A stretch of DNA of 64,000 bases from Rhodococcus oxybenzonivorans (GTDB taxonomy: Bacteria > Actinomycetota > Actinomycetes > Mycobacteriales > Mycobacteriaceae), in contig NZ_CP021354.1 of assembly GCF_003130705.1 (NCBI RefSeq), forward strand, positions 5,332,001-5,396,000, written 5' to 3'. The position numbers and the translations under genes are program-made. Shown one piece after another: positions 1 through 64,000 of the stretch; within the stretch, counting starts at the first letter, position 1; the number at the start of each line of letters is the position of its first letter. The notes beneath the pieces are model-generated. The model made no database searches. It saw only the letters and a list, made by a program, of their open reading frames with translations, and was not told where the DNA came from.

Positions 1-465
1 CATTGGGGCAACGCCTGGATCAGCTTCCAAAGCCTTCCCAAGAAAAACTCCCTGGAGATCATTCGCGCCAGCCACCACGGAGTCAGGTACGACGGCGCCA
101 GCTTCTCGAACGCCGACGACCCGACCGACCCGGCCTTCGGCGACGGCACGCTGCCCCGCCTGCCGCACATCGACCGCGACCTCGCCCAGGATCCCAATTC
201 TTGGGATGTCATGTCGTGGGCGGTCGAGCCCGGCGACATCGTCGCATTGCACCCCTCGTCGCTGCACGGTGGTGCGGGGGTAGATCAGGAGACCCCGACG
301 CGACACACCCTGGTGCTCCGATTCTTCGGTGACGACGCGACTTTCCGTGTTCTGCCCGAATCGAACCCGCGCTACGCCCGCAACGGGTTCTTGTTCACGG
401 AGGAGATGGCCAAGCTCAATGACGGTGACCCGTTCCGCTCGCCGATCTTCCGCCAGCTCCGATGA
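1..465 (+). CDS. Phytanoyl-CoA dioxygenase (PhyH) family protein, C-terminal part
   Basis: The reading frame is open from the first base, so the N-terminus lies outside the window. The visible 154 residues match the complete paralogue at 3153-3983 closely, including the LHPSSLHGG stretch with the distal iron-binding histidine, the HTLVLRFFGDDATFR block and the same FRSPIFRQL ending. PhyH enzymes are Fe(II)/2-oxoglutarate oxygenases that hydroxylate acyl-CoA or other small substrates. The proximal HxD pair would lie upstream of the window and cannot be checked. A RidA gene and a FAD oxidase follow in the same direction, so it is probably the first visible gene of an oxidative amine or acid catabolic operon. 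Confidence 0.85.
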   Translation, partial: HWGNAWISFQSLPKKNSLEIIRASHHGVRYDGASFSNADDPTDPAFGDGTLPRLPHIDRDLAQDPNSWDVMSWAVEPGDIVALHPSSLHGGAGVDQETPTRHTLVLRFFGDDATFRVLPESNPRYARNGFLFTEEMAKLNDGDPFRSPIFRQLR

Positions 466-499
466 CCCACCCACGAGCACACACGACAACGAGAAGGCC

Positions 500-895
500 A
501 TGAAGCGCAAAACCATCAACCTCGACACCACCCGGGCCACCTACGAGCGACTGCATTTTTCACAAGCGACCCAGGCCGAGAACCTCATCTGGGTGTCCGG
601 GCAAGTGGGCATCGACCGTGCCACAGGAGAGATTCCCGAAGATCCGCAGGCTCAGGCGCGACTGGCGTTCGAAGGCGTCAAAGAGGTTCTTGAAGAAGCG
701 GGTTCGTCTTTGGAGAACGTCGTCGAGTTGACGACGTTTCACACCGATTTGCAAGGTGACGGTCCGGGTTTTGCCGCAGTGAAAGATCAGTACATCGGCG
801 AGCCGTACCCGTCGTGGACCGGAGTCGGCGTCACTCAGCTCGCGCGGCCGGAGTTCGTCGTCGAGATTCGCGTCGTCGCACTCGCGGGAGACTGA
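500..895 (+). CDS. RidA/YjgF-family (Rid) protein, probable imine deaminase
   Basis: This 131-residue protein has the length and pattern of the Rid family, with an N-terminal FSQATQAENLIWVSGQVG block and a C-terminal EFVVEIRVVALAG strand. Rid proteins hydrolyse reactive enamine/imine intermediates made by amino-acid or amine oxidising flavoenzymes. The ATG at 500 was preferred because upstream codons in the same frame are shadow sequence of the preceding gene. It lies 34 bases after the PhyH gene and about 100 bases before a FAD amine-oxidase-like gene. That position fits a role in clearing the imine product of that oxidase. The exact substrate is unknown. Confidence 0.85.
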   Translation: MKRKTINLDTTRATYERLHFSQATQAENLIWVSGQVGIDRATGEIPEDPQAQARLAFEGVKEVLEEAGSSLENVVELTTFHTDLQGDGPGFAAVKDQYIGEPYPSWTGVGVTQLARPEFVVEIRVVALAGD

Positions 896-997
896 ACCGC
901 CGACCCCATTCCACTCGACCAGCGCAACTATGTCATCGCTATTCGTGCTGTCGCCGCTCCAGGCCTCAGCACGAATCAGCAGAAACGCAAGGAACCC

Positions 998-2302
998 ATG
1001 AAGACTCTCACATCGCCGATGAAGTACTACCCGAGCACGGGCTGGGTCGACCGTCCCACTCATCTCGAGGCGCCCGTTGAGGGCGAGCACCACTGTGACA
1101 TCGCCGTGGTCGGCGGCGGCGTGGGCGGCATGCTCACGGTGCTGCGCCTGGCCGAGCACGGCCGCGACGTCACCCTGCTCGAATCCGACCTCTGCGGTTG
1201 GGGTGCGAGCGCACGCAATGCGGGCTACCTATCGAGCACCGTGGGAAGCGACCCGCGCATCCTCGCGAAATACTACGCGGGTCGTTTCCATGGCCTGGTG
1301 CGCTTCGCCGACTCGGCGGTTCACTTCACCGAAGACCTGATGGACCACCATTCGATCGACTGCGACTACGAGCAAACCGGCATTCTCGCTTCTGCCGTGA
1401 CACCGTCCCAGCTCGAGGCGGTGAAAGCCGGCGCCCGGATACTCATCGACGCCGGCATAGACTCGGAGATCGTCGACGGTCGTGACATGGGCGTTCCGGA
1501 TGCCTTCCTGGGCGGCATCTACGCACGCATCGGTGGGATCATGAATCCGGGCAAATTCGCTCTCGGTCTGCGCGATGCCGTCCTGGCCTCGGCTATCACA
1601 ACATTCGAGCAGAGTCGGGTCCTCGACGTCAAAGACACGGGTGACTCGGTCACACTCGATACGTCCAGTGGTCGCGTCCACGCCAACCAGGTGGTGCTGA
1701 CGAACAACGCTCATGCGAAAGAACTATCGATCACACCCCGATGGCTCTCCACCCCCGTGCAGGTGACCGCCATCGAGACCGAGCAGGTGGCACCAAGCCT
1801 TCTCGATGCGGCCGGCTGGACGAGCCGCACCCCGATGGTGACCAGGCACATGGTGATGGAAAGCTACCGAACGACACCGCGCGGCACGATTGTCGTCACC
1901 ACCCGCAAACTAAAGATGTCGCGCGGAAAGATCACCGATCGCCAGCCCGAGCAGGCGATCGTCGCCGATCTGATACGAGCATTTCGTACGCGTTTTCCCA
2001 CATTGCACGATGTTCAACCGGCGAAGGCGTGGGCCGGATGGATCGGCATCACTCCGTCGGTCTTGCCGGTGGCCGGATATGCGTCTCCTCGCGTCATCTA
2101 CAACAGCGCGTGCAACGGCCACGGTCTGGCTCAAGCACCATATCTCGGAAGTCTCGTCGCCGATTACATCTGCGGCAAAGGCATGCACGACCACCTGAAG
2201 GCCGTGTGGCGGGCAAAACCGAAGTTCGCGCCCGGACTCGTCAATTCGCAGACACTCCAGCTGGCATGGCTAGCGGACCGGCTCACCGACCGTCGCGGCT
2301 GA
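998..2302 (+). CDS. FAD-dependent oxidoreductase, DAO/PuuB-like amine oxidase
   Basis: The 434-residue protein has a Rossmann dinucleotide-binding motif VVGGGVGG near residues 37-44, then LLESDLCGWGASARNAG, which is typical of the DAO family that includes gamma-glutamylputrescine oxidase (PuuB). The C-terminal NSACNGHGLAQAPYLG block is the usual second FAD contact. It is a clear paralogue of the oxidase at 29766-31142, sharing the TGWVD.PT N-terminus and the INPGK-like MNPGKFALGLR region. Such enzymes oxidise a secondary or glutamylated amine to an imine/aldehyde with release of H2O2. The RidA gene just upstream supports imine formation. The substrate is not determined. Confidence 0.85.
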   Translation: MKTLTSPMKYYPSTGWVDRPTHLEAPVEGEHHCDIAVVGGGVGGMLTVLRLAEHGRDVTLLESDLCGWGASARNAGYLSSTVGSDPRILAKYYAGRFHGLVRFADSAVHFTEDLMDHHSIDCDYEQTGILASAVTPSQLEAVKAGARILIDAGIDSEIVDGRDMGVPDAFLGGIYARIGGIMNPGKFALGLRDAVLASAITTFEQSRVLDVKDTGDSVTLDTSSGRVHANQVVLTNNAHAKELSITPRWLSTPVQVTAIETEQVAPSLLDAAGWTSRTPMVTRHMVMESYRTTPRGTIVVTTRKLKMSRGKITDRQPEQAIVADLIRAFRTRFPTLHDVQPAKAWAGWIGITPSVLPVAGYASPRVIYNSACNGHGLAQAPYLGSLVADYICGKGMHDHLKAVWRAKPKFAPGLVNSQTLQLAWLADRLTDRRG

Positions 2303-2376
2303 GCCCTCTCCTCCAGAACCGATCCCGCTTGACACCGGCCCCGCGTGCGTGGACCACCCGTCGCCCTGCCAGCCGA

Positions 2377-3033
2377 CTAGCGCCGCGCGCCCGGGACCGG
2401 GGCAATCAAGGCGACGGCGGCATCGACAAGTTCCCGAACCCGGCCCGGGGTGAACCTCTCCGGTTCGAGGGGGAACAGCAACGCCCAGCCGTCGGCCATG
2501 GCGCTCAGCTGATCGGCGAGCAGGTCCGCGGAAATGTCGTCCCGAACGGTGCCCCTCACCTGCCCGGCCGCGATGATCGAGGTGTACACCTCACGGAACC
2601 GCCCGTAGCGCTGCTTATAGACCGCGGCGAGAGCCGGGTCGTGTCGCGCGTGGGCGAGTAGTTCGGACATCACGGGCCAGAACTCGGGGTCGCTGGTGGT
2701 CAGCCGCAGCCAGCGTTCGAACAGCGCCTCGATAGCGGTTTCCGCTTGAATGCCCTCGAGCATCGCGTCGTAGCGGTCGAACCGGCTCTCGACCAACGCG
2801 AGGACCAGTTCCTCCTTGTTGGCGAAGTAGTACGTCACTGCCCCGGTGGTGTATCCCGCCCTTTGGGCCACCTTGCGCAACGACGCGTTGGCGTAGCCCT
2901 CCTCCGCGATCGTCGATGTCGCCGCCTTCAACAACTCCACACGCTTCACCTCGGGGTCACCCGGCGGGCGACCCCGACGCACCGCCATCTCGGCACCGCC
3001 GCCGCTTGCTTGTCGGGTCTGCTTCTTCAGCAC
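2377..3033 (-). CDS. TetR-family transcriptional regulator
   Basis: An N-terminal TetR helix-turn-helix is visible (RVELLKAATSTIAEEGYANA followed by SLRKVAQRAGYTTGAVTYYF) and a longer ligand-binding domain follows, 218 residues in all. The listed start is a GTG at 3033. An ATG at 2988 (MAVRRGRPPG) is an equally possible start. The gene is divergent from the PhyH dioxygenase at 3153, and the 120-base gap holds a promoter/operator block that recurs upstream of two other units and in related form before a third, so it probably represses this local regulon and itself. A decayed copy of its C-terminal half lies at 7308-7530. The inducer is unknown, perhaps an amine-derived acid or acyl-CoA. Confidence 0.85.
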   Translation of the reverse strand: MLKKQTRQASGGGAEMAVRRGRPPGDPEVKRVELLKAATSTIAEEGYANASLRKVAQRAGYTTGAVTYYFANKEELVLALVESRFDRYDAMLEGIQAETAIEALFERWLRLTTSDPEFWPVMSELLAHARHDPALAAVYKQRYGRFREVYTSIIAAGQVRGTVRDDISADLLADQLSAMADGWALLFPLEPERFTPGRVRELVDAAVALIAPVPGARR

Positions 3034-3062
3034 TCTCTGATTGTGTCACAGATTTTACAGAA

Positions 3063-3097
3063 CGACCGTTGTGCAAAATACCGTTGCTCGTTACAGT
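3063..3097 (+). promoter_or_regulatory. Promoter/operator upstream of PhyH gene (TetR regulon)
   Basis: TTGTGC at 3069-3074 and TACAGT at 3092-3097 are separated by 17 bp. The same hexamers with the same spacing occur at 7642-7670, and a one-base-longer version lies on the minus strand at 10026-10055. The TTGTGCAAA part also forms the right half of the putative operator. A TGTGTCACA palindrome lies just upstream at 3042-3050. The block sits between the divergent TetR gene and the dioxygenase. Confidence 0.6.
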
Positions 3098-3152
3098 GAC
3101 CTGTGCCACCTCCGGCAGAAGCGACCTCTCCCGAAGAAGAAAGGGACCACAG

Positions 3153-3983
3153 ATGGATGAGTCAGTGCGCCAGGCATTTCGGAACGACGGAGCCGTCCTC
3201 ATCGAGGACTGCCTCGACGAAACGCAGTTGGCGCAGTGCCATGAAGCGTTCATGTGGGCCGTCGACAATCCCGGCCCCCACGTCTTCCGTCCCCTCGACG
3301 GGACCGAACTGCGCACCCACATCGACAATGCCAACCCCCTCGCCAAGGATCGACTGGACGAGCTGGTGTCGTCGCTACCGTTCGGGAAACTGTTCGCCGA
3401 CCTATGGGGCTCGGAACACGTCTGGTACTTCGCCGAGGAGATCTTCCTCAAACAGGGTGGGACGAGCGGCCGCGGACCGTGGCATCAGGACACCGCCAAC
3501 CTGCCGTGGGAAGGCCGACACTGGGGCAACGCCTGGATCTCCTTTCAGTCTCTCCCCAAACAGAATTCGCTCGAGATCGTCCGCGGCTCCCACCGCGGTA
3601 TCCAGTACGACGGGGCCAGCTTCTTGAACCCCGACGACCCCACCGAACCGCTCTACGGCGACGGCACCTACCCTCGTCTGCCGGACATCGAAGCCGAACG
3701 CGCGGTCGACCCCGACGCCTACGACGTGCTCTCCTGGGCCATCGACCCCGGCGATGTCCTTGTCCTACATCCTCGCTCACTCCACGGCGGCGCCCCCGTC
3801 GACGCAGCCACCCCGGACCGCCACACACTGGTGCTGCGCTTCTTCGGCGACGACGCCACCTTCCGCACGCTTCCGGACGCGAACCCGAACTACGCCCGCA
3901 ACGGAGTCCTCTTCGCCGACGAGATGGCGAAGCTGAACGAGGGTGAGCCCTTTCGCTCCCCCATCTTCCGTCAGCTCCTCTGA
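3153..3983 (+). CDS. Phytanoyl-CoA dioxygenase (PhyH) family protein
   Basis: This complete 276-residue member of the Fe(II)/2-oxoglutarate-dependent PhyH family carries a facial triad readable as H111-x-D113 (WHQDT) and H211 (SLHGG). An arginine in the TLVLRF strand near residue 229 could bind 2-oxoglutarate. The ATG at 3153 follows an AAGGGACC ribosome-binding site. It is a close paralogue of the truncated gene at 1-465, differing mainly in surface segments. Transcription is probably driven by the promoter at 3069-3097 under the divergent TetR. It is followed by an acyl-CoA ligase 214 bases downstream, which suggests, without proving, that the substrate is an acid or its CoA ester. Confidence 0.9.
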   Translation: MDESVRQAFRNDGAVLIEDCLDETQLAQCHEAFMWAVDNPGPHVFRPLDGTELRTHIDNANPLAKDRLDELVSSLPFGKLFADLWGSEHVWYFAEEIFLKQGGTSGRGPWHQDTANLPWEGRHWGNAWISFQSLPKQNSLEIVRGSHRGIQYDGASFLNPDDPTEPLYGDGTYPRLPDIEAERAVDPDAYDVLSWAIDPGDVLVLHPRSLHGGAPVDAATPDRHTLVLRFFGDDATFRTLPDANPNYARNGVLFADEMAKLNEGEPFRSPIFRQLL

Positions 3984-4119
3984 ACCGCCCCTCGCAGGAA
4001 GGCAGACCCGCTCATGTACGCGCCTGAAGTATCCGCCTCCACGGACCGGCGCCCCCCTTGCTCGTCGATCACCTCGGCGACCCCGAGCGTCGGGCCTGGT
4101 GAGCGGTTCGCCACTGTCG

Positions 4120-4158
4120 CCGACACGAAAACAAGGGCTGCTCGTCGCCTCGTGTCGG
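4120..4158. other. Inverted repeat between PhyH and ligase genes
   Basis: CCGACACGA at 4120-4128 and TCGTGTCGG at 4150-4158 are perfect 9-bp complements around a 21-base loop. It could be a weak terminator or an RNA hairpin in the leader of the ligase gene. No T-run follows, so attenuation or termination is only a possibility. Confidence 0.3.
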
Positions 4159-4197
4159 TGCCAGACGTCCTGCGCACTCCTCTGAAAGGTCTCTTCG

Positions 4198-5694
4198 ATG
4201 CCCAACCTGCTCGACCCCATTGCCCGTCACGCGGCCGTATCACCCACCGGCATCGCACTGCGCACCGCGACCGCACCCTGGACATATGCGGGCCTGCGCG
4301 ACGCCAGCCTGCGGTACGCGGGGGCCCTGCGCGACGCCGGTGTCGGTGCCGGTGATCGGATCCTCCTCGCTGCGCCGTCCGTTCCCGAGTTCGTCGTGGC
4401 CTACATGGGGATCCAAGCGCTCGGCGCAGTCGCGGTCACCGTCAACACTATGTGCACTACCGAGGAGATCGCGTATTACCTCACGGATTCGGGTGCGCGC
4501 CTGGCCATCGGTTGGCACGGTCTCGGCCCGGCGGTCGCCGAGGCCGCCGCTGAAGTCGGAGTTCCGGTCTGGCATCTGGAATCGGGTGCGCCCACCGATG
4601 CCGCCCCCATCCATGGCGCCGTCGCCCGCACGAGCGACGACACGGCCGCGATCCTCTACACCTCCGGCACCACCGGAAGGCCGAAGGGCGCCCAGCTCAC
4701 CGTGGGGAACCTATTGTCCGCGGGTGAAATCGCCGCCACTATCTGCCGGAGCACCAGGGCCGATCGCACCGGTACCGGACTGCCGCTGTTCCACGTGTTC
4801 GGTCAGGCATCGGTGATGATGGCCAGCTTCACCGGCGGCGGCTCCCTGTCCCTGCTCAGCCCGTTCACCCCGGACGGCATGCTCGACATGCTTCGGCGTG
4901 ACAACCTCACCATCCTGGTCGGGGTGCCGACGATGTGGAACGCGATGTTGCACGTCGCCGGCGACGCCGAGACGGACTTCTCACACCTGCGGGTCGCGGT
5001 GTCCGGGGGCGCGTCACTGCCCGGCGAGATCGCCCGGGTCTTCGAATCCCGTTTCGATTGCAGCATCCTCGAGGGATACGGCCTGACCGAGACCACCGCG
5101 CTCGGTGCGTTCAACGATGTGGACCGCGGCGGCAAGATTGGTTCCGTTGGCGCCGCGGTGCCACGCCTTGAAGTCGGGGTCCGCGATTCAATCGGACATC
5201 CCTGCCCGGACGGGGTGGTGGGCGAAGTGTTCATCAGGGGCGACACGGTGATGAAGGGATACTGGAACCGTCCTGACGCCACCGCCGCGGTCCTCGACCC
5301 TGGTGGCTGGTTCCGCACCGGCGACCTCGGTGAGTTCGACGCCGACCACGACCTGCGCATCGTGGACCGGCTCAAGGACCTGATCATCCGGGGCGGTTAC
5401 AACGTCTACCCCGGTGAGGTCGAGGAGGTCCTCTACCAGCACCCCGACATCGTCGAGGCCGCGGTCATCGGAGTGCCCGACGACCACTACGGCGAGGAGG
5501 TCGCCGCAGTGGTCGTCCGTCAGCCCGACTCGGACCTCACCGAAGAACAGGTCACCTCCTGGTGCCGGAACAGTCTGTCCGCGTACAAGATTCCTCGAAT
5601 CGTCCGTTTCGTGGACCAGCTTCCGAAAGGTTCGACCGGAAAGATCCTCAAGCGCGACATCGACTGCACCGGCCTGCAGAAGACGTCCACCTAG
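4198..5694 (+). CDS. Acyl-CoA synthetase / fatty-acid-CoA ligase (AMP-binding)
   Basis: The 498-residue ANL-superfamily enzyme has the P-loop-like A3 motif YTSGTTGRPKG at about residues 154-164. Further motifs are EGYGLTETT, the hinge WFRTGDLGEF...DRLKDLIIRGGYNVYP, and a C-terminal GSTGKILKRD that keeps the catalytic lysine. It should activate a carboxylic acid to its CoA thioester through an acyl-adenylate. GAAAGG about 8 bases before the ATG is the likely ribosome-binding site. It lies between the dioxygenase and an amine oxidase, all on the plus strand. The acid may be the product of amine oxidation in this cluster, but chain length and substrate cannot be read from sequence. Confidence 0.9.
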   Translation: MPNLLDPIARHAAVSPTGIALRTATAPWTYAGLRDASLRYAGALRDAGVGAGDRILLAAPSVPEFVVAYMGIQALGAVAVTVNTMCTTEEIAYYLTDSGARLAIGWHGLGPAVAEAAAEVGVPVWHLESGAPTDAAPIHGAVARTSDDTAAILYTSGTTGRPKGAQLTVGNLLSAGEIAATICRSTRADRTGTGLPLFHVFGQASVMMASFTGGGSLSLLSPFTPDGMLDMLRRDNLTILVGVPTMWNAMLHVAGDAETDFSHLRVAVSGGASLPGEIARVFESRFDCSILEGYGLTETTALGAFNDVDRGGKIGSVGAAVPRLEVGVRDSIGHPCPDGVVGEVFIRGDTVMKGYWNRPDATAAVLDPGGWFRTGDLGEFDADHDLRIVDRLKDLIIRGGYNVYPGEVEEVLYQHPDIVEAAVIGVPDDHYGEEVAAVVVRQPDSDLTEEQVTSWCRNSLSAYKIPRIVRFVDQLPKGSTGKILKRDIDCTGLQKTST

Positions 5695-5860
5695 CCCCGG
5701 CGCTTGGCCCGGGCCGACCCGCCCATGGGATGAACGGTGGCGCCTACCTGGCACGTGGAAAGAGCAGACACTCCGGCCGGGTTGAGGCGACAGGACCAGC
5801 CATGTTCATGGCCTGACTCACGAAACGCCTTGCCATGCAGATTATTCCGTTCTCTTCCTT

Positions 5861-5880
5861 TTGCACACTTGTGATGCAAG
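5861..5880. promoter_or_regulatory. Putative TetR operator before amine oxidase gene
   Basis: TTGCACACTTGTGATGCAAG contains an outer TTGCA/TGCAA inverted repeat and shares the TTGTGATGCAA half with the element at 10059-10069. It is 65 bases upstream of the amine oxidase start. The TACAGT box seen in the other three copies is not at the same spacing here, so the promoter itself is less certain than the operator. Confidence 0.4.
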
Positions 5881-5944
5881 TGGTGGAGTGTGCCACCACA
5901 GTCCCTTCATTCATACAACTGACACCCGTGAGGGGCTTCTCGTG

Positions 5945-7243
5945 ATGGAAACGTTCGACGTTGCAGTAATCGGTGCCGGTTTTGCCGGTGTGACCGCGGC
6001 CCGCGATCTCAGCCTCGCGGGCCACTCGGTGGTACTACTCGAGGCGCGCGACAGGATCGGTGGCCGAACCTTCCTCGGTGACGCATTCGGCCGGTCGGTG
6101 GAGTTCGGTGGCACGTATGTGCACTGGACTCAGGCGCATGTCTGGCACGAGCTCGAGCGCTACGGCCTCGGCCTGGCCACACCCTTGGAGCTCGAGAAGA
6201 TCTACTGGCTCGCCGGCGGAGTTGTGCACTCGGGAACCCCAGCCGAATACACCGCCATCGCCGGTCCGCTGACTGCCCGGTGCCTGGCCGATTCGCGGGA
6301 GTGGTTTCCGCAGCCGAGTGACATCGCCGCCGCTGATACCAGCGTGATCGAGAAGCAGACGCTGGCGGACCGGATCGACTCGTTGAACCTGCCCACCCAC
6401 GACCGAGACGTGCTCTGCGGCGCAATGGCGTCACTGGTCCACTCCGAGAGCGAGCAGGGCATTGCGCAGTTCCTGTTGTGGGCCTCGATCAATTGCGGCC
6501 ACTGGGACGCCTTCAAGGAAGGGGCCGGCCACTGGCCGATCGTCGGCGGGACCAAGCGGCTGCTCGACGCGATCAACGGTGAGTCGACGGCCGAGCTGCG
6601 CATGTCCACTCCGGTGACGGCGATCGAAGACGACGGGCGCGGGACCGTGCTGACCACCCGTGGGGGCGAGACCCTTCGCGCCCGGTACGTCGTCGCCGCG
6701 GTTCCGCTCAACACACTCGGCGATGTGATCATCACCCCCGCACTCGCCGAGCCGGTCCGCACGATGGTCGAAGAGAAACACCCGATGAAGACCGTGAAGA
6801 TCTGGGCTCGGGTCCGGGGTGAGATCGAAGCCTTCGCCGCGATGGCCCCCGCCGGAAGGCATCCGATCAACACGGCCAGGGTGGAATACCGCCACGACGG
6901 TGACACGCTGGTTGTGTGCTTCTGCTCCGACGCCTCGGCGATCGACAGCGAGAATCGCGAGGCAGTGCAACGCGCGCTCCGGCTGTTCGTTCCCGACATC
7001 GAGGTGGTCGATACCGCCTGCCACGACTGGGTGACCGACGAGTTCTCGCAGGGCGCGTGGGTTCATCACCGGCCGGGCAACCTCACGCAGTCGGTGCCGC
7101 GGATGCGGGAACCCCACGGCCGCATCCACTTCGCCGGCGGTGACATCGCCGAGATCGGTATCGGTGGTATCGACGGTGCCATCGAGACCGGCACCAGGGC
7201 GGCTCGCGAAATCGCCCGAGCGCTGGCCGACGCACGCCGCTGA
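5945..7243 (+). CDS. Flavin monoamine oxidase family protein
   Basis: The protein (432 residues from ATG 5945) begins with the FAD-binding motif AVIGAGFAGVTAARDL and the second signature LLEARDRIGGRTFL, both characteristic of the MAO/polyamine-oxidase family. A C-terminal IHFAGGDIAEIGIGGIDGAI segment matches the flavin-contacting end of the family. It should oxidise a primary or secondary amine to the imine with H2O2 production. A GAGGGG site lies about 9 bases before the ATG; an in-frame GTG sits just before it at 5942. A related but distinct paralogue lies at 10624-12000 on the other strand. A putative TetR operator precedes the gene. The substrate amine is unknown. Confidence 0.88.
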   Translation: METFDVAVIGAGFAGVTAARDLSLAGHSVVLLEARDRIGGRTFLGDAFGRSVEFGGTYVHWTQAHVWHELERYGLGLATPLELEKIYWLAGGVVHSGTPAEYTAIAGPLTARCLADSREWFPQPSDIAAADTSVIEKQTLADRIDSLNLPTHDRDVLCGAMASLVHSESEQGIAQFLLWASINCGHWDAFKEGAGHWPIVGGTKRLLDAINGESTAELRMSTPVTAIEDDGRGTVLTTRGGETLRARYVVAAVPLNTLGDVIITPALAEPVRTMVEEKHPMKTVKIWARVRGEIEAFAAMAPAGRHPINTARVEYRHDGDTLVVCFCSDASAIDSENREAVQRALRLFVPDIEVVDTACHDWVTDEFSQGAWVHHRPGNLTQSVPRMREPHGRIHFAGGDIAEIGIGGIDGAIETGTRAAREIARALADARR

Positions 7244-7258
7244 TCAGGACCCATCCCT

Positions 7259-7304
7259 GTCGACACCGGGATCGGGGCCCGGCGTTCCAGCCGGCGGTGT
7301 CGAC
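7259..7304. terminator. Hairpin after amine oxidase gene
   Basis: GTCGACACCG at 7259-7268 pairs perfectly with CGGTGTCGAC at 7295-7304, with GC-rich partly pairing sequence between. It lies 16 bases after the amine oxidase stop and just before the end of the convergent TetR remnant. It could act as a bidirectional terminator, although no T-run follows. Confidence 0.5.
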
Positions 7305-7307
7305 CGA

Positions 7308-7530
7308 TCACCGCAACACCCAGGCATCATCGGCGGAGTCGACGAGTGCCTTGACCCGGCTTGGGGTGAAACTTCCGGGTTGATGGAGGAATAACAGCGG
7401 CACACCCGTCACCCGAATTAAATTTGCCGGCGAGCAGATCTGCGGGAACGTCGCCCCGGAGGGTCCCCGCTGCATCGTCAACGCTATCCGTGACGCCCGT
7501 CCATCGGCGACCCGCGACTGCGAATTGTTC
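7308..7530 (-). pseudogene. Decayed TetR regulator (C-terminal remnant)
   Basis: On the minus strand this stretch encodes, in two different frames, fragments that match the C-terminal half of the intact TetR at 2377-3033. GTLRGDVPADLLA corresponds to GTVRDDISADLLA, and FTPSRVKALVDSADDA corresponds to FTPGRVRELVDAAVAL. The DNA also aligns with about 2395-2575 with scattered substitutions and small indels. The N-terminal helix-turn-helix has not been found, although the adjacent promoter/operator block at 7631-7670 is kept. The locus therefore once had the same divergent regulator/structural-gene layout as 2377-3983, and the MFS gene is now probably controlled by the surviving TetR. Confidence 0.75.
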
Positions 7531-7630
7531 CATCCCGCTTCACTCATCGGTTGTCTGCCAACGTTTCCCGCTTCCCTCAACCCCTGGTTTTGCCATTGCT
7601 CAATCCTCCCCGAGGGAACCCAAACATTGA

Positions 7631-7670
7631 CACAACAAGTGTTGTGCAAAGACTGGTTCGCGGTTACAGT
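7631..7670 (+). promoter_or_regulatory. Promoter/operator upstream of MFS gene (TetR regulon)
   Basis: CACAACA (7631-7637) and TGTTGTG (7640-7646) form a perfect 7-bp inverted repeat with a 2-bp centre. It overlaps TTGTGC (7642-7647), which is followed by 17 bp and TACAGT (7665-7670). The arrangement repeats that at 3069-3097, including the following GTGA and a nearby CACCTC. The start codon lies about 137 bases downstream, giving a long leader. Confidence 0.6.
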
Positions 7671-7806
7671 GATCCACGTCACCTCGACCTGGGTGCTTCG
7701 ATGGAGTCGATCGGTACGACGCATTCCCAGCTTCGAGGCGCACATGCGCTACTCCCCCTCCTCCTCGCCCGCAAGGACGAAATGCTGTCGCATGAAAGGC
7801 AGAACA

Positions 7807-9210
7807 ATGGATCTGTTGGATACCGCGGACACCACTGTCCGAAAGAGGAAGTCGGCGGACATCCCTGCCCGGCTCGACCGCCTCCCGGTCATGGCGCCGC
7901 ACATCGTCTGGATTTCGATCCTGGCCCTCAATCTGGCGCTGGAGTACTACGACAACGCACTGTTCGCCTACACGATGCCGGCAATCGCGGACAGCACCGG
8001 CCTGAGCCTGGGACAGCTCGGAACGGTCAGCAGCGCCTTCTTCGTCGGGATGGTTGCGGGCGCATTCGCCGGCGGGTGGCTGTCCGATCGGTTCGGTCGG
8101 CGGCAGGTCCTCGTGTGGTCGACGCTCCTCTACTCACTGGGGGCGCTCGCCACCGCATTCGCACCGAACTTCGAGGCAATGATTCTCGCCCGCTTCGTCA
8201 CCGGCGTCGGCGTGCAGGCAGCGACATCGGTCCTGCTGGTGTACGTCGCCGAAATGTTCCCGAGCAAGACCCGCGGCCGGTTCGTATCGATTCTCACCAT
8301 GGGATTCGTGGTCGTCGCCCCGCTCGTCGCGCTGCTCGCCCTGGTCACGATCCCGGGCGGCGGGCCCGACACGTGGCGGCACCTGTTCATCATCGGCAGT
8401 GTCGGATTGCTGATCGCACCCCTGGTCCGACTGGTCCTGCCGGAATCGGTCCGCTGGCACATCTCCCGCGGCCAGTTCGACAAAGCTGAACAGATCGTCG
8501 AAAGGCTCGAGGCCCGTGCGCTGCGCCGCGGACCCCTCAGCGACCTGCCGGTGGTCACCGGCACCGACACCGAGCAGCAGTCGCTCCGCCAGGTCCTCGG
8601 GAACCGGAGGGTGCTGCGCGTCATCACCGTCGTATCCCTGGGCTATTTCGGTGCCACCCTGGGCTACTACCTGTTCGGCAACTGGGCTCTGTACGCAATC
8701 GTCAACGGCCTCGGCTACTCCGAAACCCACGCATACAAGGTCCAGCTGATCTGGAACGTCGTCTACTGCGTCACCCCCCTCATTGCCCTAGTGGTCATGG
8801 ACAAAGTGGAACGCAAGACCCTCATCCTCATCACGTCCCTCGTCAGTGCGCTTCCGTTCGTGTTGCTGGGCGTCTCGACCAGCAGCCCGGTCGTGATGTC
8901 GGCGGGCGGCGCCGTCGCCATCACGACTGGGCTCGTGCTCACCGTGTTCTACGCCTACATCCCGGAAGCGATCCCCACCGGGGCCCGCGGCCTGGGCAGC
9001 GGGATCATCATCGGCGTCGGACGGTTCGGTGGCGCCGTCTCGGGCGTTCTGGGTGCAGCACTCTACGGCGGGTGGGGCCTCGGCGGTGTGATGATCACCG
9101 CCGCGGCCTGCTACATCGCATTCTCCCTCATCGTCGTCATGTTCGGACCTCGGACCACCAACCGTTCACTCGAAGGTGTTGCAGCGGAGGAGCTCAGCAC
9201 GAACACGTAG
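7807..9210 (+). CDS. MFS transporter (sugar/aromatic-acid symporter-like)
   Basis: The 467-residue inner-membrane protein has about twelve hydrophobic segments. The loop motif GGWLSDRFGRRQ between segments 2 and 3 is the MFS signature, and LVMDKVERKTL is the matching loop in the second half. The N-terminal LEYYDNALFAYTMPAIADSTGLS is typical of the sugar and aromatic-acid:proton symporter branches. The ATG at 7807 is preferred to an in-frame ATG at 7792 because AAAGG lies 8 bases upstream of it. It sits after the amine oxidase in a cluster with CoA ligase and thioesterase, so it may import the growth substrate or export a product. Regulation is probably by the TetR at 2377-3033. Confidence 0.88.
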   Translation: MDLLDTADTTVRKRKSADIPARLDRLPVMAPHIVWISILALNLALEYYDNALFAYTMPAIADSTGLSLGQLGTVSSAFFVGMVAGAFAGGWLSDRFGRRQVLVWSTLLYSLGALATAFAPNFEAMILARFVTGVGVQAATSVLLVYVAEMFPSKTRGRFVSILTMGFVVVAPLVALLALVTIPGGGPDTWRHLFIIGSVGLLIAPLVRLVLPESVRWHISRGQFDKAEQIVERLEARALRRGPLSDLPVVTGTDTEQQSLRQVLGNRRVLRVITVVSLGYFGATLGYYLFGNWALYAIVNGLGYSETHAYKVQLIWNVVYCVTPLIALVVMDKVERKTLILITSLVSALPFVLLGVSTSSPVVMSAGGAVAITTGLVLTVFYAYIPEAIPTGARGLGSGIIIGVGRFGGAVSGVLGAALYGGWGLGGVMITAAACYIAFSLIVVMFGPRTTNRSLEGVAAEELSTNT

Positions 9211-9221
9211 CGCCGCAGGAC

Positions 9222-9253
9222 CGCGGCGGAGCACAGCCAGTGGCTCCGCCGCG
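9222..9253. terminator. Terminator hairpin between MFS and thioesterase genes
   Basis: CGCGGCGGAGC (9222-9232) pairs perfectly with GCTCCGCCGCG (9243-9253) around a 10-base loop. It begins 12 bases after the MFS stop, in the gap between convergent genes. The strong GC stem without a T-run is the common form in actinobacteria. Confidence 0.7.
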
Positions 9254-9436
9254 ATGGCGTTCCGACATCGCCGCAACATCCTGTTCATGCCACCGCCGGG
9301 AGTCCAAACGCTCCGGTACTGGCGGTCCGGGAGCTGGTCATCCCGAGCGGGTGCCCTACGGTGCACCTGGCCGTTTATGTTCGGTTTCGCCACGTCGTTA
9401 CCGAGATCAATGCGCCGGATCTTCTGCCACGACCCT

Positions 9437-9853
9437 TCATCCGCGCCAGTGATCGGGGGTTGAGCTGAGGAGCGATTTCTCCTCCTCGGTCAGCGCCCGG
9501 CTCCGAGAGAGATCCGTGTTCCACGCGACGATCACGCTCACCGCCTCCAGCACCACGGTTCCGGTGGGAGTGGTGACCTGTTCATGAAGCCGAATGCTGG
9601 ACGTTCCGACGTGGTCGACCGCGAACGAGCAGAGCAACTTTCGGTCATCGAGGACGGCAGGCGAGCGGAAATCCAACTCCAGGCGGGCGACGACGTAGGA
9701 CCAGTCATCCGGCAATTCCCCCAAGCTGTCGAGCCAGCGACCACGGCCCTGGTCGACGATCGTGACGAGCGCCATGTGCGAGACATGTCGATACGCGTCG
9801 ATGTCCGTCCACCGAAGCTCGACCTCCACCGCACCTTCCGGCTTGTATCTCAT
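9437..9853 (-). CDS. Hotdog-fold acyl-CoA thioesterase (4HBT/FadM-like)
   Basis: The 138-residue protein shows the 4-hydroxybenzoyl-CoA thioesterase-type active-site block WTDIDAYRHVSHMALV near residues 15-30, where the aspartate is the expected catalytic residue. The length is usual for single-domain YbgC/FadM-like thioesterases, which hydrolyse acyl-CoA esters. GAGGAG lies 8 bases before the ATG at 9853. A promoter of the TetR-regulon type is found about 170 bases upstream on the same strand. It may release the acid product or recycle CoA for the ligase in this cluster. Confidence 0.85.
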   Translation of the reverse strand: MRYKPEGAVEVELRWTDIDAYRHVSHMALVTIVDQGRGRWLDSLGELPDDWSYVVARLELDFRSPAVLDDRKLLCSFAVDHVGTSSIRLHEQVTTPTGTVVLEAVSVIVAWNTDLSRSRALTEEEKSLLSSTPDHWRG

Positions 9854-10025
9854 TTGTTGTTCTCCTCGTATGAACCGTGGCCCACCTGGGTCGATCGGCG
9901 AACCGTGACGGCCGCGATGACCGCCGCAGGCATCGACAACTCCTCCAGAGTTTGATTACTACGCGCTCGCCTGTTCGCTCGAGGTGAATCTTTTGTCGTT
10001 CTCGCCGAACTCGCAGACGAGGATC

Positions 10026-10070
10026 ACTGTAAACACAAGCCGGGATTTAACACAACATTTGTGATGCAAA
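10026..10070 (-). promoter_or_regulatory. Promoter/operator upstream of thioesterase gene (TetR regulon)
   Basis: Read on the minus strand, TTGTGT (10055-10050) is followed by 18 bp and TACAGT (10031-10026), then GATCC exactly as in the copy at 7665-7675. The operator part CACAACA..TTGTGATG lies at 10051-10065. It drives the thioesterase after a leader of about 170 bases. The spacing is one base longer than at the two plus-strand copies. Confidence 0.55.
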
Positions 10071-10259
10071 TTGGTGGCGGGCGGTTGACAGAGAATCGGT
10101 TCACGGCCCGGTCTGACGATTTCCAGTGGTTAGCATCGCGCCACGCCACGCAGGTCGCCGAGAGCGCCAATCTGGTCGGCAGATTTCTGCGACTGCGCCT
10201 CGATTGGCCCGATCTGTTGCCGGTCTTTTCAGTAGCGGAAAGACCCTAGGCAATTCCTC

Positions 10260-10298
10260 CACGCCCACCTGCAGTCTGGAAGACCGCAGGTGGGCGTG
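10260..10298. terminator. Long GC hairpin in the gap before the amine oxidase end
   Basis: CACGCCCACCTGC (10260-10272) pairs perfectly with GCAGGTGGGCGTG (10286-10298), and within the loop GTCT pairs with AGAC, extending the stem. No T-run follows on either strand. It lies downstream of the amine oxidase gene (minus strand) and a crotonase remnant, so it is a likely terminator for minus-strand transcripts. Confidence 0.55.
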
Positions 10299-10429
10299 GG
10301 TCGATCGAGTCGGGTCCAGGGTGCGGGTGAGGAACTCGCGCTGGTCCTCGCCGAGGAGGCGAACTCGGCCTCGGTGACGAGCGGCGCTGCCTCGGAATAG
10401 GCGAGCACGTCGGAGATCTCGTTCGGCGC

Positions 10430-10572
10430 TCACGACGATGTCGATCAGGTTCGAGCGCTGCGCTTCCGTCCGCCGAGAAGCGACTGCCCAGCAGGATGCG
10501 TTCTTTGGCCTTCGCCGCGCCGACTGCCTGAGGCAGCAGATACGAGATGCCACCGGTCACCGACAATGACAC
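10430..10572 (-). pseudogene. Enoyl-CoA hydratase (crotonase) remnant
   Basis: The minus strand encodes TGGISYLLPQAVGAAKAKE and LLGSRFSA, which match the central helix region of crotonases (G-G-x-x-L-P-x-x-V-G, then L-L-G-x-x-F-S-A). After GCGGAC at about 10468 the frame shifts by one base, and the homologous NLIDIVV continues in another frame. No N-terminal oxyanion-hole segment is present and the rest is not recognisable. It is a relic of a CoA-dependent catabolic gene that once followed the amine oxidase. The remainder of the gap from 9854 to 10623 holds the promoter and hairpin listed separately and nothing else I can identify. Confidence 0.6.
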
Positions 10573-10623
10573 ATCGACCTCAGGAAGTTCTTGTCACAGC
10601 TACCTCCTCCTTGGGAGATTTGT

Positions 10624-12000
10624 TCACCACTGTCGGCCAAGGCTTGCCAGGACTGCCTTGGCCGCGTGCTGGCCTGAGGTGGCGGCGTCGGCAAGCGTCG
10701 GCAAATCGCCTTGGTAGTCACCGGCGAAATAGACCGTGTCGAGCGGATTATGCAGCGTTGGAAGCGAGTTCCGGCGCCCGGGTGCCCAGAAGGGCACGAC
10801 ACGGCGGTGGCGGCGGATGATGCTGGTGCCCAATTTTCCTGCGAGCTCAGGGAACACCGTGAGCAAGTCCTCGGAAAAGCGCGCGACGATCTCTTCGTCG
10901 GACAGGTCGAACAGTTGGTCGGCCTGTGCGCCGCCGGCGAAGCAGGCTACGGCGCCGCCTGGTTTGCGGTCATCACCGCGACGCTGTGCCGCGGCATGGT
11001 TGAACATCGCCTGGAACGACAGCTGCGGGGTCGACACTGCGATGAAGTCGTCCCAGCGCTGCTCTCCGGTTTCTTCGGTGAAGAATCCGACGATCACGTA
11101 CCGGCCGTAGGTTATGTCGTTCAGCGCGTTCCAGTGCTGCTGAGGCAGATCCGGGAGGATCCTCTTGGCGATGTCGGCGGGGGCGGTCACGACCGCGCGC
11201 TTGGCGCGCAGGCGTGCCGGACGGTCACCGTCGAGGTAGTCGACGACCACGCCGTCACCGTCGCGCCGCACCGATTGCACTGGCGAGTTCAGCCGAACCC
11301 GGCTACCGAGATCCTCGGCCAACACGTCGGTCAAGGTTTGATTGCCTCCCACCGGCAGGGAGAAGTTCGGGACCTTGGCCGGGTCGGACAGTGCCAGGCC
11401 CACCGAGGTGACGAATTGGGTGGCGGCGGTTTCCTCGACCTCGCATCCCATCCACTGGGCCGACCACGCGCGCACGATCGCGGTGGCCAGTTCCGATCGC
11501 ACTCCCTCGAGCAGGTAGGACGCGAGCTTGGTGTCGAGCTTGGCGCGAACCCGTCGCGCGGTCCGGCTCTGCGACTGCAGGAACGGGGTGACAGCGAGGA
11601 TGCGTGCACCGACGATGGCCATGCCGATCCGGTCCATGATTGTCATCCGCGAACCGAACATCAGCTCCACGGGGTTGGAGGTGTCGACCAATCCGCCGTT
11701 CAGATACAGCCCGACACCCTTGCCCGCGAGCGAACCCATCTCGATGTTGTGCCGCTGGAGTGCATCGAAGAGCGGGCCGGTGCCCTCGGTGAATTGCGTG
11801 CCGACGTTGATCCAGTAGTCGCCCTGGCGAACACTGTCGACGCGTCCACCTGTGCGATCGGTGGACTCGAGCACCACAACGTCGGCGTCGGGTAGCAGCG
11901 TTGTCGCTGCCATCAACCCCGACATTCCGGCGCCGATGACGACCACCTCGGTGGTCTCCTCACCTGGTACGTAGGTTTCCTGTGCCTCCGGTTTTGTCAC
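10624..12000 (-). CDS. Flavin monoamine oxidase family protein
   Basis: The 458-residue protein has the FAD motif VVIGAGMSGLMAATTL near residues 19-34 followed by VLESTDRTGGRVDSV. Its C-terminus VYFAGDYQGDLPTLADAATS is typical of flavin amine oxidases. It is expected to oxidise an amine with oxygen. It is divergent in sequence from the amine oxidase at 5945-7243, sharing only family motifs. It follows the FadE5-like gene with a 51-base gap and probably forms an operon with it. A decayed crotonase gene lies directly downstream. No signal peptide is visible, so it should be cytoplasmic. Confidence 0.87.
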   Translation of the reverse strand: MTKPEAQETYVPGEETTEVVVIGAGMSGLMAATTLLPDADVVVLESTDRTGGRVDSVRQGDYWINVGTQFTEGTGPLFDALQRHNIEMGSLAGKGVGLYLNGGLVDTSNPVELMFGSRMTIMDRIGMAIVGARILAVTPFLQSQSRTARRVRAKLDTKLASYLLEGVRSELATAIVRAWSAQWMGCEVEETAATQFVTSVGLALSDPAKVPNFSLPVGGNQTLTDVLAEDLGSRVRLNSPVQSVRRDGDGVVVDYLDGDRPARLRAKRAVVTAPADIAKRILPDLPQQHWNALNDITYGRYVIVGFFTEETGEQRWDDFIAVSTPQLSFQAMFNHAAAQRRGDDRKPGGAVACFAGGAQADQLFDLSDEEIVARFSEDLLTVFPELAGKLGTSIIRRHRRVVPFWAPGRRNSLPTLHNPLDTVYFAGDYQGDLPTLADAATSGQHAAKAVLASLGRQW

Positions 12001-12051
12001 TGCTGTTCCTCACTTTCTTTCAGGAATCATGGAAACGGGCGAATCGCTGCG

Positions 12052-13878
12052 TCAGAATCCGGCCTCGTCGAGGGTCATGACGGTCAGATCCGTGGCGGAG
12101 ACCACTGCCAGTTCGGCGGTGACATGAGGCAGCACGGAGTTGGCGAAGAACGAGGCCACTGCGAGCTTGCCGGTGTAAAACGCTGTCTCGCTTCCGGCAT
12201 CAATTGCGGTGAGCGCAGTTTCGGCGGCGACGATGAGGCGCCATGCCACCAGCAGGTCGCCCATGAGGAGCAGGAACCGAACGGCGTTCAGGCCGATGTA
12301 GTACAGCTCCCGCGGCTCTTTCACAGCGTTCAGAAGATGGGTGGTGAGCCTGCCGATAGTCTCCTGCACATCCTCGAGTGCCTGGGAGAGCAATATCTTC
12401 TCGTTCTTCAGCCGCCCCCCGTCGGCATCGGACTGGGCGGTGACGCGGACTTGCCCGAGCAGGTGCGTCAGGGCCACGCCGTTGTCGCGGGCGATCTTGC
12501 GGAAGAAGAAGTCCTGCGCCTGGATCGCGGTGGTGCCCTCGTAGAGTGAGTCGATCTTGGCGTCACGGATGTACTGCTCGACGGGATAGTCCTGCAGGAA
12601 GCCGGAACCACCGAAGGTTTGCAGGGATTCGGTGAGGTACTGGTAGGCGCGTTCGGAGCCGACGCCTTTGACGATGGGCAACAGCAGGTCGTTGACGCGG
12701 GCGGCGACATCGGCGTCGGCGCCGGAGATGTGCCGGGCGACGACGGGATCCTGGTGACCGGCGGTGTAAAGATAGATCGATCGCAGCCCTTCGGCGTATG
12801 CCTTTTGCATCATCAGCGAACGGCGCACATCGGCGTGGTGGATGATGCTCACCTTCTGTGCCGTCTTGTCCGAGGCTCGGGCCGCATCGCTGCCCTGGAC
12901 TCTGGTCTTCGCGTAGTCGAGTGCGTTGAGATAGCCGGTGGACAGTGTCGCGATGGCCTTGGTGCCGACCATCATCCGGGCCTCTTCGATGATCTTGAAC
13001 ATCTGGGCGATGCCGCTGTGGACGTCACCGACCAGGTACCCGACGGCGGGGATGCCGTGCCCGCCGAAGGTCAGTTCGCAGGTGGCCGAGGCCTTCAGCC
13101 CCATTTTGTGCTCGACGTTGGTGACGAAGACGCCGTTGCGTTCGCCGGGTTCACAGGTGTCGTGGTCGAAGTGGAATTTGGGGACGATGAACAGGCTCAG
13201 CCCCTTGGTGCCGGAGACGGCACCGCGAGGGCGGGCCAGCACCAGATGCATGATGTTCTCGAAAAGGTCGTCGGAGTCGGCGGAGGTGATGAAGCGCTTG
13301 ACGCCTTCGAGATGCCAGGAGCCGTCGGCCTGTTCGATCGCCGTGGTGCGGCCGGCCCCGACGTCGGAACCGGCGTCCGGCTCGGTCAGGACCATGGTCG
13401 CGCCCCAGTTGCGCTCGACCGCCTGCGCAGCCCATCGTCGCTGCTGTTCGGTGCCGATGTCGACGAGGACATTCGCCATCAACGAGCCGCTCAGATACAT
13501 GTAGGCGGCCGGTTGCGCACCGAGAACCTGTTCGCTGATCGCCCAGTTCAGCATCGACGGTGCGGGCACCCCGCCGACCACCTCGCTCTTGGCGATCCGC
13601 CACCACTGCGCGTCCTGCCACGCCCGCACCGCTCGCTTGAAAGACTCCGGGATTCGTACCGAGTGCGATTCCGTGTCGAAGATCGGCGGGTTGCGATCGG
13701 TGTCGGCATACGGCTCCGCTACCGGACCCTCGGCGAGCCGCGCGGCCTCGGCCAGCATCATCCGCACGGTGTCGCCGTCCAGGTCGCCGAACGCCCCGGA
13801 ATCGAGCACGGCGTCCAGGCCGTAGACCTCGAACAGGTTGAACTCGAGATCGCGGACGTTGCTCTTGTAATGGCCCAT
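12052..13878 (-). CDS. fadE5: Acyl-CoA dehydrogenase, FadE5 type
   Basis: The start [18 protein letters not shown] is the hallmark N-terminus of the large (about 610-residue) actinobacterial FadE5 group, and this protein is 608 residues. Visible family features are [16 protein letters not shown], the FAD-contacting FITSADSDD region, and [23 protein letters not shown] with [12 protein letters not shown] in the C-terminal helical domain. The enzyme introduces a trans-2 double bond into acyl-CoA with FAD. The ATG at 13878 was chosen over the longer open frame because GAGGG precedes it and family members begin at this sequence. A TetR gene (14112) is divergent from it and may control it. Confidence 0.92.
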
Positions 13879-14095
13879 CAGACCCTCACCTCTCGATCGG
13901 GCCCGCCGCGGTCGGGCGGGCGGAAATGGTTCCGATGTAGTCCCGTGCCCGGCGATATCGCCGAGCGGCATGGGCCGCAGGGGTTTGCTTTGTGCCACGC
14001 AGTCATCGGTGACGTATCGGACGGCCGTCGGCACCGGGAGCCCGACGGCTCCTGGGTGACGCCTTGTGGAAAACCTGCACGCGAAAAGTTGTGCG

Positions 14096-14112
14096 TGATA
14101 AATTAACTATCA
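14096..14112. promoter_or_regulatory. Putative operator at TetR start
   Basis: TGATA (14096-14100) and TATCA (14108-14112) form an inverted repeat across an AT-rich centre that reaches the first base of the TetR ATG. It lies in the intergenic region between the divergent FadE5 and TetR genes, so binding could autoregulate and repress both. This rests on symmetry and position only. Confidence 0.35.
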
Positions 14113-14735
14113 TGACAGTAAATCAAGTTGGGCGTCCCAGCAAGGCCAAAGAGCGGATTCCCGAAATACTCGAAGCCACGTTCGCTGTCGTCGTGCGCGA
14201 GGGCCTGGCCGGTGTCACCTTTTCGAAGGTCGCCGAAGCGGCAGGGCTGCAGCGCACGTTGGTCCTGCACTACTTCGGGTCTCGCGACGAGTTGATCGGC
14301 GCATTCATCGACCACGTCGTCGGTGCGATGGGCACCGCGATCGTGCATCGCAATGACGATCTGCCGCTGCCGCAGCGCGTGGCGGCGGCCTACGCTCCCG
14401 GCGCGTACCGCACCCGCGACGACATGGTGGTATGGGCCGAGCTGGTGGCGCTGAGCGCTCGTGACCAGGCGGTGCGCGAGCGGCTGCACAAGCTGTGGAC
14501 CGGGCGATGGCTGCCCGATCTGGAGGCTGTCCTAGCCGACCGCCATCCCGCCGCGTCCGCCGACGATGTCTCGGCCACGGCCTACGCGCTGGCGTGCCTG
14601 TTCGAAGCGCACTGGGCGCTGGACATCCAGGGTGTCGTCGACGAGCACAGACAGCAGCACATCGAACGCGCGGCCGAAATCATCCTCGGCAGTCTCGAGG
14701 TGCGCGGCGGATCCGATTCCGACCCTCAGCGGTGA
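14112..14735 (+). CDS. TetR-family transcriptional regulator
   Basis: The 207-residue protein has an N-terminal helix-turn-helix (ILEATFAVVVREGLAGVTFS then KVAEAAGLQRTLVLHYFGSR) and a C-terminal domain with the usual TetR length. The ATG at 14112 gives MTVNQVGRPSKAKERI, a normal basic N-terminal arm. It is divergent from the FadE5-like/amine oxidase operon and most likely represses it, responding to an acyl-CoA or amine. A small palindrome overlaps its start. Confidence 0.85.
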   Translation: MTVNQVGRPSKAKERIPEILEATFAVVVREGLAGVTFSKVAEAAGLQRTLVLHYFGSRDELIGAFIDHVVGAMGTAIVHRNDDLPLPQRVAAAYAPGAYRTRDDMVVWAELVALSARDQAVRERLHKLWTGRWLPDLEAVLADRHPAASADDVSATAYALACLFEAHWALDIQGVVDEHRQQHIERAAEIILGSLEVRGGSDSDPQR

Positions 14736-14868
14736 TCAGAAGTCACGAACGCACCGGAATCCTCGCTGTGACAGCGGGGTTCGGTATCGCTGATGTCGAT
14801 GGAGAAATGTATGCAGCCTGACGCTTGCCTTCTCGACCGTCCTGACCGAGCTGGATAAGTGGTGCGTC

Positions 14869-16110
14869 ATGTGGCGCTACAGTGCGACAGTGGACTCACT
14901 ATGGCCGCGACCGAGCCGACGCGTCGCCGAGCTGATGCGCGACATCGCCGAGCGCCTGCTGGCCTCGACGAGCGCCGCAGTCGACGCGGTGCTGGCCGCT
15001 GCCCACGAGGGCGCCGAGTACCGCGCGCTGGTGGAGGACCCGCAGCTCGCGGCGGCCGACCGTCATATGAGCAAGGCTCACTTCAGGCACTGGCTGTCGG
15101 CCACCCTGCAGAATCCCGGGGCGCGAGTCGCGCCGTGCGTCGACCCGGAGGTCCTGCAGTTCGCGCGCGACCTGGTGCGACGCGGCCTGGACATGCACGA
15201 CCTCGGTTCGTGGCGGGGTGCCCAGCACGTTGTGTGGGACCTGTGGGTCGACGCCTGCTTCGCGGCGACCGCCGATGTCGAGGAGCTCCGCGACCTGGTG
15301 AAGGTGTCCGAGCGGTCGATGGTGACCTTCATCGACGATTCGATCGCGGCGCTCGACGAGTACGTCGAACAGGAACGCGCGGACCTCGCGCGGGGCGCCA
15401 ACGCCGAGCGGCACTCCACCGTCCAGCTCTTGCTCGAAGGTGCCCCGATCGGCCGGGCGCTGGCCGAATCGCGTCTCGGGTATGCGCTGACGGGCAGCCA
15501 CGTGGCCGCGATCATCTGGAGCGGCTCCACCGACGAGGCCGCGGGTCTCGACGCGGTCGCCGAGGCCGTGATGAGGATATGCGCGGCCCCGCGCCGGTTC
15601 ACCCTGAACGCGAGCGCGACCGCGCTGTGGGTGTGGGTGCCGGCGGACACGGTCCCGCCTGCCGAGACGGCGGAGGACACCCTGGCGGCCTACCCGGGGA
15701 TCCATGTCGCGTTCGGACGTTGCGGCCGGGATCTCGACGGATTTCGCCGTAGCCACCTGGACGCCGCCGCCGCTCAGCGATTACTGACGCGGATAGGCTC
15801 GGCGCGCCCCGTCGTCCGGTACGAGGACGTGGCGTTGGTGTCGGTGCTCACGGCCGACATGGCGCAAGCCGATCAGTTCGTCACCGACACCCTGGGAGAC
15901 CTCGCGACCGCCGACCCAGTGCTGCGGCAGACGGTGCTGACCTACGTCCGGGAACGGTTCAACGGCTCCGCCGCCGCGGAGCGAATGTTCACCCACCGCA
16001 ACACGATCGAGCGACGGCTTGCCCGCGCCGACCAGCTGCTGCCCGTGCCGCTCGCCGACAACGCCGCCAGCGTGGTCGCCGCGCTCATGCTCGTGCAGTT
16101 GCGCGACTGA
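14869..16110 (+). CDS. PucR-family transcriptional regulator
   Basis: The C-terminus VLTYVRERFNGSAAAERMF followed by THRNTIERRLARAD is the PucR helix-turn-helix (HTH_30), and the 413-residue length with a central GGDEF-like domain fits the PucR/CdaR family. Such proteins activate amine, purine or amino-acid catabolic genes in response to an effector. The gene is convergent with the end of the long minus-strand amine operon at 16176-28792 and is the nearest regulator to it. The ATG at 14869 lacks a clear ribosome-binding site, and in-frame starts at 14935 (MRDIAERL) are possible. Confidence 0.85.
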   Translation: MWRYSATVDSLWPRPSRRVAELMRDIAERLLASTSAAVDAVLAAAHEGAEYRALVEDPQLAAADRHMSKAHFRHWLSATLQNPGARVAPCVDPEVLQFARDLVRRGLDMHDLGSWRGAQHVVWDLWVDACFAATADVEELRDLVKVSERSMVTFIDDSIAALDEYVEQERADLARGANAERHSTVQLLLEGAPIGRALAESRLGYALTGSHVAAIIWSGSTDEAAGLDAVAEAVMRICAAPRRFTLNASATALWVWVPADTVPPAETAEDTLAAYPGIHVAFGRCGRDLDGFRRSHLDAAAAQRLLTRIGSARPVVRYEDVALVSVLTADMAQADQFVTDTLGDLATADPVLRQTVLTYVRERFNGSAAAERMFTHRNTIERRLARADQLLPVPLADNAASVVAALMLVQLRD

Positions 16111-16123
16111 CGGGCGGTGCCCG
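16111..16123. terminator. Short hairpin between convergent genes
   Basis: CGGGC-GGT-GCCCG starts right after the PucR stop codon, in the 65-base gap to the convergent imine-reductase-like gene. The stem is only 5 bp with a 3-base loop and no T-run, so it is a weak terminator candidate. Confidence 0.3.
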
Positions 16124-16175
16124 CTGCGGCTTTGTGAGCGCCGCTGCCCGAGTTCGCTCGATCGGGCGAGACCGC

Positions 16176-17054
16176 TCACCCGGTGGCGATGATTCTCGTC
16201 TGGGCTGCGAAGCCGAGGTCACCTAGTCCGGCATCGACAGCCGCGGTCAGATTCTCGATCGTGGCGGCGAACACCCGGGGGTTCAGCCCGGTTTCCTTCA
16301 TGACGTCGATGGCCCCGTCCAGGCCCTGGGCGTAGGTGGCGATGGTTGCTTGATCTGTGGTGAAATCGCCGCTGGCAATGGCAGTTACGACCCTCGCCGT
16401 CTCACTCTGGACGGACGCGAAGGCGGCAGGCGTCAAGGCGTCGAGGAGGGGCTGATCAACTCCCTGCCCGAGCATGTAGGTCGATGCCTCCACATAGGCG
16501 CTGACCGCCGGGACCAGGAACATACCGACAAGTCCTACGTTCAGAACGCTTGCGATCTTGACGTCTCGGGACACCCAGACGGACACCGGGGTCAGCAAGG
16601 TCAGGCTCTCGCCGTGCTCGGCCCAGGCAGTTTCGGATCCGGAATAGAGGATCGCCGCCCCCTCGGTGCCGATCTCTGCGGGATACCCGAGGATCGACCC
16701 GTCCAAGTACTCGGCACCGCGTTCGCCGGCCCAGAGCCCGAAGGATTCGACTTCCGAGGGAGCGCCGGTGCCCACATTGACGAGCGTGGTGCCGGTCAAA
16801 TCCGGCACGGGCTCGAGGGCCGCGAGGGCGGCGTCGTAGGTGGCGAAGCACGCCAGGACAAGCGGCGCGGCAGCGATGGCGTCGCCAATTTCCCGCATGG
16901 GCGCAATCGCGTTGTCGGTCAGTGCGGCTGCCCGGTGGTGCGTGCGGTTCCAGACGGCGACGGTCTTGCCACCGCCGGCGAGTGCCCGTGCGAGCGCCGA
17001 CCCCATCAGGCCACAGCCGAGCACTGTGACGTCATGCGAGGTGGTCTTGTCCAT
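16176..17054 (-). CDS. NAD(P)-dependent oxidoreductase, imine-reductase/beta-hydroxyacid dehydrogenase-like
   Basis: The 292-residue protein has an N-terminal Rossmann motif VLGCGLMGSALARAL with VWNRT at the end of the second strand, which favours NADPH. An all-helical C-terminal half of the 6-phosphogluconate/3-hydroxyisobutyrate dehydrogenase type follows. The lysine normally found in GxxxKxxNN of beta-hydroxyacid dehydrogenases is not at that place (VKIASVLNVG instead). This favours an imine reductase-like function over hydroxyacid oxidation, but it is an inference. GGAGAAGAG directly precedes the ATG at 17054. It is the last gene of the minus-strand amine operon, 101 bases after the aldehyde dehydrogenase, where it might reduce a cyclic imine formed from an amino aldehyde. 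Confidence 0.75.
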   Translation of the reverse strand: MDKTTSHDVTVLGCGLMGSALARALAGGGKTVAVWNRTHHRAAALTDNAIAPMREIGDAIAAAPLVLACFATYDAALAALEPVPDLTGTTLVNVGTGAPSEVESFGLWAGERGAEYLDGSILGYPAEIGTEGAAILYSGSETAWAEHGESLTLLTPVSVWVSRDVKIASVLNVGLVGMFLVPAVSAYVEASTYMLGQGVDQPLLDALTPAAFASVQSETARVVTAIASGDFTTDQATIATYAQGLDGAIDVMKETGLNPRVFAATIENLTAAVDAGLGDLGFAAQTRIIATG

Positions 17055-17110
17055 CTCTTCTCCGTCTCTTCGATGGCGGATGCTCTTCTCCCCCTCTTCG
17101 ATGGGGGATG
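17055..17110. repeat. Tandem duplication of 28 bp upstream of imine-reductase-like gene
   Basis: Bases 17055-17082 and 17083-17110 are the same 28-bp unit with 25 of 28 positions identical. The copy next to the gene contains its ribosome-binding site. The duplication fills the leader between the aldehyde dehydrogenase stop and this gene and may represent slippage, or a spare translation signal. Confidence 0.8.
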
Positions 17111-17155
17111 CCTCGACAGCACGTTGTCCGCCGGACGCATCCCCCGTTCCCCCGA

Positions 17156-18625
17156 CTACATCGGCAGATCAGGCGAGTCGACTCCGACGACCCGATCTCC
17201 GCAGAACACCCGCACCGATTCCGCCGGACCGTGCCCGCCGATGCCGGACGGGCCCCAGAAACTCTGGGCGGAGTCGTCGCCGAGATCGGCGAGCTTCGCG
17301 CCGTTGACCCGCACCTCGCCGGACGTGACCCGAGCACCGATCGTTATCGCGCGGTCGGTGTCAACGCCGAACACATAGGCGTCCAGGCCCGATGGGTGCG
17401 CGTTGGCGGCGCGCAGCGCGTCCTCGTCGGAATCCACGCCGTGCACGGAGACGACCGGCCCGAACAGCTCGGCCGTCGTACGGTCCGGGTCGGACCCGGT
17501 GGCTACCGTCGGTGACAGGAAGAAGCCCGCCAGGCCCGGCAGCTCCCCGGGCTGATCGATCTCGGCGCCGAGCCCGCGCAAGCCCTCGATCCGCTCGATC
17601 AGGTTCCGGAAGTGCGGCTCGTTGGAGATCGGGCCGATGTCGGATTCCACGTCGAGCGAGTGCCCGATCCGTAGCCGCGCGATGCGCTCACCGAGAGCCT
17701 CGCGCAGCGGTCGCACCAGCCGGTGCGGTGCCAGGACCTTGCCCGGCCCCTCGCACCACTGGCCGTTGAGGGTCGTCAGGCCTGCGAGGATCCCGTCGGC
17801 GGTCACGTCGAGGTCGGCGTCATCGAGCACGAGCACGGGGTTGTTGCCGCCGAGTTCGAGCTGCAGAACCTTGAAGTCCTCGGCCGCGGCGCGAGCGATG
17901 GCCCGACCGGCGCCCGGGCCGCCGGTGAAGGACACTACCTTGACTCGGCGGTCACCCGTGAGCGCGGCGCCGATGCCGCCCGTGCCGTGGACGAGCTGCA
18001 ACGCGCCCTCGGGCAGTCCGGCGTCGACGAAGCACTCGACGATCACCTGCGCGCTGGCGGGAGCGTGCTCGGACGGCTTGAGCAGCACCGGGCACCCCGA
18101 CGCCACCGCGCTGGCAATCTTCGCCGCCGGGATGAAGCTCGGGCCGTTCCACGGCGTCAGGATCGCCGCGGGCCCCCAGGGCACCCGGTACAGCCGGACG
18201 TCTCGCCCGCCCGCGGCGAGCGCGGTGACACGAGCGATCCCGCGCGCCTCGGCGGCGGCCCCGCGGATTCGGGCCGGGAGGAACGTGGCGAGTTTGCGGG
18301 TGGCGGTGATCGTCGTGCCGCTGGTGATCGCGTCGGTGCGGGCGATTTCCTCCAGCCGCTCCTCGACGTTGGCCGCGGCCCGTTCGAGCACCTCGGCCCG
18401 CTCGAGCCGGAACTCGTCATCGGCCCAGTTGAGCGCTTCGTAGGCGCGCTGGGCGTGCTGCAGCGCGCGCTCCAGGTCGGCGGGCGATGTGGTCACCATG
18501 CGGTGGACCGGCTCGCCCGTGTTCGGGTCGACGTTCCATCCGTCGAGCGTCTGGCAGGACACCCACTCACCGGCGATGTAGCTCACCGGCTGCGCGAGTG
18601 ACGTTGTCGGCGTCGTGGTGTTCAT
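17156..18625 (-). CDS. Aldehyde dehydrogenase (NAD(P)-dependent)
   Basis: The 489-residue enzyme has the canonical ALDH catalytic set: N160 in TPWNGP, K183 in LLKPSEHAP, E258 in LELGGNNP and the nucleophile C291 in NGQWCEGPGK. The FTGGPGAGR loop near residue 233 is the NAD-binding turn. It oxidises an aldehyde to the acid. The ATG overlaps the stop of the upstream alcohol dehydrogenase (ATGA), so translation is coupled. In the proposed gamma-glutamyl amine pathway it takes the PuuC role, oxidising gamma-glutamyl-amino-aldehyde, though a plain aldehyde from the alcohol dehydrogenase is equally possible. Confidence 0.92.
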   Translation of the reverse strand: MNTTTPTTSLAQPVSYIAGEWVSCQTLDGWNVDPNTGEPVHRMVTTSPADLERALQHAQRAYEALNWADDEFRLERAEVLERAAANVEERLEEIARTDAITSGTTITATRKLATFLPARIRGAAAEARGIARVTALAAGGRDVRLYRVPWGPAAILTPWNGPSFIPAAKIASAVASGCPVLLKPSEHAPASAQVIVECFVDAGLPEGALQLVHGTGGIGAALTGDRRVKVVSFTGGPGAGRAIARAAAEDFKVLQLELGGNNPVLVLDDADLDVTADGILAGLTTLNGQWCEGPGKVLAPHRLVRPLREALGERIARLRIGHSLDVESDIGPISNEPHFRNLIERIEGLRGLGAEIDQPGELPGLAGFFLSPTVATGSDPDRTTAELFGPVVSVHGVDSDEDALRAANAHPSGLDAYVFGVDTDRAITIGARVTSGEVRVNGAKLADLGDDSAQSFWGPSGIGGHGPAESVRVFCGDRVVGVDSPDLPM

Positions 18626-19752
18626 CGGGCCTCCTCCGCGGTGGGGTTGTCGGAACGGATCGGCATGGCGACGACGATGCGGGTCACCTCGCCGGACTTC
18701 ATCGCCTCGAAGCCCTCGTTGATCCGGCCGAAGTCGATGACCTCGGTGACCATTTCGTCGAGCAGCAACCGGCCGTGCTGGTACAGCCGGGCGAACTGGG
18801 CGATGTCCTCGCGCGCTTGCCCCGAGCCCATGTACGAGCCGATCAGGCGCTTCTCGCTGAAGAAGAAGTCGGACGCGGGCAGGGTCAGCTCAGTGCCCGC
18901 GGCAGCGATGCCGACGAGGCAGGCCGTGCCGGTGGGACGCACCACGTCGAGGGCCGCTGCCGCGGTGCGGGCGGATCCGACGGCCTCGAAGGAGTAGTCG
19001 ACGCCGTCGCCCAGCAGGGCGACCACCGCGGCGGCGAGGTCGTCGGTGGCACCGTTCAGGGTGTGGGTCGCGCCGTAGCCGCGGGCGGCACGAAGCCGCT
19101 GCTCGTCGAGGTCGATCGCGACGATCGCGGACGCGCCCGCGAGCCGCGCCCCCTGGATGATGGCCGAGCCGACGCCACCGCAACCGATCACGGCCACCGT
19201 GGAGCCCGGCCGCACCCGCGCCCCGCGGAACACCGCGCCGACACCGGTGACGACGCAGCACGACAGCAGGCAGCCGACCCGGGTGGACACGCCGTCGGGC
19301 AGCTTCACGGCCGCGTTCGCGCGCAGCAGCATGTGCTCGGAGAACGCGCCCAGGTCACCGAGCCGGGCGACCGGTGTCCCGTCGGGCAGGGAGTACGCCG
19401 GCCGCGGGCGGCGCCGGATCTCGTCGAGCCGCTGGCACTGGGTCGAACGGGCCGCGTTGCAGTTCGCGCACTCGCCGCACGCCGGGGTCAGCGCGCCGGT
19501 GACGTGATCGCCCGGACGTAGGTCCGTGACGGCCGAGCCGACGGATTCGACGATGCCCGCCACCTCGTGCCCGACTACCACCGGCAGCTCGGTCGCGACG
19601 GTGCCGGTGATGTAGTGCAGGTCGCTGTGGCACAGCCCGACGTGGGTGACGGCGATCCGCACCTCGTGCGGCTCGGGATCGTCGACGTGGATGTCGGTCA
19701 GGTGCAGGGGTCCGCCCACCTTCGTGAGCACAGCCGCGCGGGTGGTGATCAT
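18622..19752 (-). CDS. Zinc-dependent alcohol dehydrogenase (class III-like MDR)
   Basis: The 376-residue medium-chain dehydrogenase has the catalytic zinc ligands in GLCHSD and GHE, structural-zinc cysteines in ACGECANCNAARSTQC and the Rossmann motif AVIGCGGVGSAIIQGA. It interconverts an alcohol and an aldehyde with NAD(P). Its ATG overlaps the stop of the fused ligase/hydratase gene and its stop overlaps the aldehyde dehydrogenase start, so all three are in one operon. It may oxidise an amino-alcohol-derived intermediate to the aldehyde used by the ALDH. Confidence 0.92.
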   Translation of the reverse strand: MITTRAAVLTKVGGPLHLTDIHVDDPEPHEVRIAVTHVGLCHSDLHYITGTVATELPVVVGHEVAGIVESVGSAVTDLRPGDHVTGALTPACGECANCNAARSTQCQRLDEIRRRPRPAYSLPDGTPVARLGDLGAFSEHMLLRANAAVKLPDGVSTRVGCLLSCCVVTGVGAVFRGARVRPGSTVAVIGCGGVGSAIIQGARLAGASAIVAIDLDEQRLRAARGYGATHTLNGATDDLAAAVVALLGDGVDYSFEAVGSARTAAAALDVVRPTGTACLVGIAAAGTELTLPASDFFFSEKRLIGSYMGSGQAREDIAQFARLYQHGRLLLDEMVTEVIDFGRINEGFEAMKSGEVTRIVVAMPIRSDNPTAEEAR

Positions 19753-22181
19753 CGGTTCTCTCCGGTCGAGGTGGCGGGCTTCTTGGCGCTCCAGAAACCC
19801 TCGATACCCGCGGTGAACGCGCCGCTGTTCCACGACACGTCGGCCGCGGCGTCCTCCAGGACGAAGGCGCGTTCGATCTCCTCGGACGAGGGCCGCAGCA
19901 GCGCCAGGTGCAGGGCGGTGTTGCCGCCCTCCGGCGTCCAGGCGTGGACGAGGTCGATCGCGCGGTCCAGCAGGTCGCCCGGCTCGACGATCTGATCGAG
20001 CAGACCTATCCGCAGCGCTTCCTCTGCGCCGATGCGCTCGGAGCCCAGTACCATCCGCATCGCGTGATTGCGCACGATCCGGGTGAGGAGCACGCTCGAC
20101 GCGTTGGAGATCGTGAGGCCGCGGGCGTTCTCCGGCTGGAAGTACTCGGTCCGCGGGGTGCCGAGGCGCGCGTCGCAGCACAGCGTGATCTCCGAGGCGC
20201 CGCCCACCGCGATCCCGTTGATCGCCGCGACCACGGGCACCTTGGTCTCGATCACCGCGCGGGTGACGTCGTGGAAGGTCTCGAAGGTCTCGCGCATCTC
20301 GGCGAACGTGGTCGGCGGCGCGCCGAGGTCCTCGCCCGCGCTGAACGCGCGGCCCGTGCCCGTGATCACGATTCCCCGTGCGCGCTCGCCGGTGCCGTAT
20401 TCGCGGATGAGCGCGGCGAGGCGCAGGCGCATCTCGACGGTCAGAGCGTTGAGCTTCGCCGGGCGCCGCAGCGTGATCACGGCGGTATCGCGGATCACCT
20501 CGACGAGCACGTGTTCGGCCGCCAGGTCCGACGGCGCCGCAGCGGAGCCTGCCGGGGGCCGGTCGCGGAGGTCGAAGGTGGTGCCGGGGGCTTCGGCCGC
20601 CCTGGCTTTGAGCGCGGGCTTCGACACCCGCTCCGACGGAGTTCGGGGGAAGGCTGCGACGAATTCGACATAACGCGGCACTTTGAACCGCGCGAGCCGC
20701 TCCGCGACCCGGCCGATGATCGCTTCGGCCGTCGCCCGGTCCCAGGTGCCGCCCGCCACGAGCTGGACGAATGCCTTGACCTCCTCGCCGAGCACCTCGT
20801 CGGGCTCGGCCACGACCGCGGCCGCGACGACGCGGTCATCGGTTTCGAGCGCTGCCTCCACCTCGGCGCTTGCCACGTTCTCGCCGCCGCGCCGCACCAT
20901 GTCCTTGATGCGGCCGACCAGGCGGATCTCGCCCCGCTCGTCGGCGACGGCGAGGTCGCCGGTGTGCAACCATCCGTTCCGCAGTGTCCGCGCGGTCTCC
21001 TCGGGCCGGTTCCAGTAGCCGAGCATCATCGGCGCGCCGGACACGGTCAGCTCGCCCGGGGTACCCGCGGGGACCTCGGCGCCGTCGGTGTCCACTAGCC
21101 TGACGCGCTTGGTCGGCATGGGCCGTCCGATGCTGCCGCTGCCGACGGCCCCGGCATCGTCGAGCGGGCTGATCAGGTCGATCCCGCTCTCGGTCATGCC
21201 GAAGAGCTCTCGCCAAGGCGCACCCCAGCGGTCCTCGAGCTGGGCGTGCAGCGCCGCGGGGATCGCGGAGCAGAACACCGCGCGCAGATGGTTGTCCCGA
21301 TCGTCGGCGGCGGGCGGCTGCTTGAACAGCAGCGTGGGCATCGATCCGAGGACATAGCAGAAGGTCACCCGGTGGCGCCGCACGTCGGCCATGAACCCCG
21401 ACGCGGAGAACCGCGGCAGCACCACCAGCGGCGCGCCCGCGGTCAGGGCGAGCACCGTGTTCCACTGCGGATCCATGTACGAGAAGGGCTGCGCCGTGAG
21501 CAGCACGTCGTCGCCGCCGAGGCCGGCCGCCCCGGCGCAGCCCCACGCGATGCGGGTCCAGTAGTCGTGGGTCAGCATGCACGCCTTCGGGAATCCGGTG
21601 GTGCCCGAGGTGTATTGCAGGTTGGCCAGCGTGTCCGGGGTGATCGCGACATCGGGGGCGGTGGCCGGGAAACTCGCCTCGGCCGCGTCGGCCACGTCGA
21701 GGATGCGGATGCCCGCGAGCGCGGCGTCTCGGGAGACCACGTCACGTACCAGCGGGAGGTGCTCGGCGTCGGTGACGATGACCCGCGCGCCGGAGTCGCG
21801 AAGCACGAACTCGAGATCGGCCGCGCGGTAGGCCGAGTTGACGGGCACGACGACAGCGCCGGCCTTGAGGACCGCGAACCAGGTGAGCGGCCACTGCGCG
21901 ACGTTGGGCAGCATGATCGCGACGCGGTCGCCCGGGGCCACGCCGTCGGCCTCGATCAGGCGGTGTGCCAGCCGCGACGACGATACGTCGGCCTGCGCGT
22001 AGGTCCACGAAGCGTCGCCGAAGCGCAGCAGCTCGGCGCCGGGGGTGCGAGCGGCGCCGTCTGACAGCAGGCCGGTGACCGTGCGCACCCTGGGCGTCGC
22101 CCCCATCTGGTCGTGGGTGACGGCGGGGTGCCGCGGTGTTTCGTCCCTGGTTGTTGTCGCGGTTGTCGTGTCAGTGGACAT
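19749..22181 (-). CDS. Fused AMP-dependent acyl-CoA ligase / enoyl-CoA hydratase
   Basis: One 810-residue open frame carries two enzymes. Residues about 1-540 are an ANL acyl-CoA ligase: YTSGTTGFPKA near 188-198, WNRPEETA, WLHTGDLAV and VGRIKDMVRRGGENV. Residues about 565-810 are a crotonase with VITGTGRAFSAGEDLG and INGIAVGGASEI, the two oxyanion-hole loops, and PENARGLTIS. The usual ligase end TPTGKV is TPSERVSK here, so the position of the catalytic lysine is altered, a variant also known to me from carnitine-CoA-ligase-like proteins. The ATG at 22181 follows AGGAG and overlaps the preceding amidotransferase gene by 11 bases. Activation and hydration of an acid in one chain would suit channelling of an unsaturated acyl-CoA. 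The frame is uninterrupted between the halves. Confidence 0.88.
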   Translation of the reverse strand: MSTDTTTATTTRDETPRHPAVTHDQMGATPRVRTVTGLLSDGAARTPGAELLRFGDASWTYAQADVSSSRLAHRLIEADGVAPGDRVAIMLPNVAQWPLTWFAVLKAGAVVVPVNSAYRAADLEFVLRDSGARVIVTDAEHLPLVRDVVSRDAALAGIRILDVADAAEASFPATAPDVAITPDTLANLQYTSGTTGFPKACMLTHDYWTRIAWGCAGAAGLGGDDVLLTAQPFSYMDPQWNTVLALTAGAPLVVLPRFSASGFMADVRRHRVTFCYVLGSMPTLLFKQPPAADDRDNHLRAVFCSAIPAALHAQLEDRWGAPWRELFGMTESGIDLISPLDDAGAVGSGSIGRPMPTKRVRLVDTDGAEVPAGTPGELTVSGAPMMLGYWNRPEETARTLRNGWLHTGDLAVADERGEIRLVGRIKDMVRRGGENVASAEVEAALETDDRVVAAAVVAEPDEVLGEEVKAFVQLVAGGTWDRATAEAIIGRVAERLARFKVPRYVEFVAAFPRTPSERVSKPALKARAAEAPGTTFDLRDRPPAGSAAAPSDLAAEHVLVEVIRDTAVITLRRPAKLNALTVEMRLRLAALIREYGTGERARGIVITGTGRAFSAGEDLGAPPTTFAEMRETFETFHDVTRAVIETKVPVVAAINGIAVGGASEITLCCDARLGTPRTEYFQPENARGLTISNASSVLLTRIVRNHAMRMVLGSERIGAEEALRIGLLDQIVEPGDLLDRAIDLVHAWTPEGGNTALHLALLRPSSEEIERAFVLEDAAADVSWNSGAFTAGIEGFWSAKKPATSTGENR

Positions 22182-22938
22182 ACTCGATCTCCTGCCGTTT
22201 TCTCGATTCATCGACGATCCAGGCCATAGCCGGGTCGTCGCGTTCCATCCACTCGGGGTGCCACTGCACACCGAGGATCGGCGCGCCGGGCACCTCCACG
22301 GCCTCCGCGACCCCGTCGGGCGTGCGGCCCGTGACGACAAGGCCCGTGCCGCACCGGTCGACGGCCTGGTGGTGCCACGAGTTGGTGACGACGCTGGCGC
22401 CGAAGATCCGCGCGGCCGTGGAGCCGGGTTCGAAGCTCACGCGGTGCTCGGCGTCGCCGTCGGTGGGCGCGGCCAGCGGCGACAAGTGCGGCACCGGGCC
22501 GGGCGGCAGGTCCGCGATGAGCGTTCCGCCCAGTGCGACGTTGAGCAGCTGCATTCCCCGGCACACCCCGAGCACGGGCAAGCCGCGGTCGATGGCGGCG
22601 CGGGCCAGGGTGAACTCGTATTGGTCGCGTTCGGGGTCGTGCGCGTGGGGATCGAGCCGTGGGTCGACGTCGCGGACAACGGAGGTGTCGCCGCCCCACC
22701 GGGCCGGGTGCACGTCCTGCCCGCCGGTGATCACCACGCCGGACAACCACTCACAGGCATCGAGCGGATCGGCGTCGTAGGGCAGGTGCACGGGCACGCC
22801 GCCCGCTGTCGCGACGCGGGTGGCGAAGGCGGCCACGAACGCGTCGACGCACGCCGTGGCGTAGCGGTCGTCCGTTCCGGCGATCAGACTCAGCTGGACG
22901 CGGCGGCCGGTGATCCCGACCAATGGCTTGCCCGTCAT
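22171..22938 (-). CDS. Class I glutamine amidotransferase-like, PuuD-type gamma-glutamyl hydrolase
   Basis: The 255-residue protein has the GATase I nucleophile C126 in LGVCRGMQL and the histidine/glutamate pair H227 and E229 in WHPEW, with TGGQDVHP upstream. This is the pattern of gamma-glutamyl-gamma-aminobutyrate hydrolase (PuuD), which removes glutamate from a gamma-glutamylated amino acid. The ATG at 22938 overlaps the stop of the glutamine-synthetase-like gene. That pairing of ligase and hydrolase is the strongest sign that the operon protects an amine by glutamylation and later frees the product. Confidence 0.88.
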   Translation of the reverse strand: MTGKPLVGITGRRVQLSLIAGTDDRYATACVDAFVAAFATRVATAGGVPVHLPYDADPLDACEWLSGVVITGGQDVHPARWGGDTSVVRDVDPRLDPHAHDPERDQYEFTLARAAIDRGLPVLGVCRGMQLLNVALGGTLIADLPPGPVPHLSPLAAPTDGDAEHRVSFEPGSTAARIFGASVVTNSWHHQAVDRCGTGLVVTGRTPDGVAEAVEVPGAPILGVQWHPEWMERDDPAMAWIVDESRKRQEIEYVH

Positions 22939-24308
22939 GGGAACTCGAAGTAGCGACGGGACTCCCACGCGGAGAGTTCGGCGTACGGGTCGCCGCCCTT
23001 GGTGTGGAATTCCATCCATTCCCACCGGCGCGAGGCCACCCAGAAGTCGACGAACTCGTCACCCAGGTACTCACGGAGCACCTCGTCGCCGTCCAGCGCC
23101 GCGATGGCCTTGGTGATCGAGTCCGGGACCCGCTCGACCCCGGTGTCGTCGGGCAGGCACCACGCCATGTCGTCGACCTGCGGCGGGGCCTGCATCCTCC
23201 GTTCGATGCCTGCCACAACCCCGGCCAGCACACCGGCCAGGGCGTAGTACGGGTTGACGTCCGAGCCCGGCAGCCGGTACTCGAGCCGCGAGTACTTGGG
23301 GTGCCCGACGATGGCCCGCACCGCCGCGGTCTTGTTGTTGACGCCCCAGGAGATGGTCGTCGGTGGGCCGCTGATGTCGACGAGGCGCCGGTACGAGGTG
23401 ATCTGTGGCAGCGACAGCAGGGTGTTTCCCGCCATCGTCGTCAGCAGCCCACCGACGGCCTGCAGCATCACCTCGGACGGTCCGTCGGGTGCGAAGAACT
23501 GGTTCTCACCGTCCCGGTGCAGCGAGAGGTTGATATGCGCGCCCTGCCCGAAGCCTGCGGTCGGCTTGGCCATGAACGTCACCGTCCGGTCCTGCTCGAA
23601 CGCGACTTCCCGCATCACTTGCTTGGTGCGCACCCAGAAGTCGCCGAGCGCCACCGGATCGGTGGGTGCGAGATTCAGCTCGGTCTGGCCTGCGGCCGCC
23701 TCGTCGGTCCACGCTTCCCAGGTGATGCCGAGCTCGTCGAGCCGGTCGGTGACGGCCTCCATGTAGTCGACCCAGTCCTTCGACCTCGCCAGGTGATACG
23801 TGGCACCGGTATCCCCACCGAGCGGGGTGAGATCGCGGTAACCGCGGGCCCGCGCCTGCTGGACGGACTCCTCGAACAGTGTCGTTTCGATTTCCACCGC
23901 GACCGTGGCGGTGTAGCCGAGCGCCCGCAGTCGCTCGACCAGCCTGCGCACCATATTCCGCGGACAGATCGGTACCGGCCGCCCGTCCCGGAGCCAGTAG
24001 TCACCGATGACGGCGCCGAGGCCGGGCTTCCACTCCACCAGCGTGTCCATGTCGGGAATCATCGAGATGTCGTAGAGGTTGCCGCGCCAGTCCGGAAAGG
24101 CGTCACCGAACACGAACTCGTCGCCCAGGTCGATCGCGAACAGGATGTCGGCGAAGGCGAAGCCCGACTCCTTGCCGGACGCGAACTTCGCCGGCGTGAT
24201 GGTCTTTCCCAGGAAGCTCCCGTCGTGACCGGTGGCCTCCAGGCGGATCGCCTTTGTCGGTACTTTCCACGCGGAGCTGATGGATTCCGACGGGGTGAGC
24301 TCAGACAT
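22935..24308 (-). CDS. Glutamine-synthetase-family gamma-glutamyl-amine ligase (PuuA/GlnA3-like)
   Basis: The 457-residue protein keeps the glutamine synthetase fold markers, including GAHINLSLH, SRLEYRLPGSDVNPY and EIETTLFE. It lacks the long adenylylation-type C-terminus of housekeeping GlnA. In actinobacteria such extra glutamine synthetases ligate glutamate to polyamines or ethanolamine rather than to ammonia. Directly downstream, with 4-base overlaps, are the PuuD-like hydrolase and further oxidoreductases. The APC permease upstream would supply the amine. It overlaps the SCP2-like gene by 8 bases. The amine cannot be deduced, since active-site residues for substrate choice are not well enough defined to read here. 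Confidence 0.85.
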   Translation of the reverse strand: MSELTPSESISSAWKVPTKAIRLEATGHDGSFLGKTITPAKFASGKESGFAFADILFAIDLGDEFVFGDAFPDWRGNLYDISMIPDMDTLVEWKPGLGAVIGDYWLRDGRPVPICPRNMVRRLVERLRALGYTATVAVEIETTLFEESVQQARARGYRDLTPLGGDTGATYHLARSKDWVDYMEAVTDRLDELGITWEAWTDEAAAGQTELNLAPTDPVALGDFWVRTKQVMREVAFEQDRTVTFMAKPTAGFGQGAHINLSLHRDGENQFFAPDGPSEVMLQAVGGLLTTMAGNTLLSLPQITSYRRLVDISGPPTTISWGVNNKTAAVRAIVGHPKYSRLEYRLPGSDVNPYYALAGVLAGVVAGIERRMQAPPQVDDMAWCLPDDTGVERVPDSITKAIAALDGDEVLREYLGDEFVDFWVASRRWEWMEFHTKGGDPYAELSAWESRRYFEFP

Positions 24309-24960
24309 CGAAACGAACCTTCCACGAGGCGGCCGTCATGACCGACACCTGCGAGAGCGTCCCTTGGACCCGCAGCCCGGAGTCCAGGGAGGTGAGGAGA
24401 TAGTCGGCGCCCGTGAACACCCCGGCGAGCGCGTCGGGCGTGCCGACCATGCGGTAGGTCGTCGGGCCCGAGCCGAACCGGGCCTCCTGGGGGCCGTCCG
24501 GCCCCTGCGCGACCGCGATGAGGACGTCGGGGATGCCGCGGATGCCGCGGGTCACCTCCCAGAAGCGCTCGGCGGCCGCCTGCCACGAGGGCAGTGGGTG
24601 CTGTAGAGCGCGCAGTACACCGTCAGCCAGGTCCGCGTCACCGTCGGGGTCCTGGGTGAGCGCGAAACGGGCTTCGAGGTCGACGACCAGCGTCGCGTCG
24701 GCCGGCGCGAAGACGCCGCCGGTCACGGTGACGGCGCCGTCGCACAGCGTGACGGTGGCGGCCTGCGGGGTGTTGTGCGAGCGGACGGCGACCGTCCCGA
24801 TGCCGCGATCGAACACCTCGGGCAGATGGCCGAGCCGGACCGCGTCGCGCAGGGTCCGGCCGAGCAGCCGGACGATGGGAGTGGCGTCGTCGTCGATCTC
24901 GATCGGGGCCGGCGCGCGCTGCGCCGCCGGGCCAGGCGCGATCGTCGGGGTTTCGGTCAT
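24301..24960 (-). CDS. Uncharacterised protein, possible SCP2-like domain
   Basis: The 219-residue protein has a strand-rich N-terminal half (VAVRSHNTPQAATVTLCDGA, VTGGVFAPADATLVVD) and a C-terminal segment SGPTTYRMVGTPDALAGVF, SGLRVQGTLSQVSVM. These patterns resemble an SCP2 (sterol carrier protein) fold, a small hydrophobic-ligand-binding module, but the match is by eye. The second ATG (24960) was preferred to the one at 24966 because AAAGG then lies 7 bases away. It sits between the APC permease and the glutamine-synthetase-like gene in the same operon and may be an auxiliary binding or carrier protein. No catalytic residues are evident. Confidence 0.6.
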   Translation of the reverse strand: MTETPTIAPGPAAQRAPAPIEIDDDATPIVRLLGRTLRDAVRLGHLPEVFDRGIGTVAVRSHNTPQAATVTLCDGAVTVTGGVFAPADATLVVDLEARFALTQDPDGDADLADGVLRALQHPLPSWQAAAERFWEVTRGIRGIPDVLIAVAQGPDGPQEARFGSGPTTYRMVGTPDALAGVFTGADYLLTSLDSGLRVQGTLSQVSVMTAASWKVRFDV

Positions 24961-25016
24961 TGTCATACCTTTCTTCGGTGGCGGGTGCGGTGCTCTCGGG
25001 GCTGCGGGTGCGGCCG

Positions 25017-26444
25017 TCATTCGAGGGCGGCGTAGGTCTGCGGCCGACGCCGGCGCAGGAGCGGCGACCATGCGAGGCCGCAGGCGAACGCCCCGGCGAT
25101 GACCGCGAGGAAGACGTAAGCCCCGGTGCGCGACCCGATCAGGAGCTCGAAGTTGCCGATGACGAGCACGAGGATCGCCCCGAGCGCGGCGAGCGACAGG
25201 ACGGGGGCGACGGTGCCCGTCCACGCCGTAGCCGTGCCGACCTTGCGGAAGTGGACGACGATCGCCGCGGAGGTCAGGGCCAGCAGCACGATCAGCCCGA
25301 GGGTTCCGGCGCCGCCGAACCAGGCGTAGATCTCGACGACGGGGTCGAGCCCGGCGATCGCCGTGGCCGCGAGCAGCGTGCCGATCACCCCGGAGGTCAG
25401 CAGCGAGGCCACGTGCGGCGACCGGTGCGTGGGGTGCGCCGATCCGAGCGAGACCGGCAGAGCGCCCTGGCGGCCGAGGGCGAACAGGTAGCGGGCCACC
25501 ACGTTGTGGGCGGTGAGAACGCATGCGAAGAAGCTGGTGACGAGCAGAACCTGCATGACATCGTGGGCGGCCTGCGACAGGTAGCGGGTGGCGAGCCCGG
25601 GTGCGAGTCCTTCGGGGTCGTCGGCAGCGAGGTCGACGGCACGCGCGACGCCGAGACCGTTGATCATGGCCCAGGACGAGAAGGCATAGATCAGCGCGAT
25701 CAGGACGACCGCGATGTAGGTGGCCTTCGGGATCGTCCGGTCGGGGTCCTGGGCCTCGGACCGGAAAACGGCGGTGGTCTCGAACCCGACGAAGCCGAAG
25801 ACGGCAAACATGATCCCGGTGCCTGTGGCACCGGTGGTGAACGCGTCCCAGGTCAGCGGCTGCGCCGAGAGGCCGTTGTCGCCGCCGCGCAGCACGACGG
25901 CGAGGTCGACGAGGGCGACGATCGCGACCTCCGCGATGAGCAACGCGCCGAGCACCCGCGCGCTGACCTCGACGTTGCGGTAGCCCAGGTACCCGATGGC
26001 CGCGAGCCCGGCGGCCGCGAGGCACCACCACGGCACCGACACACCGGAGAAGGTCACGAGCACATTGCGCGCGGCAGCCCCGAGGTAGGCCGAGACGGCG
26101 ACGATGAGCAGCGCGTAGGTCACCAGGGCGAGCGCTGCGGCGCCCAGCCCGGCACCGGTGCCGAGGCCGCGCTGGACGTAGGAGTAGAAAGCGCCCGCGT
26201 TGCGTACTTCAGGAGTCATCGCCGAGTACCCGACGGTGAACAGCACGAGCACGATTCCGACGAGCACGAAGTCGACCGGTGTCCCGATGCCGTTCCCCGA
26301 GCCGAGCATCAACGGGATGAGTCCGGCGAACACCGTCAGGGGCGCGGCCATCGCCACCACCATGAAGACGATCTGCGGGACGCCGAGTGTCCGGTCCAGG
26401 CCGACCGGGACCTCCTGCGCCCGGTCTTCGCTCTGCTGACTCAT
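25017..26444 (-). CDS. APC-family amino acid/amine permease
   Basis: The 475-residue inner-membrane protein has about twelve hydrophobic segments, starting MSQQSEDRAQEVPVGLDRTLG and the first segment IVFMVVAMAAPLTVFAG. GFVGFETTAVFRSEAQDPDR is the typical loop after segment 6 of the amino acid-polyamine-organocation family. The ATG at 26444 was chosen over the longer open frame since family members begin here. It heads the tightly packed part of the operon and should import the amine or amino acid that the GS-like ligase glutamylates. Between it and the broken hydrolase is a 280-base stretch that looks like a deletion joint. Confidence 0.88.
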   Translation of the reverse strand: MSQQSEDRAQEVPVGLDRTLGVPQIVFMVVAMAAPLTVFAGLIPLMLGSGNGIGTPVDFVLVGIVLVLFTVGYSAMTPEVRNAGAFYSYVQRGLGTGAGLGAAALALVTYALLIVAVSAYLGAAARNVLVTFSGVSVPWWCLAAAGLAAIGYLGYRNVEVSARVLGALLIAEVAIVALVDLAVVLRGGDNGLSAQPLTWDAFTTGATGTGIMFAVFGFVGFETTAVFRSEAQDPDRTIPKATYIAVVLIALIYAFSSWAMINGLGVARAVDLAADDPEGLAPGLATRYLSQAAHDVMQVLLVTSFFACVLTAHNVVARYLFALGRQGALPVSLGSAHPTHRSPHVASLLTSGVIGTLLAATAIAGLDPVVEIYAWFGGAGTLGLIVLLALTSAAIVVHFRKVGTATAWTGTVAPVLSLAALGAILVLVIGNFELLIGSRTGAYVFLAVIAGAFACGLAWSPLLRRRRPQTYAALE

Positions 26445-26664
26445 GCCAACCACTCCATTCTGTGGCGCCTCTCCGCGACCTGAATCACCCGACATCTACG
26501 ACCGACCGGTATGCATTTCAGGGAACGAAAGACAGCCACCTGCGAATTCTGTGAAACGGAAACGAACGATCAGGAAGGTGGACGGTTTCGGACGCCGACG
26601 CCCGCACCAGGTCCGCGCCGCCGCGCCGGGGAGGCTCGGTTACACCCGAGATCGTCGGCCTGCG

Positions 26665-26736
26665 CTACAGCGCGTCGATCTCCCCGGGCCTCCCGGTGCC
26701 GATGACAACGTGGTCCGTGGTGCTCAGCTCGGACAC
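26665..26736 (-). pseudogene. N-terminal stub of a flavoprotein-like gene
   Basis: A GTG at 26736 overlaps the stop of the broken hydrolase and opens a 23-codon frame, VSELSTTDHVVIGTGRPG..., ending at TAG. HVVIGTG looks like the first strand of a FAD/NAD-binding Rossmann fold, so this may be the 5' end of an oxidoreductase gene cut off by a deletion. The bases from 26445 to 26664 show no further gene. The short length makes this tentative. Confidence 0.35.
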
Positions 26737-27288
26737 ACTGATGCCCTTTCGAGGTGTCCCACGACGTGGTCGGCGACGAGGAGCGCGAGCGCGTCGGGCA
26801 GGTGGTGCCCCATTCCGGGAATCACCACGTGCCGTGCATGCGGAATCGCGGCAGCGGTGGCGGTGCCTCCGGACGGCGCGACGATGGGGGTAGCGCGCCG
26901 CGACGGTCTGCGCGATCATCCCGCCCATCGAGCGCCCGATGAGGTGCGCCGGTCCCCGACCGAGGTGCTCGATGAGCTGCGCGGCATCGGCCGCCATGTC
27001 GGCCAGCGTGTACGCGTCCGGACGGGGCCGGGCGAGCAGTTGCCGTAGCGTGCTTGGTGGCGGGGTGATCGCGTAGGTCGAGCGGCCGCAGTCCCGGTTG
27101 TCCATCCGGATCACCTGAAAGCCGGTCGCGACGAGCGCGGAGACGAACCGCTCGGACCACATCGTCAAGTCCTCGCCGAGGCCGGCGAGGAGCAGGGCCG
27201 GCGGGTCGCCGGGATCGCCGTCGATTCGGTAGCAGACACGCGTGCCGCCCGGGAGGGTGACGAAGCGGTCCTGGGCGTCGTCACGCAC
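26724..27288 (-). pseudogene. Alpha/beta hydrolase with internal deletion
   Basis: The N-terminal part is a normal alpha/beta hydrolase: LPGGTRVCYRIDG, LLLAGLGEDLTMWSERF, RMDNRDCGRS and the nucleophile elbow IGRSMGGMIAQTVAARYP. Right after AARYP the frame changes, and in another frame the C-terminal end follows, GGTATAAAIPHARHVVIPGM and GHHLPDALALL, ending at TGA 26724. About 100 residues, including the cap and the acid residue, are missing. The GTG start at 27288 overlaps the stop of the monooxygenase gene (GTGCGTGA), so it was once the second gene of the operon. It was probably an esterase/lactonase acting on the ester made by the monooxygenase. Confidence 0.75.
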
Positions 27289-28792
27289 GGATCGCCTCCC
27301 CTGCGGTCGAGCGTGCACTGTCGTCGGTGGTGGAGCTGAACCGCAGCGCGTCGTCGAGCAGGGGGCCACGGAGCAGCTTGGCGTCCTGCGGGTACGACAT
27401 CGACATCTGCCACAGGCCGGTGCCCTGCTTCGGGGTGCTCTCGCGGGCCCGTTGCGCGTAGCCCGCGCTGAGGTCCATGACCGGGCGCGTCTCCATGCCG
27501 GGATCGGCCTCGACGACGACTCGGTCGTAGCCGAAGGCGTCCATGTGCTTCACCAGGTTGCAGAAGTAGCGGCACAGGATGCCGACCTTCAGCGTCCACG
27601 ACGAGGTCGTGTAGCCGATGGCGATCGCCAGGTTGGGGATCCCCGAGAGCAGGGTGCCGCGGTAGACGACAGAGTCGGCGAGGTTCACCGGCACGCCGTC
27701 GACCGCCAGGTCGATGCCGCCGAGCAGGCGCACGTTGAGGCCGGTCGCGGTGATGATCACGTCGGCGTCGAGGTGCTCGCCCGATTCGAGCTGGATCCCC
27801 GACTCGGTGAAACGCGAGATCCGGTCGGTGACGATCGAGGCGCCGCCGGCACGTAGTGCGGCGAAGAAGTCGCCGTCGGGCGACAGACACAGGCGCTGAT
27901 CCCACGGGTCGTAGGGCGGGTTGAAGTGGGTGTCCACGTCATAGCCCTCGGGCAGCAACTTCTTGTTGATGCGCCGGATCAGCGCGCGACCCAGACGGGG
28001 GAACGTGCGTAGCGACTTGACCACGCCCCGATCGATCCAGATGTTGTTGAACCGGGTGATCGCGTAGCCGCGTCGTTCGCCGAAGAGCCGGGTGAACAGG
28101 AGCGCGAGGGAATCGACCTTCGGCCACGGCATCACGTACGTGGGGGTGCGCTGGAGCATGGTCACATGAGCGGCGGCGCCCTCACCGGTGAGCATCGACG
28201 GGATCAGCGTCACCGCGGTCGCGCCGCTGCCGATCACGACGACCTTCTTGCCCGAGTAGTCATATCCCTCGGGCCAGTGCTGCGGGTGGATGATGTCGCC
28301 GCCGAAGTCCTCGCGACCCTCGAAATGCGGGGTGTAGCCCTCGTCGTAGCGGTAGTACCCGGTGCCCGCGAAGATCCAGTTGGCGGTGATGGTCTTGTCG
28401 CCGTCGGCGGTGTGCACGTCGATCGTCCAGCGCGCGTCGGCGCTCGACCACTCCGCGCGCTGCACGCCGTGCCCGAGCCGGATGAGCCCGCCCAGGTTGT
28501 TCTCTTCGACCGTCTCCTGCAGGTAGTTCCGGATCTTGGGGGCTTCCGCAATGGCGGCGCGGTCCTTCCACGGCTTGAACTCGTAGCCGAAGGTGTGCAG
28601 GTCGGAATCGGATCGGATGCCGGGGTACTTGAACAGATCCCAGGTGCCGCCGATATTGTCGCGCCCTTCGAGCACGACGACGCGTTTGCCGGGAAACGCC
28701 TCGACGATGTAGCGCGCGGCGCCGATGCCGGAGATGCCGGCACCGATGATGACGATGTCGAACTCCTCGGTTCGTTGCTTCGATGCGTTCAT
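27281..28792 (-). CDS. Flavin-dependent Baeyer-Villiger monooxygenase, EthA-like
   Basis: The 503-residue protein begins FDIVIIGAGISGIGAARYI, then IGGTWDLFKYPGIRSDSDLH. It contains GREDFGGDIIHPQHWPEGYD, which holds the Baeyer-Villiger/FMO fingerprint (FxGxxxHxxxWP-like), and VVVIGSGATAVTLIP for NADPH binding. The order and spacing match mycobacterial EthA, which oxidises ketones to esters and also thioamides. It is the first gene of the minus-strand operon; its promoter lies in the 272-base gap before the divergent gene at 29065. A ketone formed in amine catabolism could be its substrate, with the hydrolase remnant once cleaving the ester. Confidence 0.9.
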   Translation of the reverse strand: MNASKQRTEEFDIVIIGAGISGIGAARYIVEAFPGKRVVVLEGRDNIGGTWDLFKYPGIRSDSDLHTFGYEFKPWKDRAAIAEAPKIRNYLQETVEENNLGGLIRLGHGVQRAEWSSADARWTIDVHTADGDKTITANWIFAGTGYYRYDEGYTPHFEGREDFGGDIIHPQHWPEGYDYSGKKVVVIGSGATAVTLIPSMLTGEGAAAHVTMLQRTPTYVMPWPKVDSLALLFTRLFGERRGYAITRFNNIWIDRGVVKSLRTFPRLGRALIRRINKKLLPEGYDVDTHFNPPYDPWDQRLCLSPDGDFFAALRAGGASIVTDRISRFTESGIQLESGEHLDADVIITATGLNVRLLGGIDLAVDGVPVNLADSVVYRGTLLSGIPNLAIAIGYTTSSWTLKVGILCRYFCNLVKHMDAFGYDRVVVEADPGMETRPVMDLSAGYAQRARESTPKQGTGLWQMSMSYPQDAKLLRGPLLDDALRFSSTTDDSARSTAGEAIRA

Positions 28793-28895
28793 CGTGGGGC
28801 CTTTCGGTGGTGGTCACGTCGGTGTGTGATTCCACGGTGACCGCCGCGGCGGCCCGCGCTCTACGCCGCCGTGCCCCGTCCTTCGCGACGCGGTG

Positions 28896-28974
28896 GTGCA
28901 CAGTGCACTGCGCGCGCCTTTGAGATGCCGATCACACGGCCTCGTGGTGCAGTGTGTCGCGGCTGGCGCGACAC
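28896..28974. promoter_or_regulatory. Divergent control region with inverted repeats
   Basis: Between the monooxygenase operon (minus) and the membrane protein/oxidase pair (plus), two signals stand out. GTGCAC-A-GTGCAC lies at 28896-28908, followed by a related GTGGTGCAGTGTG at 28944-28956. A perfect 8-bp inverted repeat GTGTCGCG/CGCGACAC with a 5-bp centre lies at 28954-28974. They are good candidates for operators of a regulator coordinating both units, possibly the PucR protein. Confidence 0.45.
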
Positions 28975-29064
28975 GTGGTTGCACGTCGGCGTAGCGGGCG
29001 TCCTCATGGGCACGCCACTGTGGAGGCCACACGAGATCACGGACACTCCCAAGGAGGCGCTGCC

Positions 29065-29769
29065 ATGCGCGACATTCTTTTCGCCGCGGCGGACATCTGG
29101 ATGATCGTCGTCGGATTCATCTGCGGCGTGAAGTTCATTCGGCGCCATCACAACTATTTGATTGGTCTCGAATGGATCATCATGGCCGTCTCGGGGACCA
29201 ATTTCCTGCTCTACGGGGTGACCAAGTCCGGCACCGATTCCCCGATGTACCACATCGCCTTCTTCTTGGACGCGTTCTCGCGCTCGATCGGGTTCACGCT
29301 GATCCTGGTCCTCGGGTTGCTGGTCGTCACGCACAGGTACAAGCCCACGCTCGGCGTCGAGGTGGGCGCGTTCGCCCTGGCCGCGATCCTCGGGTTCTTC
29401 CTGTCCGAGTACGCCGAGGAGATCGGCACGCCGGGCAAGGTGTTCTTCTTGATCACCGCGCTCGCGACCTCCGGCTTCCTGTGCTACTTCGCGTGGCGCC
29501 TCTGGGAGCTCGGCGAACGCGCCCACGCCGCGTGGGCGGCGTGCGCCACCGCGCTGAACGTGGTCGTCGCCTCGATCTACGACTTCTGGCGAATTCCGGG
29601 CGACGACGCCAACCACACCCTCTTCTACACCCTCGCGCTGTTCACCTGGGGCCTGGCGATGCTCGTCATCTACCGGGCGTATACGGCCTTCGCTGCCCAC
29701 AACAAGCGGGACGACGCACACCTCGATCCGACCGCCGCCTCCCCCGTCCGAGGAGCTGAAATCGCATGA
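29065..29769 (+). CDS. Multi-pass membrane protein of unknown function
   Basis: The 234-residue protein consists of about seven hydrophobic segments (for example DIWMIVVGFICGVKF, IGFTLILVLGLLVV, VGAFALAAILGFFL, LFTWGLAMLVIYRA). It ends in a hydrophilic tail rich in aspartate and alanine. The ATG at 29065 follows AAGGAGG at good spacing. Its stop overlaps the start of the PuuB-like oxidase (ATGA), so the two are co-translated. I do not recognise the family; a role as a substrate channel or a membrane partner of the oxidase is only a suggestion from position. Confidence 0.7.
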   Translation: MRDILFAAADIWMIVVGFICGVKFIRRHHNYLIGLEWIIMAVSGTNFLLYGVTKSGTDSPMYHIAFFLDAFSRSIGFTLILVLGLLVVTHRYKPTLGVEVGAFALAAILGFFLSEYAEEIGTPGKVFFLITALATSGFLCYFAWRLWELGERAHAAWAACATALNVVVASIYDFWRIPGDDANHTLFYTLALFTWGLAMLVIYRAYTAFAAHNKRDDAHLDPTAASPVRGAEIA

Positions 29770-31142
29770 GCTCTACCGCGAACACGACCTACACCACCTT
29801 CACCGGGTGGGTCGATCCGCCCACCGACATCCGACCACCGCTGACGGAGAACTTCACCTGCTCCGTCGCGGTCATCGGCGGCGGGCTCGCGGGCATGGCG
29901 ACGGCGCTGCGACTCGCGGAGCGTGGCGTCGACACCGTGCTGCTGGAGTCGGACTTCTGCGGGCACGGTGCGGGCTCGCGCAATGCCGGCCAACTGGCGA
30001 GCGCGCCCGGCGGCGACATCCAGCTGCTGAATCTGCTCTACCGCAAGGGCATGCCAGCGATCATCCGCCTCACCGAGAACGCCGCCGGCCACGTCGAGAG
30101 CATGATCGAGAAGCTCGGCATCGACTGCGACTACGAAGCCGTCGGCAACGTCTTCGCGGCCGTCTCGCGCGGACAGCTGGGACGCACGCGCCGCATCGCG
30201 AAGATCCTCCGCCGTGCCGGTGCCCACGTCGAGGAGGGCACGGCACGCGAACTGGGCATCCCGCACGGCTTCCTCGGCGGCATGCGCGAAATCAAGGGCG
30301 GAATCATGAACCCCGGCAAGCTCCTACGTGGCCTTCGCAGCGCGGTGCTCGCCTCGACCGTGCGGGTCTTCGAGCAATCAAAGGTCGTCGACATCGTTCG
30401 CGGCAATGGCGGCGTCACTGTCGAGACACCCGGCGGCGTGATCCTGGCGCAGAAGGTGGTGCTGGCCACGAACGCCTATGCGGGCGAGTGGGACATCACG
30501 CCGAAACGCCTATCGTCACCGATGTGGGTGACCGAGGTCGAAACCGAGCCGATCTCCCCGCAACGTCTCGCCGCGCTCGGTTGGACCAGCCGATCCGGAC
30601 TCATCACACAGCACAACATCATGGAGAACTACCGACTCACCGCACGCAACACCATCGTGTTCGGCGTCCGCCAGATCGAGCGTGCCGCAAGCTATCCGCT
30701 GCCCGAACGCCATCCCGACCCGGCGGTGGTCGCCGACCTCGCGAAGGCATTCGCACGACGCTTCCCGCCGCTGGCGGACGTCGCGATCGACCGCACCTGG
30801 GGCGGGTGGATCGGGATCACCTCGACCTGGCTACCGGTGGCCGGCACGGTCGGCGACGACGTCTACTACTCCCTGGCCTGCAACGGCCACGGACTCGCCC
30901 AGGCCACCTACGTCGGGACCCTCATCGCCGATCGGATCGCCACCGGCATCACCCCGGACGATCTGCGCACCATCTGGGTCGACGAACCGAAATTCGGCCA
31001 CGCGGTGCCGATGATCATGGGGAGGCTCGGGCTGCGCGCGGCATGGACCGCAGACAGGTTCAACGACATGATCAACGGCAGCAAGCGCCACGCGCGCGAG
31101 GGATTCGCCACTGCCGCGGGTGGCTTCACCGCCCCCGCGTAG
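29766..31142 (+). CDS. FAD-dependent amine oxidase, DAO/PuuB-like
   Basis: The 458-residue protein has the Rossmann motif VAVIGGGLAGMATALRLAER near residue 36, then LLESDFCGHGAGSRNAGQLA, CDYEAVGNVFAAV and SLACNGHGLAQATYVG. Together these are the succession seen in gamma-glutamylputrescine oxidase. It is a paralogue of 998-2302. It should oxidise the amine nitrogen of a gamma-glutamylated or free amine to an aldehyde, which the aldehyde dehydrogenase at 17156 could take on. It is co-translated with the membrane protein upstream and divergent from the GS/PuuD operon, which together makes a Puu-like set. Confidence 0.85.
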   Translation: MSSTANTTYTTFTGWVDPPTDIRPPLTENFTCSVAVIGGGLAGMATALRLAERGVDTVLLESDFCGHGAGSRNAGQLASAPGGDIQLLNLLYRKGMPAIIRLTENAAGHVESMIEKLGIDCDYEAVGNVFAAVSRGQLGRTRRIAKILRRAGAHVEEGTARELGIPHGFLGGMREIKGGIMNPGKLLRGLRSAVLASTVRVFEQSKVVDIVRGNGGVTVETPGGVILAQKVVLATNAYAGEWDITPKRLSSPMWVTEVETEPISPQRLAALGWTSRSGLITQHNIMENYRLTARNTIVFGVRQIERAASYPLPERHPDPAVVADLAKAFARRFPPLADVAIDRTWGGWIGITSTWLPVAGTVGDDVYYSLACNGHGLAQATYVGTLIADRIATGITPDDLRTIWVDEPKFGHAVPMIMGRLGLRAAWTADRFNDMINGSKRHAREGFATAAGGFTAPA

Positions 31143-31340
31143 CGCATTGTGCTGCGTTCCTGATGCCGGAACGACGGGTGCGAGGTCGGCGGCGCCGGTG
31201 TCGCGACGGAAGTCGCCGCTTCCAAAGGCGAGCCGGGAAGTTGGCTGTGCAGAGGAGGTCGTTACCTGCGGCAAATAACGCGTGACGGTCCACATGCATT
31301 CACAAGTGCCCAGGCAAGTCCCGAACAAGCAAGCATCCCC

Positions 31341-32033
31341 TCAGTACGACGCCCGGCCACCGCTGGCGTCGTAGACGGCGCCGGTCGAGAAGCTGAGCGC
31401 CTGCGAGCACAACCATGCGACGAGTTCCGCGATCTCCTCGGGCCGTCCCATCCGGGCCATGGGGGTCAGGCTCTGCGACCGCGCGAGAATCGCCGGGTCG
31501 GTGCCGGCATTCATCGGGCTCTGCACCGCGGCGGGTGCCACCACGTTGGCCAGGACACCGGTCTTGGCGACCTCCTTCCCGAGTGATTTCGTCAGCGCGA
31601 TCACGGCCGCCTTCGACGCCGAGTAGGCGCTCTGGTTGGGATTACCATCCTTCGCGGCGATGCTCGCCAGATTCACGACCCGCCCCCAGCCGGCGTCGGT
31701 CATGGCCGGCACGAATGCGCGGCAGAGGAGGAATGTCCCGTCGACGTTGATGCGGAACGTTCGGCGCCAGTCCCCGAGGTCGACGTCCACCAGAGGAGCG
31801 GACGGTCCCACGACGCCGGCGCTGTTGACGAGGATGTCGACACGGCCGAGCCGGGCGGCGAGCTTCTCGACGGCGTCGGCATCGGTGACGTCGAGGTGTT
31901 CGTCGGCCCCCGTGGCGACGTCGGCGGTGACGACGCGGACCCCAGCGTCGGTGAGGCGTTTCGCGCACGCCGCGCCGATTCCGCTCGCGCCGCCGGTGAC
32001 GAGCGCGGTGGCGCCCTCGGGATACGTGGACAT
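31341..32033 (-). CDS. Short-chain dehydrogenase/reductase (SDR)
   Basis: The 230-residue classical SDR has the cofactor motif TGGASGIG (residues 13-20), NSAG (70-73), and the catalytic residues S124, Y137 and K141 in YSASK. The ATG at 32033 was chosen over the longer open frame because AGGAG lies 8-12 bases upstream and the sequence before it is not SDR-like. It is divergent from the LysR regulator and probably controlled by it. It may reduce or oxidise a hydroxyl/keto group of the substrate handled by the operon at 33214-41889. Confidence 0.88.
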   Translation of the reverse strand: MSTYPEGATALVTGGASGIGAACAKRLTDAGVRVVTADVATGADEHLDVTDADAVEKLAARLGRVDILVNSAGVVGPSAPLVDVDLGDWRRTFRINVDGTFLLCRAFVPAMTDAGWGRVVNLASIAAKDGNPNQSAYSASKAAVIALTKSLGKEVAKTGVLANVVAPAAVQSPMNAGTDPAILARSQSLTPMARMGRPEEIAELVAWLCSQALSFSTGAVYDASGGRASY

Positions 32034-32049
32034 GGTGGTTTCTCCTCGC

Positions 32050-32106
32050 GACTGTGTGCGCATTAGTCTTGTTCTATGTGCGAAATCGGTTTGATCCGTG
32101 TCGCAC
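32050..32106. promoter_or_regulatory. Putative LysR binding region
   Basis: GACT-N11-AGTC at 32050-32068 has the T-N11-A symmetry typical of LysR sites, and GTGCGA/TCGCAC at 32078-32106 is a second inverted repeat. They lie between the SDR and LysR genes. A shorter GACT-GCGCAT-AGTC element sharing the GCGCAT core is found at 33100-33113 before the transporter. Confidence 0.4.
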
Positions 32107-32167
32107 TGTGTATGAATTGGAATATATGGGCTGAGCAACACTCGTCAGACTCGCCGAAGGGAATCCG

Positions 32168-33061
32168 ATGGAGATTCGCTGGCTGCAAGCGTTCGTCGCC
32201 GTCGCCGAAGAACTGCATTTCGGCAGGGCTGCCGCGCGCCTCCAGATGGCCCAGTCGCCGCTGAGTCAGACGGTGCGCAAACTCGAGAAGGACATCGGCG
32301 TGCCGCTGTTCGAGCGGAGCACCCGCAGTGTCGCCCTGACGTCGGCCGGCCATACGTTTCTGCCGCACGCCTACCGCATTCTCGAGAGTGTCGACATCGC
32401 GCGGCAAGCTAGCCGCGCGTCCGCCGGGGGCGTGTACGGCCGGATCAAGATCGGCTTCACGGGCGTGCTCAATCACCTGTCCCTGCCCCCGCTCACCCGC
32501 GCGCTCAGGCAGCGCTATCCCGACATCGAACTCACCCTCGTCGGGCGCATCATGACTCGTGAAGCTCTCTCTCAATTAGATAGCGGCGCACTCGATCTCG
32601 CGTTCGTCGGACTTCCCGTCGAGACGGCTTCGGTGTCCACCCGATTGATCCGCCGCGAGCCATTCGGGGCGGTGCTTCCGGCGGACCACCCGCTCGCGTC
32701 CGAGCCGGAGATCGACCTATGCGACCTGGCCGACGACGGGTTCGTCACGACACCGCTGTCGGCCGGCTCGGCATTGCAGGAGGTCGCGATGCGGGCCTGC
32801 GTTGATGCAGGGTTCCGTCCCCGCGTAGTGCAAGAGATCACCGACCCGTACATGATCCTGATGCTGGTGGCGACGGGTGTCGGCGTGGCGCTCATGACGT
32901 CGGGCATTGCAGCGCTCACGCCCCCGGGCACGGTGTTCGTGCCGCTCACCGGCGAGCCGATCTACATGAATCACGGACTCGCGTGGTCGCCGCGTCGGGT
33001 ATCCGACGCGCTCCGGGTGGCCCTCGCGGTATCGGAGGATATTCTCCCCACCCCCGATTAG
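32168..33061 (+). CDS. LysR-family transcriptional regulator
   Basis: The 297-residue protein begins MEIRWLQAFVAVAEELHFGR, the standard LysR helix-turn-helix, with QSPLSQTVRKLEKDIGVPLF as the recognition helix region and a periplasmic-binding-like effector domain after residue 90. LysR proteins activate adjacent catabolic genes when bound by a substrate-derived effector, often an aromatic or carbocyclic acid. It sits between the divergent SDR and the seven-gene operon that follows on its own strand, so it is the likely activator of both. Confidence 0.9.
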   Translation: MEIRWLQAFVAVAEELHFGRAAARLQMAQSPLSQTVRKLEKDIGVPLFERSTRSVALTSAGHTFLPHAYRILESVDIARQASRASAGGVYGRIKIGFTGVLNHLSLPPLTRALRQRYPDIELTLVGRIMTREALSQLDSGALDLAFVGLPVETASVSTRLIRREPFGAVLPADHPLASEPEIDLCDLADDGFVTTPLSAGSALQEVAMRACVDAGFRPRVVQEITDPYMILMLVATGVGVALMTSGIAALTPPGTVFVPLTGEPIYMNHGLAWSPRRVSDALRVALAVSEDILPTPD

Positions 33062-33092
33062 GACATTTTCGATCTATATCTAAGACTTTTTT

Positions 33093-33113
33093 TGCGCTGG
33101 ACTGCGCATAGTC
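33093..33113 (+). promoter_or_regulatory. Palindromic element before transporter gene
   Basis: TGCGC (33093-33097) and GCGCA (33104-33108) form an inverted repeat, overlapping GACT-GCGCAT-AGTC (33100-33113). The element is about 100 bases upstream of the transporter start and shares GCGCAT/AGTC with the site at 32050-32068, consistent with one regulator, probably the LysR. Confidence 0.4.
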
Positions 33114-33213
33114 TGCCATGACACGCTCGTCACGGTCCGGAACTTCGTGTGAGGTGGATCACCTCCGAACAAGCGCTTCGCGGCGCACCGGATCCTGGGA
33201 CGAAAGGAACACC

Positions 33214-34578
33214 ATGGCAAGCACGTCTACTCGTGACACCGGGGGACAACCGAACGAGAACGCCCGCCGGGCCGCCGTCTCGGGATTCCTAGGCAGCACG
33301 CTGGAGTACTACGACTTCTTCATCTACGGATCCGCGGCAGCGCTGGTCTTCCCGCGGATCTTCTTCCCGGGCGGAGGCGCCACGGCGACCCTGCTGTCGA
33401 TCGGCACGCTCGGTGTCGCGTATATCGCGCGTCCGCTCGGCGCAGTGCTGTGGGGACATCTCGGGGATCGATACGGGCGCAAGAATTCGCTGCTGGCGTG
33501 CCTCCTGCTCATGGGTATCGCGACCGTGGTCGTCGGGTGCCTGCCCACATACGACCAGATCGGCATCGCCGCACCCGTCATCCTGGTGTTCCTGCGATTG
33601 CTGCAGGGCCTGTCGGCAGGCGGCGAATCGCCGGGATCCTCCGCGTTGACGCTGGAACACGCACCGGACAACCGTCGCTCGTTTTACACGTCGTTCACCA
33701 TGAGCGGCATCATGTTCGGCATCGTGCTCTCGAGCCTGGTGTTCATCCCCGTGGCCGCGCTGCCGGATGACGCGCTCTACTCGTGGGGCTGGCGTGTGCC
33801 CTTCCTGCTCAGCATCGTCGTGACGGGTGTAGCGGTTTGGCTGCGTCGCAAGCTCGACGAGCCGGAGGTCTTCGAAGAGTTGAAGGAACACGACGACACC
33901 GCGGGCATTCCGGTGGTCGAGATGTTCCGCTCGCACTGGCGCACCGTGATCCGCATCAGCCTCAGCGCGACGTTCGCGATGATCAACACCATCGTCAACG
34001 TCTTCGCGTTGGCGTACGCGGTGCAGGTCGCCGGGCTCGAACGCTCCACGATGCTGTGGGCCATCGCCGTCGCCAACTTCGTCGCGGTCCTCACCCAGCC
34101 GCTGTTCGGAATACTCGCCGACCGGATCGGCCGTAAACCGGTGTTCGTGACGGGCGCCGTCGGTGCCGCGGGCATGGTGTTCGTGTTCTTCCACGCGATC
34201 GGAACGGGCAGCGTGCCAATGGTCTTCGCGGCCGGCATCGTTCTGATCGGCCTGTTCTACGCGATGCCCAACGGCGTGTACCCGGCGTACTTCCCCGAGC
34301 AGTTCCCCGCTAAGGTCCGGTACACCGGAATGGCCGTAAGTCTCATGCTCGGGCTGTTGGTCGCCGGCTTCACCCCGGCCATCGCGCAGTGGCTGTCGGC
34401 GGGTGACACCGCGAACTGGGCCCCGGTTGCCTGGATGTGCCTGGGCTTCGCGCTGCTGTCGTCGGTCGCCGCGCTCACCGGTCCCGAGACGTACCGCACA
34501 CCCACCGAGCAGCTCGGCGAACCCGGCACGACGACGGCCGGCACGCGGCACCAGGCGCTCGCCCGCACCGACGCCTGA
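33214..34578 (+). CDS. MHS-family MFS transporter (shikimate-transporter-like)
   Basis: The 454-residue inner-membrane protein has about twelve segments, the N-terminal [16 protein letters not shown] and the loop [10 protein letters not shown], both marks of the metabolite:H+ symporter family that includes ShiA and proline/betaine transporters. AAAGGAACACC precedes the ATG at 33214. It is the first gene of a coupled operon whose next gene is shikimate-dehydrogenase-like, so uptake of shikimate, quinate or a related carbocyclic acid is a reasonable guess. Confidence 0.88.
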
Positions 34579-34607
34579 TCGGACCTTCACCACTGCAGGA
34601 GATTTTC

Positions 34608-35510
34608 ATGCACCCCTTTTCCACCCGGCACCGGATCCGCCTCGTCGGGGCAGGGATCGCCACGTCCCTGTCGCCGGCGCTGCACGAACACGAGGCCGCC
34701 GCCCTCGGCCTGACCGACTACCGCTACGACCTGATCGACGTCGCGGCGGAAGGCATTCCCGTCGACCGTTCCGGCGACGCGCTGCGGCAGGCAGTTGCAG
34801 CGGGTTGCACCGGACTCAACGTCACCCATCCGTGCAAGCAGGTGGTCGTCGACTCCCTCGACGAAATGTCTGGCAACGCGCGACTTCTCGGCGCCGTCAA
34901 TACCGTCGTCGTCCGTGACGGGCGGCTGATCGGTCACAACACCGACCACAGCGGATTCCTCGCGGCGCTGCGCCGGGGACTGCCCGATGCCACGCTCGGC
35001 CGTGTCGTCCTCGCCGGTGCGGGCGGTGCCGGTTCGGCCGTCGCCTACGCGCTCGCCGCCGCCGGGGTGACGGACCTGCGCGTCGCCGACCTCGACCCGG
35101 CCCGTGCCGCGGACGTCTGCGCGCGCCTCGCGGCGGCCTTCCCGCAGACGCGGGTCACGGCCATCCCCCTCGAGGCGATCGAAGCGAACCTGGAGCACTG
35201 CGACGGCGTCGTCAACGCCTCCCCGATCGGCATGGTCGGACATCCGGGAACGCCGTTCGACACCGACGCGCTCCATCCCGGACTGTGGGTCGCCGACATC
35301 GTCTACCGCCCGCTGCAGACCGAACTCGTCGCGGCAGCAACCGCTCTCGGCTGTGATGTGCTCGACGGCGGTCAGATGCTCGTCGCTCAGGCGGCCGACA
35401 CGTTCGCCCTCCTCACCGGCATCACGCCCGACCCCGACCGCATGCGACGTCACCTCGGCGAACTGCTCGCCGATCAGTGCGCCCCGACCGTTCTCGAGGA
35501 GTCCCGATGA
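34608..35510 (+). CDS. Shikimate/quinate 5-dehydrogenase-like protein (AroE family)
   Basis: The 300-residue protein has SLSPALH (20-26) for substrate binding, NVTHPCKQ with the catalytic K77, NTDHSGF with D113, and a cofactor loop GAGGAGSAVA at 137-146. These match shikimate dehydrogenase, and the length is slightly above AroE. The ATG at 34608 follows GCAGGAG. It is not in an aroB/aroK context but behind a transporter, which suggests a catabolic role in the oxidation of shikimate, quinate or a similar compound. Cofactor preference (NAD or NADP) is not clear. Confidence 0.9.
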   Translation: MHPFSTRHRIRLVGAGIATSLSPALHEHEAAALGLTDYRYDLIDVAAEGIPVDRSGDALRQAVAAGCTGLNVTHPCKQVVVDSLDEMSGNARLLGAVNTVVVRDGRLIGHNTDHSGFLAALRRGLPDATLGRVVLAGAGGAGSAVAYALAAAGVTDLRVADLDPARAADVCARLAAAFPQTRVTAIPLEAIEANLEHCDGVVNASPIGMVGHPGTPFDTDALHPGLWVADIVYRPLQTELVAAATALGCDVLDGGQMLVAQAADTFALLTGITPDPDRMRRHLGELLADQCAPTVLEESR

Positions 35511-37453
35511 CCGCGCGTCTCTTCGCCGCACCACTCGACCTGGGCAACGTGCGACTGCGCAACCGCTTCGTGTCGGCGCCGATGGAGCGCAACTACTGCG
35601 AGGTCGACGGCACGATGACCGACGAGTACATCGCGTACCTCGAGCGCCGTGCGGCGGGCGGCGCAGCTCTCGTCTTCACCGAGGCCAGCTACGTGCGGGC
35701 CGACGGCAAGGGGCGTATCCGGCAGATGGGTGTGGACGTCGACGAACGCATCCCGGGCATCGCGAAGATGGCCGAGGCGATCCATGCGCAGGGTGCGCTC
35801 GTCGGCGTCGAACTCAATCACGGCGGCCGCACCGCGCAGGGTTCCGTCAGCGGATTCGTCCCCGTCGCACCGTCACCGATCCCGTGCGCGGTGGTCGGCG
35901 GCGAAATGCCCGAGCAACTCGACGGCGACGACATCGAGCACATCATCGAATGCTTCGGCGAGGCCGCCGCGCGCTGTCAACAGGCCGGGGTCGATGTGAT
36001 TTCGCTGCACGGCGGTCACGGCTACCTCATCCACCAGTTTCTCTCGCCGGCGTACAACCACCGCGACGACAAGTGGGCCGATCCGGCGCTGTTCGTCAAC
36101 AAGGTGATCGACGCCGTGCGCACGATGGCACCGGATATCGCTCTCGGACTGCGGTTCTCGGCGTTCGAGGCCGTCGACGGCGGTCTCGACGCGGAGACGA
36201 CCCGCGCCCGGATCGACGCGATCGACACCGACCGGCTCGACTTCCTCGACGTCTCCGCCGGCAACTACGAATCCGGGCAGTGGATCATCCAACCCGGCGA
36301 GTGGCCGCGCGGACTCCTCGCCCCGTTCTCCGAGCAGTACACGCGGGACTTCGACCTCCCCGTCGGGGTCGCAGGCCGGATCAGCTCACCCGAGGTCGCG
36401 GCGCAGATCATCGAATCCGGGCAGGCCGACTTCGTCAGCATGGCCCGCACCCTGCACGCCGACCCGGACTTCCCGAACCGCGCGCTGGACGGCGGCCGGT
36501 ACCGGCCCTGCATCGCTTGCAACTACTGCATCGACAGCCTCGCCGCCGGACCCGTTCCGTGCTCGGTCAATCCGTGGGTGGGCCGCGAACTCGAGCAGCC
36601 GTCGAAGCCGGCGGCCGCGGCGGTGCGTGTCGCTGTCGTCGGCGGCGGGCCGTCGGGGATGGCGGCCGCCCGCGACCTCGCGCTCGCCGGGCACCGTGTC
36701 GACCTGTACGACGAACGCGGGAGTCTCGGTGGAGATTTCGCGCTGGCCTCCCGGCTGCACGAGTACCCCGAGTACTTACGGATCGTCGACTGGTACCTCG
36801 CCGAGATCTCCGACCTCGACATCACCTGCCACCTCGGCACCCGGGTCGACGCCGCCGCACTGGCCGGCCTGGACTTCGACGCCGTCGTGCTCGCGACCGG
36901 CGGCCGCGGACCCGAGGTCGACCTCCCCGGGGCCGACACCCGGAGGGTCCGCGACGTCCGGGAGTTCCTGGAATCCGGAGACCCCGCACCCGCGGCGATC
37001 ACGATCTTCGGCGCCGACCGGGAAGCAGCCGCGGTCGCCGACGACCTGCTCCAGCACGGCACCGAGGTGGTCATGATCGGCCCGCAGGAGACGATCGCCC
37101 ACGACGTCGGCCGGCGCGGAAAGATCGTGCTGCTGCCGCGGCTCGCGAAGAGTGCGAACCTCACCACCCACCTGTCGTCGATCGTGACGCGGATCGAGGA
37201 AGACTGGATGGTGATCTCGACCGCCGGGGACGAGCGGGTGGTGGACGCTCCCGGCGAACTGCTGATCTCGCACGGCGTCGAGCCGCGCACCGACCTGCTC
37301 GCCGCAGTGCGGTCGCTGGCACCGCGACTCGGCGTCCACACGGTCGGTGACGCGAGTGGCGACGGCGGCTCCATCCACGCCGCTCTCGTCACCGCAGCCG
37401 ACGTCGCCGCGAAGATCACCGCGGCCGCCGATGCTCGCGAGGTCAGCGCATGA
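35507..37453 (+). CDS. NADH:flavin oxidoreductase / old yellow enzyme with Fe-S and FAD domains
   Basis: The 648-residue protein has an FMN TIM barrel (residues about 1-330, with LNHGGRTAQG and HGGHGYLIHQFLSP). A cysteine cluster C335-x2-C338-x2-C341-x10-C352 in CIACNYCID follows for a 4Fe-4S centre, and a C-terminal FAD/NAD-binding domain begins VAVVGGGPSGMAAARDL. The build is that of 2,4-dienoyl-CoA reductase, 2-enoate reductase and trimethylamine dehydrogenase. The CxxCNxC spacing is the form I know from the last of these. It may reduce an alpha,beta-unsaturated intermediate of the pathway. The ATG overlaps the previous stop (ATGA). Confidence 0.88.
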   Translation: MTARLFAAPLDLGNVRLRNRFVSAPMERNYCEVDGTMTDEYIAYLERRAAGGAALVFTEASYVRADGKGRIRQMGVDVDERIPGIAKMAEAIHAQGALVGVELNHGGRTAQGSVSGFVPVAPSPIPCAVVGGEMPEQLDGDDIEHIIECFGEAAARCQQAGVDVISLHGGHGYLIHQFLSPAYNHRDDKWADPALFVNKVIDAVRTMAPDIALGLRFSAFEAVDGGLDAETTRARIDAIDTDRLDFLDVSAGNYESGQWIIQPGEWPRGLLAPFSEQYTRDFDLPVGVAGRISSPEVAAQIIESGQADFVSMARTLHADPDFPNRALDGGRYRPCIACNYCIDSLAAGPVPCSVNPWVGRELEQPSKPAAAAVRVAVVGGGPSGMAAARDLALAGHRVDLYDERGSLGGDFALASRLHEYPEYLRIVDWYLAEISDLDITCHLGTRVDAAALAGLDFDAVVLATGGRGPEVDLPGADTRRVRDVREFLESGDPAPAAITIFGADREAAAVADDLLQHGTEVVMIGPQETIAHDVGRRGKIVLLPRLAKSANLTTHLSSIVTRIEEDWMVISTAGDERVVDAPGELLISHGVEPRTDLLAAVRSLAPRLGVHTVGDASGDGGSIHAALVTAADVAAKITAAADAREVSA

Positions 37454-38247
37454 TCGACATGCCACCCCTCGGTCTCGGGACCTGGCCGCTGACCGGACCG
37501 GACGCCACACGGGCCGTGCTGTCCGGCATCGAGGCCGGCTACCGGCTCGTCGATACCGCAACGATCTACGACAACGAAGAGGCAGTGGGTGTGGCGCTCG
37601 CGGAGTGCGGACTGCCACGCGAGGAGCTGTTCGTCACCACGAAACTGCGTGGGAGCGATCACATGTCGGGCGACATCCGCGGCGCGGTCGAGCGGAGCCT
37701 GAAGAATCTGGGACTCGATCGGCTCGACCTGTTCCTCATCCACTGGCCGCTGCCACGCCACGACAGGTACGTGGCGGCGTTCGAGGCGATGCTCGCCTGC
37801 CGTGACGCCGGCCTCGTCCGCCACGTCGGTGTCTCCAATTTCCTGGAGACGCACCTGCGTCGCGTCGTCACCGAAACCGGAGAAGCGCCGGCAGTCAACC
37901 AGATCCAGATGGACCCGTCGCTCGCCCGGCTACCCGTCCGGCGCGCGAACGACGAACTCGGCGTGTCCACGCAGTCGTGGAGCCCGCTGGGCCGCGGCGA
38001 GGTGCTCGACTCACCCGTGGTCACCGACATCGCCCGGCGCCTCGACCGCGCCCCCGCACAGGTGGTCCTGGCCTGGCACTTCGCGCAGGGTGTCGTGCCG
38101 GTCGTGAGATCCGCGAATCCCGCCCGCCAGGACGAGAACCTGGCCGCCCTCGGCGTGCGGCTCACCGCCGACGACGTGGCCGCCCTGAATCGACTCGACC
38201 GCGGCGAATCCGCGGCCCGGGACGTCGAAACCGAGGAGCACTACTGA
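37450..38247 (+). CDS. Aldo/keto reductase
   Basis: The 265-residue AKR has the complete catalytic tetrad: D35 and Y40 in DTATIYDNE, K65 in VTTKL and H98 in FLIHWP. The size is that of the bacterial 2,5-diketogluconate-reductase-like branch. It should reduce a carbonyl with NADPH. Its ATG overlaps the stop of the old-yellow-enzyme gene by four bases, and its stop overlaps the next start (TGATG). Confidence 0.92.
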   Translation: MIDMPPLGLGTWPLTGPDATRAVLSGIEAGYRLVDTATIYDNEEAVGVALAECGLPREELFVTTKLRGSDHMSGDIRGAVERSLKNLGLDRLDLFLIHWPLPRHDRYVAAFEAMLACRDAGLVRHVGVSNFLETHLRRVVTETGEAPAVNQIQMDPSLARLPVRRANDELGVSTQSWSPLGRGEVLDSPVVTDIARRLDRAPAQVVLAWHFAQGVVPVVRSANPARQDENLAALGVRLTADDVAALNRLDRGESAARDVETEEHY

Positions 38248-39344
38248 TGGCCCTACGTATCGGCATCGTCGGCTGCGGCAAGATCGCCGGCAACCACGCC
38301 CGGGCCCTGCAGCAGGTGCCCGGCGTCGAGGTGGTCGGCTGCTGCGACCCCAACGTCGACCGCGCCCGCGAGTTCGCGGACTCGCACCGTATCGCGCGGG
38401 TCGTCGGTTCGGTGGAGGAGTTGATCGACCTCGGCCTCGATGCGTGCACCGTCTGCACACCGCACCCGGTGCACGAGCAGGTGGTCGTCGCGGCGGCTGA
38501 GGCCGGGATCCACGTGCTGTGCGAGAAGCCGATCGCGGTCGACGTCGCCGCGGCAGACCGCATGATCGCGGCCGCCGACCGCGCCGGCATCACGTTCGGT
38601 GTGCTGTTCCAGCGCCGGTTCTGGCCGGCCGCGCAGCGCATCAGGACGGCCATCGACGACGGCCGGATCGGCATTCCGGTGCTCGGCGAGGCGTCGGTGC
38701 TCCTGCACCGCCCGTCGTCCTACTACTCCGCCGACGAGTGGCGCGGACGGTGGGACACCGACGGCGGCGGAGTCCTGATGACGCAGGCCGTCCACCAGAT
38801 CGACATGCTCCAATGGTTCATGGGTGAGGCCGTGTCGGTGAGCGGCTTCATCCGCACCCACACACACGGCGGCCACATCGAGACCGAGGACAGTGCGTCC
38901 GCCGTCGTCTCGTTCGCGTCGGGCGGCACGGCGACCGTCACCGCGACCACCGGCGTCAACCACAACCTCGGCAACCGGGTCACCGTGATCGGGCAGACCG
39001 GTGCGATTGCGAGCGTCCTCGAGTTCCCGGAGGGCAGGGAGGGCGTCAACGAGCTCTGGACGATCCCCGGCGAAGTGGAGTTCCGTACCCCGTTCACACC
39101 CGGCGTCCGTGCCAATCTCGACGTCACGGAAGTCAACGCCCGACTCGCCGACTTCCACACACTCCAGGTGCAGGACTTCGCGGACGCCGTCCTGACCGGT
39201 CGCGACCCCGCCGTCACCGGACGCGACGCGCGCGCCTCGCTGGCGATCATCGCGGCGATCTACGAGTCCTCGCGCACCGGCCGGGTGGTCGACCTCACGC
39301 CCGCACCGACTTTCGCAACAACATCCGCTCAGGAGACGCTATGA
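38247..39344 (+). CDS. Gfo/Idh/MocA-family oxidoreductase
   Basis: The 365-residue protein has the N-terminal Rossmann motif IGIVGCGKIAGNHARAL and the family signature CEKPIAVDV (E and K for substrate/cofactor binding), with an alpha/beta C-terminal domain. Members oxidise or reduce hydroxyl groups of sugars, inositols and other polyols with NAD(P). Its presence beside a shikimate-dehydrogenase-like enzyme indicates a polyhydroxylated ring or sugar-like substrate. It is translationally coupled to both neighbours. Confidence 0.9.
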   Translation: MALRIGIVGCGKIAGNHARALQQVPGVEVVGCCDPNVDRAREFADSHRIARVVGSVEELIDLGLDACTVCTPHPVHEQVVVAAAEAGIHVLCEKPIAVDVAAADRMIAAADRAGITFGVLFQRRFWPAAQRIRTAIDDGRIGIPVLGEASVLLHRPSSYYSADEWRGRWDTDGGGVLMTQAVHQIDMLQWFMGEAVSVSGFIRTHTHGGHIETEDSASAVVSFASGGTATVTATTGVNHNLGNRVTVIGQTGAIASVLEFPEGREGVNELWTIPGEVEFRTPFTPGVRANLDVTEVNARLADFHTLQVQDFADAVLTGRDPAVTGRDARASLAIIAAIYESSRTGRVVDLTPAPTFATTSAQETL

Positions 39345-41065
39345 CCCCCGATCACACCACCTCCACCTATGACGTCGTCGTCATCGGCTCCGGAGCGGGC
39401 GGTCTGTCCGCCGCCGTCGCCGCAGCCGACGGGGGCGCCTCCGTCCTCGTCGTCGAGAAGGCGGACACGTGCGGCGGCGCGACGGCATGGTCCGGCGGCT
39501 GGATGTGGGCGCCGCGGAACCTGTTCGCGCAGGCGGACGGCGTGAACGAGGACCGCTCGCTGCCGCGCACCTATCTCGAGCACCGACTCGGCGAGAACTT
39601 CGACGCCGCCAAGGTCGATGCCCTGCTCGACGGAGCACCCGAGATGGTGGAATTCTTCGAGACGAAGACGGCGCTCCAATTCGTTCCGGGCGCGAAGATC
39701 GCCGACATCCACGGCGACACACCGGGTGCGGGCACAGGGCACCGCTCGGTCGGACCGAAGCCGGTGAACCTCCGGAAGCTCGGCCTCGACGTCGCGGCGC
39801 TCCTGCGTCGCCAGCTCTACGAGACGTCGTTCCTCGGCATGGGCATCATGGCCGGCCCGGACCTCCAGGCCTTCCTGCACTCGACCCGTTCGGCGAAGGC
39901 GTTTGCGCACTGCGCCCGAAGGGTGTCCACGCACCTGCTCGACCTCGCCACCACACGCCGCGGCCAGCAACTCGTCAACGGCACCGCGCTCGTCGGCCGG
40001 CTGCTGCGGTCAGCGCTCGACGCCGGCGTCGAGATCCGCGTGAGCACGGCGGCCACCGCGCTGACCACCGACTCCGCGGGCACCGTCACCGGCGTCCGGC
40101 TGGAGGGCCCGGACGGGGTCTACTCCGTGTCCGCCCGCCGCGGAGTCGTCCTCGCGACGGGCGGCTTCAGTCGCGACGTCGACCGGCGCCGTCAACTTTT
40201 TCCCCGCACACCCACGGGCCGTGAACACTGGACCCTCACCCCGTCCACGACCACCGGCGACGGCATCACCCTCGGCGAATCGGTCGGCGGCCGACTCGAC
40301 CGCTCGGTCGCGTCCCCGGTGGCGTACTGCCCGGTGTCGATCGTCCGGTACCGCAACGGCAAGGAGGGTGTGTTCCCGCACATCCTCGACCGCGGAAAGC
40401 CCGGTGTCATAGGCGTTCTCGCCGACGGCCGCCGCTTCGTCAACGAGGCCCTCGGCTACCATGACTACACCCTCGCAATGGTCGAACAGGTCCCCGACGG
40501 CGACGAGGTCTGCTCCTGGTTGATCGCCGACCAGCGGTACCTGCGGTACTTCCCGCTGGGCATGGCCAAGCCGCTGCCAATCCCCACGTGGCCGTACCTG
40601 AAGTCGGGGTATCTCACCCGCGGCCGCATGGTGCGCGAGCTGGCCGAGAAGATCGGTGTCGACCCCGACGGCCTGGAGAAGACGGTCGCAGCGTTCAACG
40701 AGGGCGCCCGCGACGGCGTCGACCCCGAGTTCGGTCGCGGCACCACACCCTTCACCGTCGGCTCCGGCGACCCCGACAACCCATGGCCCAACCCCTCCCT
40801 CGCACCGCTCGAAGAAGGCCCGTTCTACGCGGTCAAGGTGGTGCCCGGCAGCTTCGGTACGTTCGCCGGTCTGGTCACCGACAGCATGTCCCGGGTTCTG
40901 AACGACGACGACCAGCCGATCGACGGGCTGTTCGCGGTCGGGGTCGACCAGTCCAGCGTCATGGGAGGCCACTACCCGTCCGGCGGTATCAACCTCGGCC
41001 CAGCCATGACCTTCGGCTACCTCACCGGCCGCCGCCTCGCCTCGACGACAGGAGCTCTGCGATGA
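39341..41065 (+). CDS. FAD-binding dehydrogenase, KstD/fumarate-reductase flavoprotein-like
   Basis: The 574-residue protein begins DVVVIGSGAGGLSAAVAAAD with VVEKADTCGGATAWSGGWMW. It ends with HYPSGGINLGPAMTFGYLTG, the flavin-binding elements of the 3-ketosteroid dehydrogenase/fumarate reductase flavoprotein family. These enzymes introduce or remove a double bond next to a carbonyl, in steroids or in fumarate-like acids. In this operon it may desaturate or aromatise a six-membered ring keto acid. Its start overlaps the stop of the Gfo/Idh gene (ATGA) and its stop overlaps the next start. Confidence 0.88.
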   Translation: MTPDHTTSTYDVVVIGSGAGGLSAAVAAADGGASVLVVEKADTCGGATAWSGGWMWAPRNLFAQADGVNEDRSLPRTYLEHRLGENFDAAKVDALLDGAPEMVEFFETKTALQFVPGAKIADIHGDTPGAGTGHRSVGPKPVNLRKLGLDVAALLRRQLYETSFLGMGIMAGPDLQAFLHSTRSAKAFAHCARRVSTHLLDLATTRRGQQLVNGTALVGRLLRSALDAGVEIRVSTAATALTTDSAGTVTGVRLEGPDGVYSVSARRGVVLATGGFSRDVDRRRQLFPRTPTGREHWTLTPSTTTGDGITLGESVGGRLDRSVASPVAYCPVSIVRYRNGKEGVFPHILDRGKPGVIGVLADGRRFVNEALGYHDYTLAMVEQVPDGDEVCSWLIADQRYLRYFPLGMAKPLPIPTWPYLKSGYLTRGRMVRELAEKIGVDPDGLEKTVAAFNEGARDGVDPEFGRGTTPFTVGSGDPDNPWPNPSLAPLEEGPFYAVKVVPGSFGTFAGLVTDSMSRVLNDDDQPIDGLFAVGVDQSSVMGGHYPSGGINLGPAMTFGYLTGRRLASTTGALR

Positions 41066-41889
41066 CCGCCCCACTCGGCCTTGCCGCACTCACCGTGCTC
41101 GACACCGCGCCGCTGCAGCAGGTGGACCTCGCCGAGAAGCACGGCTTCGACACCATCGGTATCCGACTGCTGCCCGCAGCGCCCGGCACCACCGCCTACC
41201 CGCTGCACGAGGACGACGCCGCCCTCGATGCCCTGATCCGTCGCCTCGACGATTCGCCGATCGAGGTGTTCGACCTCGAAATCATCCGGCTGCAAGCAGA
41301 TTTCGACCCAAAGTCGTACGTTCCGCTGCTCGAGGCGGGCGCACGCCTCGGCGCGAAGGCCGTGCTCGTCGGCGGCGACGACCGCGACCGCGCCCGGCTC
41401 ACCGACTCCTACGCCCGGCTGGCGGAACTGTGTGCGCAGTACGGCATCGTCGCGAGCCTCGAGTTCATGCCGTGGACGGCTGTGCCCGACGCGACCACCG
41501 CGGTCGAGATCGTGACGCAGGCCGACGGGCCGGCGCGTAGCGTACTGATCGACGCTCTGCATACCGCCCGTTCGACGACGACCCTCGACGACCTGGCGGC
41601 GATCCCACGCGAGTGGCTGCATTACGCGCAGATGTGCGACGGTTCGGTGCCTGCACCCACCAACGACGCCGAACTCGTCCGCCACGCACGGGAGGAACGG
41701 CTCGTGCCCGGCACCGGGGGCATTGACCTCACCGGCATCTGGTCGACACTGCCCACCGACCTTCCGGTGAGCGTCGAACTGCCCAACGAACCCCTCCGCC
41801 GTGCGGTCGGCACCGACGCGTGGCTCGACCGACTCGTCACCCAGACACGAAGAGTTCTCGACACGAATCGCACCACTTCAGCCCACTGA
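41062..41889 (+). CDS. Sugar phosphate isomerase/epimerase-like TIM barrel
   Basis: The 275-residue protein is of the xylose-isomerase-like/AP-endonuclease-2 fold: ALTVLDTAPLQQVDLAEKHG, SLEFMPWTAV and LIDALHTARS carry the usual metal-ligand positions (E, D, H). The same superfamily includes 3-dehydroshikimate dehydratases and inosose isomerases. It is the last gene of the operon, coupled to the preceding flavoprotein. Given the AroE-like and transporter genes, a dehydratase acting on a dehydroshikimate-like intermediate is plausible but unproven. Confidence 0.85.
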   Translation: MTAPLGLAALTVLDTAPLQQVDLAEKHGFDTIGIRLLPAAPGTTAYPLHEDDAALDALIRRLDDSPIEVFDLEIIRLQADFDPKSYVPLLEAGARLGAKAVLVGGDDRDRARLTDSYARLAELCAQYGIVASLEFMPWTAVPDATTAVEIVTQADGPARSVLIDALHTARSTTTLDDLAAIPREWLHYAQMCDGSVPAPTNDAELVRHAREERLVPGTGGIDLTGIWSTLPTDLPVSVELPNEPLRRAVGTDAWLDRLVTQTRRVLDTNRTTSAH

Positions 41890-42069
41890 CCACGATCGCT
41901 GCGACACGACGGCGGCCCTGCATCTCGCGAGCTGGGGGTCGTCGACGACGTGCTGTGGGATTGCGTGGGGCCAGGCCGAGGATCAGGTGGATCTCATCGG
42001 CCGGAGGGAACTTTACGGTGCGACCGTGCCCTCGGGCATGTCATTACCTCAGGTCAATCGCACCTGCAC

Positions 42070-42387
42070 CTAACGGGCGTGCACCGTAGGGCCTAGCCCG
42101 AAGTGGAGGGGCGGGCACAGCGCGATGGAGGGCAGAAAAGTGGGCGCCTCCGGTCCCCACACAGGGAAGTGCATATAGGGGAACGCACCGAGTAGCTGGC
42201 AATGTAGCTCCACCTGATGAGCGTTCACAGTCCCGGGATCACACGTAGACACGGCACCGATCACGAAGTAGTGCAGTGCGCATCCACTCGGAACAGGTGG
42301 TGGTGCTGCATTTGCGGGCGCCGCGGTCAGGGACAAGGCGGCGGCCACCGTGGCCGCGATGAGGGTCAGGCGCAGAAGCCGAGACAT
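42070..42387 (-). CDS. Small secreted protein of unknown function
   Basis: The 105-residue product starts MSRLLRLTLIAATVAAALSL and has an AlaAsnAla-type cleavage site around residue 28, a clear Sec signal peptide. The mature part has four cysteines (positions in SGCALHYF, STCDPG, LHCQLL, ALCPPL), probably two disulfides. GGAGG lies 5 bases before the ATG at 42387. I do not recognise the family. It lies alone between the carbocyclic-acid operon and a second small gene. Confidence 0.7.
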   Translation of the reverse strand: MSRLLRLTLIAATVAAALSLTAAPANAAPPPVPSGCALHYFVIGAVSTCDPGTVNAHQVELHCQLLGAFPYMHFPVWGPEAPTFLPSIALCPPLHFGLGPTVHAR

Positions 42388-42465
42388 GGAATCCTCCGGT
42401 AGTGGGGGTCCCGACCCACGCACCATCCTCGCAGTCGAGCCCCATCGCCGTGGCCTGTTCGGCGC

Positions 42466-42798
42466 CTACGCTTGCAGGAACGCGGCCTGAACTCGCAACA
42501 GATGACCTTCCGGGCTCAGCTCTTCATACCGCTCCATCACTTCCCGACCAGCGGCCTGCCGCAAACAGTTCTGCACATTGAGGTCTTCGTCCATGCCGGC
42601 TTCCATCGCCAGGACGGCACCCGCTCGAAGTGCGGCAGCCTGTGTTCGGTAGGCCCACACGTCGAGGCGACCGGACCCGCTGTATCCGCGGTGAGCCAGG
42701 GTCCACACCGCCGGATCTCGGGTCGTTTCCACTGTCCCGTCCGGTCGGTAGAGCGTCGAGGAGACCACCTGATTGATGAAGTCGGTTGCGCGTACCAT
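42466..42798 (-). CDS. Hypothetical protein, 110 residues
   Basis: The frame starts MVRATDFINQVVSSTLYRPD and ends in ERYEELSPEGHLLRVQAAF. It has a mixed helical, soluble composition with no signal peptide or membrane segment. Codon use and length look genuine. It is 78 bases upstream of the secreted protein gene on the same strand. No function can be assigned. Confidence 0.55.
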   Translation of the reverse strand: MVRATDFINQVVSSTLYRPDGTVETTRDPAVWTLAHRGYSGSGRLDVWAYRTQAAALRAGAVLAMEAGMDEDLNVQNCLRQAAGREVMERYEELSPEGHLLRVQAAFLQA

Positions 42799-42845
42799 CG
42801 TCCGAGCCTAAATCGGCCAGGCCGCCATCGTCGGATGACGCGGCC

Positions 42846-43010
42846 ATGACTCCCCGATCACGTCTCATCGCTCATCCGCCAACACCTGAAATCGAGGCAC
42901 CCGAACTCGTACACAACGTTTTTGACGCTAACCAGACACGCCCCAGGCCCCGCAAACGTCGTCGGCGGCCGACTTACGACGCAAAGCGGCAGAACGTGTA
43001 CCGCTCGTGA
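42846..43010 (+). CDS. Possible small basic protein, 54 residues
   Basis: An ATG at 42846 opens a short frame ending in TRPRPRKRRRRPTYDAKRQ, strongly basic at the C-terminus, as if for nucleic acid contact. No good ribosome-binding site is seen. It occupies a 397-base gap upstream of the nucleotidyltransferase gene. It could be chance in GC-rich DNA. Confidence 0.3.
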   Translation: MTPRSRLIAHPPTPEIEAPELVHNVFDANQTRPRPRKRRRRPTYDAKRQNVYRS

Positions 43011-43134
43011 GTGGCGGATAGAGTCGAATAGGTTCGCCCGTCCAATCTCTGGAGCGACCGCGATCGATCTCGCTCCGCGGAGTGCGCAGTTCGACCAGTG
43101 ACACCATTTTCCGCAACCCCGGTGACAGATCCCT

Positions 43135-43166
43135 TACTATAGTACGGGTAGACGTACAATAGTACG
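43135..43166 (+). promoter_or_regulatory. Tandem operators upstream of nucleotidyltransferase gene
   Basis: TACTATAGTACG (43135-43146) and TACAATAGTACG (43155-43166) differ at one base and are 20 bp apart, two helical turns, so they face the same side of the DNA. Each contains a partly palindromic TAC.ATAGTA. TATAGT and TACAAT within them also resemble -10 boxes. They lie 30-60 bases before the start of a protein with an N-terminal winged helix, so autoregulation is likely. Confidence 0.6.
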
Positions 43167-43195
43167 TGCACGCGAGTCGCTAGGGAAACGGAACT

Positions 43196-43822
43196 ATGGA
43201 TCTGAGCCGCCCGCTACAGACAGTGACGCCCACGCTCGACGGTGATGTGCTCGCTGCGCTGGCTGCCGCGTCCGAGGCGACTTTCACGACCGGCCAGCTG
43301 CACCGGGTGCTGCCGCGCCATTCGGAAGAGGGGATACGAAAGGTGTTGCAACGATTGAGCAAGCAGGGCACCGTGTTGTCTTCCAGGGTGGGTAACGCAT
43401 TCGTGTATCAGCTCAATCGTGAGCACTTGGCCTTCCCTCATATCATCGGTCTCGCCGGTTTGTCAGGGGAATTCCTGCGCAGGTTGGAGGCGCGGTTCGC
43501 CAGCTGGAAGATTCCCCCGGTGTATGCCGCCGTGTTCGGCTCCGCTGCACGCGGAACGATGTCGATCGACAGCGACATCGACATCTTCCTTGTCCGGCCG
43601 GATGCCGTCGCAGACGAGGAGTGGGATGAACAGGTGGCTGAGCTGATGGCCGAGGTGACCAGATGGACCGGCAACGATGCGCGAGATTTGCAGTTCATGC
43701 AGAGTGAGATCGCCGGCCGCGGCACGGACGCACCAGTCCTGCGAGAGGTGGCGAAAGAGGGGCTGACGGTGGCCGGTTCGCGGGCTGGTTTCACCCGGTT
43801 GCTGCGTCAAGGTAATCGGTAG
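43196..43822 (+). CDS. Nucleotidyltransferase with N-terminal winged helix (MNT-like)
   Basis: The 208-residue protein has an N-terminal winged-helix part (ALAAASEATFTTGQLHRVLP, IRKVLQRLSKQGTVLSSRVG). A minimal nucleotidyltransferase domain follows, with AAVFGSAARGTMSIDSDIDI near residues 110-130, where GS and DxD are the catalytic signature. In MNT/HEPN systems such a protein is the antitoxin that inactivates the HEPN ribonuclease by adding nucleotides. The next gene starts within its stop (TAGTG). The tandem operators upstream fit binding by its own winged helix. Confidence 0.75.
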   Translation: MDLSRPLQTVTPTLDGDVLAALAAASEATFTTGQLHRVLPRHSEEGIRKVLQRLSKQGTVLSSRVGNAFVYQLNREHLAFPHIIGLAGLSGEFLRRLEARFASWKIPPVYAAVFGSAARGTMSIDSDIDIFLVRPDAVADEEWDEQVAELMAEVTRWTGNDARDLQFMQSEIAGRGTDAPVLREVAKEGLTVAGSRAGFTRLLRQGNR

Positions 43823-44229
43823 TGGGGCGGACGCGGCCGTGCGACCAGGCAGTCCGCCGCGGGCGGCTGAGAAAAGCCGAACAGTTCTTTCACCTGGCCG
43901 AGATCGGTCGCGACTTTGCCGACGAGCCGGAGGGTGTCGATGATGCGGTCGTGACGCTGTGGGTGCACGCGGGTATCGCAGCCTCGGACGTCATCTGCTG
44001 CGCGCGACTGGGTGAGCATGCGCAGGGCGAGGACCACAAGGATGCCGTCACGCTGCTCGGGTCCGTCGACCCGGCCACGGCGAAACACCTCAGCGTGCTA
44101 CTTGGCCTGAAGACACGGTCCGGTTACACCGATACGCCGACCAGCCGTACCGAATCGAAGCGCGCCGAACGGGCCGCAGAAGCGCTGATCGAGGCGGCCC
44201 GTCGAGCGCACGCTCAGGCCGGAAACTGA
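43822..44229 (+). CDS. HEPN-like protein, partner of the nucleotidyltransferase
   Basis: The 135-residue, mostly helical protein starts at a GTG that overlaps the upstream stop by one base. Segments KAEQFFHLAEIGRDFADEP, LWVHAGIAASDVICCARLGE and ALIEAARRAHAQ suggest a HEPN-like four-helix bundle with a possible R/H pair in ARLGEHAQGEDH, but the RX4-6H motif is not clear-cut. Position and coupling point to the toxin of an MNT/HEPN toxin-antitoxin pair. Confidence 0.55.
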   Translation: MGRTRPCDQAVRRGRLRKAEQFFHLAEIGRDFADEPEGVDDAVVTLWVHAGIAASDVICCARLGEHAQGEDHKDAVTLLGSVDPATAKHLSVLLGLKTRSGYTDTPTSRTESKRAERAAEALIEAARRAHAQAGN

Positions 44230-44255
44230 ACAGAAGACTCGCGATTGAGCGCCTG

Positions 44256-44375
44256 GTGGGGTACGGGTCCGGGGCACTGGATGAGTACGTCGATGTTGCA
44301 CAACAGTGCGAAGCGCACTGGACTCTCGACCAGCTCGGCCGGACGCTCTCAGCGGCAGGCAATTACAGGAAGTGA
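44256..44375 (+). other. Short open frame downstream of HEPN-like gene
   Basis: A frame open from a GTG at 44256 encodes 39 residues, including ALDEYVDVAQQCEAHWTLDQ and ending in GNYRK. The composition is protein-like rather than random, so it may be the C-terminal relic of a lost gene or a very small gene. The remaining bases from 44376 to 44560 show nothing recognisable. Confidence 0.25.
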
Positions 44376-44560
44376 GACGGACGAATCTGCGGTCTTGGTG
44401 AGATCCACGATGATGCGACTGTGCGAGTCCGCGTGCAGACGTGCCAGACACCGGACGATGTGAGTGTGGGCCGGCCCGATTCTACTGGTGGACCAGAAAA
44501 TCGGGGCGCAATGTACGGAACCTCTCGAATTCGCCCTTCCCAGGCGACGGAGCGAGGACG

Positions 44561-44662
44561 ATGGGCGCAGAGCTCAATTTTGACACTCCGGCCGCACCAG
44601 CGCTGGCACCAGGGTCCGCGTCAGGTGCGACCGGGGCGGATGTACAAGCGGCCAGGGGGTAG
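44561..44662 (+). CDS. Possible leader peptide of patatin gene, 33 residues
   Basis: An ATG at 44561 preceded by GCGAGG opens a 33-codon frame, rich in Ala, Gly and Pro, whose TAG is directly followed by the patatin ATG. The arrangement would couple translation of the two. There is no homology to support it. Confidence 0.35.
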   Translation: MGAELNFDTPAAPALAPGSASGATGADVQAARG

Positions 44663-45691
44663 ATGGATGTGACTGCGTCACGGGAGAGCAAAGAAGCCGA
44701 CCTCGTCCTCGCAGGTGGCGGCGTCAAAGGAATCGGGTTGGTCGGCGCCGCGTCTGCGCTCATCGATGCCGGATACACGATTCATCGCGTGTCCGGTACG
44801 TCGGCGGGCGCGGTCGTGGGTGCCATCCTTGCGGCCGTCACCGCCAGCGGGGAACCTGTGACCGGCGAGCAGTTGAAGAGACTCACCCATCTCAACTATC
44901 GAGAGTTTCTCGATCCCGGTCTCCTCGAGAACATCCCGATTCTCGGGCAATCGTGGGCGCTGCTGCGGGGCACCGGACTCTACCGGGGCGATCGTGTCCA
45001 CCAGTGGATCAAGGACACGCTCGAGAGGCTCGGAGTCTCCACCTTTCACGACCTCGAGATTGACGGCACCCTGCCAATGAAACAGCGGTACAGGCTGGTG
45101 GTCACCGTCACGGACGTGACGACGGGGCAACTGGTCCGCCTGCCCTGGGACTTTGAACGGGTCTACGGCCTCGACCCCAACGCTCAATCCGTCGCCGACG
45201 CGGTACGGGCGTCCATGGCGATTCCGTTTTTCTTCCGTCCTGTCTCGTTGACCAGTGCCGCCGGAATGACCTCGACGCTGGTGGACGGCGGAGTGCTCTC
45301 GAACTTCCCGATCGATTCACTGGATCGGACCGATGGACAGTTGCCCCGATGGCCCACCTTCGGGGTCACCGTTCTGCCCAATCTGCCGGCCGGGAACGAT
45401 GACGTCATCCCCCATCTCAGACTCCTGCGCCTTCTCGGGCCACCGCACCTGCTCGAGAGCGTTCTCAGTACCATGCTCGTGGGTCGCGATCAGGCGTACC
45501 TGAACCAGCCGTGGGTGAGTGTCCGGGCAATTCGGGTGAACTCCACCGATGTCGGGGCCCTCGACTTCGACATTCACCAGGAAGACGTCGAGGCTCTTTA
45601 CCGGAACGGATACGAAGCGGCACAAGCATTCCTATCTACCTGGAATTGGAATTCCTACGTTCAGAGGTTCCGGCAGATGCCGCCCGGGTAG
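44663..45691 (+). CDS. Patatin-like phospholipase
   Basis: The 342-residue protein has the oxyanion hole GGGVKGIG (18-25), nucleophile S47 in GTSAGA and the Asp of the dyad in VDGGVLSNFP near residue 207. Patatins hydrolyse acyl chains of phospholipids. The N-terminus before residue 12 is short, with no signal peptide, so the enzyme is cytosolic or peripheral at the membrane. AGGGGG lies just before the ATG. It stands apart from the neighbouring operons, and its role is open (membrane lipid turnover or a defence effector). Confidence 0.88.
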   Translation: MDVTASRESKEADLVLAGGGVKGIGLVGAASALIDAGYTIHRVSGTSAGAVVGAILAAVTASGEPVTGEQLKRLTHLNYREFLDPGLLENIPILGQSWALLRGTGLYRGDRVHQWIKDTLERLGVSTFHDLEIDGTLPMKQRYRLVVTVTDVTTGQLVRLPWDFERVYGLDPNAQSVADAVRASMAIPFFFRPVSLTSAAGMTSTLVDGGVLSNFPIDSLDRTDGQLPRWPTFGVTVLPNLPAGNDDVIPHLRLLRLLGPPHLLESVLSTMLVGRDQAYLNQPWVSVRAIRVNSTDVGALDFDIHQEDVEALYRNGYEAAQAFLSTWNWNSYVQRFRQMPPG

Positions 45692-45759
45692 CTCCCGTAA
45701 ACTGCGCTCCGCCCGGGAACCAGCCCCGGTCACGGTCCGCAGCGAATTCCGCGGCGGCG

Positions 45760-46533
45760 TCATCCGGCGTCGGTTTTCTCCACCAACCGGTCTATGCCGT
45801 CGAGCATGCGGTCGAGGCCGAAGCGGAAGTCGTCCTCGAGCCAATCGGCGTCGTCGCTCCCGTCCGGATCGAATGCTCCGGCGGCGATCGCGGACAGCAG
45901 CGCGGGAAATCGCTCCCGGTCGAGCAGGAGTGGGAGCATCTGCGAATAGTCGACCGGTGTGGTGGACGCCGCCGACCGCTCCAGGTCGTTGACGAACCGG
46001 GCGCGCCCGATCACGAACAGTGAAACATTGAGCACCACTTGCACCTTCGTGTCCTCGGGCAACGTTGTGTCCGCGAGGGTGCGCAGTCCCGCCTCGAGCC
46101 ACGACAGGTTGTTCGGCCCGGTCGGCGGCGCCGAAATGGACAGTTCAGCCCACCAAGCATGGACGCGTGCGCTCCGGTACTCGGCCCGGGCCCAGGCCTC
46201 GAGCCGGTCCCGACACCGACCGGACACCGGCAGGTCGGCGGGCGGGGCGCCGATCGCGCGGTCCGCCATCAGCTCGATCAGGTCATCCTTGCTGTCGACA
46301 TACCGGTAGAGCGACATGGTGGTGAACCCCAGTTGCTTGGCAACGCGGCTCATCGACAGCCCCGCGAGACCTTCGACGTCGGCCACCTCGATCGCGGCGT
46401 CGAGCACCCGGTCGAGCGTGAGCCCCTTGCGGGGACCGCGCGACCCGGCCTCCTCCAATCCCCATGCCAGCCTCATTGCCTTGGGCAGGTCGGCGGGCGT
46501 GCGGCTTGTCGGGCCTTCGAGGGGCTGTGTCAT
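45760..46533 (-). CDS. TetR-family regulator with C-terminal TetR_C domain
   Basis: The 257-residue protein has its helix-turn-helix at about residues 35-85 (LTLDRVLDAAIEVADVEGLA, LSMSRVAKQLGFTTMSLYRY) and the larger C-terminal ligand domain found in tetracycline- and drug-responsive members. The ATG at 46533 gives MTQPLEGPTSRTPADL. It is divergent from the ATP-binding and permease genes of a drug-type ABC exporter, which it most likely represses until the exported compound binds. A 12-bp inverted repeat lies between the two genes. Confidence 0.88.
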   Translation of the reverse strand: MTQPLEGPTSRTPADLPKAMRLAWGLEEAGSRGPRKGLTLDRVLDAAIEVADVEGLAGLSMSRVAKQLGFTTMSLYRYVDSKDDLIELMADRAIGAPPADLPVSGRCRDRLEAWARAEYRSARVHAWWAELSISAPPTGPNNLSWLEAGLRTLADTTLPEDTKVQVVLNVSLFVIGRARFVNDLERSAASTTPVDYSQMLPLLLDRERFPALLSAIAAGAFDPDGSDDADWLEDDFRFGLDRMLDGIDRLVEKTDAG

Positions 46534-46556
46534 CGGTATTCCACTTCGTCGGGGTC

Positions 46557-46615
46557 TTGCGCTCATCTTAAAACTGCGTACGCTGCACACCATGAATATA
46601 CGTCGTACACAGTTT
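46557..46615 (+). promoter_or_regulatory. Promoter and palindromic operator of ABC exporter
   Basis: AAACTGCGTACG (46571-46582) and CGTACACAGTTT (46604-46615) form an inverted repeat with 11 of 12 positions complementary. A promoter can be read as TTGCGC (46557-46562), 16 bp, TACGCT (46579-46584). It would start transcription at or near the ATG at 46592, making the message leaderless. The right operator arm then lies inside the coding region. Confidence 0.5.
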
Positions 46616-47596
46616 GGGTCGGCGGTCGCTGACCGCCACTGCGATCCCGCGATCACCGTCACCGGATTGCGAAAATCGTTCCGGGACGTCGCCGTCCTCG
46701 ACGGCGTCGACCTCCTCGTTCCACGCGGCAGCGTGTTCGCACTTCTCGGGGTCAACGGCGCAGGCAAGACCACGATGGTCCGCATCCTGTCGACCCTCAC
46801 ACCAGCCGATGCGGGCACCGTGACCATCGCCGGACGAGACCTGCACGACGACGCCCAGGGCATCCGACGCTCGATCAGTCTCACCGGCCAGTACGCGGCC
46901 GTCGACGACCTGCTCACCGCCGAGGAGAACTTGCGGCTGATGGCCCGCCTCGGTCATCTCGGTCGAGCCGAGGGCAGACAGCGGGCACGCGAGCTGCTCG
47001 AACAGTTCGACCTGGTCGACGCGGGCAGGCGGCGCGCAGGCACGTACTCGGGTGGCATGGCACGCCGCCTCGACCTCGCGATGAGCTTGGTTGCCCGGCC
47101 GGAGGTGATTTTTCTCGACGAACCCACCACCGGACTCGACCCACGGAGCCGGCAGACGATGTGGGATGTCGTCCGGTGCCTCGCCGACGACGGTGTGACG
47201 ATCTTTCTCACTACCCAATACCTCGAAGAGGCAGACCAACTCGCCGACCGCGTCGCCGTGCTCGACGAGGGCAGGATCGTTGCGGAAGGTAATCCCGACG
47301 AACTGAAACGGCTCGTCCCCGGGGGCCACCTCGAACTGATGCTCACCCAGCGGTCCCAACTCGAGACAGTCGCCGCCTCCTTCGACGAGGTCGTGGTCGA
47401 CGCGGACCGCTGCACGATTGCGATCCCGACGGACGGGAGCATCGGTCAGATCAAAGCCCTCCTCGACCGGGTCGACGACCAGAGCGTGACTGTCGGGACC
47501 CTGTCGCTCCACTCCGCCAGCCTCGACGACGTGTTCTTCGCGCTCACCGACAAGACACCCGCCGCACCGATCCGAAACGAGGCAACAGCCCGATGA
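46592..47596 (+). CDS. ABC exporter ATP-binding protein, DrrA-like
   Basis: The 334-residue protein has Walker A GVNGAGKTT, signature YSGGMARRL and Walker B VIFLDEPTTGLDPR, followed by a C-terminal regulatory part ending in SLHSASLDDVFFALTDK as in daunorubicin-resistance DrrA proteins. It powers export of a hydrophobic drug or metabolite with the permease encoded next. No ribosome-binding site precedes the ATG, agreeing with a leaderless transcript. The permease gene starts within its stop codon region (ATGA overlap). Confidence 0.92.
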   Translation: MNIRRTQFGSAVADRHCDPAITVTGLRKSFRDVAVLDGVDLLVPRGSVFALLGVNGAGKTTMVRILSTLTPADAGTVTIAGRDLHDDAQGIRRSISLTGQYAAVDDLLTAEENLRLMARLGHLGRAEGRQRARELLEQFDLVDAGRRRAGTYSGGMARRLDLAMSLVARPEVIFLDEPTTGLDPRSRQTMWDVVRCLADDGVTIFLTTQYLEEADQLADRVAVLDEGRIVAEGNPDELKRLVPGGHLELMLTQRSQLETVAASFDEVVVDADRCTIAIPTDGSIGQIKALLDRVDDQSVTVGTLSLHSASLDDVFFALTDKTPAAPIRNEATAR

Positions 47597-48366
47597 CCGC
47601 CGACACCCGCCCCCACCCCGTCGCCGATGTCGCCGCGATGACCGCCCGCACCACGACGCGCATCCTGCGCAGCCCCGAGACCGTGATCATGGGCGTCGCC
47701 CTTCCGGTACTGCTTCTGCTGCTTTTCGTCTACGTTTTCGGCGGGGCGATGGACACCGGCACCGGCTACCTGAACTACGTCGTTCCGGGGATCATCCTGC
47801 TGTGCGCGGGATTCGGCTCCTCGCAGACGGCGGTCGGCGTGGCGAGCGACATGGTGCACGGCATCGTCGACAGGTTCCGGTCGATGCCGATCACCCGATC
47901 CGCGTTCCTGTTCGGTCACGTCCTCTCCAGCGTCGCACGTAACCTCGTGACGTCATGGGTCGTTATCGCCGTCGCGCTGGTGATGGGTTTCCGACCGTCC
48001 GCCGGGCCCCTGGAGTGGCTGGCCGCGTTCGGGATCATTGCGTTGTTCATCCTCGCCATCTCCTGGCTCGCCGCCGCACTGGGACTACTCGCCGGCAGTG
48101 AGGAAGCGGCCGGGGGATTCACCTTCTTCCTCTTGTTCCTCCCCTACGTGAGCAGTGCGTTCGTCCCAACCGACACCATGCCGGCCTGGTTGCACTCGTT
48201 CGCCGAGAACCAGCCGGTCACCCCGGTGATCGAAACCGTTCGGGGTCTGCTCACCGGCGGACCGGTCGCCGACACTGCCTGGCTCGCAGTGTTGTGGTGT
48301 GCCGGAATCACACTCGGCGGCTACCTATTGGCGATCACAGCATTCGCACGCAGAACAGCACACTGA
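47593..48366 (+). CDS. ABC exporter permease, DrrB-like (ABC-2 type)
   Basis: The 257-residue membrane protein has about six hydrophobic segments and the ABC-2 features VVPGIILLCAGFGSSQTAVG, DRFRSMPITRSAFLFGHVLS and NQPVTPVIETVRGLLTGGP typical of DrrB. It forms the membrane channel for the ATPase encoded upstream, with which it overlaps by four bases. The pair is controlled by the divergent TetR. Confidence 0.92.
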   Translation: MTADTRPHPVADVAAMTARTTTRILRSPETVIMGVALPVLLLLLFVYVFGGAMDTGTGYLNYVVPGIILLCAGFGSSQTAVGVASDMVHGIVDRFRSMPITRSAFLFGHVLSSVARNLVTSWVVIAVALVMGFRPSAGPLEWLAAFGIIALFILAISWLAAALGLLAGSEEAAGGFTFFLLFLPYVSSAFVPTDTMPAWLHSFAENQPVTPVIETVRGLLTGGPVADTAWLAVLWCAGITLGGYLLAITAFARRTAH

Positions 48367-48533
48367 TCCGACCGCCCCGGCAAGAACGTCAGCGTCAACG
48401 GGACCGAGCTGCGGAATCCGGACGAGGGACCGAATGCCTCGGGCGCTGACATTCTGTCGCCTCGGGGTGATCTGAATTCCTGCCAACGCCTCGCGTACTT
48501 TGTCCCATACCCGAGCGAAGTGAGGTTCGACCG

Positions 48534-49424
48534 ATGTTCACCGGACTGTCCGCATTCCCCCTCACCCCCATGAACGAGACAGAAATCGACGAGTCCGCAT
48601 TCTCCCGAATGGTCTCGCGCTTGGCTGACGCGGGGGTCGATTCCATCGGCGCGCTCGGGTCCACCGGGAGCTACGCCTACCTGACCAGAGAAGAGCGCAA
48701 GCGCGTCGCGCAGCTCGCCGTGGCCGCAGCGGGCACCACACCGGTCATGATCGGTATCGGTTCGTTGCGCACCGCACACGTCCGCGCCCTCGCCGAGGAT
48801 GCACAAAATGCCGGCGCCGCCGCGGTCCTGCTGGCACCGATGTCCTACCAACAGCTGACTGCAGACGAGGTGTTCGGCCTTTACGAAACGGTGACACGTG
48901 AACTGTCCGTACCGCTGTGCATCTACGACAATCCCGGTACCACCCACTTCACTTTCACCGATGAACTGCACAGCCGCATCACCGAACTTCCCAAGATCGG
49001 ATCGATCAAGATCCCCGGTGTCCCCCTCGACCCCGCCGAGGCAGCCGGTCGAGTGAACTCCCTCCGATCCCAGATCCCGTCGACGGTCACCATCGGCGTC
49101 AGCGGAGACGCCTCCGCCGCGATCGGCCTCAACGCCGGCTGCGACGTGTGGTACAGCGTGCTCGCCGGCGTGCTTCCCAAGCCATGCCTGGCCCTGACCC
49201 GCGCATCTCAGAACGATGACCGGAAAACCGCTACCGCGCTGTCCAATCGACTCGAACCCATCTGGGAGTTGTTCCGTACCCATGGAAGCCTGCGCGTCGT
49301 ATCCGCCATCGCCGAATACCTCAGCCTTGTCGAATCACCCAATCTCCCGCAGCCGCTGCGGGGTCTCGCTGAGGCCGCGCGTTCACGGGTCGCCGACGCA
49401 CTTCAGCAAGTTGATCTGCTGTGA
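48534..49424 (+). CDS. Dihydrodipicolinate synthase family protein (DapA/NAL superfamily)
   Basis: The 296-residue TIM-barrel protein has the substrate-carboxylate loop ALGSTGSYAYLTREER (family GTTGE-like, altered), the tyrosine of IYDNPGTTHF and the Schiff-base lysine in IGSIKIPGVP. Members condense or cleave pyruvate adducts. The SIK site is normal, but the TTGE motif is STGS here, so the substrate is probably not that of lysine synthesis. It stands alone between the ABC exporter and a convergent glycosyltransferase. Confidence 0.85.
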   Translation: MFTGLSAFPLTPMNETEIDESAFSRMVSRLADAGVDSIGALGSTGSYAYLTREERKRVAQLAVAAAGTTPVMIGIGSLRTAHVRALAEDAQNAGAAAVLLAPMSYQQLTADEVFGLYETVTRELSVPLCIYDNPGTTHFTFTDELHSRITELPKIGSIKIPGVPLDPAEAAGRVNSLRSQIPSTVTIGVSGDASAAIGLNAGCDVWYSVLAGVLPKPCLALTRASQNDDRKTATALSNRLEPIWELFRTHGSLRVVSAIAEYLSLVESPNLPQPLRGLAEAARSRVADALQQVDLL

Positions 49425-49437
49425 TCTTCAGGGAGAC

Positions 49438-49456
49438 AACAGCCGTCCGTGCTGTT
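49438..49456. terminator. Hairpin after DapA-like gene
   Basis: AACAGC (49438-49443) pairs with GCTGTT (49451-49456) around 7 bases, 13 bases after the stop codon, in the gap to the convergent glycosyltransferase. The stem is short, so this is a moderate candidate. Confidence 0.4.
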
Positions 49457-49521
49457 AGCGAGGCCCGCCTTTGGTTGTCGAACGTGCCCGCGGCAGCGGC
49501 AGGTGCGATTCGCAGCCCTTC

Positions 49522-50802
49522 TTAACGCGTGATTGCCGATCCGTCGGTTCGTCGAGCTACCCATGGCCCCGCATCATTGCGCACCATCGGTGAGTACCTT
49601 TCCTCGAGGAATTCCTCGATCACCTGGACGGCAGCGTCCACCCCACCCGCAGAACGCAGCTCGGCGGCGAGCTCCGCGCTGCGGCGCCGGACCGGCTCGG
49701 TGTCGATGTGCGCGAGCGCGTCCCGCAATCCGGCGACCGACACCTCCGAACTATCTACTCGAACCGCCACTCCGGCGGCCACGAGGGCGTCGGCGTTCTC
49801 GAACTGGTCGGTGGCCTGCGGTGCGGCGATCATCGGGGTTCCCGTGAACATTCCCTCGCTGGACCCGCCCATGCCGGCATGGGTGAGGAACGCGTCGGCC
49901 TGCCCGAGGATGTCGAATTGGGGTACCCACCGGTGGACCTCGAGGTTGCCGGGCACGGTTCCGAGTTCGGCGACGTCGACGTGCCGCCCGATCTGCAGAA
50001 CGACATGCCAGCCGTCGAGGTCGCCGAACGCCTCGATGCAGCGCCGGTAGAATTCGGCGTGATCGGTGAACGCCGTGCCGAGCGAGATGAGCAGCACCTT
50101 GGCCGCGCCTGCCGGACGCTGCCACCGGCCATCGGTGGGCCGTCGGGTGGGCAGCGCCGGTCCGACGAACGTGTAAACGTCCTCGTTCACTCGGTCGGCG
50201 TTGGGCTGCATCGATTTCGCGATCAGCACCACCGCTCGGGTGGGGCGCCCGTAGAACTCGTCCGGGTCGGTCTCGACACCGTTGTCCACCAGGAGTTTCC
50301 GCTGCCGTTCGTACAGGGCCGCCCCGCGTGGGTCTGCCCGCATCGTGTCCACGAACGATCTCATGTCGTCGTCGTAGCCCTCCCACGCGACGTACGTCGG
50401 CGACAGCTGCACGATCGGCACACCCCATTCTTCGGCGAGAACCCGGGCAGGACCTCCCGCGATGTCGTAGAGGAACAGGTCGGGGCGGTCGTCCTCGTAC
50501 AGCGACCGTAGTTGCGGCAGCATCGACTCGTACTCGGCCTGGAACAGGGTGAGTTGATCGATTGTGTCTCCCTCCCAGGACTTCTCCGACCCTTCCGTCG
50601 CAGCCGCGGTGTTCACGCGTGGCAGCGTCGAGGTGTACTCCTTGAATTCCGCTCCCGTGCTCTCGACGGCATCCTTCACGGCGGCGTCGTTGGCGTACGT
50701 CACTCGGTGACCGCGTGCGACGAGTTCGTGGAGAATCTCCAGGCTCGGGTTGACGTGCCCGGGCGCCGGAATGCCGACCATGGCGATGTGTGAGCGAGTC
50801 AT
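49522..50802 (-). CDS. Macrolide-type UDP-glycosyltransferase (MGT family)
   Basis: The 426-residue GT1 protein begins IAMVGIPAPGHVNPSLEIL, a typical acceptor-domain start. It has the sugar-nucleotide region WVPQFDILGQADAFLTHAGM and GGSSEGMFTGTPMIAAPQATDQ near residues 285-330. Enzymes of this group in actinobacteria inactivate macrolides by glycosylation. The gene is divergent from a TetR gene with two similar operators between them, which fits induction by the acceptor compound. The acceptor is unknown. Confidence 0.9.
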   Translation of the reverse strand: MTRSHIAMVGIPAPGHVNPSLEILHELVARGHRVTYANDAAVKDAVESTGAEFKEYTSTLPRVNTAAATEGSEKSWEGDTIDQLTLFQAEYESMLPQLRSLYEDDRPDLFLYDIAGGPARVLAEEWGVPIVQLSPTYVAWEGYDDDMRSFVDTMRADPRGAALYERQRKLLVDNGVETDPDEFYGRPTRAVVLIAKSMQPNADRVNEDVYTFVGPALPTRRPTDGRWQRPAGAAKVLLISLGTAFTDHAEFYRRCIEAFGDLDGWHVVLQIGRHVDVAELGTVPGNLEVHRWVPQFDILGQADAFLTHAGMGGSSEGMFTGTPMIAAPQATDQFENADALVAAGVAVRVDSSEVSVAGLRDALAHIDTEPVRRRSAELAAELRSAGGVDAAVQVIEEFLEERYSPMVRNDAGPWVARRTDGSAITR

Positions 50803-50822
50803 CTTCCTCCTTCAGATACGGA

Positions 50823-50882
50823 ACGGTCCGTCTCGTTCAAGGTGGCACGTGCTGCGCGCCGAGTCAAGACGATACGTCTCGT
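50823..50882. promoter_or_regulatory. Two TetR operator copies between glycosyltransferase and TetR
   Basis: ACGGTCCGTCTCGT (50823-50836) and ACGATACGTCTCGT (50869-50882) share ACG.T.CGTCTCGT, and the second is nearly symmetric (ACGA...TCGT). One copy is next to the glycosyltransferase start and the other next to the TetR start. TATGAT at 50889-50894 would start the TetR message at its ATG. Confidence 0.55.
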
Positions 50883-50900
50883 CTGGTCTATGATCAGTTC

Positions 50901-51491
50901 ATGCCGTCCGCCGACAATCCCCGCCGTTCGGAACGGTCCCGCGCCGCGATCCTGCAGGCCACGCAGGCACAGATACGCGAACAGCCTTACGCGAAGATCA
51001 GCATCGAAGGCATCGCCGCGCGCGCGAAGGTCGGGAAACAGACCATCTACCGGTGGTGGCGATCCAAGGGCGCGCTGGTCGTGGACGCCCTGCACGAACA
51101 GAACGCGGCCCGCGCTCAGGAGACGCTTGCCCTACCGGACACCGGCGACCTCGCCGCCGACATGCGCCTGGTCCTACAGGCCACGGTCGACGAGTTCACC
51201 TCACCGGAATTCGAACCACTGTTCCGGGCGCTTTCCATCGAATCGCTGCAGGATCCCGCGCTGCAGAAGCAGATCGTCGAGCGGATCTACCGGCCGCAGT
51301 TCGAGTTCGTCGCGGCGCGGTTTCGTTCCGCGCAGGACGCCGGACAGATGCGGCCCGACGTCGACCTCGTCCTCGCGTTCGAGTTGTTCATGGCGCCGAT
51401 GTTCTACCGCTGGCAGAGCGGAGCGCATCCCCTCACCCACGACCACGCGGACGCCGTCGTCGACCTGGCAATGCGCGCCCTCGCACCCTGA
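50901..51491 (+). CDS. TetR-family transcriptional regulator
   Basis: The 196-residue protein has its DNA-binding domain at the N-terminus (AILQATQAQIREQPYAKISI, EGIAARAKVGKQTIYRWW) and a TetR_C-type ligand domain. It is divergent from the glycosyltransferase and probably represses it through the two operators. The ATG at 50901 has no ribosome-binding site and a -10 box lies 7 bases upstream, so the transcript is probably leaderless. Confidence 0.88.
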   Translation: MPSADNPRRSERSRAAILQATQAQIREQPYAKISIEGIAARAKVGKQTIYRWWRSKGALVVDALHEQNAARAQETLALPDTGDLAADMRLVLQATVDEFTSPEFEPLFRALSIESLQDPALQKQIVERIYRPQFEFVAARFRSAQDAGQMRPDVDLVLAFELFMAPMFYRWQSGAHPLTHDHADAVVDLAMRALAP

Positions 51492-51544
51492 CGAAAAAGC
51501 AATCCAACAGAGGCAAGGCCATCGATGAAACACTGAGAATTTCA

Positions 51545-51805
51545 CCGCCCGCGCCGCCGCAGTCGGTAACACCGACACAGTGTCGGCCGCCAACTCCGCC
51601 GGTGAGACCACCCGGATGTGTCCCGGAATTCGGGCTGGTGGAAAGTCTCTCCGATTCAGCGTGACGATCACCCCGGGTCCGCCGACGACGGCGGCCGGCA
51701 CAAGCCCTCAACGGCCATCGACAGCAGAAAGTCCCGCTGCAGGCTCGGCCAGAGAACACAGGTATCGAGAACTGCTGCGAACACCCCGGCAGCCCTGTCG
51801 ACCAC
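51545..51805 (-). pseudogene. Broken PIN-domain toxin
   Basis: The minus strand encodes the start of a PIN ribonuclease, [20 protein letters not shown] then [12 protein letters not shown], with the first metal-binding aspartate in LDTCVLWP. The frame then stops at PGSTOP. Directly after, in another frame, a PIN C-terminus [32 protein letters not shown] follows. The middle of the domain, with the other acidic residues, is missing, and no active toxin can be made. The gene follows the antitoxin in the usual order. The 216-base gap after the TetR gene holds only this relic. Confidence 0.7.
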
Positions 51806-52289
51806 CCATCGCAGTTGACCCGCCCCCACTGCGGGTGCGCCGACGCTCCGCGACCGCCCTTCGCGCGATCTTCAACTGCTCAGCCACCATCGCCGGATCG
51901 TCCTCGTCATCGATCTCGACAGCGGTCTGGGCGAGCGCCTCGTACTGGCGGGCCCGGCGCTGCTGCTGATACTCGAGCACATCGCGCAACAACAGCCGAT
52001 GCCGAGTGCCGACCTTCTCCGCCGGCAACTCCACCACATCGATCAGCCGGCGCACCGTCGGCCGGCTCACCCCCAGCAGATCCGCGGCCTGCTGCGTCGT
52101 CAACATCGTCGCCCGCGGCGCCACCGTCACCGCACGCCCGGCCTGCAATGCGGCCACAACCTGCTCGAGCGCCGAATGCACCTCCGCCGGCAACTCCACC
52201 TGATCATGCTCACCTGCACCGACCAACAGATACCGCAGCTCCACCCGGTCGCCGCGTCGCCGCTCATGCGCATCGAGGAACCCCACCAC
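51708..52289 (-). CDS. Excisionase-type helix-turn-helix antitoxin
   Basis: A MerR/excisionase-like DNA-binding domain is visible ([40 protein letters not shown]), followed by a helical tail ([20 protein letters not shown]). This is the antitoxin normally paired with a PIN toxin in actinobacteria. A GTG at 52289 is a likely start; an ATG at 52358 is possible. The frame reads past the expected end into the toxin coding region, since it lacks a stop after [11 protein letters not shown], so the antitoxin itself is probably extended by about 35 unrelated residues. Confidence 0.65.
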
Positions 52290-52605
52290 CTCTGCCCAAC
52301 CCAGCGCCCTCTGCCGCCTGCGGCAGGTACGTGTGCTGATCCAACGTGGAGTGGACACGCACTTGCGCTTCCAGGCGTACGGCAGCGCAGACGGAAGCGC
52401 TGACCTCTACCAACGCCTCGAAGTCAGCGAAGTCCCCGTTACCGTGCCCGCACCCCTACCAGTGATCACCGCGCTCGACGGCCCGAGCGGCCACTCCGCC
52501 TGCCGAGCCGAAACGGACATTGTGCGATCTCCGCGGAACCCCTCCCAGGGGTACTTTCTTTCCCCCTCCGAGTCACCGACCACCCCCTTCCGGGGAGTTA
52601 TCGAA
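52290..52605. other. Intergenic stretch, no gene seen
   Basis: No coding sequence is evident. It contains the upstream region of the antitoxin on one strand and of the secreted protein on the other. A C-rich/G-rich run near 52583-52595 (CCCC..GGGG) could fold weakly. Confidence 0.4.
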
Positions 52606-52620
52606 CGCCGGCTTCCGGCG
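52606..52620. repeat. Inverted repeat before secreted protein gene
   Basis: CGCCGG-CTT-CCGGCG is a perfect 6-bp stem with a 3-base loop, 54 bases before the ATG at 52674. It may be a leader hairpin or a terminator for an upstream transcript. Confidence 0.4.
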
Positions 52621-52673
52621 AAAACTAGTAGTCGTCCGAGAACACCAAAACCCCGAACTTCAGGAGCCACAGA

Positions 52674-53048
52674 ATGTCCTCGACCACAACACGCACCGCA
52701 GCCGCAGCCGCAGCCGGCGTCGCCCTCGCCTTCGGTGCCGTGCTGGCCCAGAGTGCCACCGCCGCAGCAGTACCCACCGATGCCGCCGGACCGAAGTTCC
52801 CGCACACCTTCCAGGTGCGCGACCGCATCGGATGCGCCAACGCGTGGCCCATGGTCGCCTGCGATGCCCCCGACGAGGACGTCCCCGAGCAGGTCGAACT
52901 CTATGAGCCGGGCACCTCACTCACCCAGCCGGGAGGCGTCGACCTCTTCGGCAACTCCAGCGCCACGTACCACGCCGCGAACTACCCTCTCGAACCCGAC
53001 GACGGCGTGATCTCCCATTCCCTCGACCCCGACATGCCCTGGATCTGA
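52674..53048 (+). CDS. Secreted protein of unknown function, 124 residues
   Basis: A signal peptide is clear (MSSTTTRTAAAAAAGVALAF, then VLAQSATAAAVP with cleavage near residue 31). The mature protein has two cysteines in IGCANAWPMVACDAP, likely a disulfide, and is acidic at the C-terminus (DDGVISHSLDPDMPWI). I do not recognise the family. It is an isolated gene. Confidence 0.65.
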   Translation: MSSTTTRTAAAAAAGVALAFGAVLAQSATAAAVPTDAAGPKFPHTFQVRDRIGCANAWPMVACDAPDEDVPEQVELYEPGTSLTQPGGVDLFGNSSATYHAANYPLEPDDGVISHSLDPDMPWI

Positions 53049-53099
53049 CCACCGCCGGGCTCCGGCGCCGAGTTCCCCCCTCGCCGCCGGAGCACAACG

Positions 53100-53591
53100 G
53101 TGACGCGACACCGAGAGTTGCCGCCGCCGTCAGAGGCGGCCCCGACACCGCCCTGCTTGCCAAGCTGCAGCCGCCTATCCTTCCCTCCCACAACGGCCTG
53201 GCACAACGATTCGACGGACAGCATGACGGCGCTTTCCGTACCGTCCTCGGGCGAGCGCCGTGTCAACGGGTCGATCGTCATCACCCACACCAAGAATGAC
53301 CTGGCCGTGGGCGTCGCCTACCCGCTGGCCTTACGCATCGCCCGCGACAATGCCGCCGCACTCGGCGACCAGAACGACCCCTACGGCGGGATCGGACGCA
53401 ACGGCGCAAAACACACCCCCGAACTCGACAGAACCGAACAACTCCTACGGAAGGTGACCCCTCCGCACCAGCACACCTTCACACACAGCAAGGTTTTCAA
53501 TCTCCAGGCCGACGCGACGATCACCGACCACGGCGACGTCGCCAACCCAGCCGTAGCGCAAGCCCTGCGCGACGTGCTCCGGGTGCAGTGA
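53100..53591 (+). pseudogene. Frameshifted C-terminal fragment of a larger protein
   Basis: The frame from 53220 encodes RVNGSIVITHTKNDLAVGVA, YPLALRIARDNAAALGDQND and GGIGRNGAKHTPELD, ending in HGDVANPAVAQALRDVLRV. In the frame before it, in another register, RGGPDTALLAKLQPPILPSH, NGLAQRFDGQHDGAFRTVL follows the same protein logic and would join at about 53235-53260. The two parts together resemble the end of a large actinobacterial protein I know only as hypothetical, so this is taken as a frameshifted remnant. The upstream half of the gene is absent. Confidence 0.5.
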
Positions 53592-53647
53592 TCCCGCCGC
53601 CAGGCACGTCACCTTACGAGTTCGAAGAACTTACAGTTTCCGCGACA

Positions 53648-54010
53648 TCACGTGATGCGTCCGAGGATCACGGTGTGTACGTGGTGGGCCTTGTCGACGC
53701 CGCGGAAGTCGGCTTCGTATGTTGTCCCAGCGACGGCGAGGGCGATGCTGCTGGAGGAGAAGAATTGGCCGGCCCACGACTTGTTGCTGAGGAATGAGAT
53801 CGACCGGATGTGCTTGTAGGGGATGGACGTGATCGCGGTGCGCTTGCCGACGAAGCTCTTGTCCTGGATAACGACGCGCAGGTTCGTCATCCCGAGGAAA
53901 CCGGTACCCGCGCCGATGCAGTCGTAGACGGCGATAATTTGCTCACCGGGAAGGATTCCCTGTTCGACCTGCTTCAGCTGCTCCGACTTGTCGAAGATCG
54001 GTTCAGTCAT
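53648..54010 (-). CDS. PH-domain-like protein (bacterial PH)
   Basis: The 120-residue protein from ATG 54010 (AAGGAG 6 bases upstream) has alternating strands GEQIIAVYDCIGAGTGFLGM, TNLRVVIQDKS, TSIPYKHIRSISFLSNKS that fit the bacterial PH fold. Such domains bind lipids or partner proteins; the function is unknown. It is followed on the same strand, further upstream, by the class II amidotransferase. Confidence 0.65.
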   Translation of the reverse strand: MTEPIFDKSEQLKQVEQGILPGEQIIAVYDCIGAGTGFLGMTNLRVVIQDKSFVGKRTAITSIPYKHIRSISFLSNKSWAGQFFSSSSIALAVAGTTYEADFRGVDKAHHVHTVILGRIT

Positions 54011-54066
54011 GGCGACTCCTTCGATGTCGGTGCGGCAGTCCATTCTCGCAGAAAGAGGCCCTGCAC

Positions 54067-54900
54067 TCAGCCGGGTGAGATCGGCTCGAATGGGCGGATC
54101 TCATCCTGCCCGGGTCGAACGACCCCGGCGGAGGACTCGGGCACTTCGTTCCACGCACCTTCGAGGTCGCGGAGGGGTTCGGAGACCACTAAACGAGTCT
54201 CCCCACCCAGTTCGTGCAGGACCTCGACTTCGGGATGAAGTGCGCGCAGTTTCGCGATCTCGGTGGAGAAGAACAGCGACCTCGACTGCCGTTCACTCGA
54301 ATACCGGAAGGCCCACAGCGATTCACCCTCGGTGGTGGCGACGGTCATCTGCACCGGATGGTCGACACCGTGTGCACGGCCGACGTCTTCGACGAAGCCG
54401 ACCGCGCGGGCAACCGCACCGAAAGGATCGTCGGCGAGGCCGAAGGTCAGGGCGAGGAAAAACAACGTTTCGGAGTCCGTCGAACCCTCGATGTCGAGGA
54501 ACAGGGCCGGGTCGACGGCCATCACGAGGTCGCGTCTGATCTCGTGGAAACCCCGCAAGGCGCCGTTGTGCACCCACAGCCACCGGCCGTGCCGGAAGGG
54601 GTGACAATTGCTGCGCTGCACCGGAGTCCCCGTCGAAGCCCGCACGTGAGCAAGCATCATTCCCGTTCGCACCTGGCCGGCGATCTCCCGCAGGTTGCTG
54701 TCATTCCACGCCGGTTCGATGCTCTTGTACACCGCCGGCTCACTGCCTTCGCCGTACCAGCCGACACCGAATCCGTCACCATTGGTGGTCGTCGCCCCGA
54801 GACGTGAGTGCTGACTCTGATCGATCAGCGAGTGTTTAGGGCGGAACAACAGGTCCTCCGCGAGGATCGGTTCACCCGAGTAGGCCATCCACCGGCACAT
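54067..54900 (-). CDS. Class II glutamine amidotransferase-like protein (YafJ/EgtC type)
   Basis: The start was placed at ATG 54900 so that the product begins MCRWMAYSGEP, with cysteine 2 as the N-terminal nucleophile after methionine removal. This is the Ntn-hydrolase hallmark. Further family blocks are HSRLGATTTNGDGFGVGWYG, LAHVRASTG, SNCHPFRHGRWLWVHNGALR. The 277-residue length fits single-domain members that hydrolyse gamma-glutamyl or amide bonds. The substrate is not known and there is no operon partner. Confidence 0.85.
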   Translation of the reverse strand: MCRWMAYSGEPILAEDLLFRPKHSLIDQSQHSRLGATTTNGDGFGVGWYGEGSEPAVYKSIEPAWNDSNLREIAGQVRTGMMLAHVRASTGTPVQRSNCHPFRHGRWLWVHNGALRGFHEIRRDLVMAVDPALFLDIEGSTDSETLFFLALTFGLADDPFGAVARAVGFVEDVGRAHGVDHPVQMTVATTEGESLWAFRYSSERQSRSLFFSTEIAKLRALHPEVEVLHELGGETRLVVSEPLRDLEGAWNEVPESSAGVVRPGQDEIRPFEPISPG

Positions 54901-54939
54901 ACCTCGATCCAAGCACTCGCCACGAGCAGCGGGGCCGGA

Positions 54940-55145
54940 ACTGGGAAATCCTCATCGACAGCTGGTTCGTCCGTGTGGGGCCCGCCTCGACCTCGCCACC
55001 GTCAACGGACGCCCCTTCGCTGATTCAACGTGTATCCGCGCGAGGTCGAGGAGATCCTCCTCGACCACGACGCCGTCTCCCCGCTGCCGTCGTCGGCGTT
55101 CCCGACGACAGCCACGGCGAGGAGCCGGAAGTTGACACAGAAAGC
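54940..55145 (+). pseudogene. Acyl-CoA ligase remnant
   Basis: FNVYPREVEEILLDHDAV at about 55022-55075 is the hinge region after the D-R-K-D motif of AMP-forming acyl-CoA ligases. In the next frame AAVVGVPDDSHGEEPEV continues the same domain. A frameshift thus separates them, and neither the N-terminal ATP-binding part nor the C-terminal lysine region is present. It lies directly downstream of the convergent membrane hydrolase gene. Confidence 0.65.
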
Positions 55146-55157
55146 GCCGACAGACTG

Positions 55158-56873
55158 TCAACCGTCGGCACCCATCTCGGCGAGCTCGGTCCGCAGCCGC
55201 TCGTTGTCCGCCGAAGTCCAGCCGTCGGGCGGCAGGATCGCACTCCACGCATCGGCAATGTCGACGACGTAGGAATGTCCGTGTCCGTCCGGCACACCTG
55301 TGGACACCGCCATGTCCGCCGCGACCTGGAAGAACGTCACGAACGGGAACCACTGCGTGCTGTCGAGAACGTCGTAGCCACGCTCCTCCTTCAGCCAGTC
55401 CGGCTCGCGCAGTAGCAACTCCGGCGACCACCAGACGATCGGATCCGACGGGTGCTGCAGATAGACCATGCGCGGCCGCCCCCACGGGGCATCGGGGCGC
55501 GGCAGATCCTCCGCCGCCCGAGCCCCGAAGCGCACCGTCTCGCCCTGCTCGTACACCGGAAGCCATTCGGGTGAGCCCGGATCGCGGTTCGTGGTGACAT
55601 CGGTCCAGATCTCGTTCGCATTCGGTGGTCCGGTGAACAGCACACCGTCGGTGCGAGCTTCGACGTCGTCGACGTTGCCGAAAGCGCTTTCACCACCGAA
55701 GGAGCCGAGGCTCTCACCCATCACTACCAGCTTCGGACGGGACTCCGGTGGCAACTTCTTCCATTTATCGTAAACGGCGTCGAACAACGTCTCCCCGGCC
55801 TGGTGAGCCCGCTCCTTGTCGACGAGGAAGGACAGCCAACTCGGCAGATACGAGTACTGCAACCCGACCATCGCGGTATCGCCGTTGTACATGTACTCCA
55901 GCGAGGAGACGAGACTTTCGTTGATCCACCCGGTGCCGGTGGTGGTCGCCACGCCAACCACGGCACGATCGAACCCGCCGGCGCGTTCCAGCTCATCCGC
56001 CGCCACCTGGGCGTTCTCGCGGATCGAATCACCCCCACTAGCGAGCCCCGCGTAGGTTCGAATCGGCTCCACCGCGGCTCGACCGCCGTTGAACGCGGAC
56101 AAGTCTTCGACGGACGGGCCACGCGAAATGAACGAGCGACCCTGCCGTCCCAGTGAATCCCACGTCACCAGCGACTCCGGGCCGCCCGAACGCAGCGGTG
56201 ATGTGGGTGGCTCGTCACCGGCCTTGGTCTCCTGGTTGACGGCGGCGAATGAAGTATTCAGGCCAGACATGATCGCGCGAACTGCAGCCCCGTTGACCAG
56301 TGCGAAAACCAGCGCTACGACTATTACTCCGATCACGGTCGCCGAGATACGCCGGGGTACCACACGGCTGATCTTGCGTTCGACCCACCGCACGGCCCGT
56401 AGCAGCACCCGGGCCGTGGCAACCAACCCGACGTACACCAGCAACGCCACGATTCCCATGACGAGGTAACCCCACCACGGGAAGGGCGCGGCGCTCATGA
56501 TTTCCCGGAGCTGGTCCTGCCAGTTGCCGAACCACACCAGCATCACTGCGGTTCCGACGAGACCGATGACCGCCGCCGTCCGGCGAACCATGGTCTTCAC
56601 ACGGTCCGACGCCTCGCGCTGCACAAGGTAGCGCACGAACTTCGAGCCGAGAAACCCAACGGTGTAGCCGATTGCAGCCGACACACCGGTGACCAGTCCC
56701 TGAAAGAACGGCCCCCGAGGCAGAAGCGTCGGCGTCAACGACAGCCACACGAACAGTACGGCGATTACCAGTCCGCCGAATGCGTACCTGTCGGGAAGCC
56801 AGCGTCGATGCCCAGGCGGCCGCGCGGCGCCGATGTCGCGTCCGGGTGCGCTGTCGATCACATCGTCCGTCAT
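55158..56873 (-). CDS. Membrane alpha/beta hydrolase (Abhydrolase_9-like)
   Basis: The 571-residue protein has about five N-terminal transmembrane segments (for example AFGGLVIAVLFVWLSLTP, WWGYLVMGIVALLVYVGLV), then a soluble hydrolase domain with the nucleophile elbow VVMGESLGSFGG and an acidic/His end (GHGHSYVVDIADAW). The family is actinobacterial and its substrate is unknown. The ATG at 56873 was taken as start, but the one at 56894 (MERTRRAM) is possible. The catalytic domain probably lies outside or at the membrane surface. It is a single-gene unit. Confidence 0.82.
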   Translation of the reverse strand: MTDDVIDSAPGRDIGAARPPGHRRWLPDRYAFGGLVIAVLFVWLSLTPTLLPRGPFFQGLVTGVSAAIGYTVGFLGSKFVRYLVQREASDRVKTMVRRTAAVIGLVGTAVMLVWFGNWQDQLREIMSAAPFPWWGYLVMGIVALLVYVGLVATARVLLRAVRWVERKISRVVPRRISATVIGVIVVALVFALVNGAAVRAIMSGLNTSFAAVNQETKAGDEPPTSPLRSGGPESLVTWDSLGRQGRSFISRGPSVEDLSAFNGGRAAVEPIRTYAGLASGGDSIRENAQVAADELERAGGFDRAVVGVATTTGTGWINESLVSSLEYMYNGDTAMVGLQYSYLPSWLSFLVDKERAHQAGETLFDAVYDKWKKLPPESRPKLVVMGESLGSFGGESAFGNVDDVEARTDGVLFTGPPNANEIWTDVTTNRDPGSPEWLPVYEQGETVRFGARAAEDLPRPDAPWGRPRMVYLQHPSDPIVWWSPELLLREPDWLKEERGYDVLDSTQWFPFVTFFQVAADMAVSTGVPDGHGHSYVVDIADAWSAILPPDGWTSADNERLRTELAEMGADG

Positions 56874-57090
56874 GGCTCGTCGCGTCCTCTCCATGACGGA
56901 CGGACACTCGTCGTCCGCTATTTACCATTCTCCGTCATGCAGGGACCGGGACCTATCGAATCCACCGAGAATGCACGCCATCACGGGCCTGCCCCGAAAA
57001 TTACTACCACGGGTATGCGGCAGCCAACCGAAATAGCGAGGAACGCCCGTAGACCTCGCGACCGGCAGAGCCGTTGTTTCGAGACGACTT

Positions 57091-57564
57091 TCACCGCGTC
57101 GCAGTGCCGGTACCGCGAAGGTTCGCGTCTCTTGCTTCTCTCTCGGGATTCCACGTCGAGACTGCCCAGATGATGACGACGTCGAGAGCGATGATCAGCA
57201 GTGACCACACCGGGTAGTAGGGCAACCACAGGAAGTTCGCCACTATCGAGATGGCCGCGACGACGATGGCCGACACTCGGGCCCACCCAGCGCCTGTGAA
57301 AAGGGCTAGACCGACGATCGCGACGAGGACGCCGAGAATGATATGAATCCAGCCCCAGGTGGTGAGGTCGAATTTGTAGACGTAATTTATGCCGCTGACG
57401 AATACTTCGTCTTCGGCGACCGCCGCGATGCCTTGGAAAAACTGGATGATGCCGACGGTGACCATGATGACGGCGGCCGCCATCGACGTACCGGCCGCGA
57501 AAGCCTGTTTGCGGGAGTCATACTCAGAACTCGCTGGATTACTTCCGGCGGTGCGATCGGACAT
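57091..57564 (-). CDS. DUF7144-type membrane protein
   Basis: This 157-residue protein has four transmembrane segments. The middle block FDLTTWGWIHIILGVLVAIV and the strongly conserved NFLWLPYYPVWSLLIIALD are almost identical to those of the paralogue at 58244-58645. The N-terminal part is hydrophilic. The family is common in actinobacteria and has no known function. A DUF2252 remnant lies between the two copies. Confidence 0.75.
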   Translation of the reverse strand: MSDRTAGSNPASSEYDSRKQAFAAGTSMAAAVIMVTVGIIQFFQGIAAVAEDEVFVSGINYVYKFDLTTWGWIHIILGVLVAIVGLALFTGAGWARVSAIVVAAISIVANFLWLPYYPVWSLLIIALDVVIIWAVSTWNPEREARDANLRGTGTATR

Positions 57565-57639
57565 GGCTGACCCTTCCCGAGCTACGATGTACCGGTACCA
57601 TAATTATCTGCCGCCGCGTAGTGCGTTCGCGGCGAAATT

Positions 57640-58080
57640 GCCAATTCCCACCGACCAGCCCCGCAATCAGCGGCGGTGTGGTCACTATCCGCGGCCGCCC
57701 CTCCACCACGGTCGTCAACCTCGTCAGCCTGCGCGCTGTCGCGGCCGCGGGACTTCTCGATCGCCTTGCGGACGCGTTTGTGAGTCGAGAAATCCAGGAC
57801 GTCGCGAAGTTCGCGCACCTGGGCGGCCACGTCGATATGGGAGTACCAGACTTCCAGTTCGCCGCGCTCAGCCTGGGACGACATGGTCTCGCGGTATTCC
57901 GCGGCGCAGGCGAGGGCGGTTCGTCGTCGCCCACCACACCGAACGGAGTTCGGCGCCGAACCATTTCGCCATGTTCGAGGCGATCCACCCGCGTCGGCTG
58001 ATCGACGACGACGTGTCCCGCATCGGGGAAAGTTACTCGCTGGCCATGGCGTGCCTTTCCATTCATGATCTCGCGCATTC
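57640..58080 (-). pseudogene. DUF2252 protein remnant
   Basis: EYRETMSSQAERGELEVWYS, HIDVAAQVRELRD and RVRKAIEKSRGRDSAQA match the DUF2252 core. After GCGCAG (about 57738-57743) the register changes and LTRLTTVVEGRPRIVTTPPL follows, which is the next DUF2252 block. The upstream GDAHLGNFG part and the rest of the C-terminus are absent. The frame differences show a non-functional gene. The 680-base gap between 57564 and 58244 contains only this and the flanking promoters. Confidence 0.7.
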
Positions 58081-58243
58081 TGGCCCGACGTCAGCGTTTC
58101 GGGTGCAATCGGTCTCGAGCCGGATGATTCGGACCGCGCGTGCCCGATCGGAGTGGGTCGGCGAAAAAGCAGCCACCGTCTTGGGGATCGGAGGACACTG
58201 AAATTCACGAAGACCACTTCACACGTCGCCCGGGAAGGGAACG

Positions 58244-58645
58244 ATGATGTCCGAGGACTCGTTGGTCAAGCAGGGTGTGGCTAAGGGAACATCGATGGGC
58301 GGGGCAGTCCTGCTGGTCACGGTCGGGGTGCTCGAGTTCCTGCAGGGAATCTCCGCGGTCGCCAAGGACGATGTCATCGTCGTCGGCATCGAATACACCT
58401 ATCAGTTCGACGTCACCACCTGGGGATGGTTCCACCTCGTATTCGGCGTGATCGTCGCGGCCGTCGGCGCGGCGCTCTTCACCGGGGCGACATGGGCGCG
58501 AGTCGGTGCCATGATCCTGTGTGCCCTCTCGATCTTCGTGAACTTCCTGTGGCTGCCCTACTACCCACTGTGGGCAATCACGATCATCGCCCTGAACGCC
58601 GTCGTGATCTGGGCCGTCGCAACCTGGAACCCCGCCAAGATCTGA
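58244..58645 (+). CDS. DUF7144-type membrane protein
   Basis: The 133-residue protein with four transmembrane segments is a paralogue of 57091-57564, in opposite orientation. TTWGWFHLVFGVIVAAVGAA and FLWLPYYPLWAITIIALNAV are shared blocks. GGGAAGGGAACG precedes two adjacent ATGs (58244 and 58247), and the first was used. It is directly followed by a larger membrane protein gene 6 bases downstream, so they are probably cotranscribed. Function unknown. Confidence 0.8.
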   Translation: MMSEDSLVKQGVAKGTSMGGAVLLVTVGVLEFLQGISAVAKDDVIVVGIEYTYQFDVTTWGWFHLVFGVIVAAVGAALFTGATWARVGAMILCALSIFVNFLWLPYYPLWAITIIALNAVVIWAVATWNPAKI

Positions 58646-58651
58646 ACGGCG

Positions 58652-60061
58652 ATGACCGATGGCACCGGTACTCCCGCCAGTAGCTCACTCGACAACGACG
58701 AACGCGCCGAACTCTTACGCCTACGCGAGGAAGTCGCGGCGCTGCGCGGACACACCACCGGCACCACCACCGACATTCCCGCTCGAACGGTTCCGCGGCC
58801 ACCCCGGCACGGGCTGCGCTGGACGGCCGTAGCCATCCTGCTCGTGTTGGTGGCCGTGCTCGCAATCGCGTCGGTCACCGCACGTTTCACTCGCAGCCAG
58901 ATCCTCGACACCGACCGCTACGTCAGCACCGTGGCACCTCTGGGCGACGATCCGGCTGTCCAGGCCGAGATCAGCAATCAGGTCACCGACGAAATTTTCA
59001 CCCGAGTCGACGTCGAGGGACTGACCAAAGACGCCCTGACCGCACTGACCGACGTCTCGATTCTCGCCACGAATGCCCCCCGCCTCGACAAGGCCGTCGT
59101 CGGCCTCGCACCCGTGCTCACCAGCCAAGCAAGGAACTTCGTCCACGACACCGTCAGCTCACTCGTGCAGTCCCAGCAATTCGAAGACCTCTGGATCCAG
59201 GCGAACCGGTCCGCCCACGTTAGGCTCGTCGCGGTGATGACGGGGAATTACGGCCTCAGCTCCGTCGAAGTCGACCAAACCGGCACCGTCAGCATCTCCC
59301 TCGGCACCGTCATCGACAGGGTGAAGGCGGCACTGAACGAGAGAGGTTTTGCGTTCGCGGACAAGATCCCGTCCGTCGACAAGCAGTTCGTACTGTTTCA
59401 GTCACCGGAGCTGGTGAAGGCGCAACGGGCCGTCTCCGCCCTCGACAAAGTGTCGGCAATCCTGCCGTGGCTGGGAATCGCATGTGCCGCCGCCGCGGTC
59501 GCCGTCGCCCCCACCGGCCGCCGGCTCCGCGCCCTCGCCCTCGTCGGGCTGTCGATCGCAGTGGGGATGCTCATCCTCGCAATCGCGATCCTCATCGGAC
59601 GCGCGATTTACCTCGACAGCGTCCCACCCGACATTCTGTCGCCCGACGCGGCCACAGCCGTTATCGACACCGTCCTGGTACCGCTGCGCACGAGTCTGCG
59701 CGCCGTCGCAGTCCTCGGCCTGGTGATCGCCCTCGGCGCTTACCTCATCGGAGGCTCGTCGTCCGCGGCCACCGTGCGGCGCGGCTATGGGCAGGCACTC
59801 GACTTCGCCCGCCGATCCGGCAAAAGTGGGCCACCGAACGAGATCGAACGATGGGCGCATCAGCTTCGAGTTCCCCTGCGGTGCGCGATTATCGGTGTCG
59901 CTGCCCTGCTGCTGATGTTCTGGCGCTACCCCACCGGACTCGTCGTGTTGTGGATTGTGCTCGGCGCCCTGCTGGCGCTCGCGGTTTTAGAACTGGTCAT
60001 CCGGCCAGCCCGCACAGCCACTCCACAGAACACCGAATCTACGTCAGCGGCATCGCCTTGA
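58652..60061 (+). CDS. Multi-pass membrane protein of unknown function, 469 residues
   Basis: The 469-residue protein has an N-terminal segment at about residues 57-80 (GLRWTAVAILLVLVAVLAIA), a long extracytoplasmic-like region with SRQILDTDRYVSTVAPLGDD-type sequence, and three further hydrophobic segments near the C-terminus (ILPWLGIACAAAAVAVA, LALVGLSIAVGMLILAIAIL, AAVLGLVIALGAYLIGG-like). The topology resembles actinobacterial membrane proteins annotated only as hypothetical. It follows the DUF7144 gene with 6 bases between. Confidence 0.75.
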   Translation: MTDGTGTPASSSLDNDERAELLRLREEVAALRGHTTGTTTDIPARTVPRPPRHGLRWTAVAILLVLVAVLAIASVTARFTRSQILDTDRYVSTVAPLGDDPAVQAEISNQVTDEIFTRVDVEGLTKDALTALTDVSILATNAPRLDKAVVGLAPVLTSQARNFVHDTVSSLVQSQQFEDLWIQANRSAHVRLVAVMTGNYGLSSVEVDQTGTVSISLGTVIDRVKAALNERGFAFADKIPSVDKQFVLFQSPELVKAQRAVSALDKVSAILPWLGIACAAAAVAVAPTGRRLRALALVGLSIAVGMLILAIAILIGRAIYLDSVPPDILSPDAATAVIDTVLVPLRTSLRAVAVLGLVIALGAYLIGGSSSAATVRRGYGQALDFARRSGKSGPPNEIERWAHQLRVPLRCAIIGVAALLLMFWRYPTGLVVLWIVLGALLALAVLELVIRPARTATPQNTESTSAASP

Positions 60062-60294
60062 TCGCGGAGGCCCGACGTCTCGGCCCGGACTTGTAGTTCG
60101 AGTGCGTCTTCGAGGTTTGTGGTGCAGCTTGCGGACGTCGTGTTGATGAGGGCGCCGGAGCTGAGTTCGCTGACTGACCTCGCTGAAGGTCCCAGCGTTG
60201 CGCCGACATGCGCAACGTGTTGCAGTTGGCTCCCCCAGGTCAACGGGCATTCGGAGCGGCTGCCGCGTTATGGTGTGGGCGACTCTCCGTGGAG

Positions 60295-60876
60295 CTAGTT
60301 GGTGCGTGGTCCCCGGACGAGTTCTGCGTTGCGCGGGGGGAAGGGTTCGCCGTTGTTGTACTTGCGTGCGAGAACGGCGAGGTAGTGGGCAAGGGCTTCG
60401 TCGACGAGGTTGGACCAGCTGTTGGGGGCGCCGGCGATGTGGCCGATGGCTGCGACGGCATTCTTGCCATCCTCGACCTTGGCGCGCTTGATGTAGACGG
60501 ATTCCTGTTTCTTGTCTGCGGAGACCCGTGTGGGAGTCTTCCTTTCCTCCCCAGGGGCCACCGGTTCGGCGGTGGCGGCTGCTTCCTGTGCGACGCCCAC
60601 TCCCTGTTCGACGAGGTTCGGCAGGCGTCGCCTGCGGCGTTCGAAGGGGTTGTTGGCCGGTCCTGCGACGTCCACTCCCTGCTCGACGAGGTTCGGCAGT
60701 CGTGGTTTGCGGCGTTCGAGGGGGTTGTTGGCGAGTCCGGGCTTACGTGCGACGCTCGTCAGAACGTCCACGCGACGAGTTCTCGAGTACGTCCCCTCCG
60801 GGTGAGCGCCTGCGGGGGGCTGGCGGCGGCGTTCGAGGGGGTTGTTGGCGAGTCCGGGCTTACGTGTCGCGCTCAT
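60295..60876 (-). CDS. ParB-like partition partner with internal repeats
   Basis: The 193-residue protein starts within the stop of the ParA gene (TGATG), so it is the second gene of the partition operon. It contains RKPGLANNPLERR at residues 5-17 and 44-56 and a third copy PANNPFERRRRR at 73-84. The second and third copies are followed by RLPNLVEQGV. A C-terminal domain (PNSWSNLVDEALAHYLAVLA) could bind DNA. In such actinobacterial plasmid operons the second gene is the centromere-binding protein. The tripled repeat looks like a recent internal duplication. Confidence 0.7.
   Translation of the reverse strand: MSATRKPGLANNPLERRRQPPAGAHPEGTYSRTRRVDVLTSVARKPGLANNPLERRKPRLPNLVEQGVDVAGPANNPFERRRRRLPNLVEQGVGVAQEAAATAEPVAPGEERKTPTRVSADKKQESVYIKRAKVEDGKNAVAAIGHIAGAPNSWSNLVDEALAHYLAVLARKYNNGEPFPPRNAELVRGPRTN
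60600..60864. repeat. Internal tandem-like repeats in the ParB-like gene
   Basis: A unit of about 72 bp containing TCGACGAGGTTCGGCAG and GGCGTTCGA.GGGGTTGTT is present twice (about 60598-60660 and 60670-60735), and a shorter third copy with the same GGGGTTGTTGGCGAGTCCGG lies at 60835-60864. The identity between copies is high, so the expansion is recent. Confidence 0.7.
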
Positions 60877-61634
60877 CACGAGGTCCTTTCGACGAGTTCT
60901 TGGGCGGCATCGCGGTAGGCCCGTGCTGCGGACGAGGACGGTGCCCATCTGACGACGGGTTCTTCGGCGCTGTAACTTTCGCTGACACGGACGGACTTCG
61001 GGATGATGGTGCGCATCGTCTGGTCGGGATAGGTCTCGCGGAGCGCGGCGAGGACCTGCTGGTCGATGACCTGTCCGAGTTCGACGCGGCCGCACAGAAT
61101 GTGATTGAGCTTTGCAGTGGGATTGAGCAGCTCGACCTGCTGGGTGATGTAGTTCTCGATCCGCATGAGCGCTTCGAGTTCCATAGCTCCGGTCATGACA
61201 GCGGCGAGCACTTCGGTGCAGGCGACGAGTGCGCTGATAGTCAGGTGGTCGAAGTCTCCGGGGCAGTCGATCAGGTTGAAGTCGACGTCGGGGGCGCCGG
61301 CAAGGGCTTTGCGCAGGATGCCGTGGGCGCCCGGCTTCTTGAGGAAGTAGGGCCCTACGGAGTCGAGTTCCTTGGTGGCAGGAATGAGGTGGATCCCGGA
61401 CGCGGTGATGGTTGTGGCGTCTTCGATGCTCGACACCAGCATGAGTACCGACAGGACATCGTTGTCGACGGCTTCGGGCGTGGCGCCGAGCCAGGTGGTG
61501 GCGTTGCACTGTGGGTCGAGGTCGACGACGCGGACGGTGTAACCGGCTTCGACGAGGGCTTGGGCAAGGTTGACCGTGCTCGTGGTCTTGGTGGAGCCGC
61601 CTTTATGGTTGACCACTGCGATGGTGCGGGTCAT
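60876..61634 (-). CDS. parA: ParA-family partition ATPase
   Basis: The 252-residue ATPase begins MTRTIAVVNHKGGSTKTTST, the deviant Walker A motif (K11-G-G-x-x-K16-T-T) of ParA/MinD proteins, and has the Walker B LIDCPGDFDH near residue 115. The ATG at 61634 was used; a longer frame upstream (MSTFYVTIFS) has no support. The size is that of small type Ib plasmid ParA proteins lacking an N-terminal DNA-binding part. It works with the ParB-like partner encoded next and a centromere site, probably upstream of the operon. Confidence 0.9.
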   Translation of the reverse strand: MTRTIAVVNHKGGSTKTTSTVNLAQALVEAGYTVRVVDLDPQCNATTWLGATPEAVDNDVLSVLMLVSSIEDATTITASGIHLIPATKELDSVGPYFLKKPGAHGILRKALAGAPDVDFNLIDCPGDFDHLTISALVACTEVLAAVMTGAMELEALMRIENYITQQVELLNPTAKLNHILCGRVELGQVIDQQVLAALRETYPDQTMRTIIPKSVRVSESYSAEEPVVRWAPSSSAARAYRDAAQELVERTS

Positions 61635-61680
61635 GGGCCTGTCCCTTCGTGAAAATATTGTGACGTAAAAAGTACTCATC

Positions 61681-61701
61681 CGCGACGGCGTACGTGTCGC
61701 G
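61681..61701. promoter_or_regulatory. Palindrome upstream of parA (possible centromere/operator)
   Basis: CGCGAC and GTCGCG flank a central CGTACG, giving a 21-bp palindrome with one mismatched centre pair. It is about 50 bases before the parA ATG on the minus strand. Type Ib partition loci keep their centromere here, so it is a candidate, though a single copy is unusual. Confidence 0.4.
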
Positions 61702-61802
61702 TTGAGATTTTCAGTCCTGAGACCATCTCTGGCGGAGGACGATTTACTGTGACTATCGCGACGAGCAACCGGTCGACACTCACTGCCCGGACCGGTGGTC
61801 CG

Positions 61803-62054
61803 TCACGGTCCTGATCTGCGGGGTTCCACGGGTTGGCTTGTCGCGGAACGTTTCTCGTGAATCGATGCCATTAGTTCGGTCAGGCCGGTGTCGGCCGCGA
61901 TCAGCCCCGCGATGTAGTCGTTCGCAGTCATGCCGTGCGCTTTCGCGGCGCTGGCAGCTGCTTCTTTGAGCTCTGGTGGCACCAGCGCCTTGACTACTGC
62001 ACGGGTTCCCTTGCTGGGCCGCCCTCGGCGGCGGGAAGCAACAATCTCGGCCAT
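61803..62054 (-). CDS. Ribbon-helix-helix-like small DNA-binding protein
   Basis: The 83-residue protein has ALVPPELKEAAASAAKAHGM, TANDYIAGLIAADTG, the strand-helix-helix pattern of CopG/RHH proteins, preceded by a basic N-terminus RRRGRPSKGTRAVVK. It lies just upstream of parA, in the same direction, and may be a copy-number or partition regulator. Other roles (antitoxin) are possible. Confidence 0.6.
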   Translation of the reverse strand: MAEIVASRRRGRPSKGTRAVVKALVPPELKEAAASAAKAHGMTANDYIAGLIAADTGLTELMASIHEKRSATSQPVEPRRSGP

Positions 62055-62381
62055 GCCCGCAATTCTGGGACCAGAAAGTCGAACGACCTAACCGACACGC
62101 CGCGCCCCACAAAATTCCCCACGACGGATCGTTGCTTGCAGGGCCGCAGACCTCGACGACCGGAGGTGTTTCGCTCAGCGGTGTCGGCGGTCTATGCGGC
62201 GTGGTCGGGCGAAGGTGGCGCGTGCCATCCGGGTTCGATCCAGGGTTGCTGGCCCGGTAGGCCGAGGCAGAAGCGTGCAGTGGGCGGGGTTGTGCCGAGC
62301 TTCGAAGGAGACGGCCCCGAACGTCTAGGTCCGCGTCCCTGCCGGGGTGTGATCATTACACGCATTCTGCTTTCGGTCTTC
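62055..62381. other. Intergenic stretch, nothing recognised
   Basis: No open frame with family features or clear repeat is seen. It separates the RHH/parA operon from the epimerase gene and could hold promoters or part of a replication region, for which iterons were looked for and not found. Confidence 0.5.
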
Positions 62382-63296
62382 TCATACGGAAGCCCGACGG
62401 GCGGTGTGCACGATCTGCGCGATCGCACGGCTGCAATCTGTTTGGGTGTAGCCGAGCAGCGCGGTCTCGGTTGCGTCGGACTCGTAGTGCATGGTGTTGC
62501 CTCGGCCCTGAACGATCATCGCGTCGGGCAGCAGGGGGTGCTCCTCGTCCCGTTCGTCGATGCTGCGTGTACCGCCCGCGGCGTCGACGAGCATCTGGAA
62601 GTATTCGCGAAAGGTCAGATTCTCGTCGCCGACGAGGTACGCCTTGCCCGGTTCGGCGTGTTGAAGTGCGCCCCAGATCGCCTGTGCAAGAGAAGTAGCC
62701 GACATATAGTTCGATCCCCCGGGCGGCGCGAAGTCCGGGATATCGGGCAACTCACCGGCTGCCCACGCGATGATCCGCCCATACCGCCGCGCGGAGACTC
62801 CGGAGATGGCACCGAGGATCGATGGTGGATTGAGAGTGGAGACGTTGAACGACTCGTCGGCGAGCGCCCGAGCACCCTCGTCGGCAGCACGTCGAGCCGC
62901 GATATAGGGGACGGTGTCGGCGAGGTCTGGACGCAGGTGGTGGTAGTAGCTGCCCACCTGGACCAAGCGCGGTACACCGGCGCGCTTGGCGAGCGCAGCG
63001 AAGCGGGGAATGCCGGAGATCTGCGTCTTCTCCCAGAACGCCGCTTGGTCGACGCCTCCGCTCATGTGGCGCACGTCTTGGCCGGCGGCGAAGACAATGG
63101 CGTCGAAAGGGGAAAGCTGCTCGACGGTGAAGGTCTGCTCGGTGTAGTCACCGAGCAGGACCGGAAAGTCTCGGACCGGGGACTCGTCGCCGAGCGCGTT
63201 ACGCGCTGCCACGGTCACATCGTTGCCCTGCTCACGCAGATGTAGTGCGGTGTAGGCGCCGATCATTCCGGTGCCGCCGACGATAAGAACCTTCAT
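62382..63296 (-). CDS. NAD-dependent epimerase/dehydratase-like protein (extended SDR)
   Basis: The 304-residue protein begins MKVLIVGGTGMIGAYTALHL, the extended-SDR cofactor motif, with FAAGQDVRH and YYHHL further on. The usual YxxxK active-site motif is not obvious in the region around residue 125 (YYHHLRPDLADTVPY), so it may be an atypical member acting as a reductase or a regulator. It stands alone near the right edge. Confidence 0.75.
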   Translation of the reverse strand: MKVLIVGGTGMIGAYTALHLREQGNDVTVAARNALGDESPVRDFPVLLGDYTEQTFTVEQLSPFDAIVFAAGQDVRHMSGGVDQAAFWEKTQISGIPRFAALAKRAGVPRLVQVGSYYHHLRPDLADTVPYIAARRAADEGARALADESFNVSTLNPPSILGAISGVSARRYGRIIAWAAGELPDIPDFAPPGGSNYMSATSLAQAIWGALQHAEPGKAYLVGDENLTFREYFQMLVDAAGGTRSIDERDEEHPLLPDAMIVQGRGNTMHYESDATETALLGYTQTDCSRAIAQIVHTARRASV

Positions 63297-63509
63297 TCGT
63301 GTTCGCCCTTCTCGCGTTCGCGCTCGCGCCCAGCGCTGCTGGCTGAGGGAGCAGCGGGATATGCGAGTGAGTGTTCTGGACCTCGGCGTGGATGGCCGGA
63401 TGCATCGCCCAACCTAGCCGTTGATCACGGTGCTCTTATTCGGAATTCCCACTCAGTGGTCATCGGTGGGGAGTGTTGCTGGTCCCTAGATATGGACGGT
63501 GCAGTAAAA

Positions 63510-64000
63510 CTACGGTACGAGATTTTGGTTCAGGTCACGCCCATTGGTCTCGGGAGTGAGTGCGAGTGCTCCAATCGAAGCGAGAGCGGTGGTCGCGGCA
63601 ATCAAGCTCAACGGCACACTCGACCCGGTTGCCGCGACCAGGCCGCTGGCGATCAGGGGAGTAAATCCGGCACCGAGAAGGGCTGCGGTCTGGTACGCCA
63701 TGGAAACACCTGTGTAGCGCACACGGGTAGCAAATATTTCGGACAGCAGCGGCGTCAGCGGCGCGTACATTGCATTCTGGAGGAGCTGCGCAAACATCAA
63801 GGCGCCGACCATGACCAACATGGATTTTGTGTTGATCATGGCATACAGCGGAAATGCGAACAAAACCGTTCCGATGGCCCCGGAGATCATGACTCGACGT
63901 CGACCAAGCCGGTCTGAGAGGGTCGAGAACAGGGGAATGAAGACGATCGATATGGCGACCACTGCGAGAAGCGCGCCCATGACATCGGAGACCGCATAGC
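63510..64000 (-). CDS. MFS transporter, C-terminal part (cut by window edge)
   Basis: The frame is open to base 64000, so the N-terminal part lies outside. The visible 160 or so residues contain the MFS loop STLSDRLGRRRVMISG and the block SEIFATRVRYTGVSMAYQTA typical of the MHS-type symporters, and about six hydrophobic segments. It ends GRDLNQNLVP. It is similar in class to the transporter at 33214-34578. The substrate is unknown. Confidence 0.8.
   Translation of the reverse strand, partial: YAVSDVMGALLAVVAISIVFIPLFSTLSDRLGRRRVMISGAIGTVLFAFPLYAMINTKSMLVMVGALMFAQLLQNAMYAPLTPLLSEIFATRVRYTGVSMAYQTAALLGAGFTPLIASGLVAATGSSVPLSLIAATTALASIGALALTPETNGRDLNQNLVP

Follow-up and report, generated by a model that had tools for sequence, protein, structure and literature searches.

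What does a cell do with a gene cluster in which a glutamine synthetase (GS)-like ligase and a C26 γ-glutamyl hydrolase (GATase) lie next to a flavin monooxygenase (FMO) and enzymes of CoA metabolism? We addressed this question for a window of 64,000 nucleotides from Rhodococcus oxybenzonivorans (contig NZ_CP021354.1, positions 5,332,001 to 5,396,000). Pfam and NCBIfam matches bore out the gene families that a first-pass annotation had named for positions 16176-31142 (Table 1), and an Rfam search of the window at the gathering score gave 0 matches. The cluster is a conserved soil-actinobacterial gene module, partly damaged in this organism, that may break down an amine by combining glutamate tagging with Baeyer-Villiger-type chain cleavage.

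Table 1. Features of the cluster and its surroundings (positions in the window; fractions give occurrence among 33 clustered sequences).
Feature	Position	Strand	Basis and occurrence
Flavin amine oxidase, c9 type	10624..12000	-	PF01593, 134.7 bits
Acyl-CoA dehydrogenase	12052..14034	-	Same position in L007 and L008
PucR-type regulator	14869..16110	+	PF17853 + PF13556; 13/33
RedAm/imine-reductase-like NAD(P) enzyme, optional	16176..17054	-	PF03446 + PF21761; 7/33
Aldehyde dehydrogenase (ALDH)	17156..18625	-	PF00171, 330 bits; 31/33
Zinc alcohol dehydrogenase (ADH)	18622..19746 (start estimated from domain match)	-	PF08240 + PF00107; 30/33
AMP-forming acyl-CoA ligase fused to enoyl-CoA hydratase	19749..22106 (start estimated)	-	PF00501, PF13193, PF00378
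C26 γ-glutamyl hydrolase (GATase)	22171..22938 (start estimated, ~22938)	-	PF07722, 178 bits
GS-like γ-glutamyl-amide ligase (putative)	22935..24308	-	PF00120, 269.9 bits (cut-off 24)
Gene X (219 aa), tandem pair of SCP2-like domains (predicted fold)	24301..24960	-	AF2, fold matches
APC-family permease	25017..26495	-	PF00324/PF13520
Remnant of α/β hydrolase and monoamine-oxidase-type flavoenzyme	~26660..27290	-	Comparison with L007 and L008
FMO, type I Baeyer-Villiger monooxygenase (BVMO) fingerprint	27281..28792	-	Pfam, motif
U, seven-helix membrane protein (predicted), beside DAO gene	29065..29769	+	AF2; 28/33
DAO-family FAD amine oxidase/dehydrogenase	29766..31142	+	PF01266, 178 bits; 24/33

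A random neighbourhood can be ruled out, since the gene order is conserved among relatives. When the ligase-GATase neighbourhood was compared between genomes, as the first-pass annotation had proposed, the block X-GS-GATase-CoA ligase/hydratase-ADH-ALDH was present in 28 of 30 related contigs, a sample that was retrieved with GS peptides and is biased toward loci having GS. The two exceptions are a rearranged locus (L023) and one that ends at a contig end (L030). The same order is seen again in relatives of several families, and related loci occur in Rhodococcus, Nocardia, Amycolatopsis, Streptomyces, Gordonia, Tsukamurella, Nocardioides, Pimelobacter, Aeromicrobium, Haloechinothrix and Mycobacterium. 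A genome survey at E <= 1e-150, with five of the listed candidates scored per genome, gave 2/296, the own genome included. Gene calls in the 33 clustered sequences are heuristic, with starts that may be wrong and some absences that reflect calling or contig-end effects, such as the GS of L034, of which tblastn finds part; GS, GATase and X are the most constant genes in this set. Markers of types A and B, labels coined in this analysis, are mixed in L014, L023, L035 and the window, and L032 has the accessory genes of type A, yet its GS falls outside the type-A clade, meaning that accessory genes moved on the core. Judged by these comparisons, the cluster is a conserved accessory module of Actinomycetota, which probably spread horizontally.

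The core of the module points to capping of an amine. The flap position of the GS-like enzyme reads GPP, without the flap Glu, in all 31 called relatives, window included, which speaks against a plain glutamine synthetase. In an alignment to GS chains, most metal and glutamate-site residues are kept and one active-site Arg position is Lys, with the roles of these and the flap residues being those that we presume. The likely GATase start overlaps the GS stop. A GS-like ligase without the flap Glu, with genes for a C26 hydrolase and an ALDH nearby, is in keeping with the γ-glutamyl capping of an organic amine that had been proposed for the locus. The residues that we take to be catalytic in GATase, ALDH, ADH, ligase and hydratase were all present when the sequences were inspected by eye. 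The fusion of ligase and hydratase is genuine, as a single frame matches PF00501 and PF13193 and then PF00378, and the two are separate genes at several type-B loci. CoA activation can likewise be kept as a putative part of the module, because the ligase/hydratase belongs to the conserved block.

The first-pass annotation went further and saw a Puu polyamine-type pathway, with equivalents of PuuA-D extended by CoA and BVMO enzymes. The superfamilies (GS, DAO, ALDH, C26 GATase) are indeed shared, but comparison with the specific models did not bear out the presence of the full set PuuA, B, C and D. The GS scores 183.1 bits against a cut-off of 650 for γ-glutamylputrescine synthetase (NF045547), and the GATase 73.8 against 266 for the γ-glutamyl-GABA hydrolase PuuD (NF008471). 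The best model of the ALDH is HpaE (262.3 bits, cut-off 638.35), with none named PuuC among the best 25 of 41, and that of the DAO enzyme is TIGR03329 (135.7 bits, cut-off 632.8), with none named PuuB among the best 25 of 38. Among the models listed, the DAO enzyme is closest to those for aminophosphonate oxidoreductase (TIGR03329) and pipecolate oxidase (AmaA), both under cut-off. Its neighbour U gave an AF2 model with seven long helices (pLDDT 85.9), for which the listed fold matches were weak seven-helix receptor hits, none at E <= 1e-3. Since polyamines do not need a BVMO, a hydrolase or a CoA ligase, and the SCP2-like partner described below points to a hydrophobic substrate, we consider a polyamine-type pathway very unlikely.

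That partner, gene X, is absent from the first-pass annotation; a longer start masked it in the list of open reading frames. X overlaps the GS gene by 8 nt, and in 31 loci the two genes are direct neighbours with the same orientation. A Pfam search up to E=1 gave no match, while both halves of its AF2 model (pLDDT 87.7) match SCP2 folds. This predicted SCP2-like fold suggests a hydrophobic substrate, although SCP2-like folds may also serve as scaffolds. The earlier proposal of a long-chain or cyclic amine was a fair guess, and the predicted fold of X strengthens it.

On the other side of the permease, the FMO carries both motifs of what we take to be the type I BVMO fingerprint, FxGxxxHxxxW[P/D] and [A/G]GxWxxxx[F/Y]P[G/M]xxxD, as do 29 of the 30 called FMOs, window included; the only one without them is a 326-aa fragment in L023. 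As far as a fingerprint can tell, this agrees with the Baeyer-Villiger chemistry proposed before. Oxidation of N or S is another possible activity of FMOs bearing the fingerprint. The gap between permease and FMO is not simple intergenic DNA, as it holds the remnant of two genes: deletions interrupt both a hydrolase and a monoamine-oxidase-type gene (c15), whose counterparts in L007 and L008 are intact. At 30/30 FMO loci the FMO has a same-strand neighbour that belongs to either of two hydrolase families (in the window as the broken remnant), and the pair was called in 30 of 33 clustered sequences. By Pfam, one member of each hydrolase cluster is Abhydrolase_1 and Abhydrolase_3, respectively. 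An amine oxidase, either of the c9 or of the c15 type (mutually 28-30% identical), lies within three genes of the FMO at 24 of 30 loci and at none of the other six, the window among them. Replacement of hydrolases and oxidases in the same slots argues for a sequence of oxidase, BVMO and hydrolase. The pathway order given in the first-pass annotation omits an amine oxidase and a hydrolase, both carried by relatives and lost at this locus.

Is the window copy functional? With hydrolase and c15 oxidase broken at the locus, it may be impaired, or it may depend on another hydrolase and on an intact c9 amine oxidase that had been overlooked. This gene, about 4 kb away from the operon, is of the type found in type-B clusters (c15 being that of intact type-A relatives), shares 69% identity with its L018 counterpart and 80% with the amine oxidase of the genome's own second copy, and may substitute for the lost c15 oxidase. 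In the second copy of the block, at ~2.49 Mb, the FMO is a different one, in which Ser replaces the His of the fingerprint, and the hydrolase is just 40% similar. One could read deletions in two adjacent genes, in a genome with a second copy of the same functions, as a decaying locus without a working pathway, leaving only the copy at ~2.49 Mb active. We regard this as quite unlikely, given that the remaining cluster genes show full-length matches of 90-98% to those of R. koreensis and that the c9 oxidase is so close.

Based on families, motifs and gene order, we tentatively propose a catabolic amine module in which an oxidase, a BVMO and a hydrolase act together with glutamate capping; the reactions and their order are plausible but fall short of probable. 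The best candidate substrate would be a hydrophobic amine, perhaps one that is cyclic and 2-substituted. The APC permease would import the amine, whose C-N carbon would be oxidised by the DAO-U pair and/or a flavin amine oxidase (c9 here, c15 in type-A relatives with an intact locus), giving either a ketone or a cyclic imine whose ring opening yields an amino ketone. X may then hold the hydrophobic amine while the GS-like enzyme, with ATP, caps the free amine with γ-glutamate, so that it could no longer close to the imine. The FMO, acting as a BVMO, would convert the ketone to an ester or lactone, and the α/β hydrolase would split this product into an acid and a γ-glutamyl amino alcohol. ADH and ALDH would oxidise the alcohol end to a γ-glutamyl amino acid, from which the C26 GATase would free glutamate and amino acid, and the ligase-hydratase, perhaps with the acyl-CoA dehydrogenase, would degrade the acid. 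Further points in favour are the RedAm-like gene, seen in 7/33 sequences, and the distant plasmid variants described below, both with a GS-ADH pair and one with the genes that a GABA product would need. Points against are the deviating FMO and hydrolase of the second copy, the six FMO loci where no amine oxidase lies within three genes, the PhyH dioxygenases of those plasmid variants and their incomplete gene table without an annotated amine oxidase, the deviating FMO motif of the R. qingshengii variant, the Lys at one GS active-site position and the two broken genes of the window; MAO-type enzymes, moreover, produce aldehydes as well. In the most specific form of the proposal, a hydrophobic cyclic amine (e.g., a 2-alkyl pyrrolidine or piperidine) would become an imine whose amino-ketone form is γ-glutamylated by the ligase with its tandem-SCP2 carrier, and BVMO plus hydrolase would cut it into a fatty acid and an ω-amino acid, an undescribed route that we judge unlikely in all its detail.

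The c15 oxidase, read from L008, matches PDB monoamine (307 bits), putrescine (270 bits) and cyclohexylamine (242 bits) oxidases, which raises the possibility of a cyclohexylamine-like route. Here, the amine oxidase would yield a cyclic ketone, the BVMO a lactone, the hydrolase a hydroxy acid, and ADH/ALDH a diacid for the ligase/hydratase, with GS and GATase capturing a second amine or serving another branch. However, GS, GATase and X would be without a role for a one-amine alicycle despite being the most constant genes; we give this route little credence, and less than any other reading considered here.

If the proposed module is real, γ-glutamyl capping, already known for polyamines, ethanolamine, isopropylamine and anilines, would also serve carbon-chain cleavage via Baeyer-Villiger oxidation, with a ligase that has a lipid-carrier-like partner. 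It would provide a testable pathway for genes that still lack an assigned purpose, and the BVMO/GS pair could be useful in biocatalysis and in the breakdown of pollutant amines. A literature search that covered few of the subscription journals found known γ-glutamyl pathways or unrelated work and no description of this cluster; with the same scope, Baeyer-Villiger combined with glutamine synthetase gave no match.

How, then, does the module compare with known systems? The closest competitor to our proposal is an amino-alcohol route like the ethanolamine pathway of S. coelicolor GlnA4, in which an amino alcohol would be capped by GS and then oxidised by ADH and ALDH before GATase frees the amino acid, while FMO, hydrolase and amine oxidase serve a different, linked substrate. 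The GS, dehydrogenase, ALDH and GATase set of the Streptomyces-type cluster is present in the module, and in the two distant plasmid variants examined, the gene next to GS is in each case the ADH. One of these variants also has gabT and succinate-semialdehyde dehydrogenase, which is what a GABA product would need; both have PhyH dioxygenases, while their gene table, which is incomplete, lists no amine oxidase, and the FMO of the R. qingshengii plasmid variant reads FxGxxxHxxxW without the final P/D. The glnA4 cluster, as far as the accessible part of its description goes, shares with the module a GS-like ligase, a dehydrogenase, an ALDH, a GATase and a putative transporter; its dehydrogenase is short-chain rather than a Zn-ADH, its gene list there is without X, FMO, hydrolase, ligase and amine oxidase, and the steps after GlnA4 are predictions (PMC6529630). 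Against such a route, FMO and neighbouring hydrolase occupy the same stretch in 30 of 33 clustered sequences and the ligase-hydratase has no obvious role in ethanolamine breakdown, making it rather unlikely, if more credible than the other rivals.

Returning to the proposed capping and cleavage module, aromatic-amine glutamylating enzymes (NpaA1 and kin) resemble it in having a GS fold with a changed amine site; they are reported to have lost the flap Glu and Asp50' and, unlike the enzyme proposed here, act on anilines and naphthylamines (PMC11335346). In the isopropylamine (ipu) pathway, the GS-like IpuC caps an alkylamine, and the window GS shares ~32% identity with the product of a plasmid gene that is annotated ipuC. 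We know of no BVMO cassette in the ipu pathway and of no SCP2-like partner for NpaA1-type enzymes. The cyclohexanone and acetone BVMO-esterase-ADH-ALDH routes are like the module in placing an FMO beside a hydrolase together with ADH and ALDH, and unlike it in being without GS, GATase and X. Finally, the Puu pathway has in common with the module a capping ligase of the GS family, a DAO-family oxidase, an ALDH and a C26 GATase, to which the module adds X, a Zn-ADH, a BVMO-type FMO, a hydrolase and the ligase-hydratase.

All gene families proposed in the first-pass annotation were located by Pfam and NCBIfam models in 16176-31142 of the window, which spans C1:5332001-5396000 of the 8.0 Mb genome. 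Read along the window in 4-kb steps, GC is approximately 0.70 in the three that cover 16-28 kb and in the one at 36-40 kb, and 0.63-0.67 in the rest. A second amine/acid gene set lies upstream and is matched in R. koreensis; its PhyH dioxygenase is a gene kind also present in distant plasmid variants of the GS-like gamma-glutamyl-amide ligase (GS). A further catabolic set lies past the end of the R. koreensis match. U, a seven-helix membrane protein adjoining the DAO gene of the module, had no match in a Pfam search; many of its relatives carry the source name 'transporter', and U may serve in transport or electron transfer.

Features of the window beyond the families first proposed
Feature	Position	Remark
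DAO	998-2302	upstream set (998-9853)
Flavin amine oxidase	5861-7243	upstream set
Thioesterase	9437-9853	upstream set
TetR, PhyH dioxygenase, AMP-ligase, MFS	within 998-9853	upstream set
Flavin amine oxidase, second type (c9)	10624-12000	absent from first-pass annotation
X	24301-24960	219 aa; between permease and GS; missing from first-pass list
U	29065-29769	seven-helix membrane protein
SDR, LysR, MFS like shikimate transporters, shikimate-dehydrogenase-like, OYE-type, AKR, Gfo/Idh/MocA	within 31341-41065	further catabolic set
FAD dehydrogenase	within 31341-41065	above PRK12839 cut-off

We recovered 30 related loci, from genomes that belong to several families of actinobacteria. In 28 of them tblastn detects the whole set of X, GS, the gamma-glutamyl hydrolase (GATase), ligase/hydratase, ADH and ALDH, the exceptions being L030, cut by a contig end, and L023, which is rearranged and lacks ADH. 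In L023 (Tsukamurella sp. PLM1), ligase and GATase lie on the opposite strand, and the flavin monooxygenase (FMO) and permease matches are split, which adds to the signs of decay or frameshifts. We clustered 33 sequences: the 30 loci; L037, from a second copy in the same genome; L038, a stretch of this genome that surrounds a different GS; and the window. The counts were 32 for X, 31 each for GS, GATase and ALDH, 30 each for ADH and FMO, 28 for U, 24 for DAO, 15 for APC, 13 for PucR and 7 for RedAm. Window-like type A loci have an Abhydrolase_1 gene, usually with a c15 amine oxidase, APC and PucR. In type B loci there is an Abhydrolase_3 gene, usually with a c9 amine oxidase and TetR, and some also carry an MFS (in 10 loci) or a thioesterase (in 8); since ligase and hydratase are separate genes in several of them, the fused gene is one version of a neighbouring pair. 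The module is rare: 2/296 class genomes have it at E <= 1e-150, and GS matches of at least 65% occur in 5/61 genomes of the search for relatives (G000, G001, G018, G019 and G024), the own genome (G000) included in both counts. The GS of G001, of the same genus, is 98% identical to that of the window.

In 22 of the 31 loci, that of the window included, our gene calls place an 8-nt overlap between gene X and GS, and in 24 the two lie at most 20 nt apart; source annotation has them overlapping in both distant plasmid variants as well. X is predicted to have two SCP2-like domains. A search of proteins alone, with no gene context given, returned 154 proteins at E <= 1e-3 among 7995 scored, with 55-93% identity to the window X among the matches listed (120 of 154), and the family looks narrow.

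Most metal- and glutamate-site residues of GS are kept, with Lys at one Arg position, and all 31 GS called, the window's included, have GPP at the flap-Glu position of true GS. Another amine-glutamylating enzyme is reported to have lost the flap Glu (PMC11335346). The Baeyer-Villiger (BVMO) fingerprint is present in 29/30 FMOs. A same-strand hydrolase, from one of two clusters, adjoins FMO in all 30 FMO loci, that of the window counting as a broken remnant, and in 24 an amine oxidase lies within three genes, once on the opposite strand. These neighbours, the fingerprint, the GS residues and the X domains are consistent with a capped-amine Baeyer-Villiger route, in which the oxidase would yield a ketone for FMO and the hydrolase would act on the ester; the substrate would be an amine, and the glutamate cap might be in place while ADH and ALDH oxidise the alcohol end.

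Several observations count against this route. In the window itself both the hydrolase and the c15 oxidase are disrupted: in the remnant between FMO and permease, approximately 0.34 kb of the alpha/beta hydrolase and 1.4 kb of the flavin amine oxidase are gone relative to the R. koreensis locus, L007. Both genes are intact there and in L008 (Pfam run on the latter); in L011 the hydrolase-permease gap is approximately 0.5 kb and no amine oxidase was called in it. Six of the 30 FMO loci, window included, lack an amine oxidase within three genes. The second copy (L037 and L072, G000:C1 approximately 2486000-2505800) encodes hydrolase, X, GS, GATase, TetR, MFS, ligase, hydratase, ADH, ALDH, thioesterase, DAO, U and a c9 amine oxidase; its different FMO reads Ser in place of the fingerprint His, which also counts against the route. 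So do the two distant plasmid variants (GS identity 54% and 48%), which retain X-GS-ADH with ALDH, FMO, GATase and a PhyH dioxygenase, and in neither of which an annotated amine oxidase was found; one has gabT and succinate-semialdehyde dehydrogenase, the other a reductase-like gene. Alternatively, one module may handle two substrates, or an amino-alcohol route may stand beside a separate ketone route.

With regard to possible transfer of the module, the R. koreensis match (89-96%, in pieces) runs from base 1 to 31148 and ends six bases past the DAO gene. In a type-A GS clade of seven rows, Nocardiaceae, Pseudonocardiaceae and Streptomycetaceae are intermingled at short distances, with no resolution of the inner fork. 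L032 has type-A accessory genes, yet its GS falls outside the 12-row type-A clade.

The component genes are of known kinds, and no description of this combination was found in the open-access literature searched. Judged from gene content, the module is probably a variant of gamma-glutamyl amine catabolism in a new combination, with a putative function; the nearest logic described in that literature is ethanolamine use through GlnA4 (PMC6529630).
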